This document shows positions 1 to 64,000 of a stretch of DNA of 64,000 bases, one piece after another. Each line of letters starts with the position of its first letter. The first letter of the stretch is position 1. The translations under genes and the position numbers were made by a program. The DNA is from Mesostigma viride (taxonomy: Eukaryota > Streptophyta > Mesostigmatophyceae > Mesostigmatales > Mesostigmataceae), in the NCBI GenBank assembly GCA_009746045.1, contig RPFO01000592.1, positions 23,807 through 87,806 of the forward strand. The letters run 5' to 3'. The notes beneath the pieces are model-generated. The model ran no database searches. It saw nothing but the letters and a program-made list of their open reading frames with translations, and was not told the DNA's origin.

Positions 1-124
1 CTTTGCTGGGTCTGCTGTGTTTGTGTCTCACTGTGCAGGCTATCCCCTTGGTTGATCAACCAGGTGATTTTTGGTGGCAGCGGGGCCATATACTCTTCTT
101 GGCGTTTTTCATCCATGGCATGTC

Positions 125-2424
125 AACCAACGCATGCATGCCAGCCCCTCCCACACCCACGCACACATGTTAGCTATACCCCACAAACCCACGCATGGAT
201 TCCAGCCACCCCCCACATGCCCGCATGCATGCCAGCCACCCCACCAATCCACGCACGCATGCCAGCCACCCCCACACCCACGCACGCATGCCAGCCACCC
301 CACAACCCACTTATGCATTCCAGCAACCCCCACAGCCACTTACGCATGCCAGCCACCCCCCACCCCCACGCACGCATGGCAGCCACCCCACGAACCCACG
401 CACGCGTGCCAGCCCCCCCTTAAAACCACGCATGCATGGCAGCTCCCCACCACACCCACGCATGCATGCCACTCCCCCGCCAACCACCCACGCATGCCAG
501 CCCCCCGACACACGCATGGCAGCCCCCCCCCACACCCACGCACGCATGCCAGCCCTACCCCACATGCAGGCATGCATGCCAGCCACCCCCCACACCCACG
601 CATGCATGCCAGCCCCTCCCACACCCACGCCCGCATGCCAGCTACCCCACAAACCCACGCATGCATGCCAGCGACCCCCCACATGCACGCATGCATGCCA
701 GCCACCCCACCAACCCACGCACGCATGCCAGCCCATCACAAACCCACTTATGCATGCCAGCCACCCCCCACACCCACGTACGCATGCCAGCCACCCCACA
801 CACCCACGCACGCATGGCAGCCACCCCACCAACCCACACACGCGTGCCAGCCCCCCCTAACCCCACGCATGCATGGCAGCCCCCCACCACACCCACGCAT
901 GCATGCCACTCCCCCCCACACCCACGCACGCATGCGAGCCCCCCCCACACCCACGCACGCATGCGAGCCCCCCCCACACCCACGCACGCATGCCAGCCCC
1001 ACCCCACATGCAGGCATGCATGCCAGCCACCCCCCACACCCACGCATGCATGCCAGCCCCTCCCACACCCACGCCCGCATGCCAGCTACCCCACAAACCC
1101 ACGCATGCATGCCAGCGACCCCCCACATGCACGCATGCATGCCAGCCACCCCACCAACCCACGCACGCATGCCAGCCCATCACAAACCCACTTATGCATG
1201 CCAGCCACCCCCCACACCCACGTACGCATGCCAGCCACCCCACACACCCACGCACGCATGGCAGCCACCCCACCAACCCACACACGCGTGCCAGCCCCCC
1301 CCTAACCCCACGCATGCATGGCAGCCCCCCACCACACCCACGCATGCATGCCACTCCCCCCCACACCCACGCACGCATGCGAGCCCCCCCCACACCCACG
1401 CACGCATGCGAGGCCCCCCCACACCCACGCAAGCATGCCAGCCCCACCCCACATGCAGGCAAGCATGCCAGCCACCCCCCACACCCACGCATGCATGCCA
1501 ACCCCTCCCACACCCACGCCTGCATGCCAGCTACCCCACAAACCCACGCATGCATGCCAGCGACCCCCCACATGCACGCATGCATGCCTGCCACCCCACC
1601 AACCCACGCACGCATGCCAGCCCATCACAAACCCACTTATGCATGCCAGCCACCCCCCACACCCACGTACGCATGCCAGCCACCCCACACACCCACGCAC
1701 GCATGGCAGCCACCCCACCAACCCACACACGCGTGCCAGCCCCCCCTAACCCCACGCATGCATGGCAGCCCCCCACCACACCCACGCATGCATGCCACTC
1801 CCCCCCACACCCACGCACGCATGCGAGCCCCCCCCACACCCACGCACGCATGCGAGCCCCCCACACACCCACGCACGCATGGCAGCCACCCCACGAACCC
1901 ACACACGCGTGCCAGCCCCCCCTAACCCCACGCATGCATGGCAGCCCCCCACCACACCCACGCATGCATGCCACTCCCCCCCACACCCACGCACGCATGC
2001 GAGCCACCCCCCACACCCACGCATGCATGCCAACCCCTCCCACACCCACGCCTGCATGCCAGCTACCCCACAAACCCACGCATGCATGCCAGCGACCCCC
2101 CACATGCACGCATGCATGCCTGCCACCCCACCAACCCACGCACGCATGCCAGCCCATCACAAACCCACTTATGCATGCCAGCCACCCCCCACACCCACGT
2201 ACGCATGCCAGCCACCCCACACACCCACGCACGCATGGCAGCCACCCCACGAACCCACACACGCGTGCCAGCCCCCCCCTAACCACACGCATGCATGGCA
2301 GCCCCCCACCACACCCACGCATGCATGCCACTCCCCCCCACACCCACGCACGCATGCGAGCCCCCCCCACACCCACGCACGCATGCGAGGCCCCCCACAC
2401 CCACGCAAGCATGCCAGCCCCCCC
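125..2424 (+). repeat. CATGC/CACCC-rich minisatellite of unit A
   Basis: Tandem, diverged repeats of roughly 27-30 bp built from CACCCACGCACGCATGCCAG-like blocks. A higher-order period near 440 bp is visible: the block with GCATGCATGGCAGCCCCCCACC recurs near 427, 866, 1311 and 1755. Because TAA, TAG and TGA are rare in this sequence on both strands, it yields long open frames in several registers (up to 788 codons, rich in His, Pro, Thr and Ala on the plus strand). I treat these as non-coding. Confidence 0.95.
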
Positions 2425-3090
2425 CATGAAGTCATAGTGGGCACCACGGAGTCATGCTATGTTTTAATTTTTTCAATTTAATAATGGGAATGACGGATGG
2501 TGCATGTGTGAACAAAGGAATGAAAGGATTGCCACTCAATGAATATTAATTAATGATGAAAATGGGAGTTTGCATGGGAGTGTTTGGTCCTTATGGCTGG
2601 CTTGCAAAAAGCAGTACCCAAATTTCGAAGTATTTGACAGCGAAATATCTGTAAAGTATATCGCATGGTATAATTAATTAATGAATGGTACGCTGAAATT
2701 CATTGTGCGGGCTCTCTCTGCATGTGATAAACAATTTTAGCTTTGAGGGCATGCAACAAGACATGCTAGCATTAAAATGAAATTAAATTATAACATGACT
2801 AGTTGGGAGATCATGTACGACAGACATGTAGCATAATTACGTACATGGCCACAATTGTGCCAATCAGGGCCCTCCTCTAGGTAGACTGTGCTAGGCAATT
2901 ACAATTAGACAAATAAGGTCATTCAAAAAGGTTTAATTCTTCACCTACCTCCATCCATCCAGCAAGGGAATATGTTAGCCAGTGCTACATGATGATCTCC
3001 CAACGGAGTCATGTTATGATGCGAAATAGTTCAGGATAAAATTTGTCAGAATTATTTCATTGTGGTTCAGTCCGAGCTGAAAATTTGTCA
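2425..3090 (+). other. AT-rich block of the array unit
   Basis: Sharp drop in GC after the minisatellite. The shared edge reads ATGAAGTCATAGTGGGCAC, then ACGGAGTCATGCTATG (2446-2461). A near copy, ACGGAGTCATGTTATG, closes the block at 3003-3018, so about 540 bp lie between 16-bp direct repeats that differ at one base. Contents include ATTAATTAATGA tracts and a degenerate motif (AAATATCTGTAAAGTATATC) that recurs elsewhere in the unit. No gene seen. Confidence 0.8.
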
Positions 3091-3339
3091 GAAATTTTAA
3101 TTTCGATACGAACGTGACGAAATTTCCAAGTATCTCACGCTCGGAGAGCTTTCACGGTGTTCACGGGGAAGGGTCCGTTGCGAGTGGCGCACGGAGGCGG
3201 TTCGTCCCGGTCGGAATCGTCCGCTCGCGCGTCCTCCGTGGAAGGGTCTTGGCGCGTCGCGCGGGCCGGTGCGGTTGGCGCCCAGAAGGTCGACTATCGG
3301 CCTCTGGGCCGCTAGCGGCGAGTCACGTCCTCTCAAGTC

Positions 3340-3382
3340 GGGGAGGGGGGGCGATAGCCCCCCCTCCCCCACTTTTTTCTTG
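3340..3382 (+). other. Perfect 13-bp hairpin followed by CTTG terminus
   Basis: Arms at 3340-3352 and 3357-3369 are exact reverse complements with a GATA loop. Thirteen bases later the sequence CACTTTTTTCTTG ends at 3382. The same terminus occurs in every unit, with different sequence after CTTG in different places (TCCCCTAC, CTGGGCAG, TCAACTAC, CGGAACC). A 3' hairpin about 10-13 bp before a fixed end is the style of a Helitron 3' terminus, although the usual ending is CTRR rather than CTTG. A simple structured repeat is the alternative. Confidence 0.6.
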
Positions 3383-4990
3383 TCCCCTACTAGTAACTAC
3401 GATTTATGAAGCCCGAAAACTTTGGCCGCGGCCGTAGGCCGAAGGTGGGGCCGTCCCCCGCGCCCCCTAGCGCGGGAGCGGACGACGTCCAGGACCGTTG
3501 CGAGATGGCCAATCGCGTAGTACAAAGAAAATCCCCAAACCTTGGAGATCGAGTCTCAGGAAGTCTGAACGGGTGCTGAAACGCTGAACATGTTCAGACT
3601 TTTGCGGGCAGGTGGGGCGTCTCGCCAATCCGCGCGGCCTCAGGAATTACGGCGCGTTGACTCTTTTAAACGTCAAACAAGCTACTGGCGAATGGATCTC
3701 TCCTCAAACTTTTCAGTGTTTCCCGTTGCACCACTTTGGACAAGGGGACCAACCGGTGCACGCCGTTTCGAATACGCGCTCGAGGTTAGGGCCACAACGT
3801 GAATGGAATGCGATTTTCTGAACGGATGGATCAAATTTGCAGGACGGGTGGAAGGTTCAGAGCCGAACTGGCGTTCAGTCAGGGTGGGGTGAAATAGTTC
3901 AGGCCGAAATTTGGCACATTTTCAATGGAAATACGAACGTAACGAAATTTCCAAGTATCTTCCACCGAAATATCTCTAAAGTATATCGCATGGTATAATC
4001 GCATGGAAAAAAGTCTTGCTGGGCAGTGGGAACTGGGAATTATTGGCAAAGCGTGCGGCATGCTCGGGGCGAAAAACAAAGTGACGTGCTGCGCGAGCAA
4101 TTTTCCTTGTGCTGGCTGGCGATGGCAGGCAACGTAGGCTAGAAAATTGGGATGGGGAATGCGCAGCCATGGTTTTATACGTCAAAATTTTATGTTTGAA
4201 GAGCAAGTGCGAAATTTTATGAGCTGGAGGTGCGTCAACGGAGTGATACCTGCGTGGGAGAGGTCCGTGTCGCTATGGCGACCTGGAAATGGAATGTCGT
4301 TGTAGATTTAGGTATTGTAGTATCATGCTTAACTGCTTTACGTATTGGGTGCCTAGTGAAATCAGTTTGCTGTTCGTGGAAGGCTTGGGGTGTGGCCAAC
4401 GAGCTTCTGCTGTCGCCACATCATATTGGAAAGAACGCTGGATTTTTTGCCACGGGACGTAACCGGCGATGCCGATGGTGAGGCGTTTGTTTCGATGACC
4501 GGGGTAGTACCTGCTCTCTTTCTGATGCATTTTCATGGTTGCGTTCTTTCCATTTCGCCGAATCCACCTAGTCGCAGCAAAGACATAGCGTAGCAAGGGT
4601 CTGCGTTTTATTTTCTTAGCCGTGCAGGACGCCATCTTCATGGTCCTTCGCATGTCCTGTGTGAACGTCCGTTGCCCAAGGATCTGTGATGCTTTTTTCT
4701 GGAATATACTGGGCGGTGAAAGCCCCTCTGGATGCTTGCCTGGTCACGGGTTTGGGGCGTCATTTACTGCTGTACTGGCTGACATTCATGGTGCTTTCTG
4801 CGTAAGCTGACTTGCTTCGCACGTGGATTTTGACTGGACTGAAGAGCGCGTCTGGTAGCATGTTTACGTGGTGTATAAGGTGATCAATCAACCATTTGTT
4901 TATAGAAGGTGTGACAATAGAAGGTGTGTTATATATTTCTTCATCAAGCATGTCAAAAGTAATCTCCACTCGCTTACAACCTGAATTTTG

Positions 4991-7661
4991 CTTTGCTGGG
5001 TCTGCTGTGTTTGTGTCTCACTGTGCAGGCTATCCCCTTGGTTGATCAACCAGGTGATTTTTGGTGGCAGCGGGGCCATATACTCTTCTTGGCGTTTTTC
5101 ATCCATGGCATGTCAACCAACGCATGCATGCCAGCCCCTCCCACACCCACGCACACATGTTAGCTATACCCCACAAACCCACGCATGGATTCCAGCCACC
5201 CCCCACATGCCCGCATGCATGCCAGCCACCCCACCAATCCACGCACGCATGCCAGCCACCCCCACACCCACGCACGCATGCCAGCCACCCCACAACCCAC
5301 TTATGCATTCCAGCAACCCCCACAGCCACTTACGCATGCCAGCCACCCCCACCCCCACGCACGCATGGCAGCCACCCCACGAACCCACGCACGCGTGCCA
5401 GCCCCCCCTTAAAACCACGCATGCATGGCAGCTCCCCACCACACCCACGCATGCATGCCACTCCCCCGCCAACCACCCACGCATGCCAGCCCCCCGACAC
5501 ACGCATGGCAGCCCCCCCCACACCCACGCACGCATGCCAGCCCTACCCCACATGCAGGCATGCATGCCAGCCACCCCCCACACCCACGCATGCATGCCAG
5601 CCCCTCCCACACCCACGCCCGCATGCCAGCTACCCCACAAACCCACGCATGCATGCCAGCGACCCCCCACATGCACGCATGCATGCAAGCCACCCCACCA
5701 ACCCACGCACGCATGCCAGCCCATCACAAACCCACTTATGCATGCCAGCCACCCCCCACACCCACGTACGCATGCCGGCCACCCCACACACCCACGCACG
5801 CATGGCAGCCACCCCACGAACCCACACACGCGTGCCAGCCCCCCCCTAACCCCACGCATGCATGGCAGCCCCCCACCACACCCACGCATGCATGCCACTC
5901 CCCCCCACACCCACGCACGCATGCGAGCCCCCCCCACACCCACGCACGCATGCGAGGCCCCCCCACACCCACGCAAGCATGCCAGCCCCCCCCCATGAAG
6001 TCATAGTGGGCACCACGGAGTCATGCTATGATTTAATTTTTTCAATTTCATAATGGGAATGACGGATGGTGCATGTGTGAACAAAGGAATGAAAGGATTG
6101 CCACTCAATGAATATTAATTAATGATGAAAATGGGAGTTTGCATGGGAGTGTTTGGTCCTTATGGCTGGCTTGCAAAAAGCAGTACCCAAATTTCGAAGT
6201 ATTTGACAGCGAAATATCTGTAAAGTATATCGCATGGTATAATTAATTAATGAATGGTACGCTGAAATTCATTGTGCGGGCTCTCTCTGCATGTGATAAA
6301 CAATTTTAGCTTTGAGGGCATGCAACAAGACATGCTAGCATTAAAATGAAATTAAATTATAACATGACTAGTTGGGAGATCATGTACGACATGTAGCATA
6401 ATTACGTACATGGCCACAATTGTGCCAATCAGGGCCCTCCTCTAGGTAGACTGTGCTAGGCAATTAGAATTAGACAAATAAGGTCATTCAAAAAGGTTTA
6501 ATTCTTCACCTACCTCCATCCATCCAGCAAGGGAATATGTTAGCCAGTGCTACATGATGATCTCCCAACGGAGTCATGTTATGATGCGAAATAGTTCAGG
6601 ATAAAATTTGTCAGAATTTCACCGGCGATACGAACGTAACGAAATTTCCAAGTATCCGACGCCGAAATATCATTGTTGTATCGAATGGTATGCTGAAATT
6701 CATTGTGGTTCTGTCCGAGCTGACAAATTTGTCAGAAATTTCATTTTCGATACGAACGTGACGAAATTTCCAAGTATCTCACGCTCGGAGAGCTTCCACG
6801 GTGTTCACGGGGAAGGGTCCGTTGCGCGTGGCGCACGGCGGCGGTTCGTCCCGGTCGGAATCGTCCGCCCGCGCGTCCTCCGTGGAAGGGTCTTGGCGCG
6901 TCGCGCGGGCCGGTGCGGTTGGCGCCCAGAAGGTCGACTATCGGCCTCTGGGCCGCTAGCGGCGAGTCACGTCCTCTCAAGTCGGGGAGGGGGGGCGATA
7001 GCCCCCCCTCCCCCACTTTTTTCTTGTCCCCTAATGTAACTACGATTTATGAAGCCCGAAAACTTTGGCCGAGGCCGTAGGCCGAAGGTGGGGCCGTCCC
7101 CCGCGCCCCCTAGCGCGGGAGCGGACGACGTACAGGACCGTAGCGAGATGGCCAATCGGCGTAGTACAAAGAAAATCCCCAAACCTTGGAGATCGATTCT
7201 CGAGTTTCCTGAACGGGTGCTGAAACGCTGAACATGTTCAGACTTTTGCGGGCAGGTGGGGCGTCTCGCCAATCCGCGCGGCCTCAGGAATTACGGCACG
7301 TTGACTTTTTTAAGCGTCAAACAAGCTACTGGCGAACCGATATCTGTACTAAAACTTTTCACAGTTTCCCGTTGCACCACTTTGGACGGGGACCAACCGG
7401 TGCACGCCGTTTCGAATAACGCGCTCGAATAACGGCCACAACGTGAATGGAATGCGATTTTCTGAACGCATGGATCAAATTTGCAGGACGGTTGGAAGGT
7501 TCAGAGCCGAACTGGCGTTCAGTCAGGGTGGGGCGAAATAGTTCAGGATGAAATTTGTCAGAATTTCACTGGCGATACGAACGTAACGAAATTTCCAAGT
7601 ATCTCACGCTCGGAGAGCTTCCACGGTGTTCACGGGGAAGGGTCCCCCACTTTTTTTCTTG
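4991..7661 (+). repeat. Array unit B, interrupted copy
   Basis: Same order as unit A with a shorter minisatellite. The unit runs through the hairpin/CTTG (ending 7026) and its TCCCCTA module, then returns to the GC-rich block and breaks off at 7645 (GGGAAGGGTCC), followed directly by CCCACTTTTTTTCTTG (to 7661). The missing continuation of this part is found at 42239 onward, so the 34.6 kb block 7662-42238 separates two pieces of array. Confidence 0.9.
5115..5993 (+). repeat. CATGC/CACCC minisatellite of unit B
   Basis: Same repeat family as 125-2424 but about 0.9 kb long, which is about two higher-order periods. It ends in the same ATGAAGTCATAGTGGGCAC edge. Length variation of this tract explains much of the unit-length variation across the array. 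Confidence 0.9.
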
Positions 7662-7814
7662 CGGAACCACCCACACATAGGAATACTGCACGTTCACATC
7701 AGCTGCTATCTACAGTGCTGTAATAAGCGGAACCACCCACACATAGGAATACTGGATAAAATCCGTCTACAGTGCTGTAAGCGGAACCACCCACACATAG
7801 GAATACTGGATAAA
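7662..7814 (+). repeat. Subterminal tandem repeats at left end of the 34.6 kb block
   Basis: GCGGAACCACCCACACATAG starts at 7661, 7727 and 7781 (spacings 66 and 54 bp), with TACAGTGCTGTAA between copies. The third copy runs straight into the left inverted repeat. This motif is seen nowhere else in the window, so it belongs to the block rather than to the array. Confidence 0.8.
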
Positions 7815-8003
7815 ATCCATCCACAGAATCTGTCCCGAATTTGAGACCATAAGCCTGCCATAAGGGTGAATTCCTTCCGAAAATAGGCTTCGCTACGTTA
7901 CTTCATAAGCTGCGGCTGATGGGACTGCCTTAGCAGGTTGTCGACAATTTTATGGTAATGTCCTTGTTCTTCAGAAACTTCGTCATCCGGTGTGACTTAT
8001 TTA
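7815..8003 (+). repeat. Left terminal inverted repeat of the 34.6 kb block
   Basis: Read against the reverse complement of 41944-42172, long stretches match: CCACAGAAT.TGTCCC.AATTTG, ACCATAAGCCTG, then ATAAGCTGCGGCTGATGGGA followed by CTGCCT, AGCAGGTTGTCGACAATT and GGTAATGTCCTTGTTC. By eye the identity is roughly 80% with some indels. At the right end the same sequence holds the 5' part of the RPA gene. Here the equivalent frame (ATG 7952, MSLFFRNFV-like) is open to a GTAAGT at 8074 but leads to no recognised protein. Confidence 0.8.
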
Positions 8004-8029
8004 TTTTCTCTCTCGGCTTGTTTGTGTGG

Positions 8030-8150
8030 GTCGAGGGGGAAGGGTCTTGTCATAACTTTACTGACAGGAGTGTCTATATCGCGGTAAGTGATATGGAAGG
8101 ACTTGCTGAGACATCTTTTTACGGCAAAATGGAGCAGCTACAAGTTAAAT
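8030..8150 (+). pseudogene. Partial copy of exon 15 and its intron
   Basis: The stretch from GAAGGGTC through AACTTTACTGACAGGAGTGTC to GCGGTAAGT, followed by TTTTTACGGCAAAATGGAGC, matches 13700-13815, the end of exon 15 and start of the next intron of the giant gene. The copy sits between the left inverted repeat and the presumed first exon. Its frame is continuous with ATG 7952, so it could be an alternative first exon, but no phase-0 partner is evident. A decayed duplicate is more likely. Confidence 0.6.
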
Positions 8151-8166
8151 AGGAAGGTGTTTTTGC

Positions 8167-10290
8167 ATGACTTGTTTACTCTCAGCGACCATGGAAGAGT
8201 TGTATGTCATGAGATGGATGGGTATGGTGTGCACCGCGATCCTTTTTGGGTGCTTTGTGCATCTGGAAAGGGAGATGCCAGATATTGTCTCTGCAGGTGA
8301 GCGTCGCGGAAGTTTTGTTGTTGCCATGTGTTATATTGCGTAACGAAACGAGTTACTAGTTGTCCATCGTTTCATTCATTGTTTTACTTTGTGTTCCCAG
8401 GATGTTAGGGTACGATGCCTAGACGTGCAACATGTTAACGTTCTGCCGTGTTACTATGTGTGTCTTGTCTGTCTATCCAGGTTTGCTTATATCACCGATG
8501 CAGGTGGTGTACGTGGCGGGGGTTCTGCACGACCTGTTTTGGGGTAACATTTTGCTGATGTCGCAGAGTGATCTGACATTCTTATAAGGATTGTATGGTT
8601 GTGGGATGCGTGGTGTGGATATTGTGTGATTCATGTTATCAATTTTGTATATGCTTTTCCTGGCGATGATTGATTGTGTTTTAACAGTGTATTGCTGTTT
8701 TGGGTTGCCGTCCTCCATTGTGTATATGTTTTCCTTGACGATGATTGCTAGTGTTTGTTTGGTCTATTGCTGTTGCAGTGTTGGCAATGCAAGGGTGGAG
8801 GATCCCCTGCGTGGCTGTTCTGAGGTCGGGTCCGCAAGCACTGTGGCGGAGTGTGTCCGCATGGCTGGGCGGCACTGAGATTGTACAACAGCTTCTGTGG
8901 GGTAAGGTGTCGCTGCCATTGGAAAGGGTTCTTTTTTTGCGTGCATGTGCTTGGCATGGACTGTGGTTGCCATGGAAAAGATCGTGTACAACTTGACTTA
9001 CTTTTGTTTGTGCGTTGTCCCACGGTGCTTGGCCTTTTCTTGGGTCGCACATTTGCAGTCGCGGAGCTGCGAGGGTGGGGGGTCGCTGGAGGGGCTTGCT
9101 TGATGCTGGGGCCGTGGGTGCTCTGGCGGAGCGTGGCTGTGTGCATGGTGAACCTTCTGAACGACCTTCTGTGGGGTAAGGTGTCGCTGCCATCGGAAAG
9201 GGTTCTTATTTTGCGTGCATGTGCTTGGCATGGACTGTGGTTGACATGGAAAAACTTCACTTTGGAATGTGGTTACCATGGAAAAGGTTGTGTACACTTT
9301 GACTTACTTTTAGCATGGTCGTTGTCCCATGGTACTTTGATGTTCCTTTTGTTGATAATTTGCAGTTGCGGCGCTGCGAGGGTGGAGGTTTGCTGGAGGG
9401 GCTTGCCTGGCATTGGTGCCGTGGGCCCTTTATTGCAGCGTTTTTGCTGTTTGGCAGTCGTTGACACGTGCGGTGTTGCCGACTTGGATCGTGATGCTTC
9501 GAGTGGTTCTGTTAATCCTTCATTGGCCAGGTGGGCACGGTGTTTTGCAGTGTCACTTTGATTCAGCATTGAATTCTTTGATTCAGCATTTTTGCATTTG
9601 AATTCTTTTTCTGGTGGGGGAGTAGTGCTCGTGACCATGTTCATGATATGACTTTGTCATGATCGAATTATGATTATTGAATTATGCATTTGTTTGGTGT
9701 TTCTTGTGCTTTCGAGCCCTTGCAGAGCTTTTGGTGGAGCCACTTCCGGGAGGTTTCCTGCGCTTGTTGTGTGGTAAGTTGTTGCTCATCTTCATGTCCT
9801 TGCTCCCCCCCCCCCCAAAATATGACAAGCCACATGGGGTATCACAGGTGAACACAACACGCCACAGTGCCCTTTTGCGGGATTGCATGGCATGGCAGGG
9901 CATGTGCATGTGTACCACCCCTACCTGCCCGCCCTACGCCCCACTGCATGCGCCCTCCCAAAAGTCCCCTGCCCCATGCTATCTGTCCGCTGTGCCCCTA
10001 CTTATGGCTTCCCAGTCTGCACGACCTATGGCTCATAGCTTCAGAAAGGCTCCACTGCCCCCTGCCTTGTGCCCCCCTCTGTTGGGTACGTGTTATGCGT
10101 GTTTTATCGTGTGGGTAAACTGCAGGTGTTCTGCGGCGCGTGTGGAAGATTTTCCGATTTGTCTCTTCAATGGCAGCCACTCGTGAATTCCGCGACATTA
10201 GCTTTGCGGTTTTCATAGCGACGATGGTGATCGCGGCAGAAGTGTTCACTTTCGGCGCAGATGGCATCCTTTTGGCTCTTCGTAGGCCTG
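8167..10290 (+). CDS. Exons 1-7: hydrophobic N-terminal exons, several duplicated
   Basis: ATG 8167 opens a frame with one hydrophobic stretch ([11 protein letters not shown]) and ends in phase 1 at 8296 (GTGAGC). The six exons that follow all begin after one base of a codon and end after one base, so they are symmetric class 1-1 exons. Exons 3, 4 and 5 begin alike (AMQGWRI, AELRGWG, AALRGWR) and exons 2, 3 and 4 end alike (LHDLFW, VQQLLW, LNDLLW). Exons 5 and 7 end alike (LILHWPG, LALRRPG) at the same GTGGG donor. They are moderately hydrophobic and could be membrane segments. No known family is recognised. Upstream, the inverted repeat would supply the promoter. Confidence 0.5.
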
Positions 10291-13200
10291 GTGGGTGAAA
10301 GTGTGTTTTGAAATCACTTAAACATAATTTTGTGTCTCACTTAATAATTGTTGTATCTATATGGATGGATGGATGGATGGATGGATGGATGGATGGATGG
10401 ATGGATGGATGGATGGATGGATGGATGGATGGATGGATGGATGGATGGATGGATGGATGGATGGATGGATGGATGGATTGATGGATGGATGGATGGATGG
10501 ATGGATGGATGGATGGATGGATGGATGGATGGATGGATGGATGGATGGATGGATGGATGGATGGATGGATGGATGGATGGATGGATGGATGGATGGATGG
10601 ATGGATGGATGGATGGATGGATGGATGGATGGATGGATGGATGGGTACATTCATTCCTAGTGGTCTAAGCTATCTATGTGACATTACATCTCTTGTGGTT
10701 AGAGGTTGTCCATTACATTAGCTAGAATGTATTACAAGCCATATGCCCCTTGTCAGGGATATACGGTGATGTCATCCATGTTCATGTCCCTGCACATCTG
10801 TTCCCAACCAAAAAAAAGTGTGACAACCCGCATGAGGTATCACAGGGCAGCACAACACCCCACGGTGCCCTTTTGCGGGATCGCAGGGCATGGCAGGGCA
10901 TGTGCGTGTGTACCACCCCTACCTGCCTGCCCAACACCCCACTGCATGCGCCCTCCAAAAAGTCCCCTGCCCCATGCTACCTGCCCGCTGTGCCCCTGCT
11001 TATGGCTTCGCTCTGACCACACCACGTGCAGGTGGGTGAAGGCGATGCCTGCCCCATGTCCGAATCCGCTCGACAAGTGGCTCATAGCTTCAGAAAGGCT
11101 CTGCTGCCCGCTGCCTTGTGCCCCCCTCTGTGGATAAGAAAAGTTGGAATGATTCAAAGGACTGTGGTCTTGCGGTCAATGATGTGATTCTTATTTGCAC
11201 GATGCAGATCTTTATTTGGAACTGGGAGCAGCCATGGCGACTCTTGCATTGTACATCTTGCTTGGATTTCGGTAAGTGCCACTGGCTATATGACGAATGT
11301 GTAATGAATGAATCCAGGTCTGTTCTGAAGTAATCTTCTGAACTTATCGGTACAGCACCTCATATAACATTCTTCTTTTCTTTTAGTCGTCAGGTGCACA
11401 TGCTGCGTATTTTCCAATTTCGTGCTTGCACGTTCTCTGGGTTGTAAGTTCTGTTTGCTGATTATTTGTGTTGTGATATTTCTTTCGTGAATGATAGTCA
11501 CAGGGCTGGAATTTGTCGAGGGCGGGGGCGCGGTGGCCAAGCATGGAGGTCTCGGCGCTCAACGACGGTGTCTCGTTGTTGCCGCCCGCCAAGGCATTCG
11601 GGCGTTGTGCGGCGCTTTGTGTCACGACGTTACCTTGTTAAGTGGCGTCACCGTGCAAGGGTGCTGGATTGGGTAAGTGGACTGCCTTCCTTCTGCAAGC
11701 ATTTGGGATGATGATCGTCCAAGTGGGAACAAAGCTTCCATGCAAAGTAGGTAACCATGTGTTTCAAAGTTACATTAGTTTAAGGTGCACTGTGTTAGAT
11801 ACGGTGAGAAAAAGTGCGGATTCGTTGGTGTTCTTTGCATTCATAATTGAGTGTTGGTGCACTTGTCTTGGTTGTTTAACGCAGGCTCCTGTGCCGATTT
11901 TCGGTGCACGTGCAAGGCGAGGGCCTTGCTCTCGCGTACGTTGCATCATACGGCCGCGTCTGCCCCGATCGCAGCGCTCCGCGTGGCGTCCCACTCGGTA
12001 CCCGCGTGCTGGAACCTGGGAAGCTCGTTCCCTTGCACGCCAAGCATGTCGGCGTAGGATGCGTGCTGAAGCTGCTGTCGCATGCGCGCCCCCATCTTCT
12101 GCTGTACCCGCACGGGAGGAGGGATTTGTGTACGCGCGTGCTGCGTCGCGGCGAGCTCGTGTGTCTAGGCGGAGAGCACGTCAGGGAAGGCGTAAGGTGC
12201 AGAATTCAGCGGATGCGACGAGCTCACCTCCGTGTTCGTCAATACCCGTGTGTACAGTCGCATGTGATGATGACGCCGGCCACGACGGTGACTGGGAGAT
12301 ATCTATGTCGGGGGAGGACGACATGTGTGACGAGGTATGCGCTGCTGGACTGTTTTTTGATGGTACTGGTGTCATCCCGGACGTGTTTGTCTGCCTCAGT
12401 TGCGAGTTTTTGTGCAAGTGGTAATGCTGACCATGCATGGTGTTCTTTATTGTGGCCATGCACAGGGAAACTTCTCTGATGTGGGCGAACGTCTCGAGGA
12501 GACGGGCAAATGGGACGAGGACTATTATGTACGTTATTGCATGTGTGCTTCCTGAATTGCGTGTTCAGCACATGTGGTGGGTACGCAGTTGATGTACCAC
12601 CATGTGTACTTGGGTGCATCTGGTCATACATGATGGGCAGAGTTTAGTAACAATCATCTTTACTTAACATTTGTATGTTATGTTCGGCTCCTGTCCAACG
12701 AACGGGTGTGTGTACGTGCTATCTTCATTGCTGTGCAGGCCGCGCCCTCACACAGCGTGTCTATACACCGACGCCGGCGCGCAAGGAGGAAGGTGAAGGA
12801 GAGTGACAAATTGGTGGGTATATAAAGTGTGAGATTAATGTTAGCTTTCTTTACAAGTTTAGGGCGTTGATATTTGAAATTGTACACGTTGCGTAATAAA
12901 TTTCATGCAATTTTGCTGTGACAAAGTTTGTCTGACCTTCTTAACCACAATGCCTTTGTACCATCCCCAGGGAGCACGTGGATTTCAGACACAAGCTTCA
13001 GGGGCATCTCCATCGCCGTGTGTTGCAACAAGTTCAGCTCAAGGGTTCTTTCCAACCACAGCATGTTCCCTGGCGCCAACAGATGTCACAGCATCTTCAA
13101 TTGTACTTCCAGCCGCTGCAGTATCTTCCCCTCTCTCCCCATCTGACATAGTACCTTCTTCTCCTTTACAGGCTTCCGCCGCATGTTACCCCGTACCGCC

Positions 13201-16200
13201 ACCTAGCACAGTATGCGTGGGGGGGGGGCCACCGTCTGGAATGCCTTGTGCTTTGGACCCACCTTCTCGGGCGAACGCTTGTGTGGAAGAAGCGGAGTCC
13301 ATGGCAGTGGAGACCGCACAAGGAGAGATGAACGTTCAGGCACCGCAGACAACAAGCGTTCCAGCTCTAGCAGGAGCACATGCAGCTGGCGCTCAAAAAG
13401 TTGTAAGCTATTTGTTTTTCTTTGTTATTCATGCATGGTTTAAGTTGTTTATTTTGATCATTTTTTAGCAAATAGCAGCATGATTTCATGCAAAGCGCTC
13501 ATGCATGCCTTTGAGGAACTTGAATCGCATATACGATTTTTGTTGTTATTGTACTGTTTTCATGTCATGACTAATGTGCAGGTGGACGTTAGTGGGTTTA
13601 AAACCGCGTCGGACTTTGCAGACGCTGCTTTCACTGCTTCAGCGAATGTCTGGGAACGGATGCAGCGAATTTCATATCTGATCAAAGCGTTGGACGAGGA
13701 GGGTCGTAACTTTTCTGACAAGAGTGTCCATGCTGCGGTAAGTAACCATTTCGGTGTATGGCTTTCATGTTGTTGTGGCATGTTTTTTACGGCAAAATGG
13801 AGCAGCTAGAAGTTACATAGAGAATGATAATAATGTTTGGCTTTAATGTTTGGCTTTAATGTTTGGCTTTAATTTTTTTGGGTGGGTTCACTTTCCTGTG
13901 TGCAGAAGAAAAGGATGAAGAATGCACTGAACAACTGCAACCGGACATGGTCAAATTTGCCTGAGGTGCAAAAGCTTCGATTACAGTCTGCGAGTGGTGG
14001 ATTGGCTGTCAAAGGGTCGTTGCATGCTCGTGAAGGACCAGCGGCAGAGGCGTCGCAAGGGGGGATCCCTGCGCGTGCGAGTCCAGCAACGGTAGCGGCG
14101 GTGGAAGGGGGTCTGCCTGCGTGTGCGCGTCTTGTGACAGCGGCGCCGCAAGGGGGGCTGCCTGCAAGTGCGGATTCAGCGGCGGCAGCGGAGGAGCGAG
14201 CAGGCAGAAAGCGGTGGCAGTTTACCAAGCTTCCATTCGGAGGCAAGGGAGAAGAAGCCGATGGCTTTCAGGAACAGGATGTATCACAAGGGCTTGGCCT
14301 TGATGCAGGCGGGAATGACCGCCAATCCATCTACAGAGTGGCAGAGTCCAATCAGACTGCCTGTGGTCCAGATGTTGGTGCGCCAAATGTTGTTGGGATG
14401 GAGGTTAGTCGCCTAAGTCTTTCTAGTGTTTGTATTGTTCTTGTATTTAGCATTCTTTACTGTGTTTGCATGTTGGATGATGTGCACTTGACTGTTGGAC
14501 ATTTGGTTTCATGTAAGTATCTTATTTTATCTGTAATGTATATGATTGGATGCAGGAGGTGAATACAGAGACTTTCAAAACGGCCGCCGACTTCGTCACG
14601 TTTGCCAAAAGCTTCTCTCGCCGCTGGGCTATGTCAGCGGAAGACAAGATTGCGCGTTTGCAGTCGCTGTTGCAGGAACTGCGTCACTGGAAATTGCATG
14701 AAAACGATCCGCAAAAAATCTTCGAACGACAAATGGCGGTAAGTTATTGTGATGAGGAGTTGCTTTGCGATGGGATTGTCCAATGTGCCATGGCGCTCTT
14801 CTTTTCTTACATGCTCATTTTGGATGCATCTGCTCTGCTTTACCACTCATTTACTGCATTGTTGATCCGAATGAAATCATGTTTTCTTTGTGGGATTGTA
14901 AGATTGCAGGTTAAGGCTTTGCAGGACATGGTGAGCCGTCGAGAGAGGAGGTGCGCATCAGCGTCTACACGACAAGACGGTGATGCTGAGGTTTGTTCAT
15001 ATTTGTTAACCACGAGCTTTAATTTTGGTTTTCCTGTTTTGGGGGGAGGGAGGATGCCAGAGTTTCTGTAATTTCATTTGATTAATCTTTGGTTAATGCA
15101 TTGCGCGTTTGTGCAGGATGTTGCGTGCGAACCTGGTGCAATATTGGCCTACAAGCGAGCTGCGAAGGCCTTTTGCTGTAACGAGGTGCACTCGGTCAAG
15201 GACCAGATCGAGTACTTGCAAGAATTGGTCGGCGAGGTTCGACGGCGGGATGATTTCAGTGATGAGCAACGCCGCACTCTTGTGAGTTTTTTTTATCTAT
15301 CTTGTGTTGAGTTGTAAATTTCCTTTTTTCTTTGGCATTGTCATGATTGCTACTGTTCTACATTAATTCCATATTTCTGGCCTGCATCGGTTGTCTCCTT
15401 GATATATTTTGGATTGATTGTGATGCCACTGCAGGGGAAAACGCTGTTGGACATGATTAATGAGAGGGTGCAACCTGCGGCTCCTGGGATCAACCCACCA
15501 TCAATAGTAAGGGCAGATGTTGTTGTTTGTTGGTTGTGAAATGGTTTCTGGTGTGTGCCAGTCGTCATGTTGGAGTCATCTTTTACATTGCATGTCATGC
15601 GGTCATGTCGCTATACTGGTGTTCGCTTTGTACGTGTCTGTGGTTGACACTTCGTGTGTGACAAGTGTTAGTCGCTGTGGGCTAAGGTTCTCTCCACCTC
15701 GGTGTGTTGTTTATCTTGCGACATGTGCAGGATCCTGGTAGTGATCAAGGGCAGGGTGATGAGGGCGCGAGTGACGCGGCTACTCGTGTCATCCAAAAGC
15801 TGGACGCGGATCGGAAATGGCATCGTGATAATTATGCCCGTAAGAAAAGGGAGATGGCCACGGGGAGGACTAAGGATGTGCGTGGCAAGAAGCATGCGCG
15901 GACGGACGGGAACGATGCTGATGACAGCGACGGAGGATGTGATGAGATGGATGCAACGATGGAGGACGACGATGGTGGTGGCCTCGAGGGTGGTGATGGG
16001 GAGTCCATCGATCCGCTCGAGGGAGGCAGCCCGGGGAGTGATGGGGAGAAATCTGGTGATGATGTGTCACCACCAGTCAAGGAGACGGATCGGCAGAGAA
16101 TCACGAGGGTGAGTTTATCTGACACTGCGCTCGCAGCTAACCATGTGCACGTGATGTCATAAGCCAGCTAGTAGACGTATCACGGGTACACACGCAGGCA

Positions 16201-19200
16201 GGAAGGCACGTAGGCTGGCAGGCAGGTAAGCCAGTTTGGCAAGCATTTTGGCAAGGGCGATATATCTTTTGTGTCAAGCTAGGCATGCAGGGCTGCATGG
16301 GCAGGAAGGAAGGCACGGTGCAAGGGGCATGGCGTAATCCAACTTTGCGGTGCTTTCCTCTGTGTATATCCCAACTGAGATGACAAATAATTTTTCTGAC
16401 GCTGTGTTGGTTTGTGATGTTGTATCTTGAAAAAGGTTACTTCAAGAAGGATGTTGTGGAACGGTGCTGTAGCGCAGGTTATTGCGTGATAGTACCATTG
16501 ATCGAAGTGTTCGGTGTGTTCAAATTGTTGGAATATTTTTAACAGGTGAACGATGAGGTCAAAAAGTTCGGAACGACGCTTGCCGAGGTGCGGCGATTGT
16601 CGCGCTGTATGGACACGGGCGATTACACAGGATTTGAGGTGCGGCCGTTCAAGTTGCAGCCGCTGACCAATGACCCGAATGCTGCACATCCGTACTCGCT
16701 AGACGAACACCGTGAGCTAAGCAAGTGCCCCAAGTGCCATGCGCCCATGTTCAAGGAGGAGCACCCCAAGCAAAGTCGTTGCTGTTCCAAGGGCAAGGTC
16801 AAGGTGTTGCAGCCCAACCTTAACCTCATCATCGAGAAGCGCAGGAGGCGCGAGCGACTGCTGGCGGCGCCGAACCCGGACGAGCGCGCCATTGCGCAAA
16901 ATAACCTGAGTGAGCAGGAGGAGATGTTGTGGCAGATCCACTGCAACCCGACAAACGTGGCCCTGTGGATCAGGTACAGTGTTGGAATGATGGTGGGAAC
17001 CAAGCATGCTTGTGTGTTGTACTCGATGTCAGTGGTGCAGAAGTTATGCTGAAATTTTCTTTACCACTCTTAGTAATGGTGCGACAGCTATGGCAAAATT
17101 TTCTTCTCCGCCCTTATGGCACGGGAGCTATGCTAAAATTTTCTTCACCGCCCTTACTTATGGCGCGGGAGCTATGTTAAATTTTTCTTCACTGCAGTTA
17201 AGGGGAGGGAGTTATGACAACATTTTTTTTCCCACCCTTGCTTCTACTGCGGGAGCTAATGCCAAAATTTTCTTCGCTACCCTTATGGCGCGTGAGCTAT
17301 GCCAAAATTTTCCGCACTGCCCTTGTTGCACGTGAGCTATGCCAAAATGTTCTGCACCACCCTTATGGCGCGGAAGCTATGCCAAAATTTTCTGCAGCAC
17401 CCTTGTGGCGCGTGAGCTATGCCAAAACTTTCTTCACTGCCCTTGTGGCGCGGGAGCTATGCTATAATTTTCTGCACCACCCTTGTGGCGCGGAAGCTAT
17501 GCCAAAATTTTCTGCACCGTGCTTATCTTGCGGGAGCTATGCTAACATTTTCTGCACCACCCTTGTGGCTGGGAAGCTATGATGAAATGTTGTGTATCAC
17601 CCCTATGGTGCTATGACAACATTTTTTTTCCCACCCTTACTTCTACTGCGGGAGCTAATGCCAAAATTTTCTTCGCTACCCTTATGGCGCGTGAGCTATG
17701 CCAAAATTTTCCGCACTGCCCTTGTTGCACGTGAGCTATGCCAAAATTTTCTGCAGCACCCTTGTGGCGCGTGAGCTATGCCAAAATTTTCTGCACTGCC
17801 CTTGTGGCGCGGGAGCTATGCCAAAATTTTCTGCACCCCCCTTATGGCGCGCGAGCTATGCCAAAACTTTCTTCACTGCCCTTGTGGCGCGGGAGCTATG
17901 CCAAAATTTTCTGCACCACCCTTATGGCGTGGGAGCTATGCCAAAATTTTCTGCACCACCCTTGTGGCGCGGGAGCTATGCCAAAACTTTCTTCACTGCC
18001 CTTGTGGCGCGGGAGCTATGCCAAAACTTTCTTCTCCGCCCTTGTTGCACGTGAGCAATGCCAAAACTTTCTTCACTGCCCTTGTGGCGCGGGAGCTAGC
18101 CTAAAATTTTGTGCACCACCCTTGGGGCGCGTGAGCAATGCCAAAATTTTCTGTACCTATGGAGCTATTTGCCATAGCTCCCAAATTTTCTGCACCGCCG
18201 TTATTGCGCGGAAGCTATGCCAAAATTTTCTGCACGACCCTTGTGGCGCGTGAGCTATGGCAAAATTTTCTTCGCTACCCTTATGGCGCGTGAGCTATGC
18301 CAAAATTTTCCGCACTGCCCTTGTTGCACGTGAGCTATGCCAAAATGTTCTGCACCACCCTTATGGCGCGGAAGCTATGCCAAAATTTTCTGCAGCACCC
18401 TTGTGGCGCGTGAGCTATGCCAAAACTTTCTTCACTGCCCTTGTGGCGCGGGAGCTATGCTATAATACGTGAGTATTCCTTTGCCACTCTTCGGAAGCGC
18501 AAGCTGTGCTTGGATTTTTACCTTACTTCTACTGCGGGAGCTAATGCCAAAATTTTCTTCGCTACCCTTATGGCGCGTGAGCTATGCCAAAATTTTCCGC
18601 ACTGCCCTTGTTGCACGTGAGCTATGCCAAAATTTTCTGCAGCACCCTTGTGGCGCGTGAGCTATGCCAAAATTTTCTGCACTGCCCTTGTGGCGCGGGA
18701 GCTATGCCAAAATTTTCTGCACCCCCCTTATAGCGCGCGAGCTATGCCAAAACTTTCTTCACTGCCCTTGTGGTGCGGGAGCTATGCCAAAATTTTCTGC
18801 ACTGCCCTTATGGCGTGGGAGCTATGCCAAAATTTTCTGCACCACCCTTGGGGCGCGGGAGCAATGCCAAAACTTTCTTCACTGCCCTTGTGGCGCGGGA
18901 GCTATGCCAAAACTTTCTTCTCCGCCCTTGTGGCGCGGGAGCTATGCCAAAATTTTCTGCACTGCCCTTGTTGCACGTGAGCAATGCCAAAACTTTCTTC
19001 ACTGCCCTTGTGGCGCGGGAGCTAGCCTAAAATTTTGTGCACCACCCTTGGGGCGCGTGAGCAATGCCAAAATTTTCTGTACCTCCCTTGTGGCGCGGGA
19101 GCAATGCCAAAACTTTCTTCACCGCACTGCCCTTGTTGCACGTGAGCTATGCCAAAATGTTCTGCACCACCCTTATGGCGCGGAAGCTATGCCAAAATTT

Positions 19201-22200
19201 TCTGCAGCACCCTTGTGGCGCGTGAGCTATGCCAAAACTTTCTTCACTGCCCTTGTCGCGCGGCAGCTATGCTATTATACGTGAGTATTCCTTTGCCACT
19301 CTTCGGAAGCGCAAGCTGTGCTTGGATTTTTTTTACCATGCTCGTGGTCCAGAAAAAAGTTTCTCCACCCTCCCTTATGGCGCGGGAGCTATCCTAAAAT
19401 TTTCTTCACCGCCTTTACTTATGTTGCGGGATCTATGGCAAAATTTTCTTCACTGCCCTTATGCACGGGAGCTATGCTAAAATTTTCTACACCGCCCTTA
19501 CTTATGTTGCGGGAGATATGCCAAAATTTTCTGCACCCCCCTTATGGCGCGCAAGCTATGCCAAACTTTTCTGCACTGCCCTTGTGGCGCGGGAGCTATG
19601 CCAAAATTTTCTGCACCACCCTTATGGCGTGGGAGCTATGCCAAAATTTTCTGCACCACCCTTGTGGCGCGGGAGCTATGCCAAAACTTTCTTCTCCGCC
19701 CTTGTGGCGCGGGAGCTAGCCTAAAATTTTGTGCACCACCCTTGGGGCGCGTGAGCAATGCCAAACTTTTCTGTACCTCCCTTGTGGCGCGGGAGCAATG
19801 CCAAAACTTTCTTCACCGCACTTGTGGCGCGGGAGCTATGCCATCTTTTTCTTCGCTGCCCTTGTAGCGCGGGAGCTATGCCAAAACGTTCTTAACTGAC
19901 CTTGTGGCGCGGGAGGTATGCCAAATTTTCTGCACCGCCGTTATTGCGCGGAAGCTATGCTATAATTTTCTGCACCACCCTTGTGGCGCGGAAGCTATGC
20001 CAAAACTTTCTTCACTGCCCTTATCTTGCGGGAGCTGTGCTATAATTTTCTGCACCACCCTTGTGGCGCGGAAGCTATGATGAAATGTTGTGTATCACCC
20101 CTATGGTGCTATGACAACATTTTTTTTCCCACCCTTACTTCTACTGCGGGAGCTAATGCCAAAATTTTCTTCGCTACCCTTATGGCGCGTGAGCTATGCC
20201 AAAATTTTCCGCACTGCCCTTGTTGCACGTGAGCTATGCCAAAATGTTCTGCACCACATTTATGGCGCGTGAGCTATGCCAAAATTTTCTGCACTGCCCT
20301 TGTTGCACGTGAGCTATGCCAAAACGTTCTTAACTGCCCTTGTGGCGCGGAAGCTATGCCAAAATTTTCTGCGCCGCCCTTGTGGCGCGCGAGCTATGCC
20401 AAAATTTTCTGCACTGCCCTTATGGCGCGGAAGCTATGCCAAAATTTTCTGAACGACCCTTGTGGCGCGGGAGCTATGCTAAAACTTTCTGCACTGCCCT
20501 TATGGCGCGTGAGCTATGCCAAAACGTTCTTCACTGCCCTTGTGGCGCGGGAGCTATGCCAAAACTTTCTTCTCCGCCCTTGTGGCGCGAGAGCTATGCT
20601 AAAATTTTCTGCACCACCCTTGTGGCTGGGAAGCTATGATGAAATGTTGTGTATCACCCCTACGGTGCAAAAACTAATGTGAGTATTCCTTTGCCACTGT
20701 TCAGCAGCGCAAGCTGTGCTGGGATTTTTTTTACCATGCTTGTGGTGCAGAAAAAGTTTCTCCACCCTCCCTTAGGGCGCGGGAGCTATGCTAAAATTTT
20801 CCGCACCGCCCTTACTTATGTTGCGGGAGCTATGCCAAAATTTTCTTCGCTACCCTTATGGCATGGGAGGTATGTCAAAATTTTCTGCACTTCCCTTGTT
20901 GCACGTGAGCTATGCCAAAACGTTCTTAACTGACCTTGTGGCGCGGGAGCTATGCCAAAATTTTCTGCACTGCCCTTATGGCGCGGAAGCTATGCCAAAG
21001 TTTTCTGAACGACCCTTGTGGCGCGGGAGCTATGCTAAAATTTTCTGCACCACCCTTGTGGCGCGGAAGCTATTCAAAAATTTTCTGCACCACCCTTGTG
21101 GCACGGGAGCTATGCCAAAACTTTCTTCACTGCCCTTGTGGCGCGGGAGCTATGCCAAAACTTTCTTCACTGCCTTTGTGGCCCGTGAGCTATGCCAAAA
21201 CTTTCTTCACCGCCCTTGCGGCGCGTGAGCTATGCCAAAATTTTGTGCACCACCCTTGTGGCGCGAAAGCTGTGCCAATTCCGCCCTTACTTATGTGGGG
21301 GAGCTATGGCAATATTTTCTTCTATGCCCTTATCTTGCGGGAGCTATGCCAAAACTGAGGTGAGTATGTTCACCCGCGCAAGCTGTGCAGGGATTTTTTT
21401 TACCATCCTCGTGATGCGCAACCTATGCTAAAATATTCTTTACGAGTGACCCTGTAAATGTTGAACGATGCTGTGTCGTGTATGTGCCCTGATGTATTTG
21501 CCAACACGCTCAAGGTATGGGAGGATGATCAACCAGTTTTTCGCGGTGGCGCGCGTCGTCGCAAGCGGGCGCATCGGGGATGCCGTCGAGAACAAGGGGG
21601 AGTGCGTGCTCGAGCTTCACGGCCAGACCGTCGAGCGCGTCAAGCCAATCATCCGGGACGGTGTGCACGTCAACAACGACTTATACTTTCTGTTGAACGA
21701 CCCGGAGCAGAAGGATAAGGCGGAGGACGAGGTCTTGGAGCGGTGAGTGACCCTCCTTTTGCGAATCCGTGTTTGTGGAGCGTGATGTGGTATCCTTTGC
21801 GTGTGCTTTGACGCATCGAGTGCCTGACATTGTGTGTGTGCTGGTGTATGCACGCGGATACCTTTGTTGCTGTTGTGCCTTGGCAGGAACAAGGTGAAGG
21901 TCAAAGACCCCAACCTACGGAGGTTGTTGGACCTCCTGGAGAAGTACCTGCTCACGTACAACCCCCTGCTGCAGCAGTTTGCTCGGCAGGCGACCGAGGT
22001 GTTGGCGGAGCGGCAAGCGGTTGTAGAGGTGGCGGGCGAGTTCTCGCCGGAGGTGCACGCGCCAGAGATCTTCTTGATGCCGTGGTGAGTGGGCTACGCT
22101 GTGTTGTATGCATTGAACACGCGCGATATTGGGAATTATTGTGTACCTTTGTCCCACGTTACGGCAGTGTGCTGCATACACTCTTCGGATAAGCCGTGTT

Positions 22201-25200
22201 TTAGATAGATTGTTGCCTTGGATTGTCGATTCCACTAGTCATCGGTTGACCTTTGTGGCACGAGTTTTGCGGGTGCGGGTGGGGGGGATGGCGTCTGCGT
22301 GGACGCATGCTCGCGTGCAGCGGACAAAGGAGCGCGCAGCCGGGCCACTTTCGCGTCGACATGGTCGAGCGCGGGCCGGAGGGCCAGCGCATCACCAAGG
22401 AGCTACCGCTGGGGAGCAAGGATTACATGGCGCTGGCTTTCCCGGTCATCCATTCCGAGGGCAACGGGGGCTGGTCGTACAGGTACGATGGGAATGGCAA
22501 GCGCAAGCAGGAGGTCAAGCTGCAGCAGGAGCTCAAGTGCCGGATGTTCTCCGAGTGGCGTCTCAAGTACAAGGGCGGGTTGGGGCAGGTGTTTCCGCTG
22601 CACGGCTGCTCCATGAAAGAGGACCAGACGATCACATTCTTGCGAGCAAAGCAGCGCGAGAAGAACCAGCTGCGGATCGCGTCGTGGGCGGAGCTGAGCG
22701 ACAACCTCCAGATATTGGACGACTTGAAGAAGATCGGGGTGTACAGCGAGAAGGACTGGAAAAAGTTCACCAAGGCGAACGTGAAGGACCTGCCGGAGGA
22801 GCTGCGTTCGGGGCTGACCATGGAGTTGCCGTCTGGCTCTGGGATGGCCAACCGCTTCGTGCTGCACAACATCCAGGACAACATCGCCGCCATCGCCGAG
22901 GCTGGCGGCCCGTCGGTCTTTGCCACGTTCACGTGCAACCCGATGTGGCCGGAGATCCAGGACAACCTGCCGCCGAGGACCGGCCTAGATGCAGGAAAAC
23001 CCCCTAACGTGTACCTGCACCCCGAGTTTGCCAACCGGGCGTTCCACATCCGGCTGGCCGCGTTCGTCAAGGCCATCCAGGACGGCGTGCTGGGTGCCAA
23101 GCCGTTGTACTTAATCTATGTGATTGAGTACCAGACGCGCGGGCTCCCGCACGCCCATGTCATCTTCCGCCTGCCTCAGCCCTTTCACCCCACCATCGCC
23201 AACGGGCGCATCGACGAGCTCGCGTGGGCGGAGCTGCCTCCCGAGGACATCGCCGGCGGGCGGCTGCGCGAGCTCGTCTTGCAGCACATGGTGCACAACC
23301 ACACCATGGGCGGCAAGTGCATGAAGGACCGGACTCGCGCTGTTCCCATGCCCCCGCGCAAGTCGCTGCGGGCGGCGGACGTCGCGGCGGCGCGCGACAC
23401 GTTCGACCTGGAGTCGGCGTCCTCATCCTCGGAAGACGAGCCGGCCAACCCGTGGCGGCCGAGGACCTACACTTGCGCCAAGCGCTTCCCCGAGTCGTTC
23501 GCCAAGCGCACGTTCGAGGATGTGCGGGGGTTCATACACCCGCGAAGGCGGCACACGTGCAAGCTCAACCAGTGGATTGTCCCTTATAATCCCTGGGCAA
23601 CGCTGAGGTTCGATGCCCACATCAACTTTGTGGTCACCTCGCACACGCACGTCGTCTTCTACCTCAACAAGTACATAAATAAGGGGCAGGAGTACGCGGA
23701 GATTAAGCTGGGCGAGTGCGACGAGGCCGCCGAGTACTTGCGGGGGCGGCGGGTGAGTGGCTCGCGTCGTTCATCTGGGTCCAAGTGCTTGTGATGGTGT
23801 GCTGAGAGGAGGGAATGATAAACCGGGAACGGTGCTAGTTGGTTTGATTTTTTTTTGCACTTTATGCTCTTGAGGAGATGTTCCAAAAGGTGTTCATAGT
23901 TATTTGGAGGCCACGGCTTTGTGTGCGTGTGGGTGCGCGTGTTGTGTGTCGGCAGATAAGCGGGACGCAGGCGGACTGGGTCTGCCGCGGGTTCCACGAG
24001 CGGGCGATGCGGCCCGGCTGCGAGATGCTGCCCATTCACCTGCCCGGGCAGCACAAGATCACGTACAAGGAGGGCTGCAAGTGGTCGCTGGAGAACGCAG
24101 TGGAGCAGAAACAGGACACGCCGCTGACAATGTACTTTGATCGGCCGGGGGACGAGGACGTGCCCGGGATGAACGCGCTCAAGTACTCTGAGTTCCACAA
24201 GAAGTATGTCATCCGCAAGTTCCTTGGCAACAAGAAGACCCACACCGAGACCGTGAGTGCGCTGTGTTCTTGCACGCCGCTGTCGCATTTTGTTGATTGC
24301 TTCTCGACTCGTTGTCTTGGTGTGCGTATTAGGTGGGTTTCTAACAGCCTTGGTGTTTTAACAACCTGGTTTTGCCGTTGTGCTCCGTGTGGTTTGTCGG
24401 CCGTGCAGCTGAAAAGGACGGCTCCCGCGCGCGCGCTGAGGGACGTGAACAATGAGGTGAGCCATCGTCGTTTCATCGCCGCCGTCGTTGTTTTCCTTTT
24501 TTTTGTGCGGTGCCAAAAACCTTTTTTTTTTGCCCCCCCGACACACGGATGGCAGCCCCCCCCCACACCCACGCACGCATGCCAGCCCCACCCCACATGC
24601 ACGCATGCATGCCAGGCACCCCCCACACCCACGCATGCATGCCAGCCCCTCCCACACCCACGCCCGCATGCCAGCTACCCCACAAACCCACGCATGCATG
24701 CCAGCGACCCCCCACATGCATGCATGCATGCCAGCCACCCCACGCACGCATGCCAGCCCATCACAAACCCACTTATGCATGCCAGCCATCCTCCACACCC
24801 ACGTACGCATGCCAGCCACCCCACACACCCACGCACGCATGGCAGCCACCCCATGAACCCACGCACGCGTGCCAGCCACCCCCTAACCCCACGCATGCAT
24901 GGCAGCCCCCCACCACACCCACGCATGCATGCCACCCCCCCCCACACCCACGCACGCATGCGAGCCCCCCCCCACACCCACACACGCATGCGAGCCCCCC
25001 CCCACACCCACGCACACATGACACTCCCCCCCCATGAAGTCATAGTGGGCACTACGGAGTCATGCGCTTGAGAGGGTGTACGTCGAGTTGTTTGTCCTAA
25101 CGTGTGGCGGTGGTTGTGGTCCCGTGACACTGCTGCTCGCAGGTCATCGTTTGCAAGGGCCACACGGCGCGATGGTGGCTCCTGCCGCGCACCCAGCGGG

Positions 25201-28200
25201 TGTTCACGCGAATGTACGACCCCGACCTGCGCAACCCCGAGCTCTTCTACTTGCGCGTGCTGCTGGAGAAGCGCGCGGCGCACTCGTTCGAGGACCTGTG
25301 CACCGTGGACGGCGATGTGCTCAGCAACGAGATGGCGTGCCGCCAGCTGGGCCTGCTCGAGGACAACGACGCCGCGGTGGAGTGCATGCGCATCGCCGCG
25401 CGCCGGTTCGAGACGCCGTACGCGATGCGGCGGCTGTTCGTCATCCTCGTTTTGCAAAGGCTCAGCACGATTCAGGCGCTGTGGCGGTTCAAGGAGGAGA
25501 TGATGAAGGACCACCTGTTCTTCTCGTACGAGGACGTCCACGGCGGGGTGGGTAAGAACGCCAAGCATCCCATCACGGTGGAGGACCGCGAGGCGGCGGT
25601 CGCGCGCACCCTCACCTACCTTGACAGGCGGCTGTCGGCCTACGGCTTCGACGTGTGGGAGCTGGAGCCGTCGCTGCGGAGGCGGCGCGAGAGGGGCGAG
25701 GATGTGTGCCGGCGCAAGCGCCAACACGACCCGGATGCCACACCGGAGGTCCCGGCGCCCGACCTGACCCGGTTCTCGTTCGAGCAACGTCAGGCTTACC
25801 AAACCCTGGTCAATGCGATCGAGGGCGCGGGCCCCCATCGTCGGCTGTTTGTGGATGGCCCCGCGGGAACGGGCAAGACCATGGTCATCAACGCGGCGAT
25901 GCAGCAAGCCACGCGCGACGGATTCAAGGTGGTGCCCATGGCGTTCACGGGCGTCGCGTCGCTGCAGATGTGGGGCGGAACCACGTCGCACCATGCGTGC
26001 GGCTTCCCGCTCGTGCTGGACCTCGAGTACGGGTGCCCCGTGACGCGCGGCTCTGCCAGGGGGCGCGCGCTGGTGGAGGCGCACGCGCTGGTCGTGGACG
26101 AGGTCGGCATGATGAATGTGGAGCTGATCCAGCTCTTGCATGAGCTACTCGTGAACCTGACCTTTGTGCAGGAACCGTTTGGCGGCAAGGTGCTCATTTT
26201 CGCGGGCGACTTCCGCCAGGTGGCACCCGTCGTCAAGGGCGCGAGCGAGTTGGCCACCTCTGACGCCAGCGTGGTACGATGTCCGCAGTGGGTGGGCGTG
26301 CACCGGCTGCCGCTCGAGTTCAACTACCGCGCGCGCGAGGACCCGGAGTATGCGCGGTTCGTCGCCAACGTCGGCATGGACAATGTCGCCTACGAGGCGG
26401 TCCTGGATAACCGTACTCACAAGGAGGTCCCGATGATCCCCCTCGCCATGGTCAAGCCGGTCAACGACTTGGACGAGCTGATCGCGCACACGTTCCCCGA
26501 CGTGAACAGCCCGAACGCGTGCATGGGCTCCTCGATCGTCGCGCCGACGAACGCCGCGTGCGACGAAATCAACGAGGCCGTGCTGGCCAAGTTGAACAAC
26601 GAGGAGCGCACCGCTTTCAGCAACGACAGCGTGGCCAAGTCGGGGGAGAAGGCGTCCATCAAGACTCTGAACAGCGCGCGCCAGGTTGGCGTGCCTGACC
26701 ACGAGTTCAAGTGGAAGGTGGGCGCTGTCGCCATGATAACCCGCAATCTGTCCCACAAGGACGGATTGCAGAACGGGACGCGGGTGGCGCTGGTGGACGA
26801 GCAGAACGGCGTGTTCATCGTGAGCACGCCGGACGGCGAGCTCCACCCGCTGTCGCGCATCGCCTTCACCATCGAAGGCGACAAGTTCAAGATACTACGA
26901 ATGGCGTATCCGTTGAAGGTGCGTGCGCTTGGGGGTGTGTGCCCTGCATTCCTATCTGATTATGGTTTGTTAAATTCAGGCGGGCGCTGTAACGGCAAGC
27001 ATGGAAAGCCATGCACTATATATAATGCATGCGGGAGTAATACGACACAAGGACCTAATTGCATGCCAGCCACCCCACGAACCCAGGCACGCATGCCAGC
27101 CCCCCGCTAAACCCATGCATGCATGGCACTCCCCCCCCACACCCACGAATGCATGGCAGCCCGCCCCGCCCCACATGCATGCATGGCAGCTCCCCCCCAC
27201 GCCCACGGACGCATGCCAGCCCCCACCACCACGCACGCATGCCAGCCCCTCCCACACCCACACACGGATGCCTGCCCCCCCCCCAAACCCACGCACGCAT
27301 GCCAGCCCTCCCATAAATCCACACACGCACACCAGCCCCCCCCCACATGCACGCACGCGTGCCAGCCACCCCCTAGCCCCACGCATGCATGGCAACCCCC
27401 CACCTACCAACGCACGTATGCCAGCCCCCCCACAAACTCACGCATGCATGCCAGCCACCCCCCACATGCACGCAGGCATGCCAGCCACCCCACAAACCCA
27501 CCCACGCATGCCAGCCACCCCCACACCCACTCATGCATTCCAGCCACCCTACAAACCCACTTCTGCATGCCAGCCACCACCCACACCCATACACGCATGC
27601 CAGCCACCACCCACACCCACACACGCATGCCAGCCCTCCCATAAATCCACACACGCATGCCAGCCCCCCCCACACGCACGCATGCATGCCAGCCACCCCA
27701 CACACCCACGCACGCATGGTAGCCACCCCACGAACCCATGCACGCGTGCCAGGCACCCCCTAACCCCACGCATGCATGGCAACCCCCACCTACCCACACA
27801 CGTATGCCAGCCCCCCCACAAACTCATGCATGCATGCCAGCCACCCCCCACATGCACGCATGCATGCCAGCCACCCCACAAACCCACCCACGCATGCCAG
27901 CCACCCCCACATGCACGCATGCATTCCAGCCACCCCACAAACCCACACACGCATGCCAGCCACCCCACGAACCCAAGCACGCATGCCAGCCCCCCACTAA
28001 ACCCACACATGCATGGCACTCCCCCTTCACACCCACGAATGCATGGCAGCCCACCCCGCCCCACATGCATGCATGGCAGCTCCCCCCCACACCCACGCAC
28101 GCATGCCAGCCACCCCCACACCCACGCACGCATGCCAGCCCTCCCACAAACCCACTTATGCATGTCAGCCACCCCCCACACCCACGTACGAATGCCAGCC

Positions 28201-31200
28201 ACCCCACACACCCACGCACGCATGCCAGCGCCCCCCTAAACCCACACATGCATGGCAGCTCCCCACCGCACCCACGAATGCATGGCAGCCCCCCCCCACC
28301 AGCCACCCCCCTAAACCCACGCATGCATGCCAGCCCCCCTTCACACTCAGGCACGCATGCCATCCCGGCCCGCCCCACATGCATGCATAGCAGCTCCCCC
28401 CCACGCCCACGCATTTATGCCAGCCACCCCACAAATCCACGTATGCATGCCAGCCACCCCACAAACCAACCCACGCATACCAGCCACCGCCACACCCACG
28501 CACGCATGCCAGCCCTCCCATAAATCCACACACACACGCATGCCAGCCACGCTACAAACCCACTTCTGCATGCTAGCCACCACCCACACCCACGCATGCA
28601 TGCCAGCCACCCCACGAACCCAAGCACGCATGCCAGCGCCCCCTAAACCCACACATGCATGGCAGCTCCCCACCACACCCACAAATGCATGCCAGCCCCC
28701 CTTCACACCATTCCCATACACAAATAATGTGCACACACACTCATCACCATTACCATGAACTCGCCAATGAGCAGCTGATAGTTCATCGATAGGAACGATG
28801 GAGCCATTTCAAGATCTTGGCTGAACACTCCATTTCCCGCCTCCGTCGCCTGCTTTGTTTCGTGCGTTGTTCGGTGTGCGTGCAGCTCGCCTACGCGGTA
28901 ACCATCAACAAGTGCCAGGGGCAGACGTTGGAACGCGTCGGCTTGTGGCTGCTGCGCGACGTGTTCGCGCACGGGCAGCTGTACACGGCGCTCACGCGCG
29001 TGGGCGCCAAGGAGCGCATCCGGGGGCTCTTTGCCTACGAGTTCGACGGCGTCGGCTACAGCAGGAACGTCGTCAACTGGACAATCCTGCGGGGCGCGGG
29101 CATCGACCTGCGGGACCGGGTGGAGGACCCCGTCAAGGCGCGCATTCGCAACCGCGACCGCGTGCGGCGCCGGACGCAAGCTTCGGACGACTGGGAGCTG
29201 TTGGACCCGATGGACGGAGACCCTTTGGACAACAGCTATGACAACCCCAACGACGAGCAGGTGTGGGAGCTCGGGGACGACGAGGAGAACTCGTACGCGG
29301 ATCGGCACTGGGGCGAAGACGAGATGGAGAGGCGGTGGAGGCAGGTGGTGGACCAGCCTTTGTGGGCGGACTACGTGCTGGGGAGCGACGACGACGACCC
29401 GTATCGCGACATCGTGCGGGTGGACGGCTTGTCGTCCGACGACGATGACCGCGACGCCGCGATTCGCATGTACGATGGCGACGACGATGTGGACTACGAC
29501 GGCTTGCCATATATCGGCGACTCTGACGCTACGGTGTGTGACGTCGCTTCATGTTGCGCTGTGGACCGATCTTGGTTTCGACGTCGGGTCCGTATTCTGT
29601 GTTGACACGCCTATGCACGTGCGTGGGCATGTGTGTGTGCGTTCGCTGTCATGCTCATGACGTGCACGTGTTGGCACATGTCCACGCGGTTCGCTGTTGA
29701 TGCGCAGGACATGGACGAGGATGCTATCCCGACGTACGACGCCGACTATGACTCGGCATCGTGTGGGGACGACCGCTCGTCGGGCCAGGTACGCGTTCAT
29801 GGCTCGGTTCCCGTTCGCGCGTGGTTGGCGGGATGGCGGCTGTGTCCGATGGCTCGTGTTCTGACGAGTGGTCGCGTGTTGTGTCCCCCTCGGTCGCAGG
29901 ATGACTACGGCGACGATGATAGGCTGATCGACCCGCACGCCGCCGCCGACGACTTTCCCTATTTCTACAGCGTAAGTCCCCGCTTTTTTTATCGTGTGCG
30001 TTAGTCCTTCCGTCGTTAGTTGGGAACGTGTTTGTACCCTTTTTTTTTGGCGAGCCATCCGATGTTAACCAGCAGGTCTAGGGGTCGATCTTCGATTGTT
30101 CCGCTGACTTTGCTTGCTCGGCTGTTGCGTGATGATGATATCGCAGGACGGGGATAGGTCATCCGAATCCTACATCGACGAGTTTGGGAACCACGGGTGC
30201 GAGAAGGCCAAGGGCTTTGTGAGGTCGGGCCCCGACTTTGGGCAAGCGACGTTTGACTACAACGTGGCTCAGGAATTCACCAAGGAAGATCTGGTTGCGG
30301 AGGCGGTGAGTGCTCGCCCTTTGCAAAGGTGCGACGGGTTGCATTGCGAACCGATGCCGTTGTGCCCTGCAGGCCGTTTAATTCGATCGCTCATCCCTAG
30401 TTGTTGCTTTGCTCGTGGCGTTTGCTCCCTCTTCCGCAGCGCGAGGCGGTGTTTTCTTCAGATGAGGTCATCGAGGGGGATGACGAGGGAGACAACGAGG
30501 GTGGTGTGGAAGGCGGGAGCGACAAGGCTGCGGGCGCGGGGGATGGTGATGCGTCTCCTCGCGACGCGAGAGACCTCGGCAGAGTGGGTGAGGGACGTGG
30601 GGTGGAGGGGGGAAGTGCCACATCGGTCGACGCTGGCGGAATCGATGCGGCGGACGGTGATAGGAGCGTGGCAGGGGCTGCGGGTGTCGCTGAACCGGGT
30701 GAGACTGTCCCGTTGCAGGGGGAAATGGGTGTGTCGCACGAGCAGGGTGCTGCGGTGGATGGAGCCCGGGATGTGACGTCAACGGTCGATGATGGCGTGG
30801 ACGCGCACGAGCCGGCCGTGGCTGCTGCGACGAATGAACCAAGACATACGGACGTGGACTGTGCGGCGACCTGCGCGCGCGAGGGGACGGCGGCGGGTAA
30901 TGTACCGGAACTCGATGGTATCCTTGCGCAGGTGCGCGGGGTGCTCGCCGCGTCACGAGCCCTGCTGGTGCGACTGCGGCATGTCGCGGTCGGCGCGTCG
31001 ACCCGCCACGATCCCGTGGAGACGCTGTACGCCAAGCTGTGCGCGTCCCGCGCGCGCGGCGAACTCGGCGGGCAAGACCGCCTGCGCTTCGAGGGGGGGA
31101 GGGACGGTCTGGCCGGATTCGGGCCGACCGCGCTTGCGTACGCCGAGTTCGCGGTGGTGCTGCTCCTTTGGTCTCGCGTTCACGTCGGTGCGTCGCTGCC

Positions 31201-34200
31201 GATCGTGAGCGACGAGTGTGAGCAGCTGCGCGCCGTGTTGGAACGGGACGGCGACGTCGCGGATGTGGTTCGACGGCTGTTTGCGCACGCGAACTCGTGC
31301 GCGTTGGTGGAGCGCGCGCCGTGCTGCGGCTATGAGGAGTGCCTGGCTACCGCGTCCGAGAGCGAGCTGGACTTGGTCGACCTCGGCGTCGGCCAGGGGA
31401 TGCTGGCTGAACAAATGGCGGCGCTGCTGAGGCGCGGACCGGCGCCAGGGGCGTGCGTGGGTTGCCGTGAGGCCGTCCCTCACTGTGTTCGCTACTCGCG
31501 CGTCGGTCTCCCGGCGAGTGTCGTGTTCCACGTGCGGGGCGGGGCGGACGTGCGCGAGTGCGGGGGAGGGCATCTGCCCGCGCGCTTCGATGCCAAAGTC
31601 CTCGACGTGACGCGTGGAGAAGAGGTCGCCGCGGTCGCGCGTCTGCGCGGCTTTGTCGAGGCCAGGGGTGTTAACCGACTCGTTTTCTGCCGCGCCGTCG
31701 ACGCCGAGTCCGGTCAGTTCCAAGTCCTCGACGCGATCACGGGCGACGTCTCGCTCGAGACGCTGCGGCTGGATGCTTTGGAGCGCCCCGTGCTGGCGTG
31801 CGTCTATGACGTCAAGGCGCCTGCGGACACGGGGTCGACGTGTGAACACGAGGCGCCTGCGGCGGTCAGCCCTCCCCGTGCGTCAGCTGAAGGGACGCGA
31901 CGGAAGAGTGCCACGAAGTGGCGCCCACTGCGTGCGGAGCGGCGCGAGCGCCTGCCCGACCCTGCGGCTGGTCATTGCTCGGCGCACGGGTGCGGCGCTT
32001 GCGCTCAGTTTGACGCGCTCATGGCGTCGCACGGCCACATCAGGCTGCGCGCCGACCGCACGCGCACGTTTTCGTGGTACGAGAACAGCTGCCACCTGGA
32101 CGCGGTCCTCGAGTTCGTGTGGCAGGTGCTGCTGCTGCTGCAGACGCCGGCGAGGTCGGGTTTGCAATTCTTGATGTGCCGCGTGCCGGGCGAACCGCAC
32201 GATTGGCGCTGCGATCTCGGGTTAGCGCTGCTGCGCTGCGTGCTGGCGGCCGCGGAAGGGCAAGGCCGAGAAATGGACGCGCGGCGCGACGCGGTGCTGC
32301 GCGTGCTCGACAAGCACTTGCCCGCGCGAGTGGCCGCGGACCCGGACGACGCGTTCGACAACATGCGCACGCTCATGGAGCACGTGGCGGCGGGCGGCCC
32401 GCGGTGCAGCGAGCGCTCGTGCCAGCCTCAGGTCAGGTCGGACGGCGGCCCGCTCGAGCTGCCGCTCTTGGTCATCGACTGTGATGAACGATGGGACATT
32501 GCGACACGCCTCGCGTCGGTGTGCCGACAGCACGCGCCTGACGTTCCCGTGCCGTGCGCTTTGTGCCACCAAAGGGAGTGCGTCTCGGGGCGGCACTGTG
32601 ACGAGGTGCCGCGCGTGCTGCTCTTCGGTCGCTTGAACCAGCTGCCGCAGAGCGCGTATCGCGGGGCCGGCCTGCCGGAGACGATGGAGCTGACTCTCTC
32701 GATCGGGCCGACGCGGCGGCAGGTTCGCGTCACCGCCCGGCTGTTCGCCGTGGTCGAGCTAATGGGCGGCCATTGCGTGCTGCTGCGGCGTCCGCAGGCG
32801 GGCGGGAGGTGGGAGGTGGTGGACGGCATTGCCAACGTGGAGGGTGTGTCCCACCGCGACCGCGTCGACATGGCGCGGCTCGCGAGGGTCACGGACGCGT
32901 GTTGTTATGTTGTGGAACAGTGTGCCGCCGAGCGAAATGTCGGCGAGCTGCATGGCGACGATGGGCATGAGGCGCACGCGAGCGCGCAGGCGGCTGCGTG
33001 CCCGCCGGATGCCGAGTCTGCCGTCGTGCGCGAGTGCTTTGAGAACTTTATGCAGCTTCAGGACGCGTGCGAGGGGCTCGCGCTGCTACCTCGAGCAGAT
33101 GTGGCATCCAGGGGACCGTTGTCGGCCCCGTTCGAGCTGTTGTACACGCAGCTGTGCGAATGGCAGGCGCAGAGCGGCGCGCGGGACTTGCGTTGTCTTA
33201 CGTTCGAGACGGTCGGGCAGGTGGGCGGAGTGGGCGACGCGGGCGCGCGGGTCGCGTTGGCGCTGCTGACGGCCGTGTGGCAGCGCGCGCAGGGCTCGCA
33301 GCGGGACGTGGACGCGGCAACGACGATCTGGAGCGTTCGGTGGCGAGGCTCGAGCGGCGGGGCGGACAAGAGCCGCTGCAGTTTCACTTGGGACTGATGT
33401 TGTCCCATTTGGAGACCCCGGGGTTGGTGGAGCGTGGCCCTTGGTGCTGCAAGTGCGACGAGGAGGTCGGCGCGATCGCCGAAAATCCGGTTCCCTTGGT
33501 CGAGGTGTCGTGCTTGGGCCGGGCACGCTCGCCTACTTCCTGGCGAGGGAGATGAAGAAGGCCACCATTTATTGCAAGTGCTCGGCCTGCGGTTTTCGCA
33601 TGTCCACGATGTTCCGAGAGCTGCGCGGCGGCTTGCCCGCGTTTGTTGTGTTCTACGTCAATAAGCGTGAGACGGTGAGGGAGGGGTGCGAGGTCGCCTC
33701 GGACCGCTTCGCAGCCCAGGTGGCGGTGGACGATGGCTCGGTCGTCGATGTGGACATGCGGCTGCGCGGCTTTATCGAGCGCTCTCCTGGCGGCGCGACG
33801 ACGTTCTGGCGCCGCGGGGATGAGGCGAACGACGTTTGGTGGGGGCACGACGGTGCGAGGCGGACGCGGCACAAGTGTGAGCAGGGATCGGCGGGCGAGC
33901 CGGGTGGGGAGATGGCGTGCGTGTACGAGGTGGCGCCCGCCGCTGAGGACCACTGTGACGCGGTCGCAGGTGAACCCTCGTCCGTGGGAGCCGAGCAGGG
34001 GGCCGTGCCGGGAGTGCCGGTCGACGCCAGTGGGTCGCACAAGCGCGTCCCGGTCCTTGCTGAGGTACGAGGGGGGACCGTGCCGGGAGGGGAGGCATGT
34101 CCCATCGATTTGTCGGACGGTTTCGGCGACGACGGGGCGGGCCCTGCAGCCGTTCGCGCGCAGGAGGCGGACACCCCCTTTGTGCGGCAGGCCTCGTTGG

Positions 34201-36380
34201 ACTTTCTGCGACTGCGGGAAAAGTGCGAGGGCCTCGTGCTACAGCGGCGCAACGACGTGATGTTCAAAGGGCCGCATGGCGCGCTCTTGGAACTGTTCTA
34301 CGTGTTGCTGTGCGAATGGCAGGCGCAGCGGGGCGTGCAACCGTTACGGCGGCTGACATTTGCTAGCAGGAATGCGCGCGCTTCCTCCTGCGTTGGCGCC
34401 GAAGCGGCCGCGCGGTTTTCGTTGGCCTTGCTGACGTGCGTGTGGCAGCGTGCGCGGGGCGCGCAGGGGGACGTGGACAGGGCGATGGCCGACTTGGAGC
34501 GCGCGGTGGCGGAATCGCGTCCCGCGGCGTCCCTCGAGTCCGTGTTATGCCGCTTGCTCTCACACGTGGACATGCCGCGCTTGTCCGAGCGCGTCGCGTG
34601 CTGCCTGCTTTGCGGGAAGCCACACGGTGCCGCCCCGCTCGAGGAGAGTACGGTGGATGTGGTTAAGGTGCCAGCGACGTTCGGCCACCTGTCCACACTT
34701 TTGGCGATGGCGATGAAGCAGAGCCTCTTCGAGAGCGCGTGTCCCAGTTGCAACTCCGCAGCGGCGGGGCGCAAGCGCGTGCTACGCGGGGGGACGCCGG
34801 CGTGGCTGCTCTTCCACGCGGACGAGGGCGGGTGGGTGGGCGGCGCGCCGCCGGACCGTTTCCCCGTTATGGTCTCCATCGACGGCGAACAGGACACCGA
34901 CGTCCCCGCCAACGCTCGCCTGCGCGCGTTTGTGCGCCGCGAGCCCGGCGACCGCTTGGCGGTCTGGCGGCGCGACGCTGACACCCCGGACACATGGTGG
35001 GTCACCGACGGCTCAGGCCCGGCGCGCCGGCGGCGCGATCAGGAACTGTCCAACGCACCGGCCGCAGAGATGGTCTTCATGTACGAGGTGGCGCCCGCGG
35101 GCGGTGCCGTCCACGCCGCGACCGAGGCACGACGCCACGCGATTCCCACGAGCGATGTTTCGCGAGGATCCGTGGAGGGACGCACGGTGCCTGACGTGAC
35201 GTCGCATCCCGCGCCCACGACGCCTGCGCGGTCGGCGGTCCGGGGTCCCAGCACGCCTGCCCGGGTGGGGGTGCAGGACAAACGCGCGCAAGTGAGGAAA
35301 CGCGCTGGGACGTCCGCGGCAGAGGCCGTGGTTGTGGGGGACGAGGAGGAGCATGAAGAGGAGGAGGAGTTGCTGCCGCAGCACCGCGCGTTCGAGTTCA
35401 CGCCACGGCCGAGGCCATCGAACGCCACCACATCCTTCTGTCTCGCGTTCCTGCGCTTGATCGAGCAGTACGGCCACAGGATGCTGCCCGTGCTCCTCAT
35501 GAACCTGCCCGTGTGGAATGCGAACAGCTGCTGGGTGGACGCCATCCTGATGCTGCTGGTGCACGCCATGATATGGGGGCAGCGGCCGGGGGAGTCCGGT
35601 CTGCTCAGGCTGCAGTGCAATCACAACGACGGCAGACACGGTCCACGCTGCGAGGACGGCCTCGCGTTGCTGGAGTTTGTTCTGGCGTTTGCGTTCGGCA
35701 CGATGCAGGAGGCGGCCGACAAGCGTAACAAGGTGATGCGGCTGCTAGGTGCGAGCCAAGGTACGCTTTACGGGGCGCAGGGCCACGGGAACATATGCCT
35801 CACGAACGTCATGGGGCACCTCAAGGACGCGTATCTCCGTCAGGGCGACTGGGCGTGCAAGCGACCGTTCCCCGTGGACGGCGTGTTGCAGCGACCCATA
35901 GGTGCCGGCATCGCGCCCGACGGTATGGACTTTGAGGACCGCATCGTGCAGGTATGCCGCGAGTACGCAGGGGAGCTGTGGCAACCATGTCGTTGCCTTT
36001 CGCCGACGTGCGTACCTTGGAGGTACTTTGACATGGTTCCGAGGGTCCTGGTGGTCGTTGGCTTCTTAACTGGTGTCGAGTCGCGAGACTACGCCGGCCG
36101 CGGGCCGCCCATGAGGTTCGGCATGGCCATCCGCGTGGGTCGCGAGTGCGAGGAGGTTCGCGTGACCGCGGAGCTGTGCGGCATCGTGGAGAGGCAACCC
36201 CAGCACTTCGCGTACCTGCGACCCATGGACCTGGACCAGGGGCGATGGGAGGAGGTGGACCCCTATGGCGCGTTGACACGACATATCAACACGGCATACC
36301 CGCGCCCCGGGCGCGTCGACCTGGCCGAGCTTGCGCACAGGACGCTCGCGTGCCTGTACCGCGTGACGCCGGTTCCCTGA
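8167..36380 (+). CDS. Giant Helitron protein: hydrophobic exons, Rep (HUH), PIF1-type helicase, USP-like protease array
   Basis: Thirty-three exons inferred from GT-AG borders with continuous phase: 8167-8296, 8481-8543, 8779-8901, 9059-9175, 9366-9530, 9726-9773, 10126-10290, 11208-11271, 11387-11443, 11504-11672, 11885-12334, 12466-12528, 12739-12813, 12971-13402, 13582-13737, 13906-14403, 14556-14738, 14910-14990, 15117-15281, 15435-15506, 15731-16108, 16546-16973, 21515-21742, 21887-22084, 22321-23752, 23956-24252, 24409-24456, 25143-26918, 28886-29533, 29708-29788, 29900-29971, 30147-30305, 30440-36380. The sum is about 14,960 nt. Exons 22-29 are a clear Helitron Rep/helicase, which would cut and join DNA as a rolling-circle transposase in the nucleus. 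The last exon adds USP-like domains and has two 1-base frame breaks. Joining exons 1-21 to the Rep rests only on phase continuity; two adjacent genes remain possible. Confidence 0.65.
9784..10095 (+). repeat. Intronic duplicate, copy 1 (pairs with 10770-11135)
   Basis: A stretch rich in CCCTGCCCCATGCTA and CACTGCATGCGCCCTCC, lying in the intron before exon 7. It matches 10770-11135 in the next intron nearly throughout. Copy 2 has an extra stretch of about 45 bp (near 11020-11070). The pair shows that exon 7 and its flank arose in a locally duplicating region. No coding role seen. Confidence 0.75.
10361..10642 (+). repeat. (ATGG)n tetranucleotide tract
   Basis: About 280 bp of uninterrupted ATGG/GATG repeat except for one GATT variant near 10478. 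It lies in the intron between exon 7 and exon 8. It gives open frames on both strands (Met-Asp-Gly-Trp or Ser-Ile-His-Pro repeats) that I do not treat as genes. Confidence 0.98.
10770..11135 (+). repeat. Intronic duplicate, copy 2
   Basis: Second copy of the segment at 9784-10095; see there. The ends match GGTATCACAG and CCTTGTGCCCCCCTCTG in both copies. Confidence 0.75.
11208..12813 (+). CDS. Exons 8-13: hydrophobic segment then Arg-rich region
   Basis: Exon 8 (11208-11271) adds a hydrophobic run ([14 protein letters not shown]) and leaves in phase 2. Exons 9 (11387-11443) and 10 (11504-11672) continue in phase and become strongly basic ([13 protein letters not shown]). Exon 11 (11885-12334) is an Arg/Ala-rich stretch of 150 residues ending acidic ([11 protein letters not shown]). 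Exons 12 (12466-12528) and 13 (12739-12813) are short, one acidic and one basic ([10 protein letters not shown]). The basic runs could bind nucleic acid or act as nuclear signals; this is inference from composition only. All borders are GT-AG and phases match. Confidence 0.5.
12971..13402 (+). CDS. Exon 14: Pro/Ser/Ala/Thr-rich low-complexity linker
   Basis: 144 residues with few charges (for example [15 protein letters not shown]), bordered by CCCCAG and GTAAGC, phase 0 on both sides. It contains a G9 run near 13220. The composition suggests a flexible, disordered linker between the basic region and the coiled-coil exons. No family recognised. Confidence 0.5.
13582..13737 (+). CDS. Exon 15: first of three related coiled-coil-like exons
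   Basis: 52 residues; core [12 protein letters not shown], then an amphipathic stretch ([15 protein letters not shown]). It is similar to exon 17 ([14 protein letters not shown], then [14 protein letters not shown]) and more weakly to exon 19 ([10 protein letters not shown], then [14 protein letters not shown]). A decayed partial copy lies at 8030-8150. The function is unknown; helical packing or oligomerisation is a guess. Confidence 0.6.
13906..14403 (+). CDS. Exon 16: linker with four 15-16 residue repeats
   Basis: 166 residues. Near the middle are tandem repeats starting [23 protein letters not shown] and GGLPASAD, each followed by an Ala-rich half. The rest is polar. Borders are TGTGCAG at the start and GAG/GTTAGT at the end. 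The DNA shows the matching 45-48 bp repeat. No family recognised. Confidence 0.55.
14556..15506 (+). CDS. Exons 17-20: coiled-coil-like exons
   Basis: Exon 17 (14556-14738) and exon 19 (15117-15281) repeat the theme of exon 15, with Leu-rich amphipathic helices. Exon 18 (14910-14990) has a basic run (SRRERR). Exon 20 (15435-15506) is a 24-residue exon. All four enter and leave in phase 0, so the duplicated exons can be gained or lost without breaking the frame. Confidence 0.6.
15731..16108 (+). CDS. Exon 21: basic then strongly acidic linker
   Basis: 126 residues; a helical basic part ([17 protein letters not shown]) is followed by an Asp/Glu/Gly-rich stretch. It joins in phase 0 to the Helitron zinc-finger exon. 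Helitron proteins commonly have a variable region ahead of the zinc finger, so this exon plausibly belongs to the same protein. Confidence 0.65.
16546..16973 (+). CDS. Exon 22: Helitron N-terminal zinc finger
   Basis: The exon encodes CPKC, then MFKEEH, then RCCSKGKV. This is the spacing and context of the conserved finger before the Helitron Rep domain (Cys-x2-Cys, then a Cys-Cys with GKV), which probably helps to recognise element ends or DNA. Upstream is a further 60 residues starting VNDEVKKFG; downstream is a helical basic part ([10 protein letters not shown]). It exits in phase 2 at AG/GTACAG into the 4.5 kb minisatellite intron. Confidence 0.85.
17055..21440 (+). repeat. 40-bp minisatellite filling intron 22
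   Basis: About 4.4 kb, near 105 copies of a 40-bp repeat of the form CTATGCCAAAATTTTCTGCA plus CCACCCTTGTGGCGCGGGAG. Blocks of repeats are themselves duplicated. At 18472, 19280, 20678 and 21358 the array is broken by related inserts carrying GTGAGTAT and GCGCAAGCTGTGC. The intron is 16974-21514. Frames are open because the repeat has few stops and changes register every 40 bp; none is a gene. Confidence 0.95.
21515..22084 (+). CDS. Exons 23-24: region between zinc finger and Rep
   Basis: Exon 23 (21515-21742) begins [14 protein letters not shown], matching the Helitron segment where an IR-x-YN-x-FAF type motif precedes a G-x-Y/V-x-L-H-GQ strand (here [14 protein letters not shown]), followed by YFLLNDPEQ. 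Exon 24 (21887-22084) reads [18 protein letters not shown], the usual L-x-N-P motif, and ends in APEIFLMP. Phase 2 joins on both sides. This stretch links finger and nuclease in all Helitron Reps. Confidence 0.85.
22321..23752 (+). CDS. Exon 25: Helitron HUH rolling-circle Rep nuclease
   Basis: Cuts and rejoins DNA during rolling-circle transposition. Visible motifs: [17 protein letters not shown] with [34 protein letters not shown] with the HUH histidines at codons 23150 and 23156; and the two-tyrosine motif [10 protein letters not shown] with Tyr codons at 23660 and 23672. Spacing agrees with Helitron_like_N Reps, and all catalytic residues are present. An acidic/Ser insertion (near 23410-23440) is specific to this copy. 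It ends in phase 0 at CGG/GTGAGT. Confidence 0.97.
23956..24456 (+). CDS. Exons 26-27: Rep-to-helicase linker
   Basis: Exon 26 (23956-24252) begins [14 protein letters not shown] and includes [13 protein letters not shown], which is the conserved Helitron stretch after the Rep (a Trp motif, then L-x-V/I-HL). Exon 27 (24409-24456) is a 16-residue basic exon. Both are phase 0 and separated by an ordinary intron of 156 bp. The next intron carries the array minisatellite. Confidence 0.85.
24528..25066 (+). repeat. Array-type minisatellite module inside intron 27
   Basis: Starts after a poly-T at CCCCCCCGACACACGGATGG and ends ATGAAGTCATAGTGGGCACT plus ACGGAGTCATGC. Both borders also occur inside or at the edge of the array units (near 503 and at 2426-2457 in unit A), so this is a piece of array unit, including its right edge, within an intron of the giant gene. 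It suggests that the module moved, or was copied by recombination, between the block and its surroundings. Confidence 0.9.
25143..26918 (+). CDS. Exon 28: PIF1-type helicase, main part
   Basis: Superfamily 1 helicase that unwinds DNA 5' to 3' behind the Rep nick. The first 150 residues match the Helitron pre-helicase region ([45 protein letters not shown]). Motif I is GPAGTGKT (25857-25880); Ia region [16 protein letters not shown]; motif II VVDEVGM with Asp 26097 and Glu 26100; motif [17 protein letters not shown]. Later motifs include [12 protein letters not shown] and the [14 protein letters not shown] segment. It ends in phase 0 at AAG/GTGCGT and continues at 28886. No break within the exon. 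Confidence 0.97.
27060..28700 (+). repeat. Array-type minisatellite inside intron 28
   Basis: About 1.6 kb of the same CACCCACGCACGCATGCCAG repeat family as in the outside array, in a 1967-bp intron (26919-28885) that splits the helicase. Unlike the module at 24528 it lacks the ATGAAGTCATAG edge, and its repeats are more diverged from the array consensus, so it is probably an older or independent acquisition. The open frames here are not genes. Confidence 0.93.
28886..29533 (+). CDS. Exon 29: PIF1-type helicase C-terminus and acidic tail
   Basis: Completes the helicase: [19 protein letters not shown] (motif V) and [13 protein letters not shown] (motif VI), with the arginine needed for ATP hydrolysis. 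It then reads [13 protein letters not shown] and becomes strongly acidic (DDDDPYRD, then [10 protein letters not shown]). Ordinary Helitron proteins end soon after motif VI; this one keeps an open frame that splices on in phase 0. Confidence 0.93.
29708..30305 (+). CDS. Exons 30-32: acidic linker
   Basis: Three short phase-0 exons: 29708-29788 ([13 protein letters not shown]), 29900-29971 ([12 protein letters not shown]) and 30147-30305 ([14 protein letters not shown]). All have clean GT-AG borders (GTACGC, GTAAGT, GTGAGT donors). The Asp-rich composition matches the end of exon 29, supporting one continuous protein from helicase to protease array. Confidence 0.7.
30440..36380 (+). CDS. Exon 33: acidic lead plus five USP-like domains, with two frame breaks
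   Basis: A 5.9 kb exon starting CGCGAGGCGGTG after TTCCGCAG. About 170 residues of Asp/Glu/Gly-rich linker come first. Then follow domain 1 (about 30930-31840, degenerate), domain 2 (about 31960-32930, Cys and His boxes present), domain 3 (about 33010-33950, degenerate, carries both frame breaks), domain 4 (about 34180-35100, degenerate) and domain 5 (about 35390-36370, Cys and His boxes present). The frame is open from 30401 to 33397 and again from 33441 to 36380, with a middle piece in the third frame. Whether the tail is cleaved off or acts in cis is unknown. Confidence 0.7.
30930..31840 (+). CDS. USP-like domain 1 (degenerate)
   Basis: The order resembles the second half of a ubiquitin-specific protease: Cys pairs (CCGYEEC, then CVGCRE) where USPs bind zinc, then [12 protein letters not shown] (the strand usually L-P-x-V-L-x-x-H), then [20 protein letters not shown] where an active USP has a GHY-type His box. 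His is absent (GVNRLVF), and no Cys box is obvious at the start. It aligns with domains 3 and 4 along its length (ETLYAKLCA compared with ELLYTQLCE and ELFYVLLCE). Inferred to be a non-catalytic USP fold. Confidence 0.55.
31960..32930 (+). CDS. USP-like domain 2 with Cys and His boxes
   Basis: Opens with a Cys cluster (CSAHGCGAC), then the Cys box [13 protein letters not shown] with the nucleophile candidate Cys at codon 32090. Later come [15 protein letters not shown] (zinc-type Cys/His), [14 protein letters not shown], and the His box region [17 protein letters not shown] with His at 32771, then GRWEVVDG with Asp at 32822, closing with ACCYVVEQC. This is the USP order (NxCxLDxxLQ ... AVVxHxGGHY ... 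WxxxDD ... AYxLxY). Family C19 peptidases remove ubiquitin. Activity here is inferred, not shown. Confidence 0.7.
33010..33950 (+). pseudogene. USP-like domain 3 (degenerate, two frameshifts)
   Basis: Starts [18 protein letters not shown], close to domain 4 ([13 protein letters not shown]). After VDA near 33321 similarity to domain 4 continues only in the next frame ([10 protein letters not shown] compared with [21 protein letters not shown]), and near 33510 it moves again ([25 protein letters not shown]). Each step fits loss of one base. Without correction the protein stops at 33395. The last part ([13 protein letters not shown], then [20 protein letters not shown]) lacks the catalytic His. 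Either the gene is decaying here or the bases were missed in assembly. Confidence 0.65.
34180..35100 (+). CDS. USP-like domain 4 (degenerate)
   Basis: The most complete of the three degenerate copies: [38 protein letters not shown], then [10 protein letters not shown] (zinc-type pairs), [13 protein letters not shown], and [18 protein letters not shown] with Asp where an active USP has His, then TWWVTDGSG and MVFMYEVAP, which matches the usual A-Y-x-L-x-Y end. Followed by a Pro/Ala linker and an acidic run ([11 protein letters not shown]-type, near 35340). Confidence 0.6.
35390..36380 (+). CDS. USP-like domain 5 with Cys and His boxes, C-terminus
   Basis: Cys box [14 protein letters not shown] with Cys at codon 35529, the classic N-S-C-W-x-D arrangement. 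Later [19 protein letters not shown], then [18 protein letters not shown] with His at 36204, [10 protein letters not shown] with Asp at 36258, and [11 protein letters not shown] before TGA. It parallels domain 2 in order and spacing but is clearly diverged. A GTGAGT eight bases after the stop (36389) may be a 3'-UTR donor. Confidence 0.7.
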
Positions 36381-36829
36381 GCCTTTGGTGAGTGGATTTT
36401 GTGAGATGTCCGGTTCGTAATCCTGTCAACTGCGAATTTGCAACTATAATGCTTGATTAATGTACGATTGCTTTTGTTCTCGCATCGGACGATGCCGTGT
36501 TCATATGTGATTAGTGTTTAGTACGTGTGATCCACGATGGAGGTATGGCCACCGACACCGCGCTTTCTTCTTACTCCATTCCAATGCGCTGCTTGGTATG
36601 TCGCGTTCCTTGCGCAGGACAGTGGGGGAGGCATCTTCGGGGACGAGGATTACAAATTGTGGATGCCACGTGATAGGGTCTTGCTGGAGCACGTAATAGC
36701 TTGCTATTACTTCCCATATTTTTATAATGATAATACAACTCAGAAACCCCTGTCTCCGTGTTAATGGAACTCCTGTTCGTGATTGCACGAGCATTCAAAA
36801 CTGTATCAATTCAATTTGCTTATTCCCCC
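36381..36829. other. Intergenic stretch after the giant gene
   Basis: Mixed composition with no recognised gene. A short frame, 36537-36764 (plus), contains LTPFQCAAWYVAF and GIFGDEDYKLWMPRD. A TTGCGCAG in its middle could be an acceptor, giving a small terminal exon spliced from 36389; this is weak. A stretch near 36830 begins the satellite. Confidence 0.4.
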
Positions 36830-38735
36830 ACACTGGCCCATCATGTAGGCAAAGTGGGGGCGTGCAGGTCCATCATTTGCGGGGGTGGCTGTCGCCAAGG
36901 GGTGCCATGCTCCCTTGCGCGCGCTACCACGTGCCCGCCGTTAGGGGTGGGTCATTGTCCTAAAATATGCAAATGGGATTGGATTGGCCTGAAAGTTGGA
37001 GGGTACCTTCCCCTACACAATTTGATGATGTGGGCAAAGTGGGGGCGTGCAGGTCCATCGTTTGGGGGGGTCGCCATGGCCAGGGGGGGTCATGGTCCCT
37101 TGTGCGCGCTAGCACGTGCCCGCCGTTGGGCATTGATGATGGTCCTAAAATATGCAAATGGACTTGGATTGGCCTGAAACTTGGAGGGAGCCTTCCCCTT
37201 AACTATTTGATGATGTGGGCAAAGTGGGGTCATGCAGGTCCATCATTTGGGGGGGTGGCTGTTGCCAGGGGGTGGCATGCTCCCTCGCGCGCGCTAGCAC
37301 GTGCCCACCGTTAGGGGTGGATCATGGTCCTAAAATATGCAAATGGCCTTGGATTGGCCTGAAACTTGGAGGGAGCCTTCCCCTTAACTATTTGATGATG
37401 TGGGCAAAGTGGGGGCGTGCAGGTCCATCATTTGGGGGAGTCGCCATGGCCAGGGGGGGTCATGGTCCCTCGCGCGCGCTAGCACGTGCCTGCCATTGGG
37501 CGTGGATGATGGTCCTAAAATATGCAAATGGGCTTGGATTGGCCTGAAACTTGGAGGGAGCCTTTCCCCACACTGGCCCATCATGTGGGCAAAGTGGGGT
37601 CATGCAGGTCCATCATTGGGGGGGGTGCCTGTTGCCAGGGGGTGCCATCGTCTCTCGTGCGCGCTAGCACATGCCCACCGTTAGCCGTGGATCATGGTCC
37701 TAAAATATGCAAATGAGCTTGGATTGGCCTGAAACTTGGAGGGAACCTTCCCCCACACTTGCCCATCATGTGGGCAAAGTGGGGGCGTGCAGGTCCATCA
37801 TTTAGGGAGGTGGCTGTTGCCAGGGGGTGGCATGGTCCCTCGCGCGCGCTAGCACGTGCCTGCCGTTGGGGGTGGGTCATGGTCCTAAAATATGCAAATG
37901 GGCTTGGATTGGCCTCAAACTTAGAGGGAGCATTCCCCCGCACTGGCCCATCATGTGGGCAAAGTGAGGGCGTGCAGGTCTATCATTTGGGGGGGTGGCT
38001 GTTACCAGGGGGTGCCATGGTCCCTCGCGCGCGCTAGCACGTGCCCACCGTTAGGGGTGGTTCATGGTCCTAAAATATGCAAATGGGCTTGGATTGGCCT
38101 GAAACTTGGAGGGAGCCTTCCCCCACAATATATCATCATGTGGGCAAAGTGGGGGCGTGCAGGTCCATCATTTGGGGGGATGGCCATGGCCAGGGGGTGC
38201 CATGGTCCCTCGTGCGCACTAGCACGTGCCCGCCATTGGGCGTGGGTGATGGTCCTAAAATATGCAAATGGGCTTGGATTGGCCTGATACTTGGAGGGAG
38301 CCTTCCCCCTCAATACCCCATCATGTGGGAAAAGTGGGGTCGTGCAGGTCCATCATTTCTGAGGGTAGCTGTTGCCAGGGGGTGCCATGGTCCCTCTTGT
38401 GGGCCACCACGTGCCCACCGTTAGGGGTGGCTCATGGTCCTAACATATACAAATGAGATTGGATTGGCCTGAAACTTGGAGGGAGCCTTACCCCACACTA
38501 TATCATGATGTGGGCAAAGTGGGGGTGTGCAGGTCCATCATTTGGGGGGGTCACCATGGCCAGGGGGTGGCATGCTCCCTCGCGCGCGCTAGCACGTGCC
38601 CACCGTTGGTGGTGGGTCATGGTCCTAAAATATGCAAATGGGCTTGGATTGGCCTGAAACTTGGAGGGAGCCTTCCCCCACAATATATCATCATGTGGGA
38701 AAAGTGGGGTCGTGCAGGTCATAAAATATAATATG
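36830..38735 (+). repeat. 185-bp satellite, about ten copies
   Basis: The anchor GGCAAAGTGGGG recurs about every 185 bp (near 36847, 37033, 37218, 37403, 37589, 37774 and on). Each unit carries GCGCGCGCTAGCACGTGCC and CCTAAAATATGCAAATGGGC, so it has a CACGTG core and an ATGCAAAT octamer per repeat. Copies differ by a few percent, and the last is cut near 38735. It lies between the 3' ends of the two convergent genes. Frames through it are not genes. Confidence 0.95.
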
Positions 38736-38923
38736 GTCCTAAAATATGCATAATTTGTTGGGTGGACAATGCCAAGGGGTGCCATTGTCCCTTTCAAGAG
38801 CCTATCACCACATTAGACTATCATGTCATTATAGGATTTTCACATTATTACAAACGCATTTTCAAATTCACATCGAAGGGAATTCTTATTTATAGTTAAG
38901 TTAAAGCCTCTGTTTAGTTAGCT
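38736..38923. other. 3' flank of the RPA gene
   Basis: AT-rich stretch (TATTTATAGTTAAGTTAAAG near 38890) directly downstream of the minus-strand RPA stop. It is probably the RPA 3' untranslated region. No AATAAA is seen on the minus strand, only AAATAAG-like variants. Confidence 0.4.
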
Positions 38924-40130
38924 CTAGCGAGGCGCGTCCGACCTGTCAGAAGATCCGCGAGGAGTGCGCTGTCCCCTTCCACTCGGTGGAGGAGGGGCAC
39001 CTTGCATTGCAGCGGTATCGACAGCACCCAATGCACTCGTCGTATCCGTAGCAACTGTCTCGGCGGCGGAGGTAATGTGGCAAGCAGAGCCAACCATGGT
39101 GTTGTCGCCATGCGACGCAGTAGCGGCATCGTTGAGCACAAACGGGACGTTAGCAGGCGGCACGATACCAGCGGTGTCGACGGCATCCAGCACGCCCACG
39201 GTCCTATTGGCGACTACCGCGGTAGACGTAGTATCCACGGCATCCCGCGTGCTCGCGATATTGTTCGTTACCAACGCTGTAGCGGCAGGGTTGCCAGCAA
39301 ATGGCCCCGAACTCCATGTGCCAGCCGACATGCGCGCGATGTTCGTGGCGACCGGTTCACCCGCGGCGTCGGGGACGGCAACTTGCGCGCCCGCGATATT
39401 GCTGGTGACCGGCGAACTTGCAGCAAGGTCCACGCCAGCCTGTGCGCCTGCGGTGTTGTTGGCCACTGGCGCCGTGGAAGCCATGCCCACGGCAGCCTGT
39501 CCGCCCTCGGTGTTGTTGTTGACCGGCGCGGTGACGGCAGTGTTCCCAACAAGGGGCTCCGACGACCAGGTGGTAGGCGAGCCGTGCGCCGTGTTGAGCC
39601 AGGTGGCAGGCGAGCCGTGCACCGTGTTGAGCCAGGTGGCAGGCGAGGCGTGCGGCATGTTGAGCCAGGTGGCAGCCGAGGCGTGCGCCGTGTTGACAGC
39701 GCCTCGCGCGGTGGAGGCGGTGTCTACACCAGCCTGTCCGCCCGCGGTGTTGTTGTTGACCGGCGCGGTGACGGCAGTGTTCCCAACAAGGCGCTCCGAC
39801 GACCAGGTGGCAGGCGGGGCGTGCGCCGTGTTGAGCCAGGTGGCAGGCGAGACGTGCGCCATGTTGACGGCGACTCGCGCGGTGGAGGCGGTGTCTACGC
39901 CAGCCTGTCCGCCCGCGGTGTTGTTGTTGACCGGCGCGGTGACGCCAGTGTTCCCAACAAGGGGCTCCGACGACCAGGTGGCAGGCGAGGCGTGCGCCGT
40001 GTTGAGCCAGGTGGCAGGCGAGACGTGCGCCGTGTTCAGCCAGGTGGCAAACGAGGCGTGCGCCGTGTTGATATCTGTCGGTGCGGTGCCGGTAGCGTTG
40101 ACTGCAGCCGCAGCACCCATCGAGGGACCA
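38924..40130 (-). repeat. Repetitive C-terminal tail of the RPA-like protein
   Basis: About 390 residues after the OB folds consist of an 11-12 residue repeat (NTAHxSPATWL) nested in a larger unit (SSEPLVGNTAVTAPVNNNTA, then GGQAGVDTASTAR). The frame is open throughout, and the opposite strand is also open. The repeats suggest a flexible tail. The stop follows a short Arg/Ser-rich end. Confidence 0.85.
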
Positions 40131-42092
40131 CCCATCAGGTGGCGACGCTCCGCACCATCGCGAGATTTCTCGATGACCGCTGCGATTTCTTCGTCCGTCA
40201 CCTCGCCCCTACCCTTGTGTGATGTGTAGTCATAGAAATTCCTTCGTAGAAGCGCATACCTCGGAAATGTGCCGGTGACGTACATGGGTGTCACCCTCAA
40301 GAGAAAATTCGTCCACCGGCCCGGCTGTATGAATTCCTCCCACACCACCTCGCGCTCGGCAGGCTGCATAGCCAGCCACTGCTCCGCACTCAACTTGGGC
40401 TCGCGGATGACGTGTGGTGCCTCACTCGGAAACATAGTCACATGAAGTCTCCCATTGTTACAGTCGACCACCGTGACGCTGACCATCCACAATTCCTTCG
40501 TCGAGTCGGGCTTCCTGTGGCAAGCCGGGCAGTTCCCATTCTCATCGAGCGCGGTACGACACCTCATCTGCGTCGATCCCTTCCTTGACGACTTGTCATA
40601 CTTTGAAGCCTTCTTGCCCTTCTTGTCGTCAGGATCCTGCCTCAGATTGTTACAAGCCAAGTATGTCATCTTGGCTGAGGAGGTCGCGTAGCGCTCATGG
40701 GGAATCGCCAAGCCGTGCACAACGCACTTGAATGACACGGCTTCCTGCCCCGGGGGGGCCTCATTCCTGGTCGCCCTGGTTATCACGTCTGATATATCCA
40801 TGACCGGAGCATCGTCTCCGAAAACCACGCCAGCGAAACCGTTCTCGCGAACCTTCTTGCGCAGCTGAACAGCCACGGCATCATCGCTATCCAACACAAT
40901 CAGGGTACTATCCCCAATTGCCAAGGACAGAAGGCCGTTCATGCTTTGGGCTCGCATTCGTTTCCCGGAAACGCTGTGCAGTTCACCCGGCCGCACGTTC
41001 TCCAGAATCTTCACTGCGCCGTCGAACAAGTGAACTGGGATCACATTGCCCTCAGCATCAGCGAGAACGATTCGCCGTTGCGTCGCACCCGGAAAATTTT
41101 GCCGATACACGGTTTGGATAACGCCGACATAGTCAACGTACGTACGTCCCTGGCTACCAAACCCCTTCATCTTATCGGGCACCTGAGTGAAGCCAGTGTA
41201 TTTCCAGAGAATCTGCTTTGGAAATCTGTCCGCATCCACGGGTGGCTTTGTAACCTTCAGCTCTTCCTTCTCGCGGATGACCATCGCATGACTGCACGCA
41301 TTGGGTGCGTTAAACAGCAACAAGATGTATCAAAATCAACACACAAGGTAAAACACACCAAGACATACGACCACATTCATCAAGTGTGATGAGTTTCATC
41401 CCTTCAGTGAAAATGAATACCTACACGTTGAAAACAACTACTAAAGCATTATACAAAGCAAACCAGAAACTCATTTAATCTAGAAGCAGCAGTCACCTGC
41501 ATCCGTTTCCAGCAAGCCAGCACACTCACTCTTCGGATACGCAGTACTGGCCTTTACGCAGCACGTTCGTCTGCGCCAAGACGAATTTCCCCTTCTCGTA
41601 GTCCGACTCACTCACATCCACCTTATTGGAGACACTGACATGGTCCACGGAAAAGATCGCAAGCGCGTCTTCCCCGCATTCATTCATGATATAAACGTGA
41701 TAGGCACGGGCGGTCGGATGATTGGGGTTGACATACTTGCCGACAAAACCTATGACACCAAAGAAAGTATGCTCGTACGCAGCAGGGGGCTCCTTCCCCT
41801 TCCCGGCGTTCCCGACGGAAGCCATTTGCCGCACACCACTAGACGAAGCCATGCGACAATGCCAGAGAAAATACGCCTCGGAGTGCCGGTCGACGCCCAG
41901 TCCAAACGGTTTTATACCCACCACAGCACCGTCCGAACTGAAGTCACCTCGGACGACGTAGTTTCTCATGAACAAAGCCATTACCAAAACGACGTAGTTT
42001 CTCATGAACAAGGACATTACCACAGAATTGTCGACAACCTGCTCAGGCAGTCCCATCAGCCGCAGCTTATCAAGTAACGTACGTGTGTGCAA
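38924..42092 (-). CDS. RPA70-like single-stranded DNA-binding protein (Helitron-carried)
   Basis: Two exons, 42092-41530 and 41291-38924, joined in phase 2 across a GTGAGT...TGCAG intron (41529-41292); 976 residues. The first OB-like part includes YVNPNHPTARAYHVYI and EKGKFVLAQTNVLRKGQYCV. A second OB fold (about residue 240) reads TYVDYVGVIQTV, then RRIVLADAEGNVIPVHLFDGAV. A third has a zinc ribbon (TYLACNNLRQ, then MRCR, then GNCPACHRKP near 40510-40565), as in RPA70 DBD-C. RPA-like genes in plant Helitrons are thought to coat the displaced strand. The start is uncertain: ATG 42092 lies in the terminal inverted repeat, and ATG 42014 or nearby is possible. The gene points toward the giant gene. 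Confidence 0.85.
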
Positions 42093-42172
42093 CTTGCCCG
42101 TTGAAACTCATTGACGGCGAAATTTATTACAGGCTTATGGTAGCAAATTTGGGACAAATTCTGTGGACAGAT
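41944..42172 (-). repeat. Right terminal inverted repeat of the 34.6 kb block
   Basis: Reverse complement partner of 7815-8003. It contains the 5' end of the RPA frame. A local direct duplication (TTTGTTCATGAGAAACTACG twice, near 41961-42032) adds MALFMRNYVV after MSLFMRNYVV; the left end has only one copy. Confidence 0.8.
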
Positions 42173-42188
42173 TTTTTCTTACGTGTTA

Positions 42189-42238
42189 TACTTAGTTAGT
42201 AAGTTAGTCACTTAGTTAGTTAGTTAGTTAGTTAGTAC
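42189..42238 (+). repeat. (TTAG)n tract at the right border
   Basis: Short TTAG tetranucleotide run (ACTTAGTTAGTAAGTTAGTC, then six TTAG) between the right inverted repeat and the point where array sequence resumes (AGCTTCCACGG at 42239). It lacks the GGG of a TTAGGG telomere. Confidence 0.85.
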
Positions 42239-43977
42239 AGCTTCCACGGTGTTCACGGGGAAGGGTCCGTTGCGCGTGGCGCACGGCGGCGGTTCGTCCC
42301 GGTCGGAATCGTCCGCCCGCGCGTCCTCCGGGGAAGGGTCTTGGCGCGTCGCGCGGGCCGGTGCGGTTGGCGCCCAGAAGGTCGACTATCGGCCTCTGGG
42401 CCGCTAGCGGCGAGTCACGTCCTCTCAAGTCGGGGAGGGGGGGCGATAGCCCTATATATATATATATAACCCCCCTCCCCCACTTTTTTCTTGTCCCCTA
42501 CTAGTAACTACGATTTATGACGCCCGAAAACTTTGGCCGCGGCCGTAGGCCGGAAGTGGGGCCGTCCCCCGCGCCCCCTAGCGCGGGAGCGGACGACGTC
42601 CAGGACCGTAGCGAGATGGCCAGTCGGCGTAGTACAAAGAAAATCCCCAAACCTTGGAGATCGAGTCTCAGGAATTCTGAACGGGTGCTGAAACGCTGAA
42701 CATGTTCAGACTTTTGCGGGCAGGTGGGGCGTCTCGCCAATCCGCGCGGCCTCAGGACATTACGGCGCGTTGACTCTTTTAAGCGTCAAACAAAAAGTCG
42801 CGAACTGATATCTGTACTAAAACTTTTCAAGGCACAGGACGTGGGATGTCAAATTTGATAAGCAAGCGAGACGAAATGACAGTTCTGAAGGAAAGCGTTT
42901 TCAGCCGTGCTGAACGGAAACGTTCGCGCCTGAACAGGGGAAATAGAATCAAACGAGACGGAATTTTCAGTTAGCGATAGCCCCCCCTCCCCCACTTTTT
43001 TCTTGCTGGGCAGTGGGAACTGGGAATTATTGGCAAAGCGTGCGGCATGCTCGGGGCGAAAAACAAAGTGACGTGCTGCGCGAGCAATTTTCCTTGTGCT
43101 GGCTGGCGATGGCAGGCAACGTAGGCTAGAAAATTGGGATGGGGAATGCGCAGCCATGGTTTTATACGTCAAAATTTTATGTTTGAAGAGCAAGTGCGAA
43201 ATTTTATGAGCTGGAGGTGCGTCAACGGAGTGATACCTGCGTGGGAGAGGTCCGTGTCGCTATGGCGACCTGGAAATGGAATGTCGTTGTAGATTTAGGT
43301 ATTGTAGTATCATGCTTAACTGCTTTACGTATTGGATGCCTAGTGAAATCAGTTTGCTGTTCGTGGAAGGCTTGGGGTGTGGCCAACGAGCTTCTGCTGT
43401 CGCCGCATCATATTGGAAAGAACGCTGGATTTTTTGCCACGGGACGTAACCGGCGATGCCGATTGTGAGGCGTTTGTTTCGATGACCGGGGTAGTACCTG
43501 CTCTCTTTCTGATGCATTTTCATGGTTGCGTTCTTTCCATTTCGCCGAATCCACCTAGTCGCAGCAAAGACATAGCGTAGCAAGGGTTTTTAAAAACGCA
43601 GATTAGCCGTGCAGGACGCCATCTTCATGGTCCTTCGCATGTCCTGTGTGAACGTCCGTTGCCCAAGGATCTGTGATGCTTTTTTCTGGAATATACTGGG
43701 CGGTGAAAGCCCCTCTGGATGCTTGCCTGGTCACGGGTTTGGGGCGTCATTTACTGCTGTACTCGCTGACATTCATGGTGCTTTCTGCGTAAGCTGACTT
43801 GCTTCGCACGTGGATTTTGACTGGACTGAAGAGCGCGTCTGGTAGCATGTTTACGTGGTGTATAAGGTGATCAATCAACCATTTGTTTATAGAAGGTGTG
43901 ACAATAGAAGGTGTGTTATATATTTCTTCATCAAGCATGTCAAAAGTAATCTCCACTCGCTTACAACCTGAATTTTG
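42239..43977 (+). repeat. Array unit C, partial (right of the inserted block)
   Basis: Begins inside the GC-rich block at AGCTTCCACGG, the sequence where unit B breaks off at the left. The 30 bases 42239-42268 equal 7616-7645. The hairpin here has its loop side expanded by TATATATATATATATATA (near 42453-42470). The tail carries the CCCACTTTTTTCTTG terminus twice (ends 42493 and 43005), followed by the common tail. Confidence 0.9.
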
Positions 43978-46900
43978 CTTTGCTGGGTCTGCTGTGTTTG
44001 TGTCTCACTGTGCAGGCTATCCCCTTGGTTGATCAACCAGGTGATTTTTGGTGGCAGCGGGGCCATATACTCTTCTTGGTGTTTTTCATCCATGGCATGT
44101 CAACCAACGCATGCATGCCAGCCCCTCCCACACCCACGCACACATGTTAGCTATACCCCACAAACCCACGCATGGATTCCAGCCACCCCCCACATGCCCG
44201 CATGCATGCCAGCCACCCCACCAATCCACGCACGCATGCCAGCCACCCCCACACCCACGCACGCATGCCAGCCACCCCACAACCCACTTATGCATTCCAG
44301 CAACCCCCACAGCCACTTACGCATGCCAGCCACCCCCCACACCCACGCACGCATGGCAGCCACCCCACGAACCCACGCACGCGTGCCAGCCCCCCCTTAA
44401 AACCACGCATGCATGGCAGCTCCCCACCACACCCACGCATGCATGCCACTCCCCCCGCCAACCACCCACGCATGCCAGCCCCCCGACACACGCATGGCAG
44501 CCCCCCCACACACCCACGCACGCATGCCAGCCCTACCCCACATGCAGGCATGCATGCCAGCCACCCCCCACACCCACGCATGCATGCCAGCCCCTCCCAC
44601 ACCCACCCCCGCATGCCAGCTACCCCACAAACCCACGCATGCATGCCAGCGACCCCCCACATGCACGCATGCATGCCAGCCACCCCACCAACCCACGCAC
44701 GCATGCCAGCCCATCACAAACCCGCTTATGCATGCCAGCCACCCCCCACACCCACGTACGCATGCCAGCCACCCCACACACCCACGCACGCATGGCAGCC
44801 ACCCCACCAACCCACACACGCGTGCCAGCCCCCCCCTAACCCCACGCATGCATGGCAGCCCCCCACCACACCCACGCATGCATGCCACTCCCCCCCACAC
44901 CCACGCACGCATGCGAGCCCCCCCACACACCCACGCACGCATGCGAGCCCCCCCACACACCCACGCACGCATGCCAGCCCCCCCCACATGCACGCATGCA
45001 TGCCAGCCACCCCACCAACCCACTTATGCATGCCAGCCACCCCCGTCACCAACGTACGCATGGCAGCTCCCCACCACACCCACGCATGCATGCCACTCCC
45101 CCCCCACACCCATGCGTGCATGGCAGCTCCCCCCCAAACCCACGCATGCATGCCAGCCCATCACAAACCCATGCACGCATGCCACCCCCCACACCCACTT
45201 ACGCATGCCAGCCACCCCACACACCCACGCACGCATGGCAGCCACCCCACGAACCCACACACGCGTGCCAGCCCCCCCCTAACCCCACGCATGCATGGCA
45301 GCCCCCCACCACACCCACGCATGCATGCCACTCCCCCCCACACCCACGCACGCATGCGAGCCCCCCCCACACCCACGCACGCATGCGAGGCCCCCCCACA
45401 CCCACGCAAGCATGCCAGCCCCCCCCATGAAGTCATAGTGGGCACCACGGAGTCATGCTATGATTTAATTTTTTCAATTTAATAATGGGAATGACGGATG
45501 GTGCATGTGTGAACAAAGGAATGAAAGGATTGCCACTCAATGAATATTAATTAATGATGAAAATGGGAGTTTGCATGGGAGTGTTTGGTCCTTATGGCTG
45601 GCTTGCAAAAAGCAGTACCCGAATTTCGAAGTATTTGACAGCGAAATATCTGTAAAGTATATCGCATGGTATAATTAATTAATGAATGGTACGCTGAAAT
45701 TCATTGTGCGGGCTCTCTCTGCACGTGATAAACAATTTTAGCTTTGAGGGCATGCAACAAGACATGCTAGCATTGAAATGAAATTAAATTATAACATGAC
45801 TTGTTGGGAGATCATGTACGACATGTAGCATAATTACGTACATGGCCACAATTGTCCAATCAGGGCCCTCCTCTAGGTAGACTGTGCTAGGCAATTACAA
45901 TTAGACAAATAAGGTCAAAAAAGGTTTAATTCTTCACCTACCTCCATCCATCCAGCAAGGGAATATGTTAGCCAGTGCTACATGATGATCTCCCAACGGA
46001 GTCATGTTATGATGCGAAATAGTTCAGGATAAAATTTGTCAGAATTTCACTGGCGATACGAACGTAACGAAATTTCCAAGTATCCGACGCCGAAATATCA
46101 TTGTTGTATCGAATGGTATGCTGAAATTCATTGTGGTCAAGTCCGAGCTGATAAATTTGTCAGAAATTTCATTTTCGATACGAACGTGACGAAATTTCCA
46201 AGTATCTCACGCTCGGAGAGCTTCCACGGTGTTGACGGGGAAGGGTCCGTTGCGCGTGGCGCACGGCGGCGGTTCGTCCCGGTCGGAATCGTCCGCCCGC
46301 GCGTCCTCCGTGGAAGGGTCTTGGCGCGTCGCGCGGGCCGGTGCGGTTGGCGCCCAGAAGGTCGACTATCGGCCTCTGGGCCGCTAGCGGCGAGTCACGT
46401 CCTCTCAAGTCGGGGAGGGGGGGCGATAGCCCCCCCTCCCCCACTTTTTTCTTGTCCCCTACTAGTAACTACGATTTATGACGCCCGAAAACTTTGGCCG
46501 CGGCCGTAGGCCGGAAGTGGGGCCGTCCCCCGCGCCCCCTAGCGCGGGAGCGGACGACGTCCAGGACCGTAGCGAGATGGCCAGTCGGCGTAGTACAAAG
46601 AAAATCCCCAAACCTTGGAGATCGAGTCTCAGGAATTCTGAACGGGTGCTGAAACGCTGAACATGTTCAGACTTTTGCGGGCAGGTGGGGCGTCTCGCCA
46701 ATCCGCGCGGCCTCAGGACATTACGGCGCGTTGACTCTTTTAAGCGTCAAACAAAAAGTCGCGAACTGATATCTGTACTAAAACTTTTCAAGGCACAGGA
46801 CGTGGGATGTCAAATTTGATAAGCAAGCGAGACGAAATGACAGTTCTGAAGGAAAGCGTTTTCAGCCGTGCTGAACGGAAACGTTCGCGCCTGAACAGGG

Positions 46901-47938
46901 GAAATAGAATCAAACGAGACGGAATTTTCAGTTAGCGATAGCCCCCCCTCCCCCACTTTTTTCTTGCTGGGCAGTGGGAACTGGGAATTATTGGCAAAGC
47001 GTGCGGCATGCTCGGGGCGAAAAACAAAGTGACGTGCTGCGCGAGCAATTTTCCTTGTGCTGGCTGGCGATGGCAGGCAACGTAGGCTAGAAAATTGGGA
47101 TGGGGAATGCGCAGCCATGGTTTTATACGTCAAAATTTTATGTTTGAAGAGCAAGTGCGAAATTTTATGAGCTGGAGGTGCGTCAACGGAGTGATACCTG
47201 CGTGGGAGAGGTCCGTGTCGCTATGGCGACCTGGAAATGGAATGTCGTTGTAGATTTAGGTATTGTAGTATCATGCTTAACTGCTTTACGTATTGGATGC
47301 CTAGTGAAATCAGTTTGCTGTTCGTGGAAGGCTTGGGGTGTGGCCAACGAGCTTCTGCTGTCGCCGCATCATATTGGAAAGAACGCTGGATTTTTTGCCA
47401 CGGGACGTAACCGGCGATGCCGATTGTGAGGCGTTTGTTTCGATGACCGGGGTAGTACCTGCTCTCTTTCTGATGCATTTTCATGGTTGCGTTCTTTCCA
47501 TTTCGCCGAATCCACCTAGTCGCAGCAAAGACATAGCGTAGCAAGGGTTTTTAAAAACGCAGATTAGCCGTGCAGGACGCCATCTTCATGGTCCTTCGCA
47601 TGTCCTGTGTGAACGTCCGTTGCCCAAGGATCTGTGATGCTTTTTTCTGGAATATACTGGGCGGTGAAAGCCCCTCTGGATGCTTGCCTGGTCACGGGTT
47701 TGGGGCGTCATTTACTGCTGTACTCGCTGACATTCATGGTGCTTTCTGCGTAAGCTGACTTGCTTCGCACGTGGATTTTGACTGGACTGAAGAGCGCGTC
47801 TGGTAGCATGTTTACGTGGTGTATAAGGTGATCAATCAACCATTTGTTTATAGAAGGTGTGACAATAGAAGGTGTGTTATATATTTCTTCATCAAGCATG
47901 TCAAAAGTAATCTCCACTCGCTTACAACCTGAATTTTG
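43978..47938 (+). repeat. Array unit D (3961 bp)
   Basis: Full unit. The minisatellite is 44108-45426, the AT-rich block 45427-46120, the hairpin/CTTG ends at 46454 and a second CTTG ends at 46966. It is nearly identical to unit E from its start to about position 46845 (E 50806). Confidence 0.95.
44108..45426 (+). repeat. CATGC/CACCC minisatellite of unit D
   Basis: Same family as 125-2424, about 1.3 kb, with a distinct inner variant (CCACCCCCGTCACCAACGTA) shared with units E and G but not A, B or F. Confidence 0.9.
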
Positions 47939-50900
47939 CTTTGCTGGGTCTGCTGTGTTTGTGTCTCACTGTGCAGGCTATCCCCTTGGTTGATCAACCA
48001 GGTGATTTTTGGTGGCAGCGGGGCCATATACTCTTCTTGGTGTTTTTCATCCATGGCATGTCAACCAACGCATGCATGCCAGCCCCTCCCACACCCACGC
48101 ACACATGTTAGCTATACCCCACAAACCCACGCATGGATTCCAGCCACCCCCCACATGCCCGCATGCATGCCAGCCACCCCACCAATCCACGCACGCATGC
48201 CAGCCACCCCCACACCCACGCACGCATGCCAGCCACCCCACAACCCACTTATGCATTCCAGCAACCCCCACAGCCACTTACGCATGCCAGCCACCCCCCA
48301 CACCCACGCACGCATGGCAGCCACCCCACGAACCCACGCACGCGTGCCAGCCCCCCCTTAAAACCACGCATGCATGGCAGCTCCCCACCACACCCACGCA
48401 TGCATGCCACTCCCCCCGCCAACCACCCACGCATGCCAGCCCCCCGACACACGCATGGCAGCCCCCCCACACACCCACGCACGCATGCCAGCCCTACCCC
48501 ACATGCAGGCATGCATGCCAGCCACCCCCCACACCCACGCATGCATGCCAGCCCCTCCCACACCCACCCCCGCATGCCAGCTACCCCACAAACCCACGCA
48601 TGCATGCCAGCGACCCCCCACATGCACGCATGCATGCCAGCCACCCCACCAACCCACGCACGCATGCCAGCCCATCACAAACCCGCTTATGCATGCCAGC
48701 CACCCCCCACACCCACGTACGCATGCCAGCCACCCCACACACCCACGCACGCATGGCAGCCACCCCACCAACCCACACACGCGTGCCAGCCCCCCCCTAA
48801 CCCCACGCATGCATGGCAGCCCCCCACCACACCCACGCATGCATGCCACTCCCCCCCACACCCACGCACGCATGCGAGCCCCCCCACACACCCACGCACG
48901 CATGCGAGCCCCCCCACACACCCACGCACGCATGCCAGCCCCCCCCACATGCACGCATGCATGCCAGCCACCCCACCAACCCACTTATGCATGCCAGCCA
49001 CCCCCGTCACCAACGTACGCATGGCAGCTCCCCACCACACCCACGCATGCATGCCACTCCCCCCCCACACCCATGCGTGCATGGCAGCTCCCCCCCAAAC
49101 CCACGCATGCATGCCAGCCCATCACAAACCCATGCACGCATGCCACCCCCCACACCCACTTACGCATGCCAGCCACCCCACACACCCACGCACGCATGGC
49201 AGCCACCCCACGAACCCACACACGCGTGCCAGCCCCCCCTAACCCCACGCATGCATGGCAGCCCCCCACCACACCCACGCATGCATGCCACTCCCCCCCA
49301 CACCCACGCACGCATGCGAGCCCCCCCCACACCCACGCACGCATGCGAGGCCCCCCCACACCCACGCAAGCATGCCAGCCCCCCCCCATGAAGTCATAGT
49401 GGGCACCACGGAGTCATGCTATGATTTAATTTTTTCAATTTAATAATGGGAATGACGGATGGTGCATGTGTGAACAAAGGAATGAAAGGATTGCCACTCA
49501 ATGAATATTAATTAATGATGAAAATGGGAGTTTGCATGGGAGTGTTTGGTCCTTATGGCTGGCTTGCAAAAAGCAGTACCCGAATTTCGAAGTATTTGAC
49601 AGCGAAATATCTGTAAAGTATATCGCATGGTATAATTAATTAATGAATGGTACGCTGAAATTCATTGTGCGGGCTCTCTCTGCACGTGATAAACAATTTT
49701 AGCTTTGAGGGCATGCAACAAGACATGCTAGCATTGAAATGAAATTAAATTATAACATGACTTGTTGGGAGATCATGTACGACATGTAGCATAATTACGT
49801 ACATGGCCACAATTGTCCAATCAGGGCCCTCCTCTAGGTAGACTGTGCTAGGCAATTACAATTAGACAAATAAGGTCAAAAAAGGTTTAATTCTTCACCT
49901 ACCTCCATCCATCCAGCAAGGGAATATGTTAGCCAGTGCTACATGATGATCTCCCAACGGAGTCATGTTATGATGCGAAATAGTTCAGGATAAAATTTGT
50001 CAGAATTTCACTGGCGATACGAACGTAACGAAATTTCCAAGTATCCGACGCCGAAATATCATTGTTGTATCGAATGGTATGCTGAAATTCATTGTGGTCA
50101 AGTCCGAGCTGATAAATTTGTCAGAAATTTCATTTTCGATACGAACGTGACGAAATTTCCAAGTATCTCACGCTCGGAGAGCTTCCACGGTGTTGACGGG
50201 GAAGGGTCCGTTGCGCGTGGCGCACGGCGGCGGTTCGTCCCGGTCGGAATCGTCCGCCCGCGCGTCCTCCGTGGAAGGGTCTTGGCGCGTCGCGCGGGCC
50301 GGTGCGGTTGGCGCCCAGAAGGTCGACTATCGGCCTCTGGGCCGCTAGCGGCGAGTCACGTCCTCTCAAGTCGGGGAGGGGGGGCGATAGCCCCCCCTCC
50401 CCCACTTTTTTCTTGTCCCCTACTAGTAACTACGATTTATGACGCCCGAAAACTTTGGCCGCGGCCGTAGGCCGGAAGTGGGGCCGTCCCCCGCGCCCCC
50501 TAGCGCGGGAGCGGACGACGTCCAGGACCGTAGCGAGATGGCCAGTCGGCGTAGTACAAAGAAAATCCCCAAACCTTGGAGATCGAGTCTCAGGAATTCT
50601 GAACGGGTGCTGAAACGCTGAACATGTTCAGACTTTTGCGGGCAGGTGGGGCGTCTCGCCAATCCGCGCGGCCTCAGGACATTACGGCGCGTTGACTCTT
50701 TTAAGCGTCAAACAAAAAGTCGCGAACTGATATCTGTACTAAAACTTTTCAAGGCACAGGACGTGGGATGTCAAATTTGATAAGCAAGCGAGACGAAATG
50801 ACAGTTATGTGCTGAACGGAAACGTTCACACCTGAACAGGGAAAATAGAATCAAACGAGCCGGACTTTTCCGTTACGAACGAAAACGTTCATAGCGTTGC

Positions 50901-52199
50901 TGAACGGAAACGCAAAATTATATTTACTATATCGAATGGTATGCGGAAATTGATTGTGGTTCAGTCCGAGCGGAGAAATTTGTCAGAATTTCACTTGAAA
51001 TACGACCGTAAGGAAATTTCCAAGTATCTGACGCTGAATTATCTCTAAAGTATATCGAATGGTATGCTGAAATTCATAGTGGTTAAGTGCGAGCTGAAAA
51101 TTTGTCAGAATTTCAAAATTATATTTAGTAATTTGGCACATTGTCCATGGAAATACGAACGTAACGAAATTTCCAAGTATCTTCCACCGAAATATCTCTA
51201 AAGTATATCGCATGTAAAAAAGTCTTGCTGGGCAGTGGGAACTGGGAATTATTGGCAAAGCGTGCGGCATGCTCGGGGCGAAAAACAAAGTGACGTGCTG
51301 CGCGAGCAATTTTCCTTGTGCTGGCTGGCGATGGCAGGCAACGTAGGCTAGAAAATTGGGATGGGGAATGCGCAGCCATGGTTTTATACGTCAAAATTTT
51401 ATGTTTGAAGAGCAAGTGCGAAATTTTATGAGCTGGAGGTGCGTCAACAGAGTGATACCTGCGTGGGAGAGGTCCGTGTCGCTATGGCGACCTGGAAATG
51501 GAATGTCGTTGTAGATTTAGGTATTGTAGTATCATGCTTAACTGCTTTACGTATTGGGTGCCTAGTGAAATCAGTTTGCTGTTCGTGGAAGGCTTGGGGT
51601 GTGGCCAACGAGCTTCTGCTGTCGCCACATCATATTGGAAAGAACGCTGGATTTTTTGCCACGGGACGTAACCGGCGATGCCGATGGTGAGGCGTTTGTT
51701 TCGATGACCGGGGTAGTACCTGCTCTCTTTCTGATGCATTTTCATGGTTGCGTTCTTTCCATTTCGCCGAATCCACCTAGTCGCAGCAAAGACATAGCGT
51801 AGCAAGGGTCTGCGTTTTATTTTCTTAGCCGTGCAGGACGCCATCTTCATGGTCCTTCGCATGTCCTGTGTGAACGTCCGTTGCCCAAGGATCTGTGATG
51901 CTTTTTTCTGGAATATACTGGGCGGTGAAAGCCCCTCTGGATGCTTGCCTGGTCACGGGTTTGGGGCGTCATTTACTGCTGTACTGGCTGACATTCATGG
52001 TGCTTTCTGCGTAAGCTGACTTGCTTCGCACGTGGATTTTGACTGGACTGAAGAGCGCGTCTGGTAGCATGTTTACGTGGTGTATAAGGTGATCAATCAA
52101 CCATTTGTTTATAGAAGGTGTGACAATAGAAGGTGTGTTATATATTTCTTCATCAAGCATGTCAAAAGTAATCTCCACTCGCTTACAACCTGAATTTTG
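47939..52199 (+). repeat. Array unit E (4261 bp)
   Basis: Minisatellite 48067-49388; CTTG terminus ends at 50415. The tail 50807-51230 differs from D, F and G and has a longer set of AAATTTCCAAGTATCT and GGTATGCTGAAATTCAT motifs, closer to unit A. E therefore appears to be a mosaic of a D-like front and an A-like back. Confidence 0.95.
48067..49388 (+). repeat. CATGC/CACCC minisatellite of unit E
   Basis: Nearly base-for-base the tract of unit D (differences are C-run lengths), which indicates recent duplication or conversion. Confidence 0.9.
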
Positions 52200-55100
52200 C
52201 TTTGCTGGGTCTGCTGTGTTTGTGTCTCACTGTGCAGGCTATCCCCTTGGTTGATCAACCAGGTGATTTTTGGTGGCAGCGGGGCCATATACTCTTCTTG
52301 GCGTTTTTCATCCATGGCATGTCAACCAACGCATGCATGCCAGCCCCTCCCACACCCACGCACACATGTTAGCTATACCCCACAAACCCACGCATGGATT
52401 CCAGCCACCCCCCACATGCCCGCATGCATGCCAGCCACCCCACCAATCCACGCACGCATGCCAGCCACCCCCACACCCACGCACGCATGCCAGCCACCCC
52501 ACAACCCACTTATGCATTCCAGCAACCCCCACAGCCACTTACGCATGCCAGCCACCCCCCACCCCCACGCACGCATGGCAGCCACCCCACGAACCCACGC
52601 ACGCGTGCCAGCCCCCCCTTAAAACCACGCATGCATGGCAGCTCCCCACCACACCCACGCATGCATGCCACTCCCCCCGCCAACCACCCACGCATGCCAG
52701 CCCCCCGACACACGCATGGCAGCCCCCCCCACACCCACGCACGCATGCCAGCCCTACCCCACATGCAGGCATGCATGCCAGCCACCCCCCACACCCACGC
52801 ATGCATGCCAGCCCCTCCCACACCCACGCCCGCATGCCAGCTACCCCACAAACCCACGCATGCATGCCAGCGACCCCCCACATGCACGCATGCATGCCAG
52901 CCACCCCACCAACCCACGCACGCATGCCAGCCCATCACAAACCCACTTATGCATGCCAGCCACCCCCCACACCCACGTACGCATGCCAGCCACCCCACAC
53001 ACCCACGCACGCATGGCAGCCACCCTACCAACCCACACACGCGTGCCAGCCCCCCCCTAACCCCATGCATGCATGGCAGCCCCCCACCACACCCACGCAT
53101 GCATGCCACTCCCCCCCACACCCACGCACGCATGCGAGCCCCCCACACACCCACGCACGCATGCGAGCCCCCCCCACACCCACGCACGCATGCCAGCCCC
53201 ACCCTACATGCAGGCATGCATGCCAGCCACCCCCCACACCCACGCATGCATGCCAGCCCCTCCCACACCCACGCCTGCATGCCAGCTACCCCACAAACCC
53301 ACGCATGCATGCCAGCGACCCCCCACATGCACGCATGCATGCCAGCCACCCCACCAACCCACGCACGCATGCCAGCCCATTACAAACCCACTTATGCATG
53401 CCAGCCACCCCCCACACCCACGTACGCATGCCAGCCACCCCACACACCCACGCACGCATGGCAGCCACCCCACGAACCCACACACGCGTGCCAGCCCCTC
53501 CTAACCCCACGCATGCATGGCAGCCCCCCACCAACCCACGCACGCATGCCAGCCCATCACAAACCCACTTATGCATGCCAGCCACCCCCCACACCCACGT
53601 ACGCATGCCAGCCACCCCACACACCCACGCACGCATGGCAGCCACCCTACCAACCCACACACGCGTGCCAGCCCCCCCTAACCCCATGCATGCATGGCAG
53701 CCCCCCACCACACCCACGCATGCATGCCACTCCCCCCCACACCCACGCACGCATGCGAGCCCCCACACACACCCACGCACGCATGCGAGCCCCCCCACAC
53801 CCACGCACGCATGCCAGCCCCACCCCACATGCAGGCATGCATGCCAGCCACCCCCCACACCCACGCATGCATGCCAGCCCCTCCCACACCCACGCCTGCA
53901 TGCCAGCTACCCCACAAACCCACGCATGCATGCCAGCGACCCCCCACATGCACGCATGCATGCCAGCCACCCCACCAACCCACGCACGCATGCCAGCCCA
54001 TTACAAACCCACTTATGCATGCCAGCCACCCCCCACACCCACGTACGCATGCCAGCCACCCCACACACCCACGCACGCATGGCAGCCACCCCACGAACCC
54101 ACACACGCGTGCCAGCCCCTCCTAACCCCACGCATGCATGGCAGCCCCCCACCACACCCACGCATGCATGCCACTCCCCCCCACACCCACGCACGCATGC
54201 AAGCCCCCCCCACACCCACGCACGCATGCGAGGCCCCCCCACACCCACGCAAGCATGCCAGCCCCCCCCATGAAGTCATAGTGGGCACCACGGAGTCATG
54301 CTATGTTTTAATTTTTTCAATTTAATAATGGGAATGACGGATGGTGCATGTGTGAACAAAGGAATGAAAGGATTGCCACTCAATGAATATTAATTAATGA
54401 TGAAAATGGGAGTTTGCATGGGAGTGTTTGGTCCTTATGGCTGGCTTGCAAAAAGCAGTACCCAAATTTCGAAGTATTTGACAGCGAAATATCTGTAAAG
54501 TATATCGCATGGTATAATTAATTAATGAATGGTACGCTGAAATTCATTGTGCGGGCTCTCTCTGCATGTGATAAACAATTTTAGCTTTGAGGGCATGCAA
54601 CAAGGCATGCTAGCATTAAAATGAAATTAAATTATAACATGACTAGTGGGGAGATCATGTACGACATGTAGCATAATTACGTACATGGCCACAATTGTGC
54701 CAATCAGGGCCCTCCTCTAGGTAGACTGTGCTAGGCAATTACAATTAGACAAATAAGGTCATTCAAAAAGGTTTAATTCTTCACCTACCTCCATCCATCC
54801 AGCAAGGGAATATGTTAGCCAGTGCTACATGATGATCTCCCAACGGAGTCATGTTATGATGCGAAATAGTTCAGGATAAAATTTGTCAGAATTTCACTGG
54901 CGATACGAACGTAACGAAATTTCCAAGTATCCGACGCCGAAATATCATTGTTGTATCGAATGGTATGCTGAAATTCATTGTGGTTCTGTCCGAGCTGACA
55001 AATTTGTCAGAAATTTCATTTTCGATACGAACGTGACGAAATTTCCAAGTATCTCACGCTAGTCGGAGAGCTTCCACGGTGTTCACGGGGAAGGGTCCGT

Positions 55101-56786
55101 TGCGCGTGGCGCACGGCGGCGGTTCGTCCCGGTCGGAATCGTCCGCTCGCGCGTCCTCCGTGGAAGGGTCTTGGCGCGTCGCGCGGGCCGGTGCGGTTGG
55201 CGCCCAGAAGGTCGACTATCGGCCTCTGGGCCGCTAGCGGCGAGTCACGTCCTCTCAAGTCGGGGAGGGGGGCGATAGCCCCCCCTCCCCCACTTTTTTC
55301 TTGTCCCCTACTAGTAACTACGATTTATGAAGCCCGAAAACTTTGGCCGCGGCCGTAGGCCGAAGGTGGGGCCGTCCCCCGCGCCCCCTAGCGCGGGAGC
55401 GGACGACGTCCAGGACCGTAGCGAGATGGCCAATCGGCGTAGTACAAAGAAAATCCCCAAACCTTGGAGATCGAGTCTCGGTTTTCTGAACGGGTGCTGA
55501 AACGCTGAACATGTTCAGACTTTTGCGGGCAGGTGGGGCGTCTCGCCAATCCGCGCGGCCTCAGGACATTACGGCGCGTTGACTCTTTTAAGCGTCAAAC
55601 AAAAAGTCGCGAACTGATATCTGTACTAAAACTTTTCAAGGCACAGGACGTGGGATGTCAAATTTGATAAGCAAGCGAGACGAAATGACAGTTCTGAAGG
55701 AAAGCGTTTTCAGCCGTGCTGAACGGAAACGTTCGCGCCTGAACAGGGGAAATAGAATCAAACGAGACGGAATTTTCAGTTAGCGATAGCCCCCCCTCCC
55801 CCACTTTTTTCTTGCTGGGCAGTGGGAACTGGGAATTATTGGCAAAGCGTGCGGCATGCTCGGGGCGAAAAACAAAGTGACGTGCTGCGCGAGCAATTTT
55901 CCTTGTGCTGGCTGGCGATGGCAGGCAACGTAGGCTAGAAAATTGGGATGGGGAATGCGCAGCCATGGTTTTATACGTCAAAATTTTATGTTTGAAGAGC
56001 AAGTGCGAAATTTTATGAGCTGGAGGTGCGTCAACGGAGTGATACCTGCGTGGGAGAGGTCCGTGTCGCTATGGCGACCTGGAAATGGAATGTCGTTGTA
56101 GATTTAGGTATTGTAGTATCATGCTTAACTGCTTTACGTATTGGATGCCTAGTGAAATCAGTTTGCTGTTCGTGGAAGGCTTGGGGTGTGGCCAACGAGC
56201 TTCTGCTGTCGCCGCATCATATTGGAAAGAACGCTGGATTTTTTGCCACGGGACGTAACCGGCGATGCCGATTGTGAGGCGTTTGTTTCGATGACCGGGG
56301 TAGTACCTGCTCTCTTTCTGATGCATTTTCATGGTTGCGTTCTTTCCATTTCGCCGAATCCACCTAGTCGCAGCAAAGACATAGCGTAGCAAGGGTTTTT
56401 AAAAACGCAGATTAGCCGTGCAGGACGCCATCTTCATGGTCCTTCGCATGTCCTGTGTGAACGTCCGTTGCCCAAGGATCTGTGATGCTTTTTTCTGGAA
56501 TATACTGGGCGGTGAAAGCCCCTCTGGATGCTTGCCTGGTCACGGGTTTGGGGCGTCATTTACTGCTGTACTCGCTGACATTCATGGTGCTTTCTGCGTA
56601 AGCTGACTTGCTTCGCACGTGGATTTTGACTGGACTGAAGAGCGCGTCTGGTAGCATGTTTACGTGGTGTATAAGGTGATCAATCAACCATTTGTTTATA
56701 GAAGGTGTGACAATAGAAGGTGTGTTATATATTTCTTCATCAAGCATGTCAAAAGTAATCTCCACTCGCTTACAACCTGAATTTTG
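52200..56786 (+). repeat. Array unit F (4587 bp)
   Basis: Minisatellite 52328-54268, longest of the right-hand side. The AT-rich block edge reads CTATGTTTTAATT as in unit A, whereas B, D, E and G read CTATGATTTAATT. The tail is of the D type (two CTTG termini ending 55303 and 55814). Confidence 0.95.
52328..54268 (+). repeat. CATGC/CACCC minisatellite of unit F
   Basis: About 1.9 kb, four or more higher-order periods. Longest open frame 667 codons, again without protein-like features. Confidence 0.9.
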
Positions 56787-56915
56787 CTTTGCTGGGTCTG
56801 CTGTGTTTGTGTCTCACTGTGCAGGCTATCCCCTTGGTTGATCAACCAGGTGATTTTTGGTGGCAGCGGGGCCATATACTCTTCTTGGTGTTTTTCATCC
56901 ATGGCATGTCAACCA

Positions 56916-58232
56916 ACGCATGCATGCCAGCCCCTCCCACACCCACGCACACATGTTAGCTATACCCCACAAACCCACGCATGGATTCCAGCCACCCCCC
57001 ACATGCCCGCATGCATGCCAGCCACCCCACCAATCCACGCACGCATGCCAGCCACCCCCACACCCACGCACGCATGCCAGCCACCCCACAACCCACTTAT
57101 GCATTCCAGCAACCCCCACAGCCACTTACGCATGCCAGCCACCCCCCACACCCACGCACGCATGGCAGCCACCCCACGAACCCACGCACGCGTGCCAGCC
57201 CCCCCTTAAAACCACGCATGCATGGCAGCTCCCCACCACACCCACGCATGCATGCCACTCCCCCCGCCAACCACCCACGCATGCCAGCCCCCCGACACAC
57301 GCATGGCAGCCCCCCCACACACCCACGCACGCATGCCAGCCCTACCCCACATGCAGGCATGCATGCCAGCCACCCCCCACACCCACGCATGCATGCCAGC
57401 CCCTCCCACACCCACCCCCGCATGCCAGCTACCCCACAAACCCACGCATGCATGCCAGCGACCCCCCACATGCACGCATGCATGCCAGCCACCCCACCAA
57501 CCCACGCACGCATGCCAGCCCATCACAAACCCGCTTATGCATGCCAGCCACCCCCCACACCCACGTACGCATGCCAGCCACCCCACACACCCACGCACGC
57601 ATGGCAGCCACCCCACCAACCCACACACGCGTGCCAGCCCCCCCCTAACCCCACGCATGCATGGCAGCCCCCCACCACACCCACGCATGCATGCCACTCC
57701 CCCCCACACCCACGCACGCATGCGAGCCCCCCCACACACCCACGCACGCATGCGAGCCCCCCCACACACCCACGCACGCATGCCAGCCCCCCCCACATGC
57801 ACGCATGCATGCCAGCCACCCCACCAACCCACTTATGCATGCCAGCCACCCCCGTCACCAACGTACGCATGGCAGCTCCCCACCACACCCACGCATGCAT
57901 GCCACTCCCCCCCACACCCATGCGTGCATGGCAGCTCCCCCCCAAACCCACGCATGCATGCCAGCCCATCACAAACCCATGCACGCATGCCACCCCCCAC
58001 ACCCACTTACGCATGCCAGCCACCCCACACACCCACGCACGCATGGCAGCCACCCCACGAACCCACACACGCGTGCCAGCCCCCCCTAACCCCACGCATG
58101 CATGGCAGCCCCCCACCACACCCACGCATGCATGCCACTCCCCCCCACACCCACGCACGCATGCGAGCCCCCCCCACACCCACGCACGCATGCGAGGCCC
58201 CCCCACACCCACGCAAGCATGCCAGCCCCCCC
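56916..58232 (+). repeat. CATGC/CACCC minisatellite of unit G
   Basis: Same variant type as in D and E; about 1.3 kb. Confidence 0.9.
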
Positions 58233-59256
58233 CATGAAGTCATAGTGGGCACCACGGAGTCATGCTATGATTTAATTTTTTCAATTTAATAATGGGAATG
58301 ACGGATGGTGCATGTGTGAACAAAGGAATGAAAGGATTGCCACTCAATGAATATTAATTAATGATGAAAATGGGAGTTTGCATGGGAGTGTTTGGTCCTT
58401 ATGGCTGGCTTGCAAAAAGCAGTACCCGAATTTCGAAGTATTTGACAGCGAAATATCTGTAAAGTATATCGCATGGTATAATTAATTAATGAATGGTACG
58501 CTGAAATTCATTGTGCGGGCTCTCTCTGCACGTGATAAACAATTTTAGCTTTGAGGGCATGCAACAAGACATGCTAGCATTGAAATGAAATTAAATTATA
58601 ACATGACTTGTTGGGAGATCATGTACGACATGTAGCATAATTACGTACATGGCCACAATTGTCCAATCAGGGCCCTCCTCTAGGTAGACTGTGCTAGGCA
58701 ATTACAATTAGACAAATAAGGTCAAAAAAGGTTTAATTCTTCACCTACCTCCATCCATCCAGCAAGGGAATATGTTAGCCAGTGCTACATGATGATCTCC
58801 CAACGGAGTCATGTTATGATGCGAAATAGTTCAGGATAAAATTTGTCAGAATTTCACTGGCGATACGAACGTAACGAAATTTCCAAGTATCCGACGCCGA
58901 AATATCATTGTTGTATCGAATGGTATGCTGAAATTCATTGTGGTCAAGTCCGAGCTGATAAATTTGTCAGAAATTTCATTTTCGATACGAACGTGACGAA
59001 ATTTCCAAGTATCTCACGCTCGGAGAGCTTCCACGGTGTTGACGGGGAAGGGTCCGTTGCGCGTGGCGCACGGCGGCGGTTCGTCCCGGTCGGAATCGTC
59101 CGCCCGCGCGTCCTCCGTGGAAGGGTCTTGGCGCGTCGCGCGGGCCGGTGCGGTTGGCGCCCAGAAGGTCGACTATCGGCCTCTGGGCCGCTAGCGGCGA
59201 GTCACGTCCTCTCAAGTCGGGGAGGGGGGCGATAGCCCCCCCTCCCCCACTTTTTT

Positions 59257-60722
59257 CTTGTCAACTACTTAACTACGATCGTGTTGCGCAAGGGAGAAAC
59301 CCGAACATCCTGACATCGCCGCGGGCGCCGTACCGTACGGCCTGATCGCACCCCCACGAACGAGGGCAAATCCTGAAATCCTGCGGAGCCGCGAGTAACG
59401 GCCCGTAACCGCTAGTCTGAACGCCGTCACACCCTCCTAAGATCGAGTCTTACCTATTCTGAACAGAAGCTGAATTCAGCAAAATGCGCAAGAAAATGCC
59501 GGGGGGCATATACGGCTGGGAGGAAGAGTTTATACACGAAGGATCTCTCTCCAAACAAAATACTAGAAATACTAAGGGTTCAGACTGAACGGGAAATTTC
59601 GACTGTTCAGACTGAACGAGAAGTGTGCGGAAAATTTAGTTCGAACCCTATTTTGAACGGTTTGTCGGTTAAATTTTCGGTTCGGCCTACTTCCCACGCA
59701 ATTTTCGTGCCAATTTTAGCGGGATGACACAACTGAACGTGTTCAGACGGGGAGCGTGGCAAAAAACGGCTAGAAACTGTGAAAAGCAGGGGGCTCAGCC
59801 CCAAAAACGGCCGTACGGAACCGAAATTTTTGGGCTCCCGCTGGCCCCCCCGCCTCGGCGCCCTCGGCCACTGCCCCTTCGCACTGCGCACCCCGCGTGG
59901 CGCCGGCGTTCCCGAGGACGCATCCCGCGGGTGTACGCGCCAATCGCCCGCTCAGGCGCCAAAAAGTCTGGGCCCCGCAGGGGCCCCCAACTTGTCAACT
60001 ACTTAACTACGATCGTGTTGCGCAAGGAGAAACCCGAACATCCTGACATCGCCGCGGGCGCCGTACCGTACGGCCTGATCGCACCCCCACGAACGAGGGC
60101 AAATCCTGAAATCCTGCGGAGCCGCGAGTAACGGCCCGTAACCGCTAGTCTGAACGCCGTCACACCCTCCTAAGATCGAGTCTTACCTATTCTGAACAGA
60201 AGCTGAATTCAGCAAAATGCGCAAGAAATGCCCGGGGGCATATACGGCTGGGAGGAAGAGTTTATACACGAAGGATCTCTCTCCAAACAAAATACTAGAA
60301 ATACTAAGGGTTCAGACTGAACGGGAAATTTCGACTGTTCAGACTGAACGAGAAGTGTGCGGAAAATTTAGTTCGAACCCTATTTTGAACGGTTTGTCGG
60401 TTAAATTTTCGGTTCGGCCTACTTCCCACGCAATTTTCGTGCCAATTTTAGCGGGATGACACAACTGAACGTGTTCAGACGGGGAGCGTGGCAAAAAACG
60501 GCTAGAAACTGTGAAAAGCAGGGGGCTCAGCCCCAAAAACGGCCGTACGGAACCGAAATTTTTGGGCTCCCGCTGGCCCCCCCGCCTCGGCGCCCTCGGC
60601 CACTGCCCCTTCGCACTGCGCACCCCGCGTGGCGCCGGCGTTCCCGAGGACGCATCCCGCGGGTGTACGCGCCAATCGCCCGCTCAGGCGCCAAAAAGTC
60701 TGGGCCCCGCAGGGGCCCCCAA
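59257..60722 (+). repeat. 734-bp segment in two head-to-tail copies
   Basis: Copy 1 is 59257-59990 and copy 2 is 59991-60722, differing by a few indels. Each begins CTTG/TCAACTACTTAACTACG and ends with a small hairpin (GGGCCCC, loop GCA, GGGGCCC) followed by CCAACTTG. Motifs TTCAGACTGAACG and CTGAACGTGTTCAG recur inside. The 5' end (TCAACTACTTAACTACGA) resembles the start of the neighbouring array module (TCCCCTACTAGTAACTACGA). Frames such as 59607-59891 (minus) appear in both copies, and no protein family is recognised. Confidence 0.9.
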
Positions 60723-62210
60723 CTTGTCCCCTACTAGTAACTACGATTTATGACGCCCGAAAACTTTGGCCGCGGCCGTAGGCCGGAAGTGGGGCCGTCC
60801 CCCGCGCCCCCTAGCGCGGGAGCGGACGACGTCCAGGACCGTAGCGAGATGGCCAGTCGGCGTAGTACAAAGAAAATCCCCAAACCTTGGAGATCGAGTC
60901 TCAGGAATTCTGAACGGGTGCTGAAACGCTGAACAGGTTCAGACTTTTGCGGGCAGGTGGGGCGTCTCGCCAATCCGCGCGGCCTCAGGACATTACGGCG
61001 CGTTGACTCTTTTAAGCGTCAAACAAAAAGTCGCGAACTGATATCTGTACTAAAACTTTTCAAGGCACAGGACGTGGGATGTCAAATTTGATAAGCAAGC
61101 GAGACGAAATGACAGTTCTGAAGGAAAGCGTTTTCAGCCGTGCTGAACGGAAACGTTCGCGCCTGAACAGGGGAAATAGAATCAAACGAGACGGAATTTT
61201 CAGTTAGCGATAGCCCCCCCTCCCCCACTTTTTTCTTGCTGGGCAGTGGGAACTGGGAATAATTATTGGCAAAGCGTGCGGCATGCTCGGGCGAAAAACA
61301 AAGTGACGTGCTGCGCGAGCAATTTTCCTTGTGCTGGCTGGCGATGGCAGGCAACGTAGGCTAGAAAATTGGGATGGGGAATGCGCAGCCATGGTTTTAT
61401 ACGTCAAAATTTTATGTTTGAAGAGCAAGTGCGAAATTTTCTGAGCTGGAGGTGCGTCAACGGAGTGATACCTGCGTGGAGAGGTCCGTGTCGCTATGGC
61501 GACCTGGAAATGGAATGTCGTTGTAGATTTAGGTATTGTAGTATCATGCTTAACTGCTTTACGTATTGGGTGCCTAGTGAAATCAGTTTGCTGTTCGTGG
61601 AAGGCTTGGGGTGTGGCCAACGAGCTTCTGCTGTCGCCACATCATATTGGAAAGAACGCTGGATTTTTTGCCACGGGACGTAACCGGCGATGCCGATGGT
61701 GAGGCGTTTGTTTCGATGACCGGGGTAGTACCTGCTCTCTTTCTGATGCATTTTCATGGTTGCGTTCTTTCCATTTCGCCGAATCCACCTAGTCGCAGCA
61801 AAGACATAGCGTAGCAAGGGTCTGCGTTTTATTTCTTAGCCGTGCAGGACGCCATCTTCATGGTCCTTCGCATGTCCTGTGTGAACGTCCGTTGCCCAAG
61901 GATCTGTGATGCTTTTTTCTGGAATATACTGGGCGGTGAAAGCCCCTCTGGATGCTTGCCTGGTCACGGGTTTGGGGCGTCATTTACTGCTGTACTGGCT
62001 GACATTCATGGTGCTTTCTGCGTAAGCTGACTTGCTTTGCACGTGGATTTTGACTGGACTGAAGAGCGCGTCTGGTAGCATGTTTACGTGGTGTATAAGG
62101 TGATCAATCAACCATTTGTTTATAGAAGGTGTGACAATAGAAGGTGTGTTATATATTTCTTCATCAAGCATGTCAAAAGTAATCTCCACTCGCTTACAAC
62201 CTGAATTTTG

Positions 62211-64000
62211 CTTTGCTGGGTCTGCTGGTTTGTGTCTCACTGTGCAGGCTATCCCCTTGGTTGATCAACCAGGTGATTTTTGGTGGCAGCGGGCCATATA
62301 CTCTTCTTGGCGTTTTTCATCCATGGCATGTCAACCAACGCATGCATGCCAGCCCCTCCCACACCCACGCACACATGTTAGCTATACCCCACAAACCCAC
62401 GCATGGATTCCAGCCACCCCCACATGCCCGCATGCATGCCAGCCACCCCACCAATCCACGACACGCATGCCAGCCACCCCACACCCACGCACGCACGCAT
62501 GCCAGCCACCCCACAACCCACTTATGCATTCCAGCAACCCCCACAGCCACTTACGCATGCCAGCCACCCCCACCCCACGCACGCATGGCAGCCACCCCAC
62601 GAACCCACGCACGCGTGCCAGCCCCCCCTTAAAACCACGCATGCATGGCAGCTCCCCACCACACCCACGCATGCATGCCACTCCCCCCGCCAACCACCCA
62701 CGCATGCCAGCCCCCCGACACACGCATGGCAGCCCCCCCCACACCCACGCACGCAGCCAGCCCTACCCCACATGCAGGCATGCATGCCAGCCACCCCCCA
62801 CACCCACGCATGCATGCCAGCCCCTCCCACACCCACGCCCGCATGCCAGCTACCCCACAAACCCACGCATGCATGCCAGCGACCCCCACATGCACGCATG
62901 CATGCCAGCCACCCCACCAACCCACGCACGCATGCCAGCCCATCACAAACCCACTTATGCATGCCAGCCACCCCCCACACCCACGTACGCATGCCAGCCA
63001 CCCCACACACCCACGCACGCATGGCAGCCACCCCACCAACCCACACACGCGTGCCAGCCCCCCCCTAACCCCACGCATGCATGGCAGCCCCCACCACACC
63101 CACGCATGCATGCCACTCCCCCCCCACACCCACGCACGCATGCGAGCCCCCCCCACACCCACGCACGCATGCGAGCCCCCCCCCACCCAACGCACGCATG
63201 CCAGCCCCACCCCACATCAGGCATGCATGCCAGCCACCCCCACACCCACGCATGCATGCCAGCCCCTCCCACAACCCACGCCCGCATGCAGCTACCCCAC
63301 AACCCACGCATGCATGCCAGCGACCCCCCACCATGCACCGCATGCATGCCAGCCACCCCCACCAACCCACGCACGCATGCCAGCCCATCACAAACCCACT
63401 TATGCATGCCAGCCACCCCCCACACCCACGTACGCATGCCAGCCACCCCACACACCCGCACCACGCAGCCATGCAACAGCACCACACCACCACACACGCG
63501 TGCCACCCCCCCTAACCCCACGCATGCATGGCAGCCCCCCACCACACCCACGCATGCATGCCACTCCCCCCACACCCACGCACGCATGCGAGCCCCCCCC
63601 ACACCCACGCACGCATGCGAGGCCCCCACACCCACGCAAGCATGCCAGCCCCACCCACATGCAGGCAAGCATGCCAGCCACCCCCCACACCCACGCTGCA
63701 TGCCAACCCTCCCACACCCACGCCTGCATGCCAGCTACCCCACAAACCCACGCTGCATGCCAGCGACCCCCACATGCACGCATGCATGCCTGCCACCCCA
63801 CCAACCCGGCTGCTGGTGGGTGGTGGGGGGCTGCCATGCATGCTGGGGATAGGGGGGGTGGCACGCGTGTGGGGTTCGTGGGGTGGCTGCCATGCGTGCG
63901 TGGCGGCTGTTGTGTTGGGGGTGGGTGGCATTGCGTACGTGGGGGGGGGTGGCTGGGCATTGCATTTAAGTGGTTTGTGCATGGGCTGGATGCTGTGCGT
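62211..64000 (+). repeat. Array unit H, partial, with indels and a foldback at its end
   Basis: Lead and minisatellite of another unit. Many single-base losses appear compared with other copies (CTGCTGGTTTGTGTC, GCAGCGGGCCATAT, ACGCAGCCAGCC). From about 63808 the sequence becomes the reverse complement of the same minisatellite (GGGTGGCACGCGTGTGGGGT, then GTGGCTGCCATGCGTGCGTG) up to the window end. This combination is typical of an unpolished contig end or a foldback read. Confidence 0.85.

Follow-up and report, generated by a model that had tools for sequence, protein, structure and literature searches.

The 64,000-nucleotide stretch of DNA analysed here (the window) comes from Mesostigma viride, a single-celled green alga that branches early among the streptophytes. 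It probably carries a Helitron-like (RepHel) transposon of about 34.6 kb, whose main gene encodes one very long polypeptide that includes an array of domains predicted to have the USP fold. We base the single-gene reading on a spliced frame that stays open, on the same order of parts in two diverged copies, on N-terminal exons shared among gene models, on a gene model (P0003) that joins linker and tail, and on the predicted fold of the tail. These lines of evidence uphold part of the preliminary description, which had proposed one giant Helitron gene; a break in the reading frame inside the third tail domain counts against it.

Rep and helicase lie in a long exon chain

We traced a chain of 28 exons, separated by 27 GT-AG introns, from an ATG at 8191 (in frame with 8167) to a stop after 33394. 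The spliced frame comprises 3,761 amino acids and has no internal stop. The exons upstream of the tail are the following.

8191-8296, 9059-9175, 9366-9530, 10126-10290, + strand: N-terminal exons 1-4 (matches to P0006 and P0068/P0070)
11208-11271, 11498-11672, 11885-12334, 12466-12528, 12739-12813, + strand: N-terminal exons 5-9 (gene-model matches)
12971-13402, 13582-13737, 13906-14100, 14556-14738, 15117-15281, 15435-15506, + strand: N-terminal exons 10-15 (gene-model matches; the end position of exon 12, 13906-14100, is uncertain)
15731-16108, 16546-16973, 21515-21742, 21887-22084, + strand: pre-Rep exons 16-19 (matches to P0006, P0040, P0068 and P0004)
22321-23752, 23956-24252, + strand: Rep exons (PF14214, HUH and two-Tyr motifs, dN/dS)
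24409-24456, 25143-26918, 28886-29533, + strand: PIF1-type helicase exons (PF05970, Pif1_2B; spliced frame open)
29708-29788, 29900-29971, 30147-30305, + strand: acidic linker exons (exact matches to P0006, GT-AG borders)

The pre-Rep exons encode a CPKCHAPMF...CCSKGK region, which we take to be zinc-finger-like. The Rep matched the Pfam profile Helitron_like_N (PF14214, E 2.5e-23) and the helicase matched PIF1 (PF05970, E 1.5e-36) and Pif1_2B (1e-8). In the spliced frame, the Rep motifs PHAH (at 23147) and YLNKYINK (at 23660) are intact, as are the helicase motifs GPAGTGKT (at 25857), GDFRQ (at 26205), TINKCQGQT (at 28901) and YTALTR (at 28982), which confirms the Rep and helicase recognized earlier. 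An HUH/two-Tyr Rep is joined here to a PIF1-type helicase, the combination that defines the Helitron superfamily (RepHel). In the assembly of the window (439.9 Mb, 2243 contigs), Helitron_like_N had 55 matches at E<=0.001, 53 of them above cut-off. A search of viral contigs with the helicase exon gave no match.

The frame runs on past the helicase, as the preliminary description had proposed: helicase motifs V-VI share exon 28886-29533 with the first acidic stretch, and this exon leads through the three acidic exons into the tail across four introns, each 111-175 nt long, in the interval 29534-30439. The earlier chain had 33 exons with phases in agreement up to 36380; the frame is open as far as 33394, but with 28 exons, and domain 3 lies in three frames. 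The earlier length of about 5,000 codons was close, since 955 codons (33513-36377) and about 64 in a piece in a further frame (f0) add to the 3,761.

Some introns are rich in repeats. A 40-bp minisatellite lies in intron 16974-21514, and the helicase introns 24457-25142 and 26919-28885 are filled with 30-bp minisatellites of a family that also occurs in the flanking units.

Gene models and copies argue for a single gene

All gene models cited are predictions, probably made on the same assembly. A link between these models and PMC7027972 was rejected, as the 9,300 gene models given there are too few for the number implied by the name Mv15055. The model P0006 (Mesvir1/22814) has 20 exact-match stretches between 8275 and 33394. 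Exons 2 and 4 and part of exon 1 are matched exactly. Missing from the model are exons 3, 5, 6, 12 and 13, the larger part of exon 7, the Rep exons and almost the whole helicase; our guess is that repeat masking caused the omission of the Rep and helicase. Four further models (P0040, P0068, P0069 and P0070) jointly match 14 of the 15 N-terminal exons, with exons 1-4 matched by P0068/P0070 and exon 9 by P0006 only. Their matches are in order, except for a second match near 8.8 kb, and the models extend into the pre-Rep region. P0004, whose Rep and helicase show 44% identity, carries before its own Rep a short stretch that matches the exon 11 region (E 8.7e-5 against P0069). Hydropathy revealed hydrophobic segments in models related to the N-terminal exons. 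On the other side of the helicase, a linker of similar type (YDNPNDE) opens P0003, which continues into tail domains, and P0001 (EukProt, Mesvir1/29684) is 99% identical to the tail of the window. None of the gene models matched joins helicase and tail, or N-terminus, Rep, helicase and tail. All three tail matches and 6 of 73 RepHel matches bear the Mesvir name (about 8000 scored candidates per search). P0001 and P0040 have near-neighbour gene numbers (Mesvir1/29684 and 29682), and P0040 is only about 60% identical to the N-terminus of the window.

We compared the window with 4 of the 55 Rep places in the assembly: two near copies (contigs C1324 and C3), about 99% alike over the tail, and two diverged copies (C1 and C1513). 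Both diverged copies keep the parts collinear on a single strand, within a span of about 12 kb: Rep (83% DNA identity), helicase (84-85%), linker exon (77-79%), then tail (70-78%). By alignment, the counterpart of the helicase intron in these copies is shorter than 200 nt.

Rep and helicase are strongly constrained. Against the near copies, we counted 42 silent and 6 replacement changes in one comparison and 37.5 and 6.5 in the other (dN/dS 0.04 and 0.05), counts that are small and non-independent because both comparisons include the window. Against C1 and C1513, dN/dS was 0.26-0.28 for Rep and helicase. By contrast, we saw no purifying selection on N-terminal exons 1-15 against the two near copies, with dN/dS of 0.90 and 1.06, and no stop occurred in 848 and 745 codons. 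The N-terminus therefore seems to be translated and fast-evolving; from the sequence, this evolution is perhaps diversifying.

One alternative is that three adjacent genes, an N-terminal gene, an ordinary RepHel and a USP-like gene, are joined only by predicted splicing. Such a division would fit the contrast between an N-terminal dN/dS of about 1 and 0.04 for the RepHel, the lack of any single model that holds the full span, and the gap in P0006 where Rep and nearly all of the helicase should be. However, the four short introns between 29534 and 30439 leave little room for separate genes, exon 28886-29533 unites helicase motifs and acidic stretch, and the order is repeated in C1 and C1513 with the short helicase intron. 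We consider separate genes unlikely and retain the single gene.

The tail is an array of USP-like domains

The tail contains five domains.

30902..31786, + strand: tail domain 1, USP-related, catalytic Cys/His absent (H at 31007, R at 31676)
31958..32926, + strand: tail domain 2, active-type USP-like (Cys 32090, His 32771, Asp 32822)
33032..33940, + strand: tail domain 3, Cys-less USP-related; the frame shifts near 33319 and again near 33505, with a stop in frame f1 at 33395
34203..35144, + strand: tail domain 4, Cys-less USP-related (GPH, His codon at 34275)
35412..36377, + strand: tail domain 5, active-type USP-like (Cys 35529, His 36204, Asp 36258)

On the + strand, 30440-36377 contains an open stretch of up to 1,036 aa; in 200 first-order Markov simulations the longest open stretch had a median of 259 and never exceeded 488. 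Cys, His and Asp are invariant in all four active-type domains (domains 2 and 5 and two paralogue domains), which share 32-37% identity, and the catalytic set is absent from domains 1, 3 and 4. Alignment of A1 with A2 (hhalign 98.2%, E 6.1e-14) is the basis for the Cys-less domains 1 and 4. The active-type domains also have an invariant Asp at +3 after the Cys, which we take to be a likeness to USPL1.

Sequence profiles did not recognize these domains. The Pfam profile UCH (PF00443) had no match in any of the four active-type domains at E<=10, the tail ORFs had no useful match in Pfam, and a search of PDB sequences with the domain profile returned one chance match (E 1). We also obtained no hit at E<=0.01 among the 8000 scored candidates of a protein search with domain alignment A1, and no confirmed match of domain 5 in viral contigs. 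AlphaFold models of a two-domain segment and of domain 5, each built from 4 sequences, had low confidence (pLDDT 45 and 58; for domain 5, pLDDT 57.5 and pTM 0.65). With these models as queries, the best 37 rows (two-domain model) and the best 23 rows (domain 5) in Foldseek were USP-type enzymes, with TM-scores of at most 0.45 on USP rows, and the best 50 rows in VIA-align were USPs or USP-containing complexes. The models thus support a USP fold for the tail domains. Fold and Cys/His/Asp order resemble the USP family (C19)/USPL1, in contrast to the missing Pfam UCH match. Five USP-like domains, to be checked against USP profiles, had been proposed at the outset; all five are present, and while the profile check failed at the level of sequence, it is overturned solely by the low-confidence structure models.

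Two shared frameshifts interrupt domain 3

Domain 3 is spread over three frames: it starts in f1, changes to f0 at about 33319 and to f2 at about 33510. The break lies inside domain 3, and therefore the last two domains are out of frame with the gene in the window. The 311 bases at 33250-33560 are identical and gap-free in C1324 and C3, and the pieces of domain 3 lie in a single frame in C1 and C1513. Because the near copies share the two frameshifts and the diverged copies lack them, we regard these as a derived trait of the subfamily to which the window belongs. Past the shifts, the window and C3 both keep an open frame as far as 36377 (1,036 aa); C1324 has an additional break after the shifts, with 425 and 670 aa open.

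Selection acts on both sides of the break. Against the near copies, the tail before the break had 16 silent and 18 replacement changes in one comparison and 13 and 16 in the other (dN/dS 0.40 and 0.44), and the tail after the break had 26 and 11, and 18 and 8 (0.14 and 0.15); domains 4-5 gave 0.15-0.16. These counts are likewise small and non-independent. When the same test was run in the two wrong frames, dN/dS was 2.3-4.4 in the tail past the break and 2.8-6.6 in the Rep exon. Against C1 and C1513, dN/dS was 0.45 before the break and 0.65 after it, where unlike domains may have been compared. The constraint after the shifts suggests that this part probably continues to be produced, perhaps as a protein of its own.

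These results bear on two explanations that would strip the break of biological meaning. If the tail were a pseudogene and the element dead, two frameshifts across domain 3 and one more break in the last part of C1324 would be expected, but not a dN/dS of 0.14-0.15 past the shifts against two copies that carry the same shifts, nor intact Rep and helicase motifs. An assembly error might be suspected from the spacing of the shifts (about 190 bases), the GC-rich DNA and the fact that every sequence compared may derive from one assembly; however, three contigs whose neighbouring sequence differs by about 1% carry exactly the same shifts, and two diverged copies in the same assembly read through in one frame. 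Given the shared shifts and the post-shift constraint, we consider a dead element very unlikely and an assembly error highly improbable.

Alternatively, a short intron or a programmed frameshift may cross domain 3 and yield one protein to 36377. Constraint on either side of the break and the identity of 33250-33560 in three copies are compatible with this, and a stop-free GT-AG intron can be placed across the break in 90 ways; with so many possible introns, phase agreement across domain 3 proves nothing. An intron would, however, remove stretches that are kept as coding in the diverged copies, and the gene model P0001 begins anew at 33552. This explanation is possible but doubtful, and we favour a tail divided between two products.

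Known Helitrons differ in their tails and termini

Among about 8000 scored candidates there were 73 RepHel matches, of which precomputed Pfam annotation assigned a UCH/USP domain to one (P0012), a VTD to one (P0007) and an OTU to one (P0076). We confirmed the C-terminal USP domain of P0012 (1.2e-12). The preliminary description had known of no Helitron with a USP-like multi-domain tail; P0012 shows that a Helitron with a C-terminal USP was already known, but it has one domain and no array, and the multi-domain array in an alga is a variant. Like the main gene here, P0012 (metagenomic, 1,884 aa) has Rep, PIF1 helicase and then USP; it differs in that its single USP is recognized by Pfam, its Rep starts near residue 342, and its RepHel lies elsewhere in the tree. 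A tail profile did not align with its USP domain. No Helitron with a USP tail is mentioned in the titles and abstract openings searched, which included few subscription papers, nor where PMC9741609 and PMC7928374 deal with USPs.

We built a quick tree from the window and 37 of the 73 RepHel matches; it joined the window and P0004 to two insect and two fungal RepHels (SH-aLRT 100), with long branches and the inner order open. This group was apart from the land plants and from P0012, and one insect RepHel near the window, P0007, carries PF04843. Judging from the sequences, USP tails were probably gained separately.

RepHel proteins exceed 1,500 and sometimes 2,000 residues, according to passages of PMC6431247. 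Animal Helentrons carry VTD or OTU deubiquitinases, and zebrafish VTDs are active on ubiquitin (parts of PMC9741609 and PMC4067079). Helentrons therefore share with the window a RepHel with a ubiquitin-removing enzyme, but VTD and OTU are other protease classes. Helentrons also carry an AP endonuclease at their C-terminus; here, Pfam scans of 28793-29602, 30401-33394 and 33270-36377 detected no endonuclease family at E<=1. Canonical Helitrons are described in PMC10741241, as far as its passages go, as having neither inverted repeats nor target duplication; unlike Helitron1, the element here has subterminal inverted repeats of about 190 bp, and its 30-bp border repeat may or may not be a target duplication. 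Helitron2 of Chlamydomonas, Selaginella and others is similar in its RepHel, green-lineage hosts and asymmetric inverted repeats, and its non-autonomous members are reported to have duplications of 7-19 bp (passages of PMC3627910). However, Helitron2 is defined by short asymmetric terminal inverted repeats and hairpins at both ends, with repeats of 8-15 bp at fixed places, whereas the inverted repeats here are longer and further in; those passages do not mention a USP tail or a long N-terminus. Plant Helitrons with RPA share the RepHel, and the insert here likewise contains a second constrained gene; its RPA match is below threshold, and the sampled land-plant RepHels form a separate group.

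A possible role for the tail

We propose, tentatively and with rather less than even confidence, a distinct lineage of giant rolling-circle transposons whose replicase protects itself by deubiquitination through a tandem array in which inactive USP domains are paired with active ones; in one subfamily, frameshifts would have split the array to give a second protein that selection still maintains. The polypeptide would consist of a fast-evolving N-terminus, Rep, helicase, acidic linker and USP-fold array. From family knowledge and the intact motifs, the Rep would nick and join DNA through its HUH motif and two tyrosines, and the helicase would unwind the strand for rolling-circle copying. The active-type tail domains may remove ubiquitin or a similar tag, probably from the RepHel itself or from bound replication or repair proteins, and the Cys-less domains may bind or scaffold. 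In the subfamily of the window, the two frameshifts would split the array: translation of the first product would stop in domain 3, while domains 4-5 most likely form a second protein or are reached by a splice or frameshift.

On RepHels in other parts of the tree, USP would be a third class of deubiquitinase beside the OTU and VTD of animal Helitrons (parts of PMC9741609 and PMC4067079), present as a multi-domain array under purifying selection in a streptophyte alga and as a single domain in P0012. If the tail is active, the repeated separate gain of ubiquitin-removing enzymes would suggest that rolling-circle transposons in general need such an activity, perhaps for protection of the RepHel against the proteasome.

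Borders of the insert and a second gene

The main gene lies in a likely insert with the following features.

7616..7645: left 30-bp direct repeat, exact copy of 42239-42268
7646..42238: likely insert; the insert-free site is seen in neighbouring repeat units
7809..7998, + strand: left subterminal inverted repeat, 77-82% identical to 42178-41941 on the opposite strand
38924..42107, - strand: opposite-strand gene, ORFs 38924-41329 and 41529-42107, constrained
41941..42178, - strand: right subterminal inverted repeat, overlapping the start of the opposite-strand ORF
42239..42268: right 30-bp direct repeat, exact copy of 7616-7645

The insert would span 34,593 bp between the two 30-bp repeats, and insert-free sites occur in flanking units, for example at 46153-46248, 50114-50209, 55000-55098 and 58960-59055. 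Left and right subterminal inverted repeats match with E 1.8e-36 for the main piece, and repeats of this kind (about 190 bp) are present in the window and in both near copies. Between the 30-bp repeats the ends read CCCAC...AGTAC rather than the TC...CTRR of Helitron1, and the position of the true ends is unsure.

Exact 30-bp copies at both junctions, together with the insert-free sites in several units, would suit a target site duplication, and non-autonomous Helitron2 elements of Chlamydomonas have duplications of 7-19 bp (passages of PMC3627910). However, neither near copy is a clean, separate insertion. The right border of the window recurs in C3, which continues into the same flank in one 93.9% alignment; the left border recurs in C1324, which has about 66 extra unit bases at its right border. 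These border sequences weaken a clean 30-bp duplication, and as the window, C3 and C1324 do not look like independent insertions, we are unsure of it. Segmental duplications have been reported for the M. viride genome (part of PMC6947507). On balance we lean towards the 30-bp repeat being part of a shared flank, because copies spread with pieces of the surrounding array.

Both flanks (42239-64000 and 1-7645) are an array of units of about 4 kb with a CACCCACGCATGCATGCCAGCC-type minisatellite, and flank-unit sequence also adjoins the copies in C1324 and C3.

Against C3, dN/dS in the opposite-strand gene was 0.04 at 40130-41329 (7 silent changes, 1 replacement) and 0.21 for ORF 41529-42107. Its product may, as a guess from the sequence, be RPA-like; the match to Rep_fac-A_C (E 0.031, 14.5 bits) is below the cut-off of 28.5 and does not establish an RPA identity. 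About ten copies of a 185-bp tandem repeat lie at 36823-38720, between the two convergent genes, and related repeats sit between coding stretches inside the copies in C1 and C1513.
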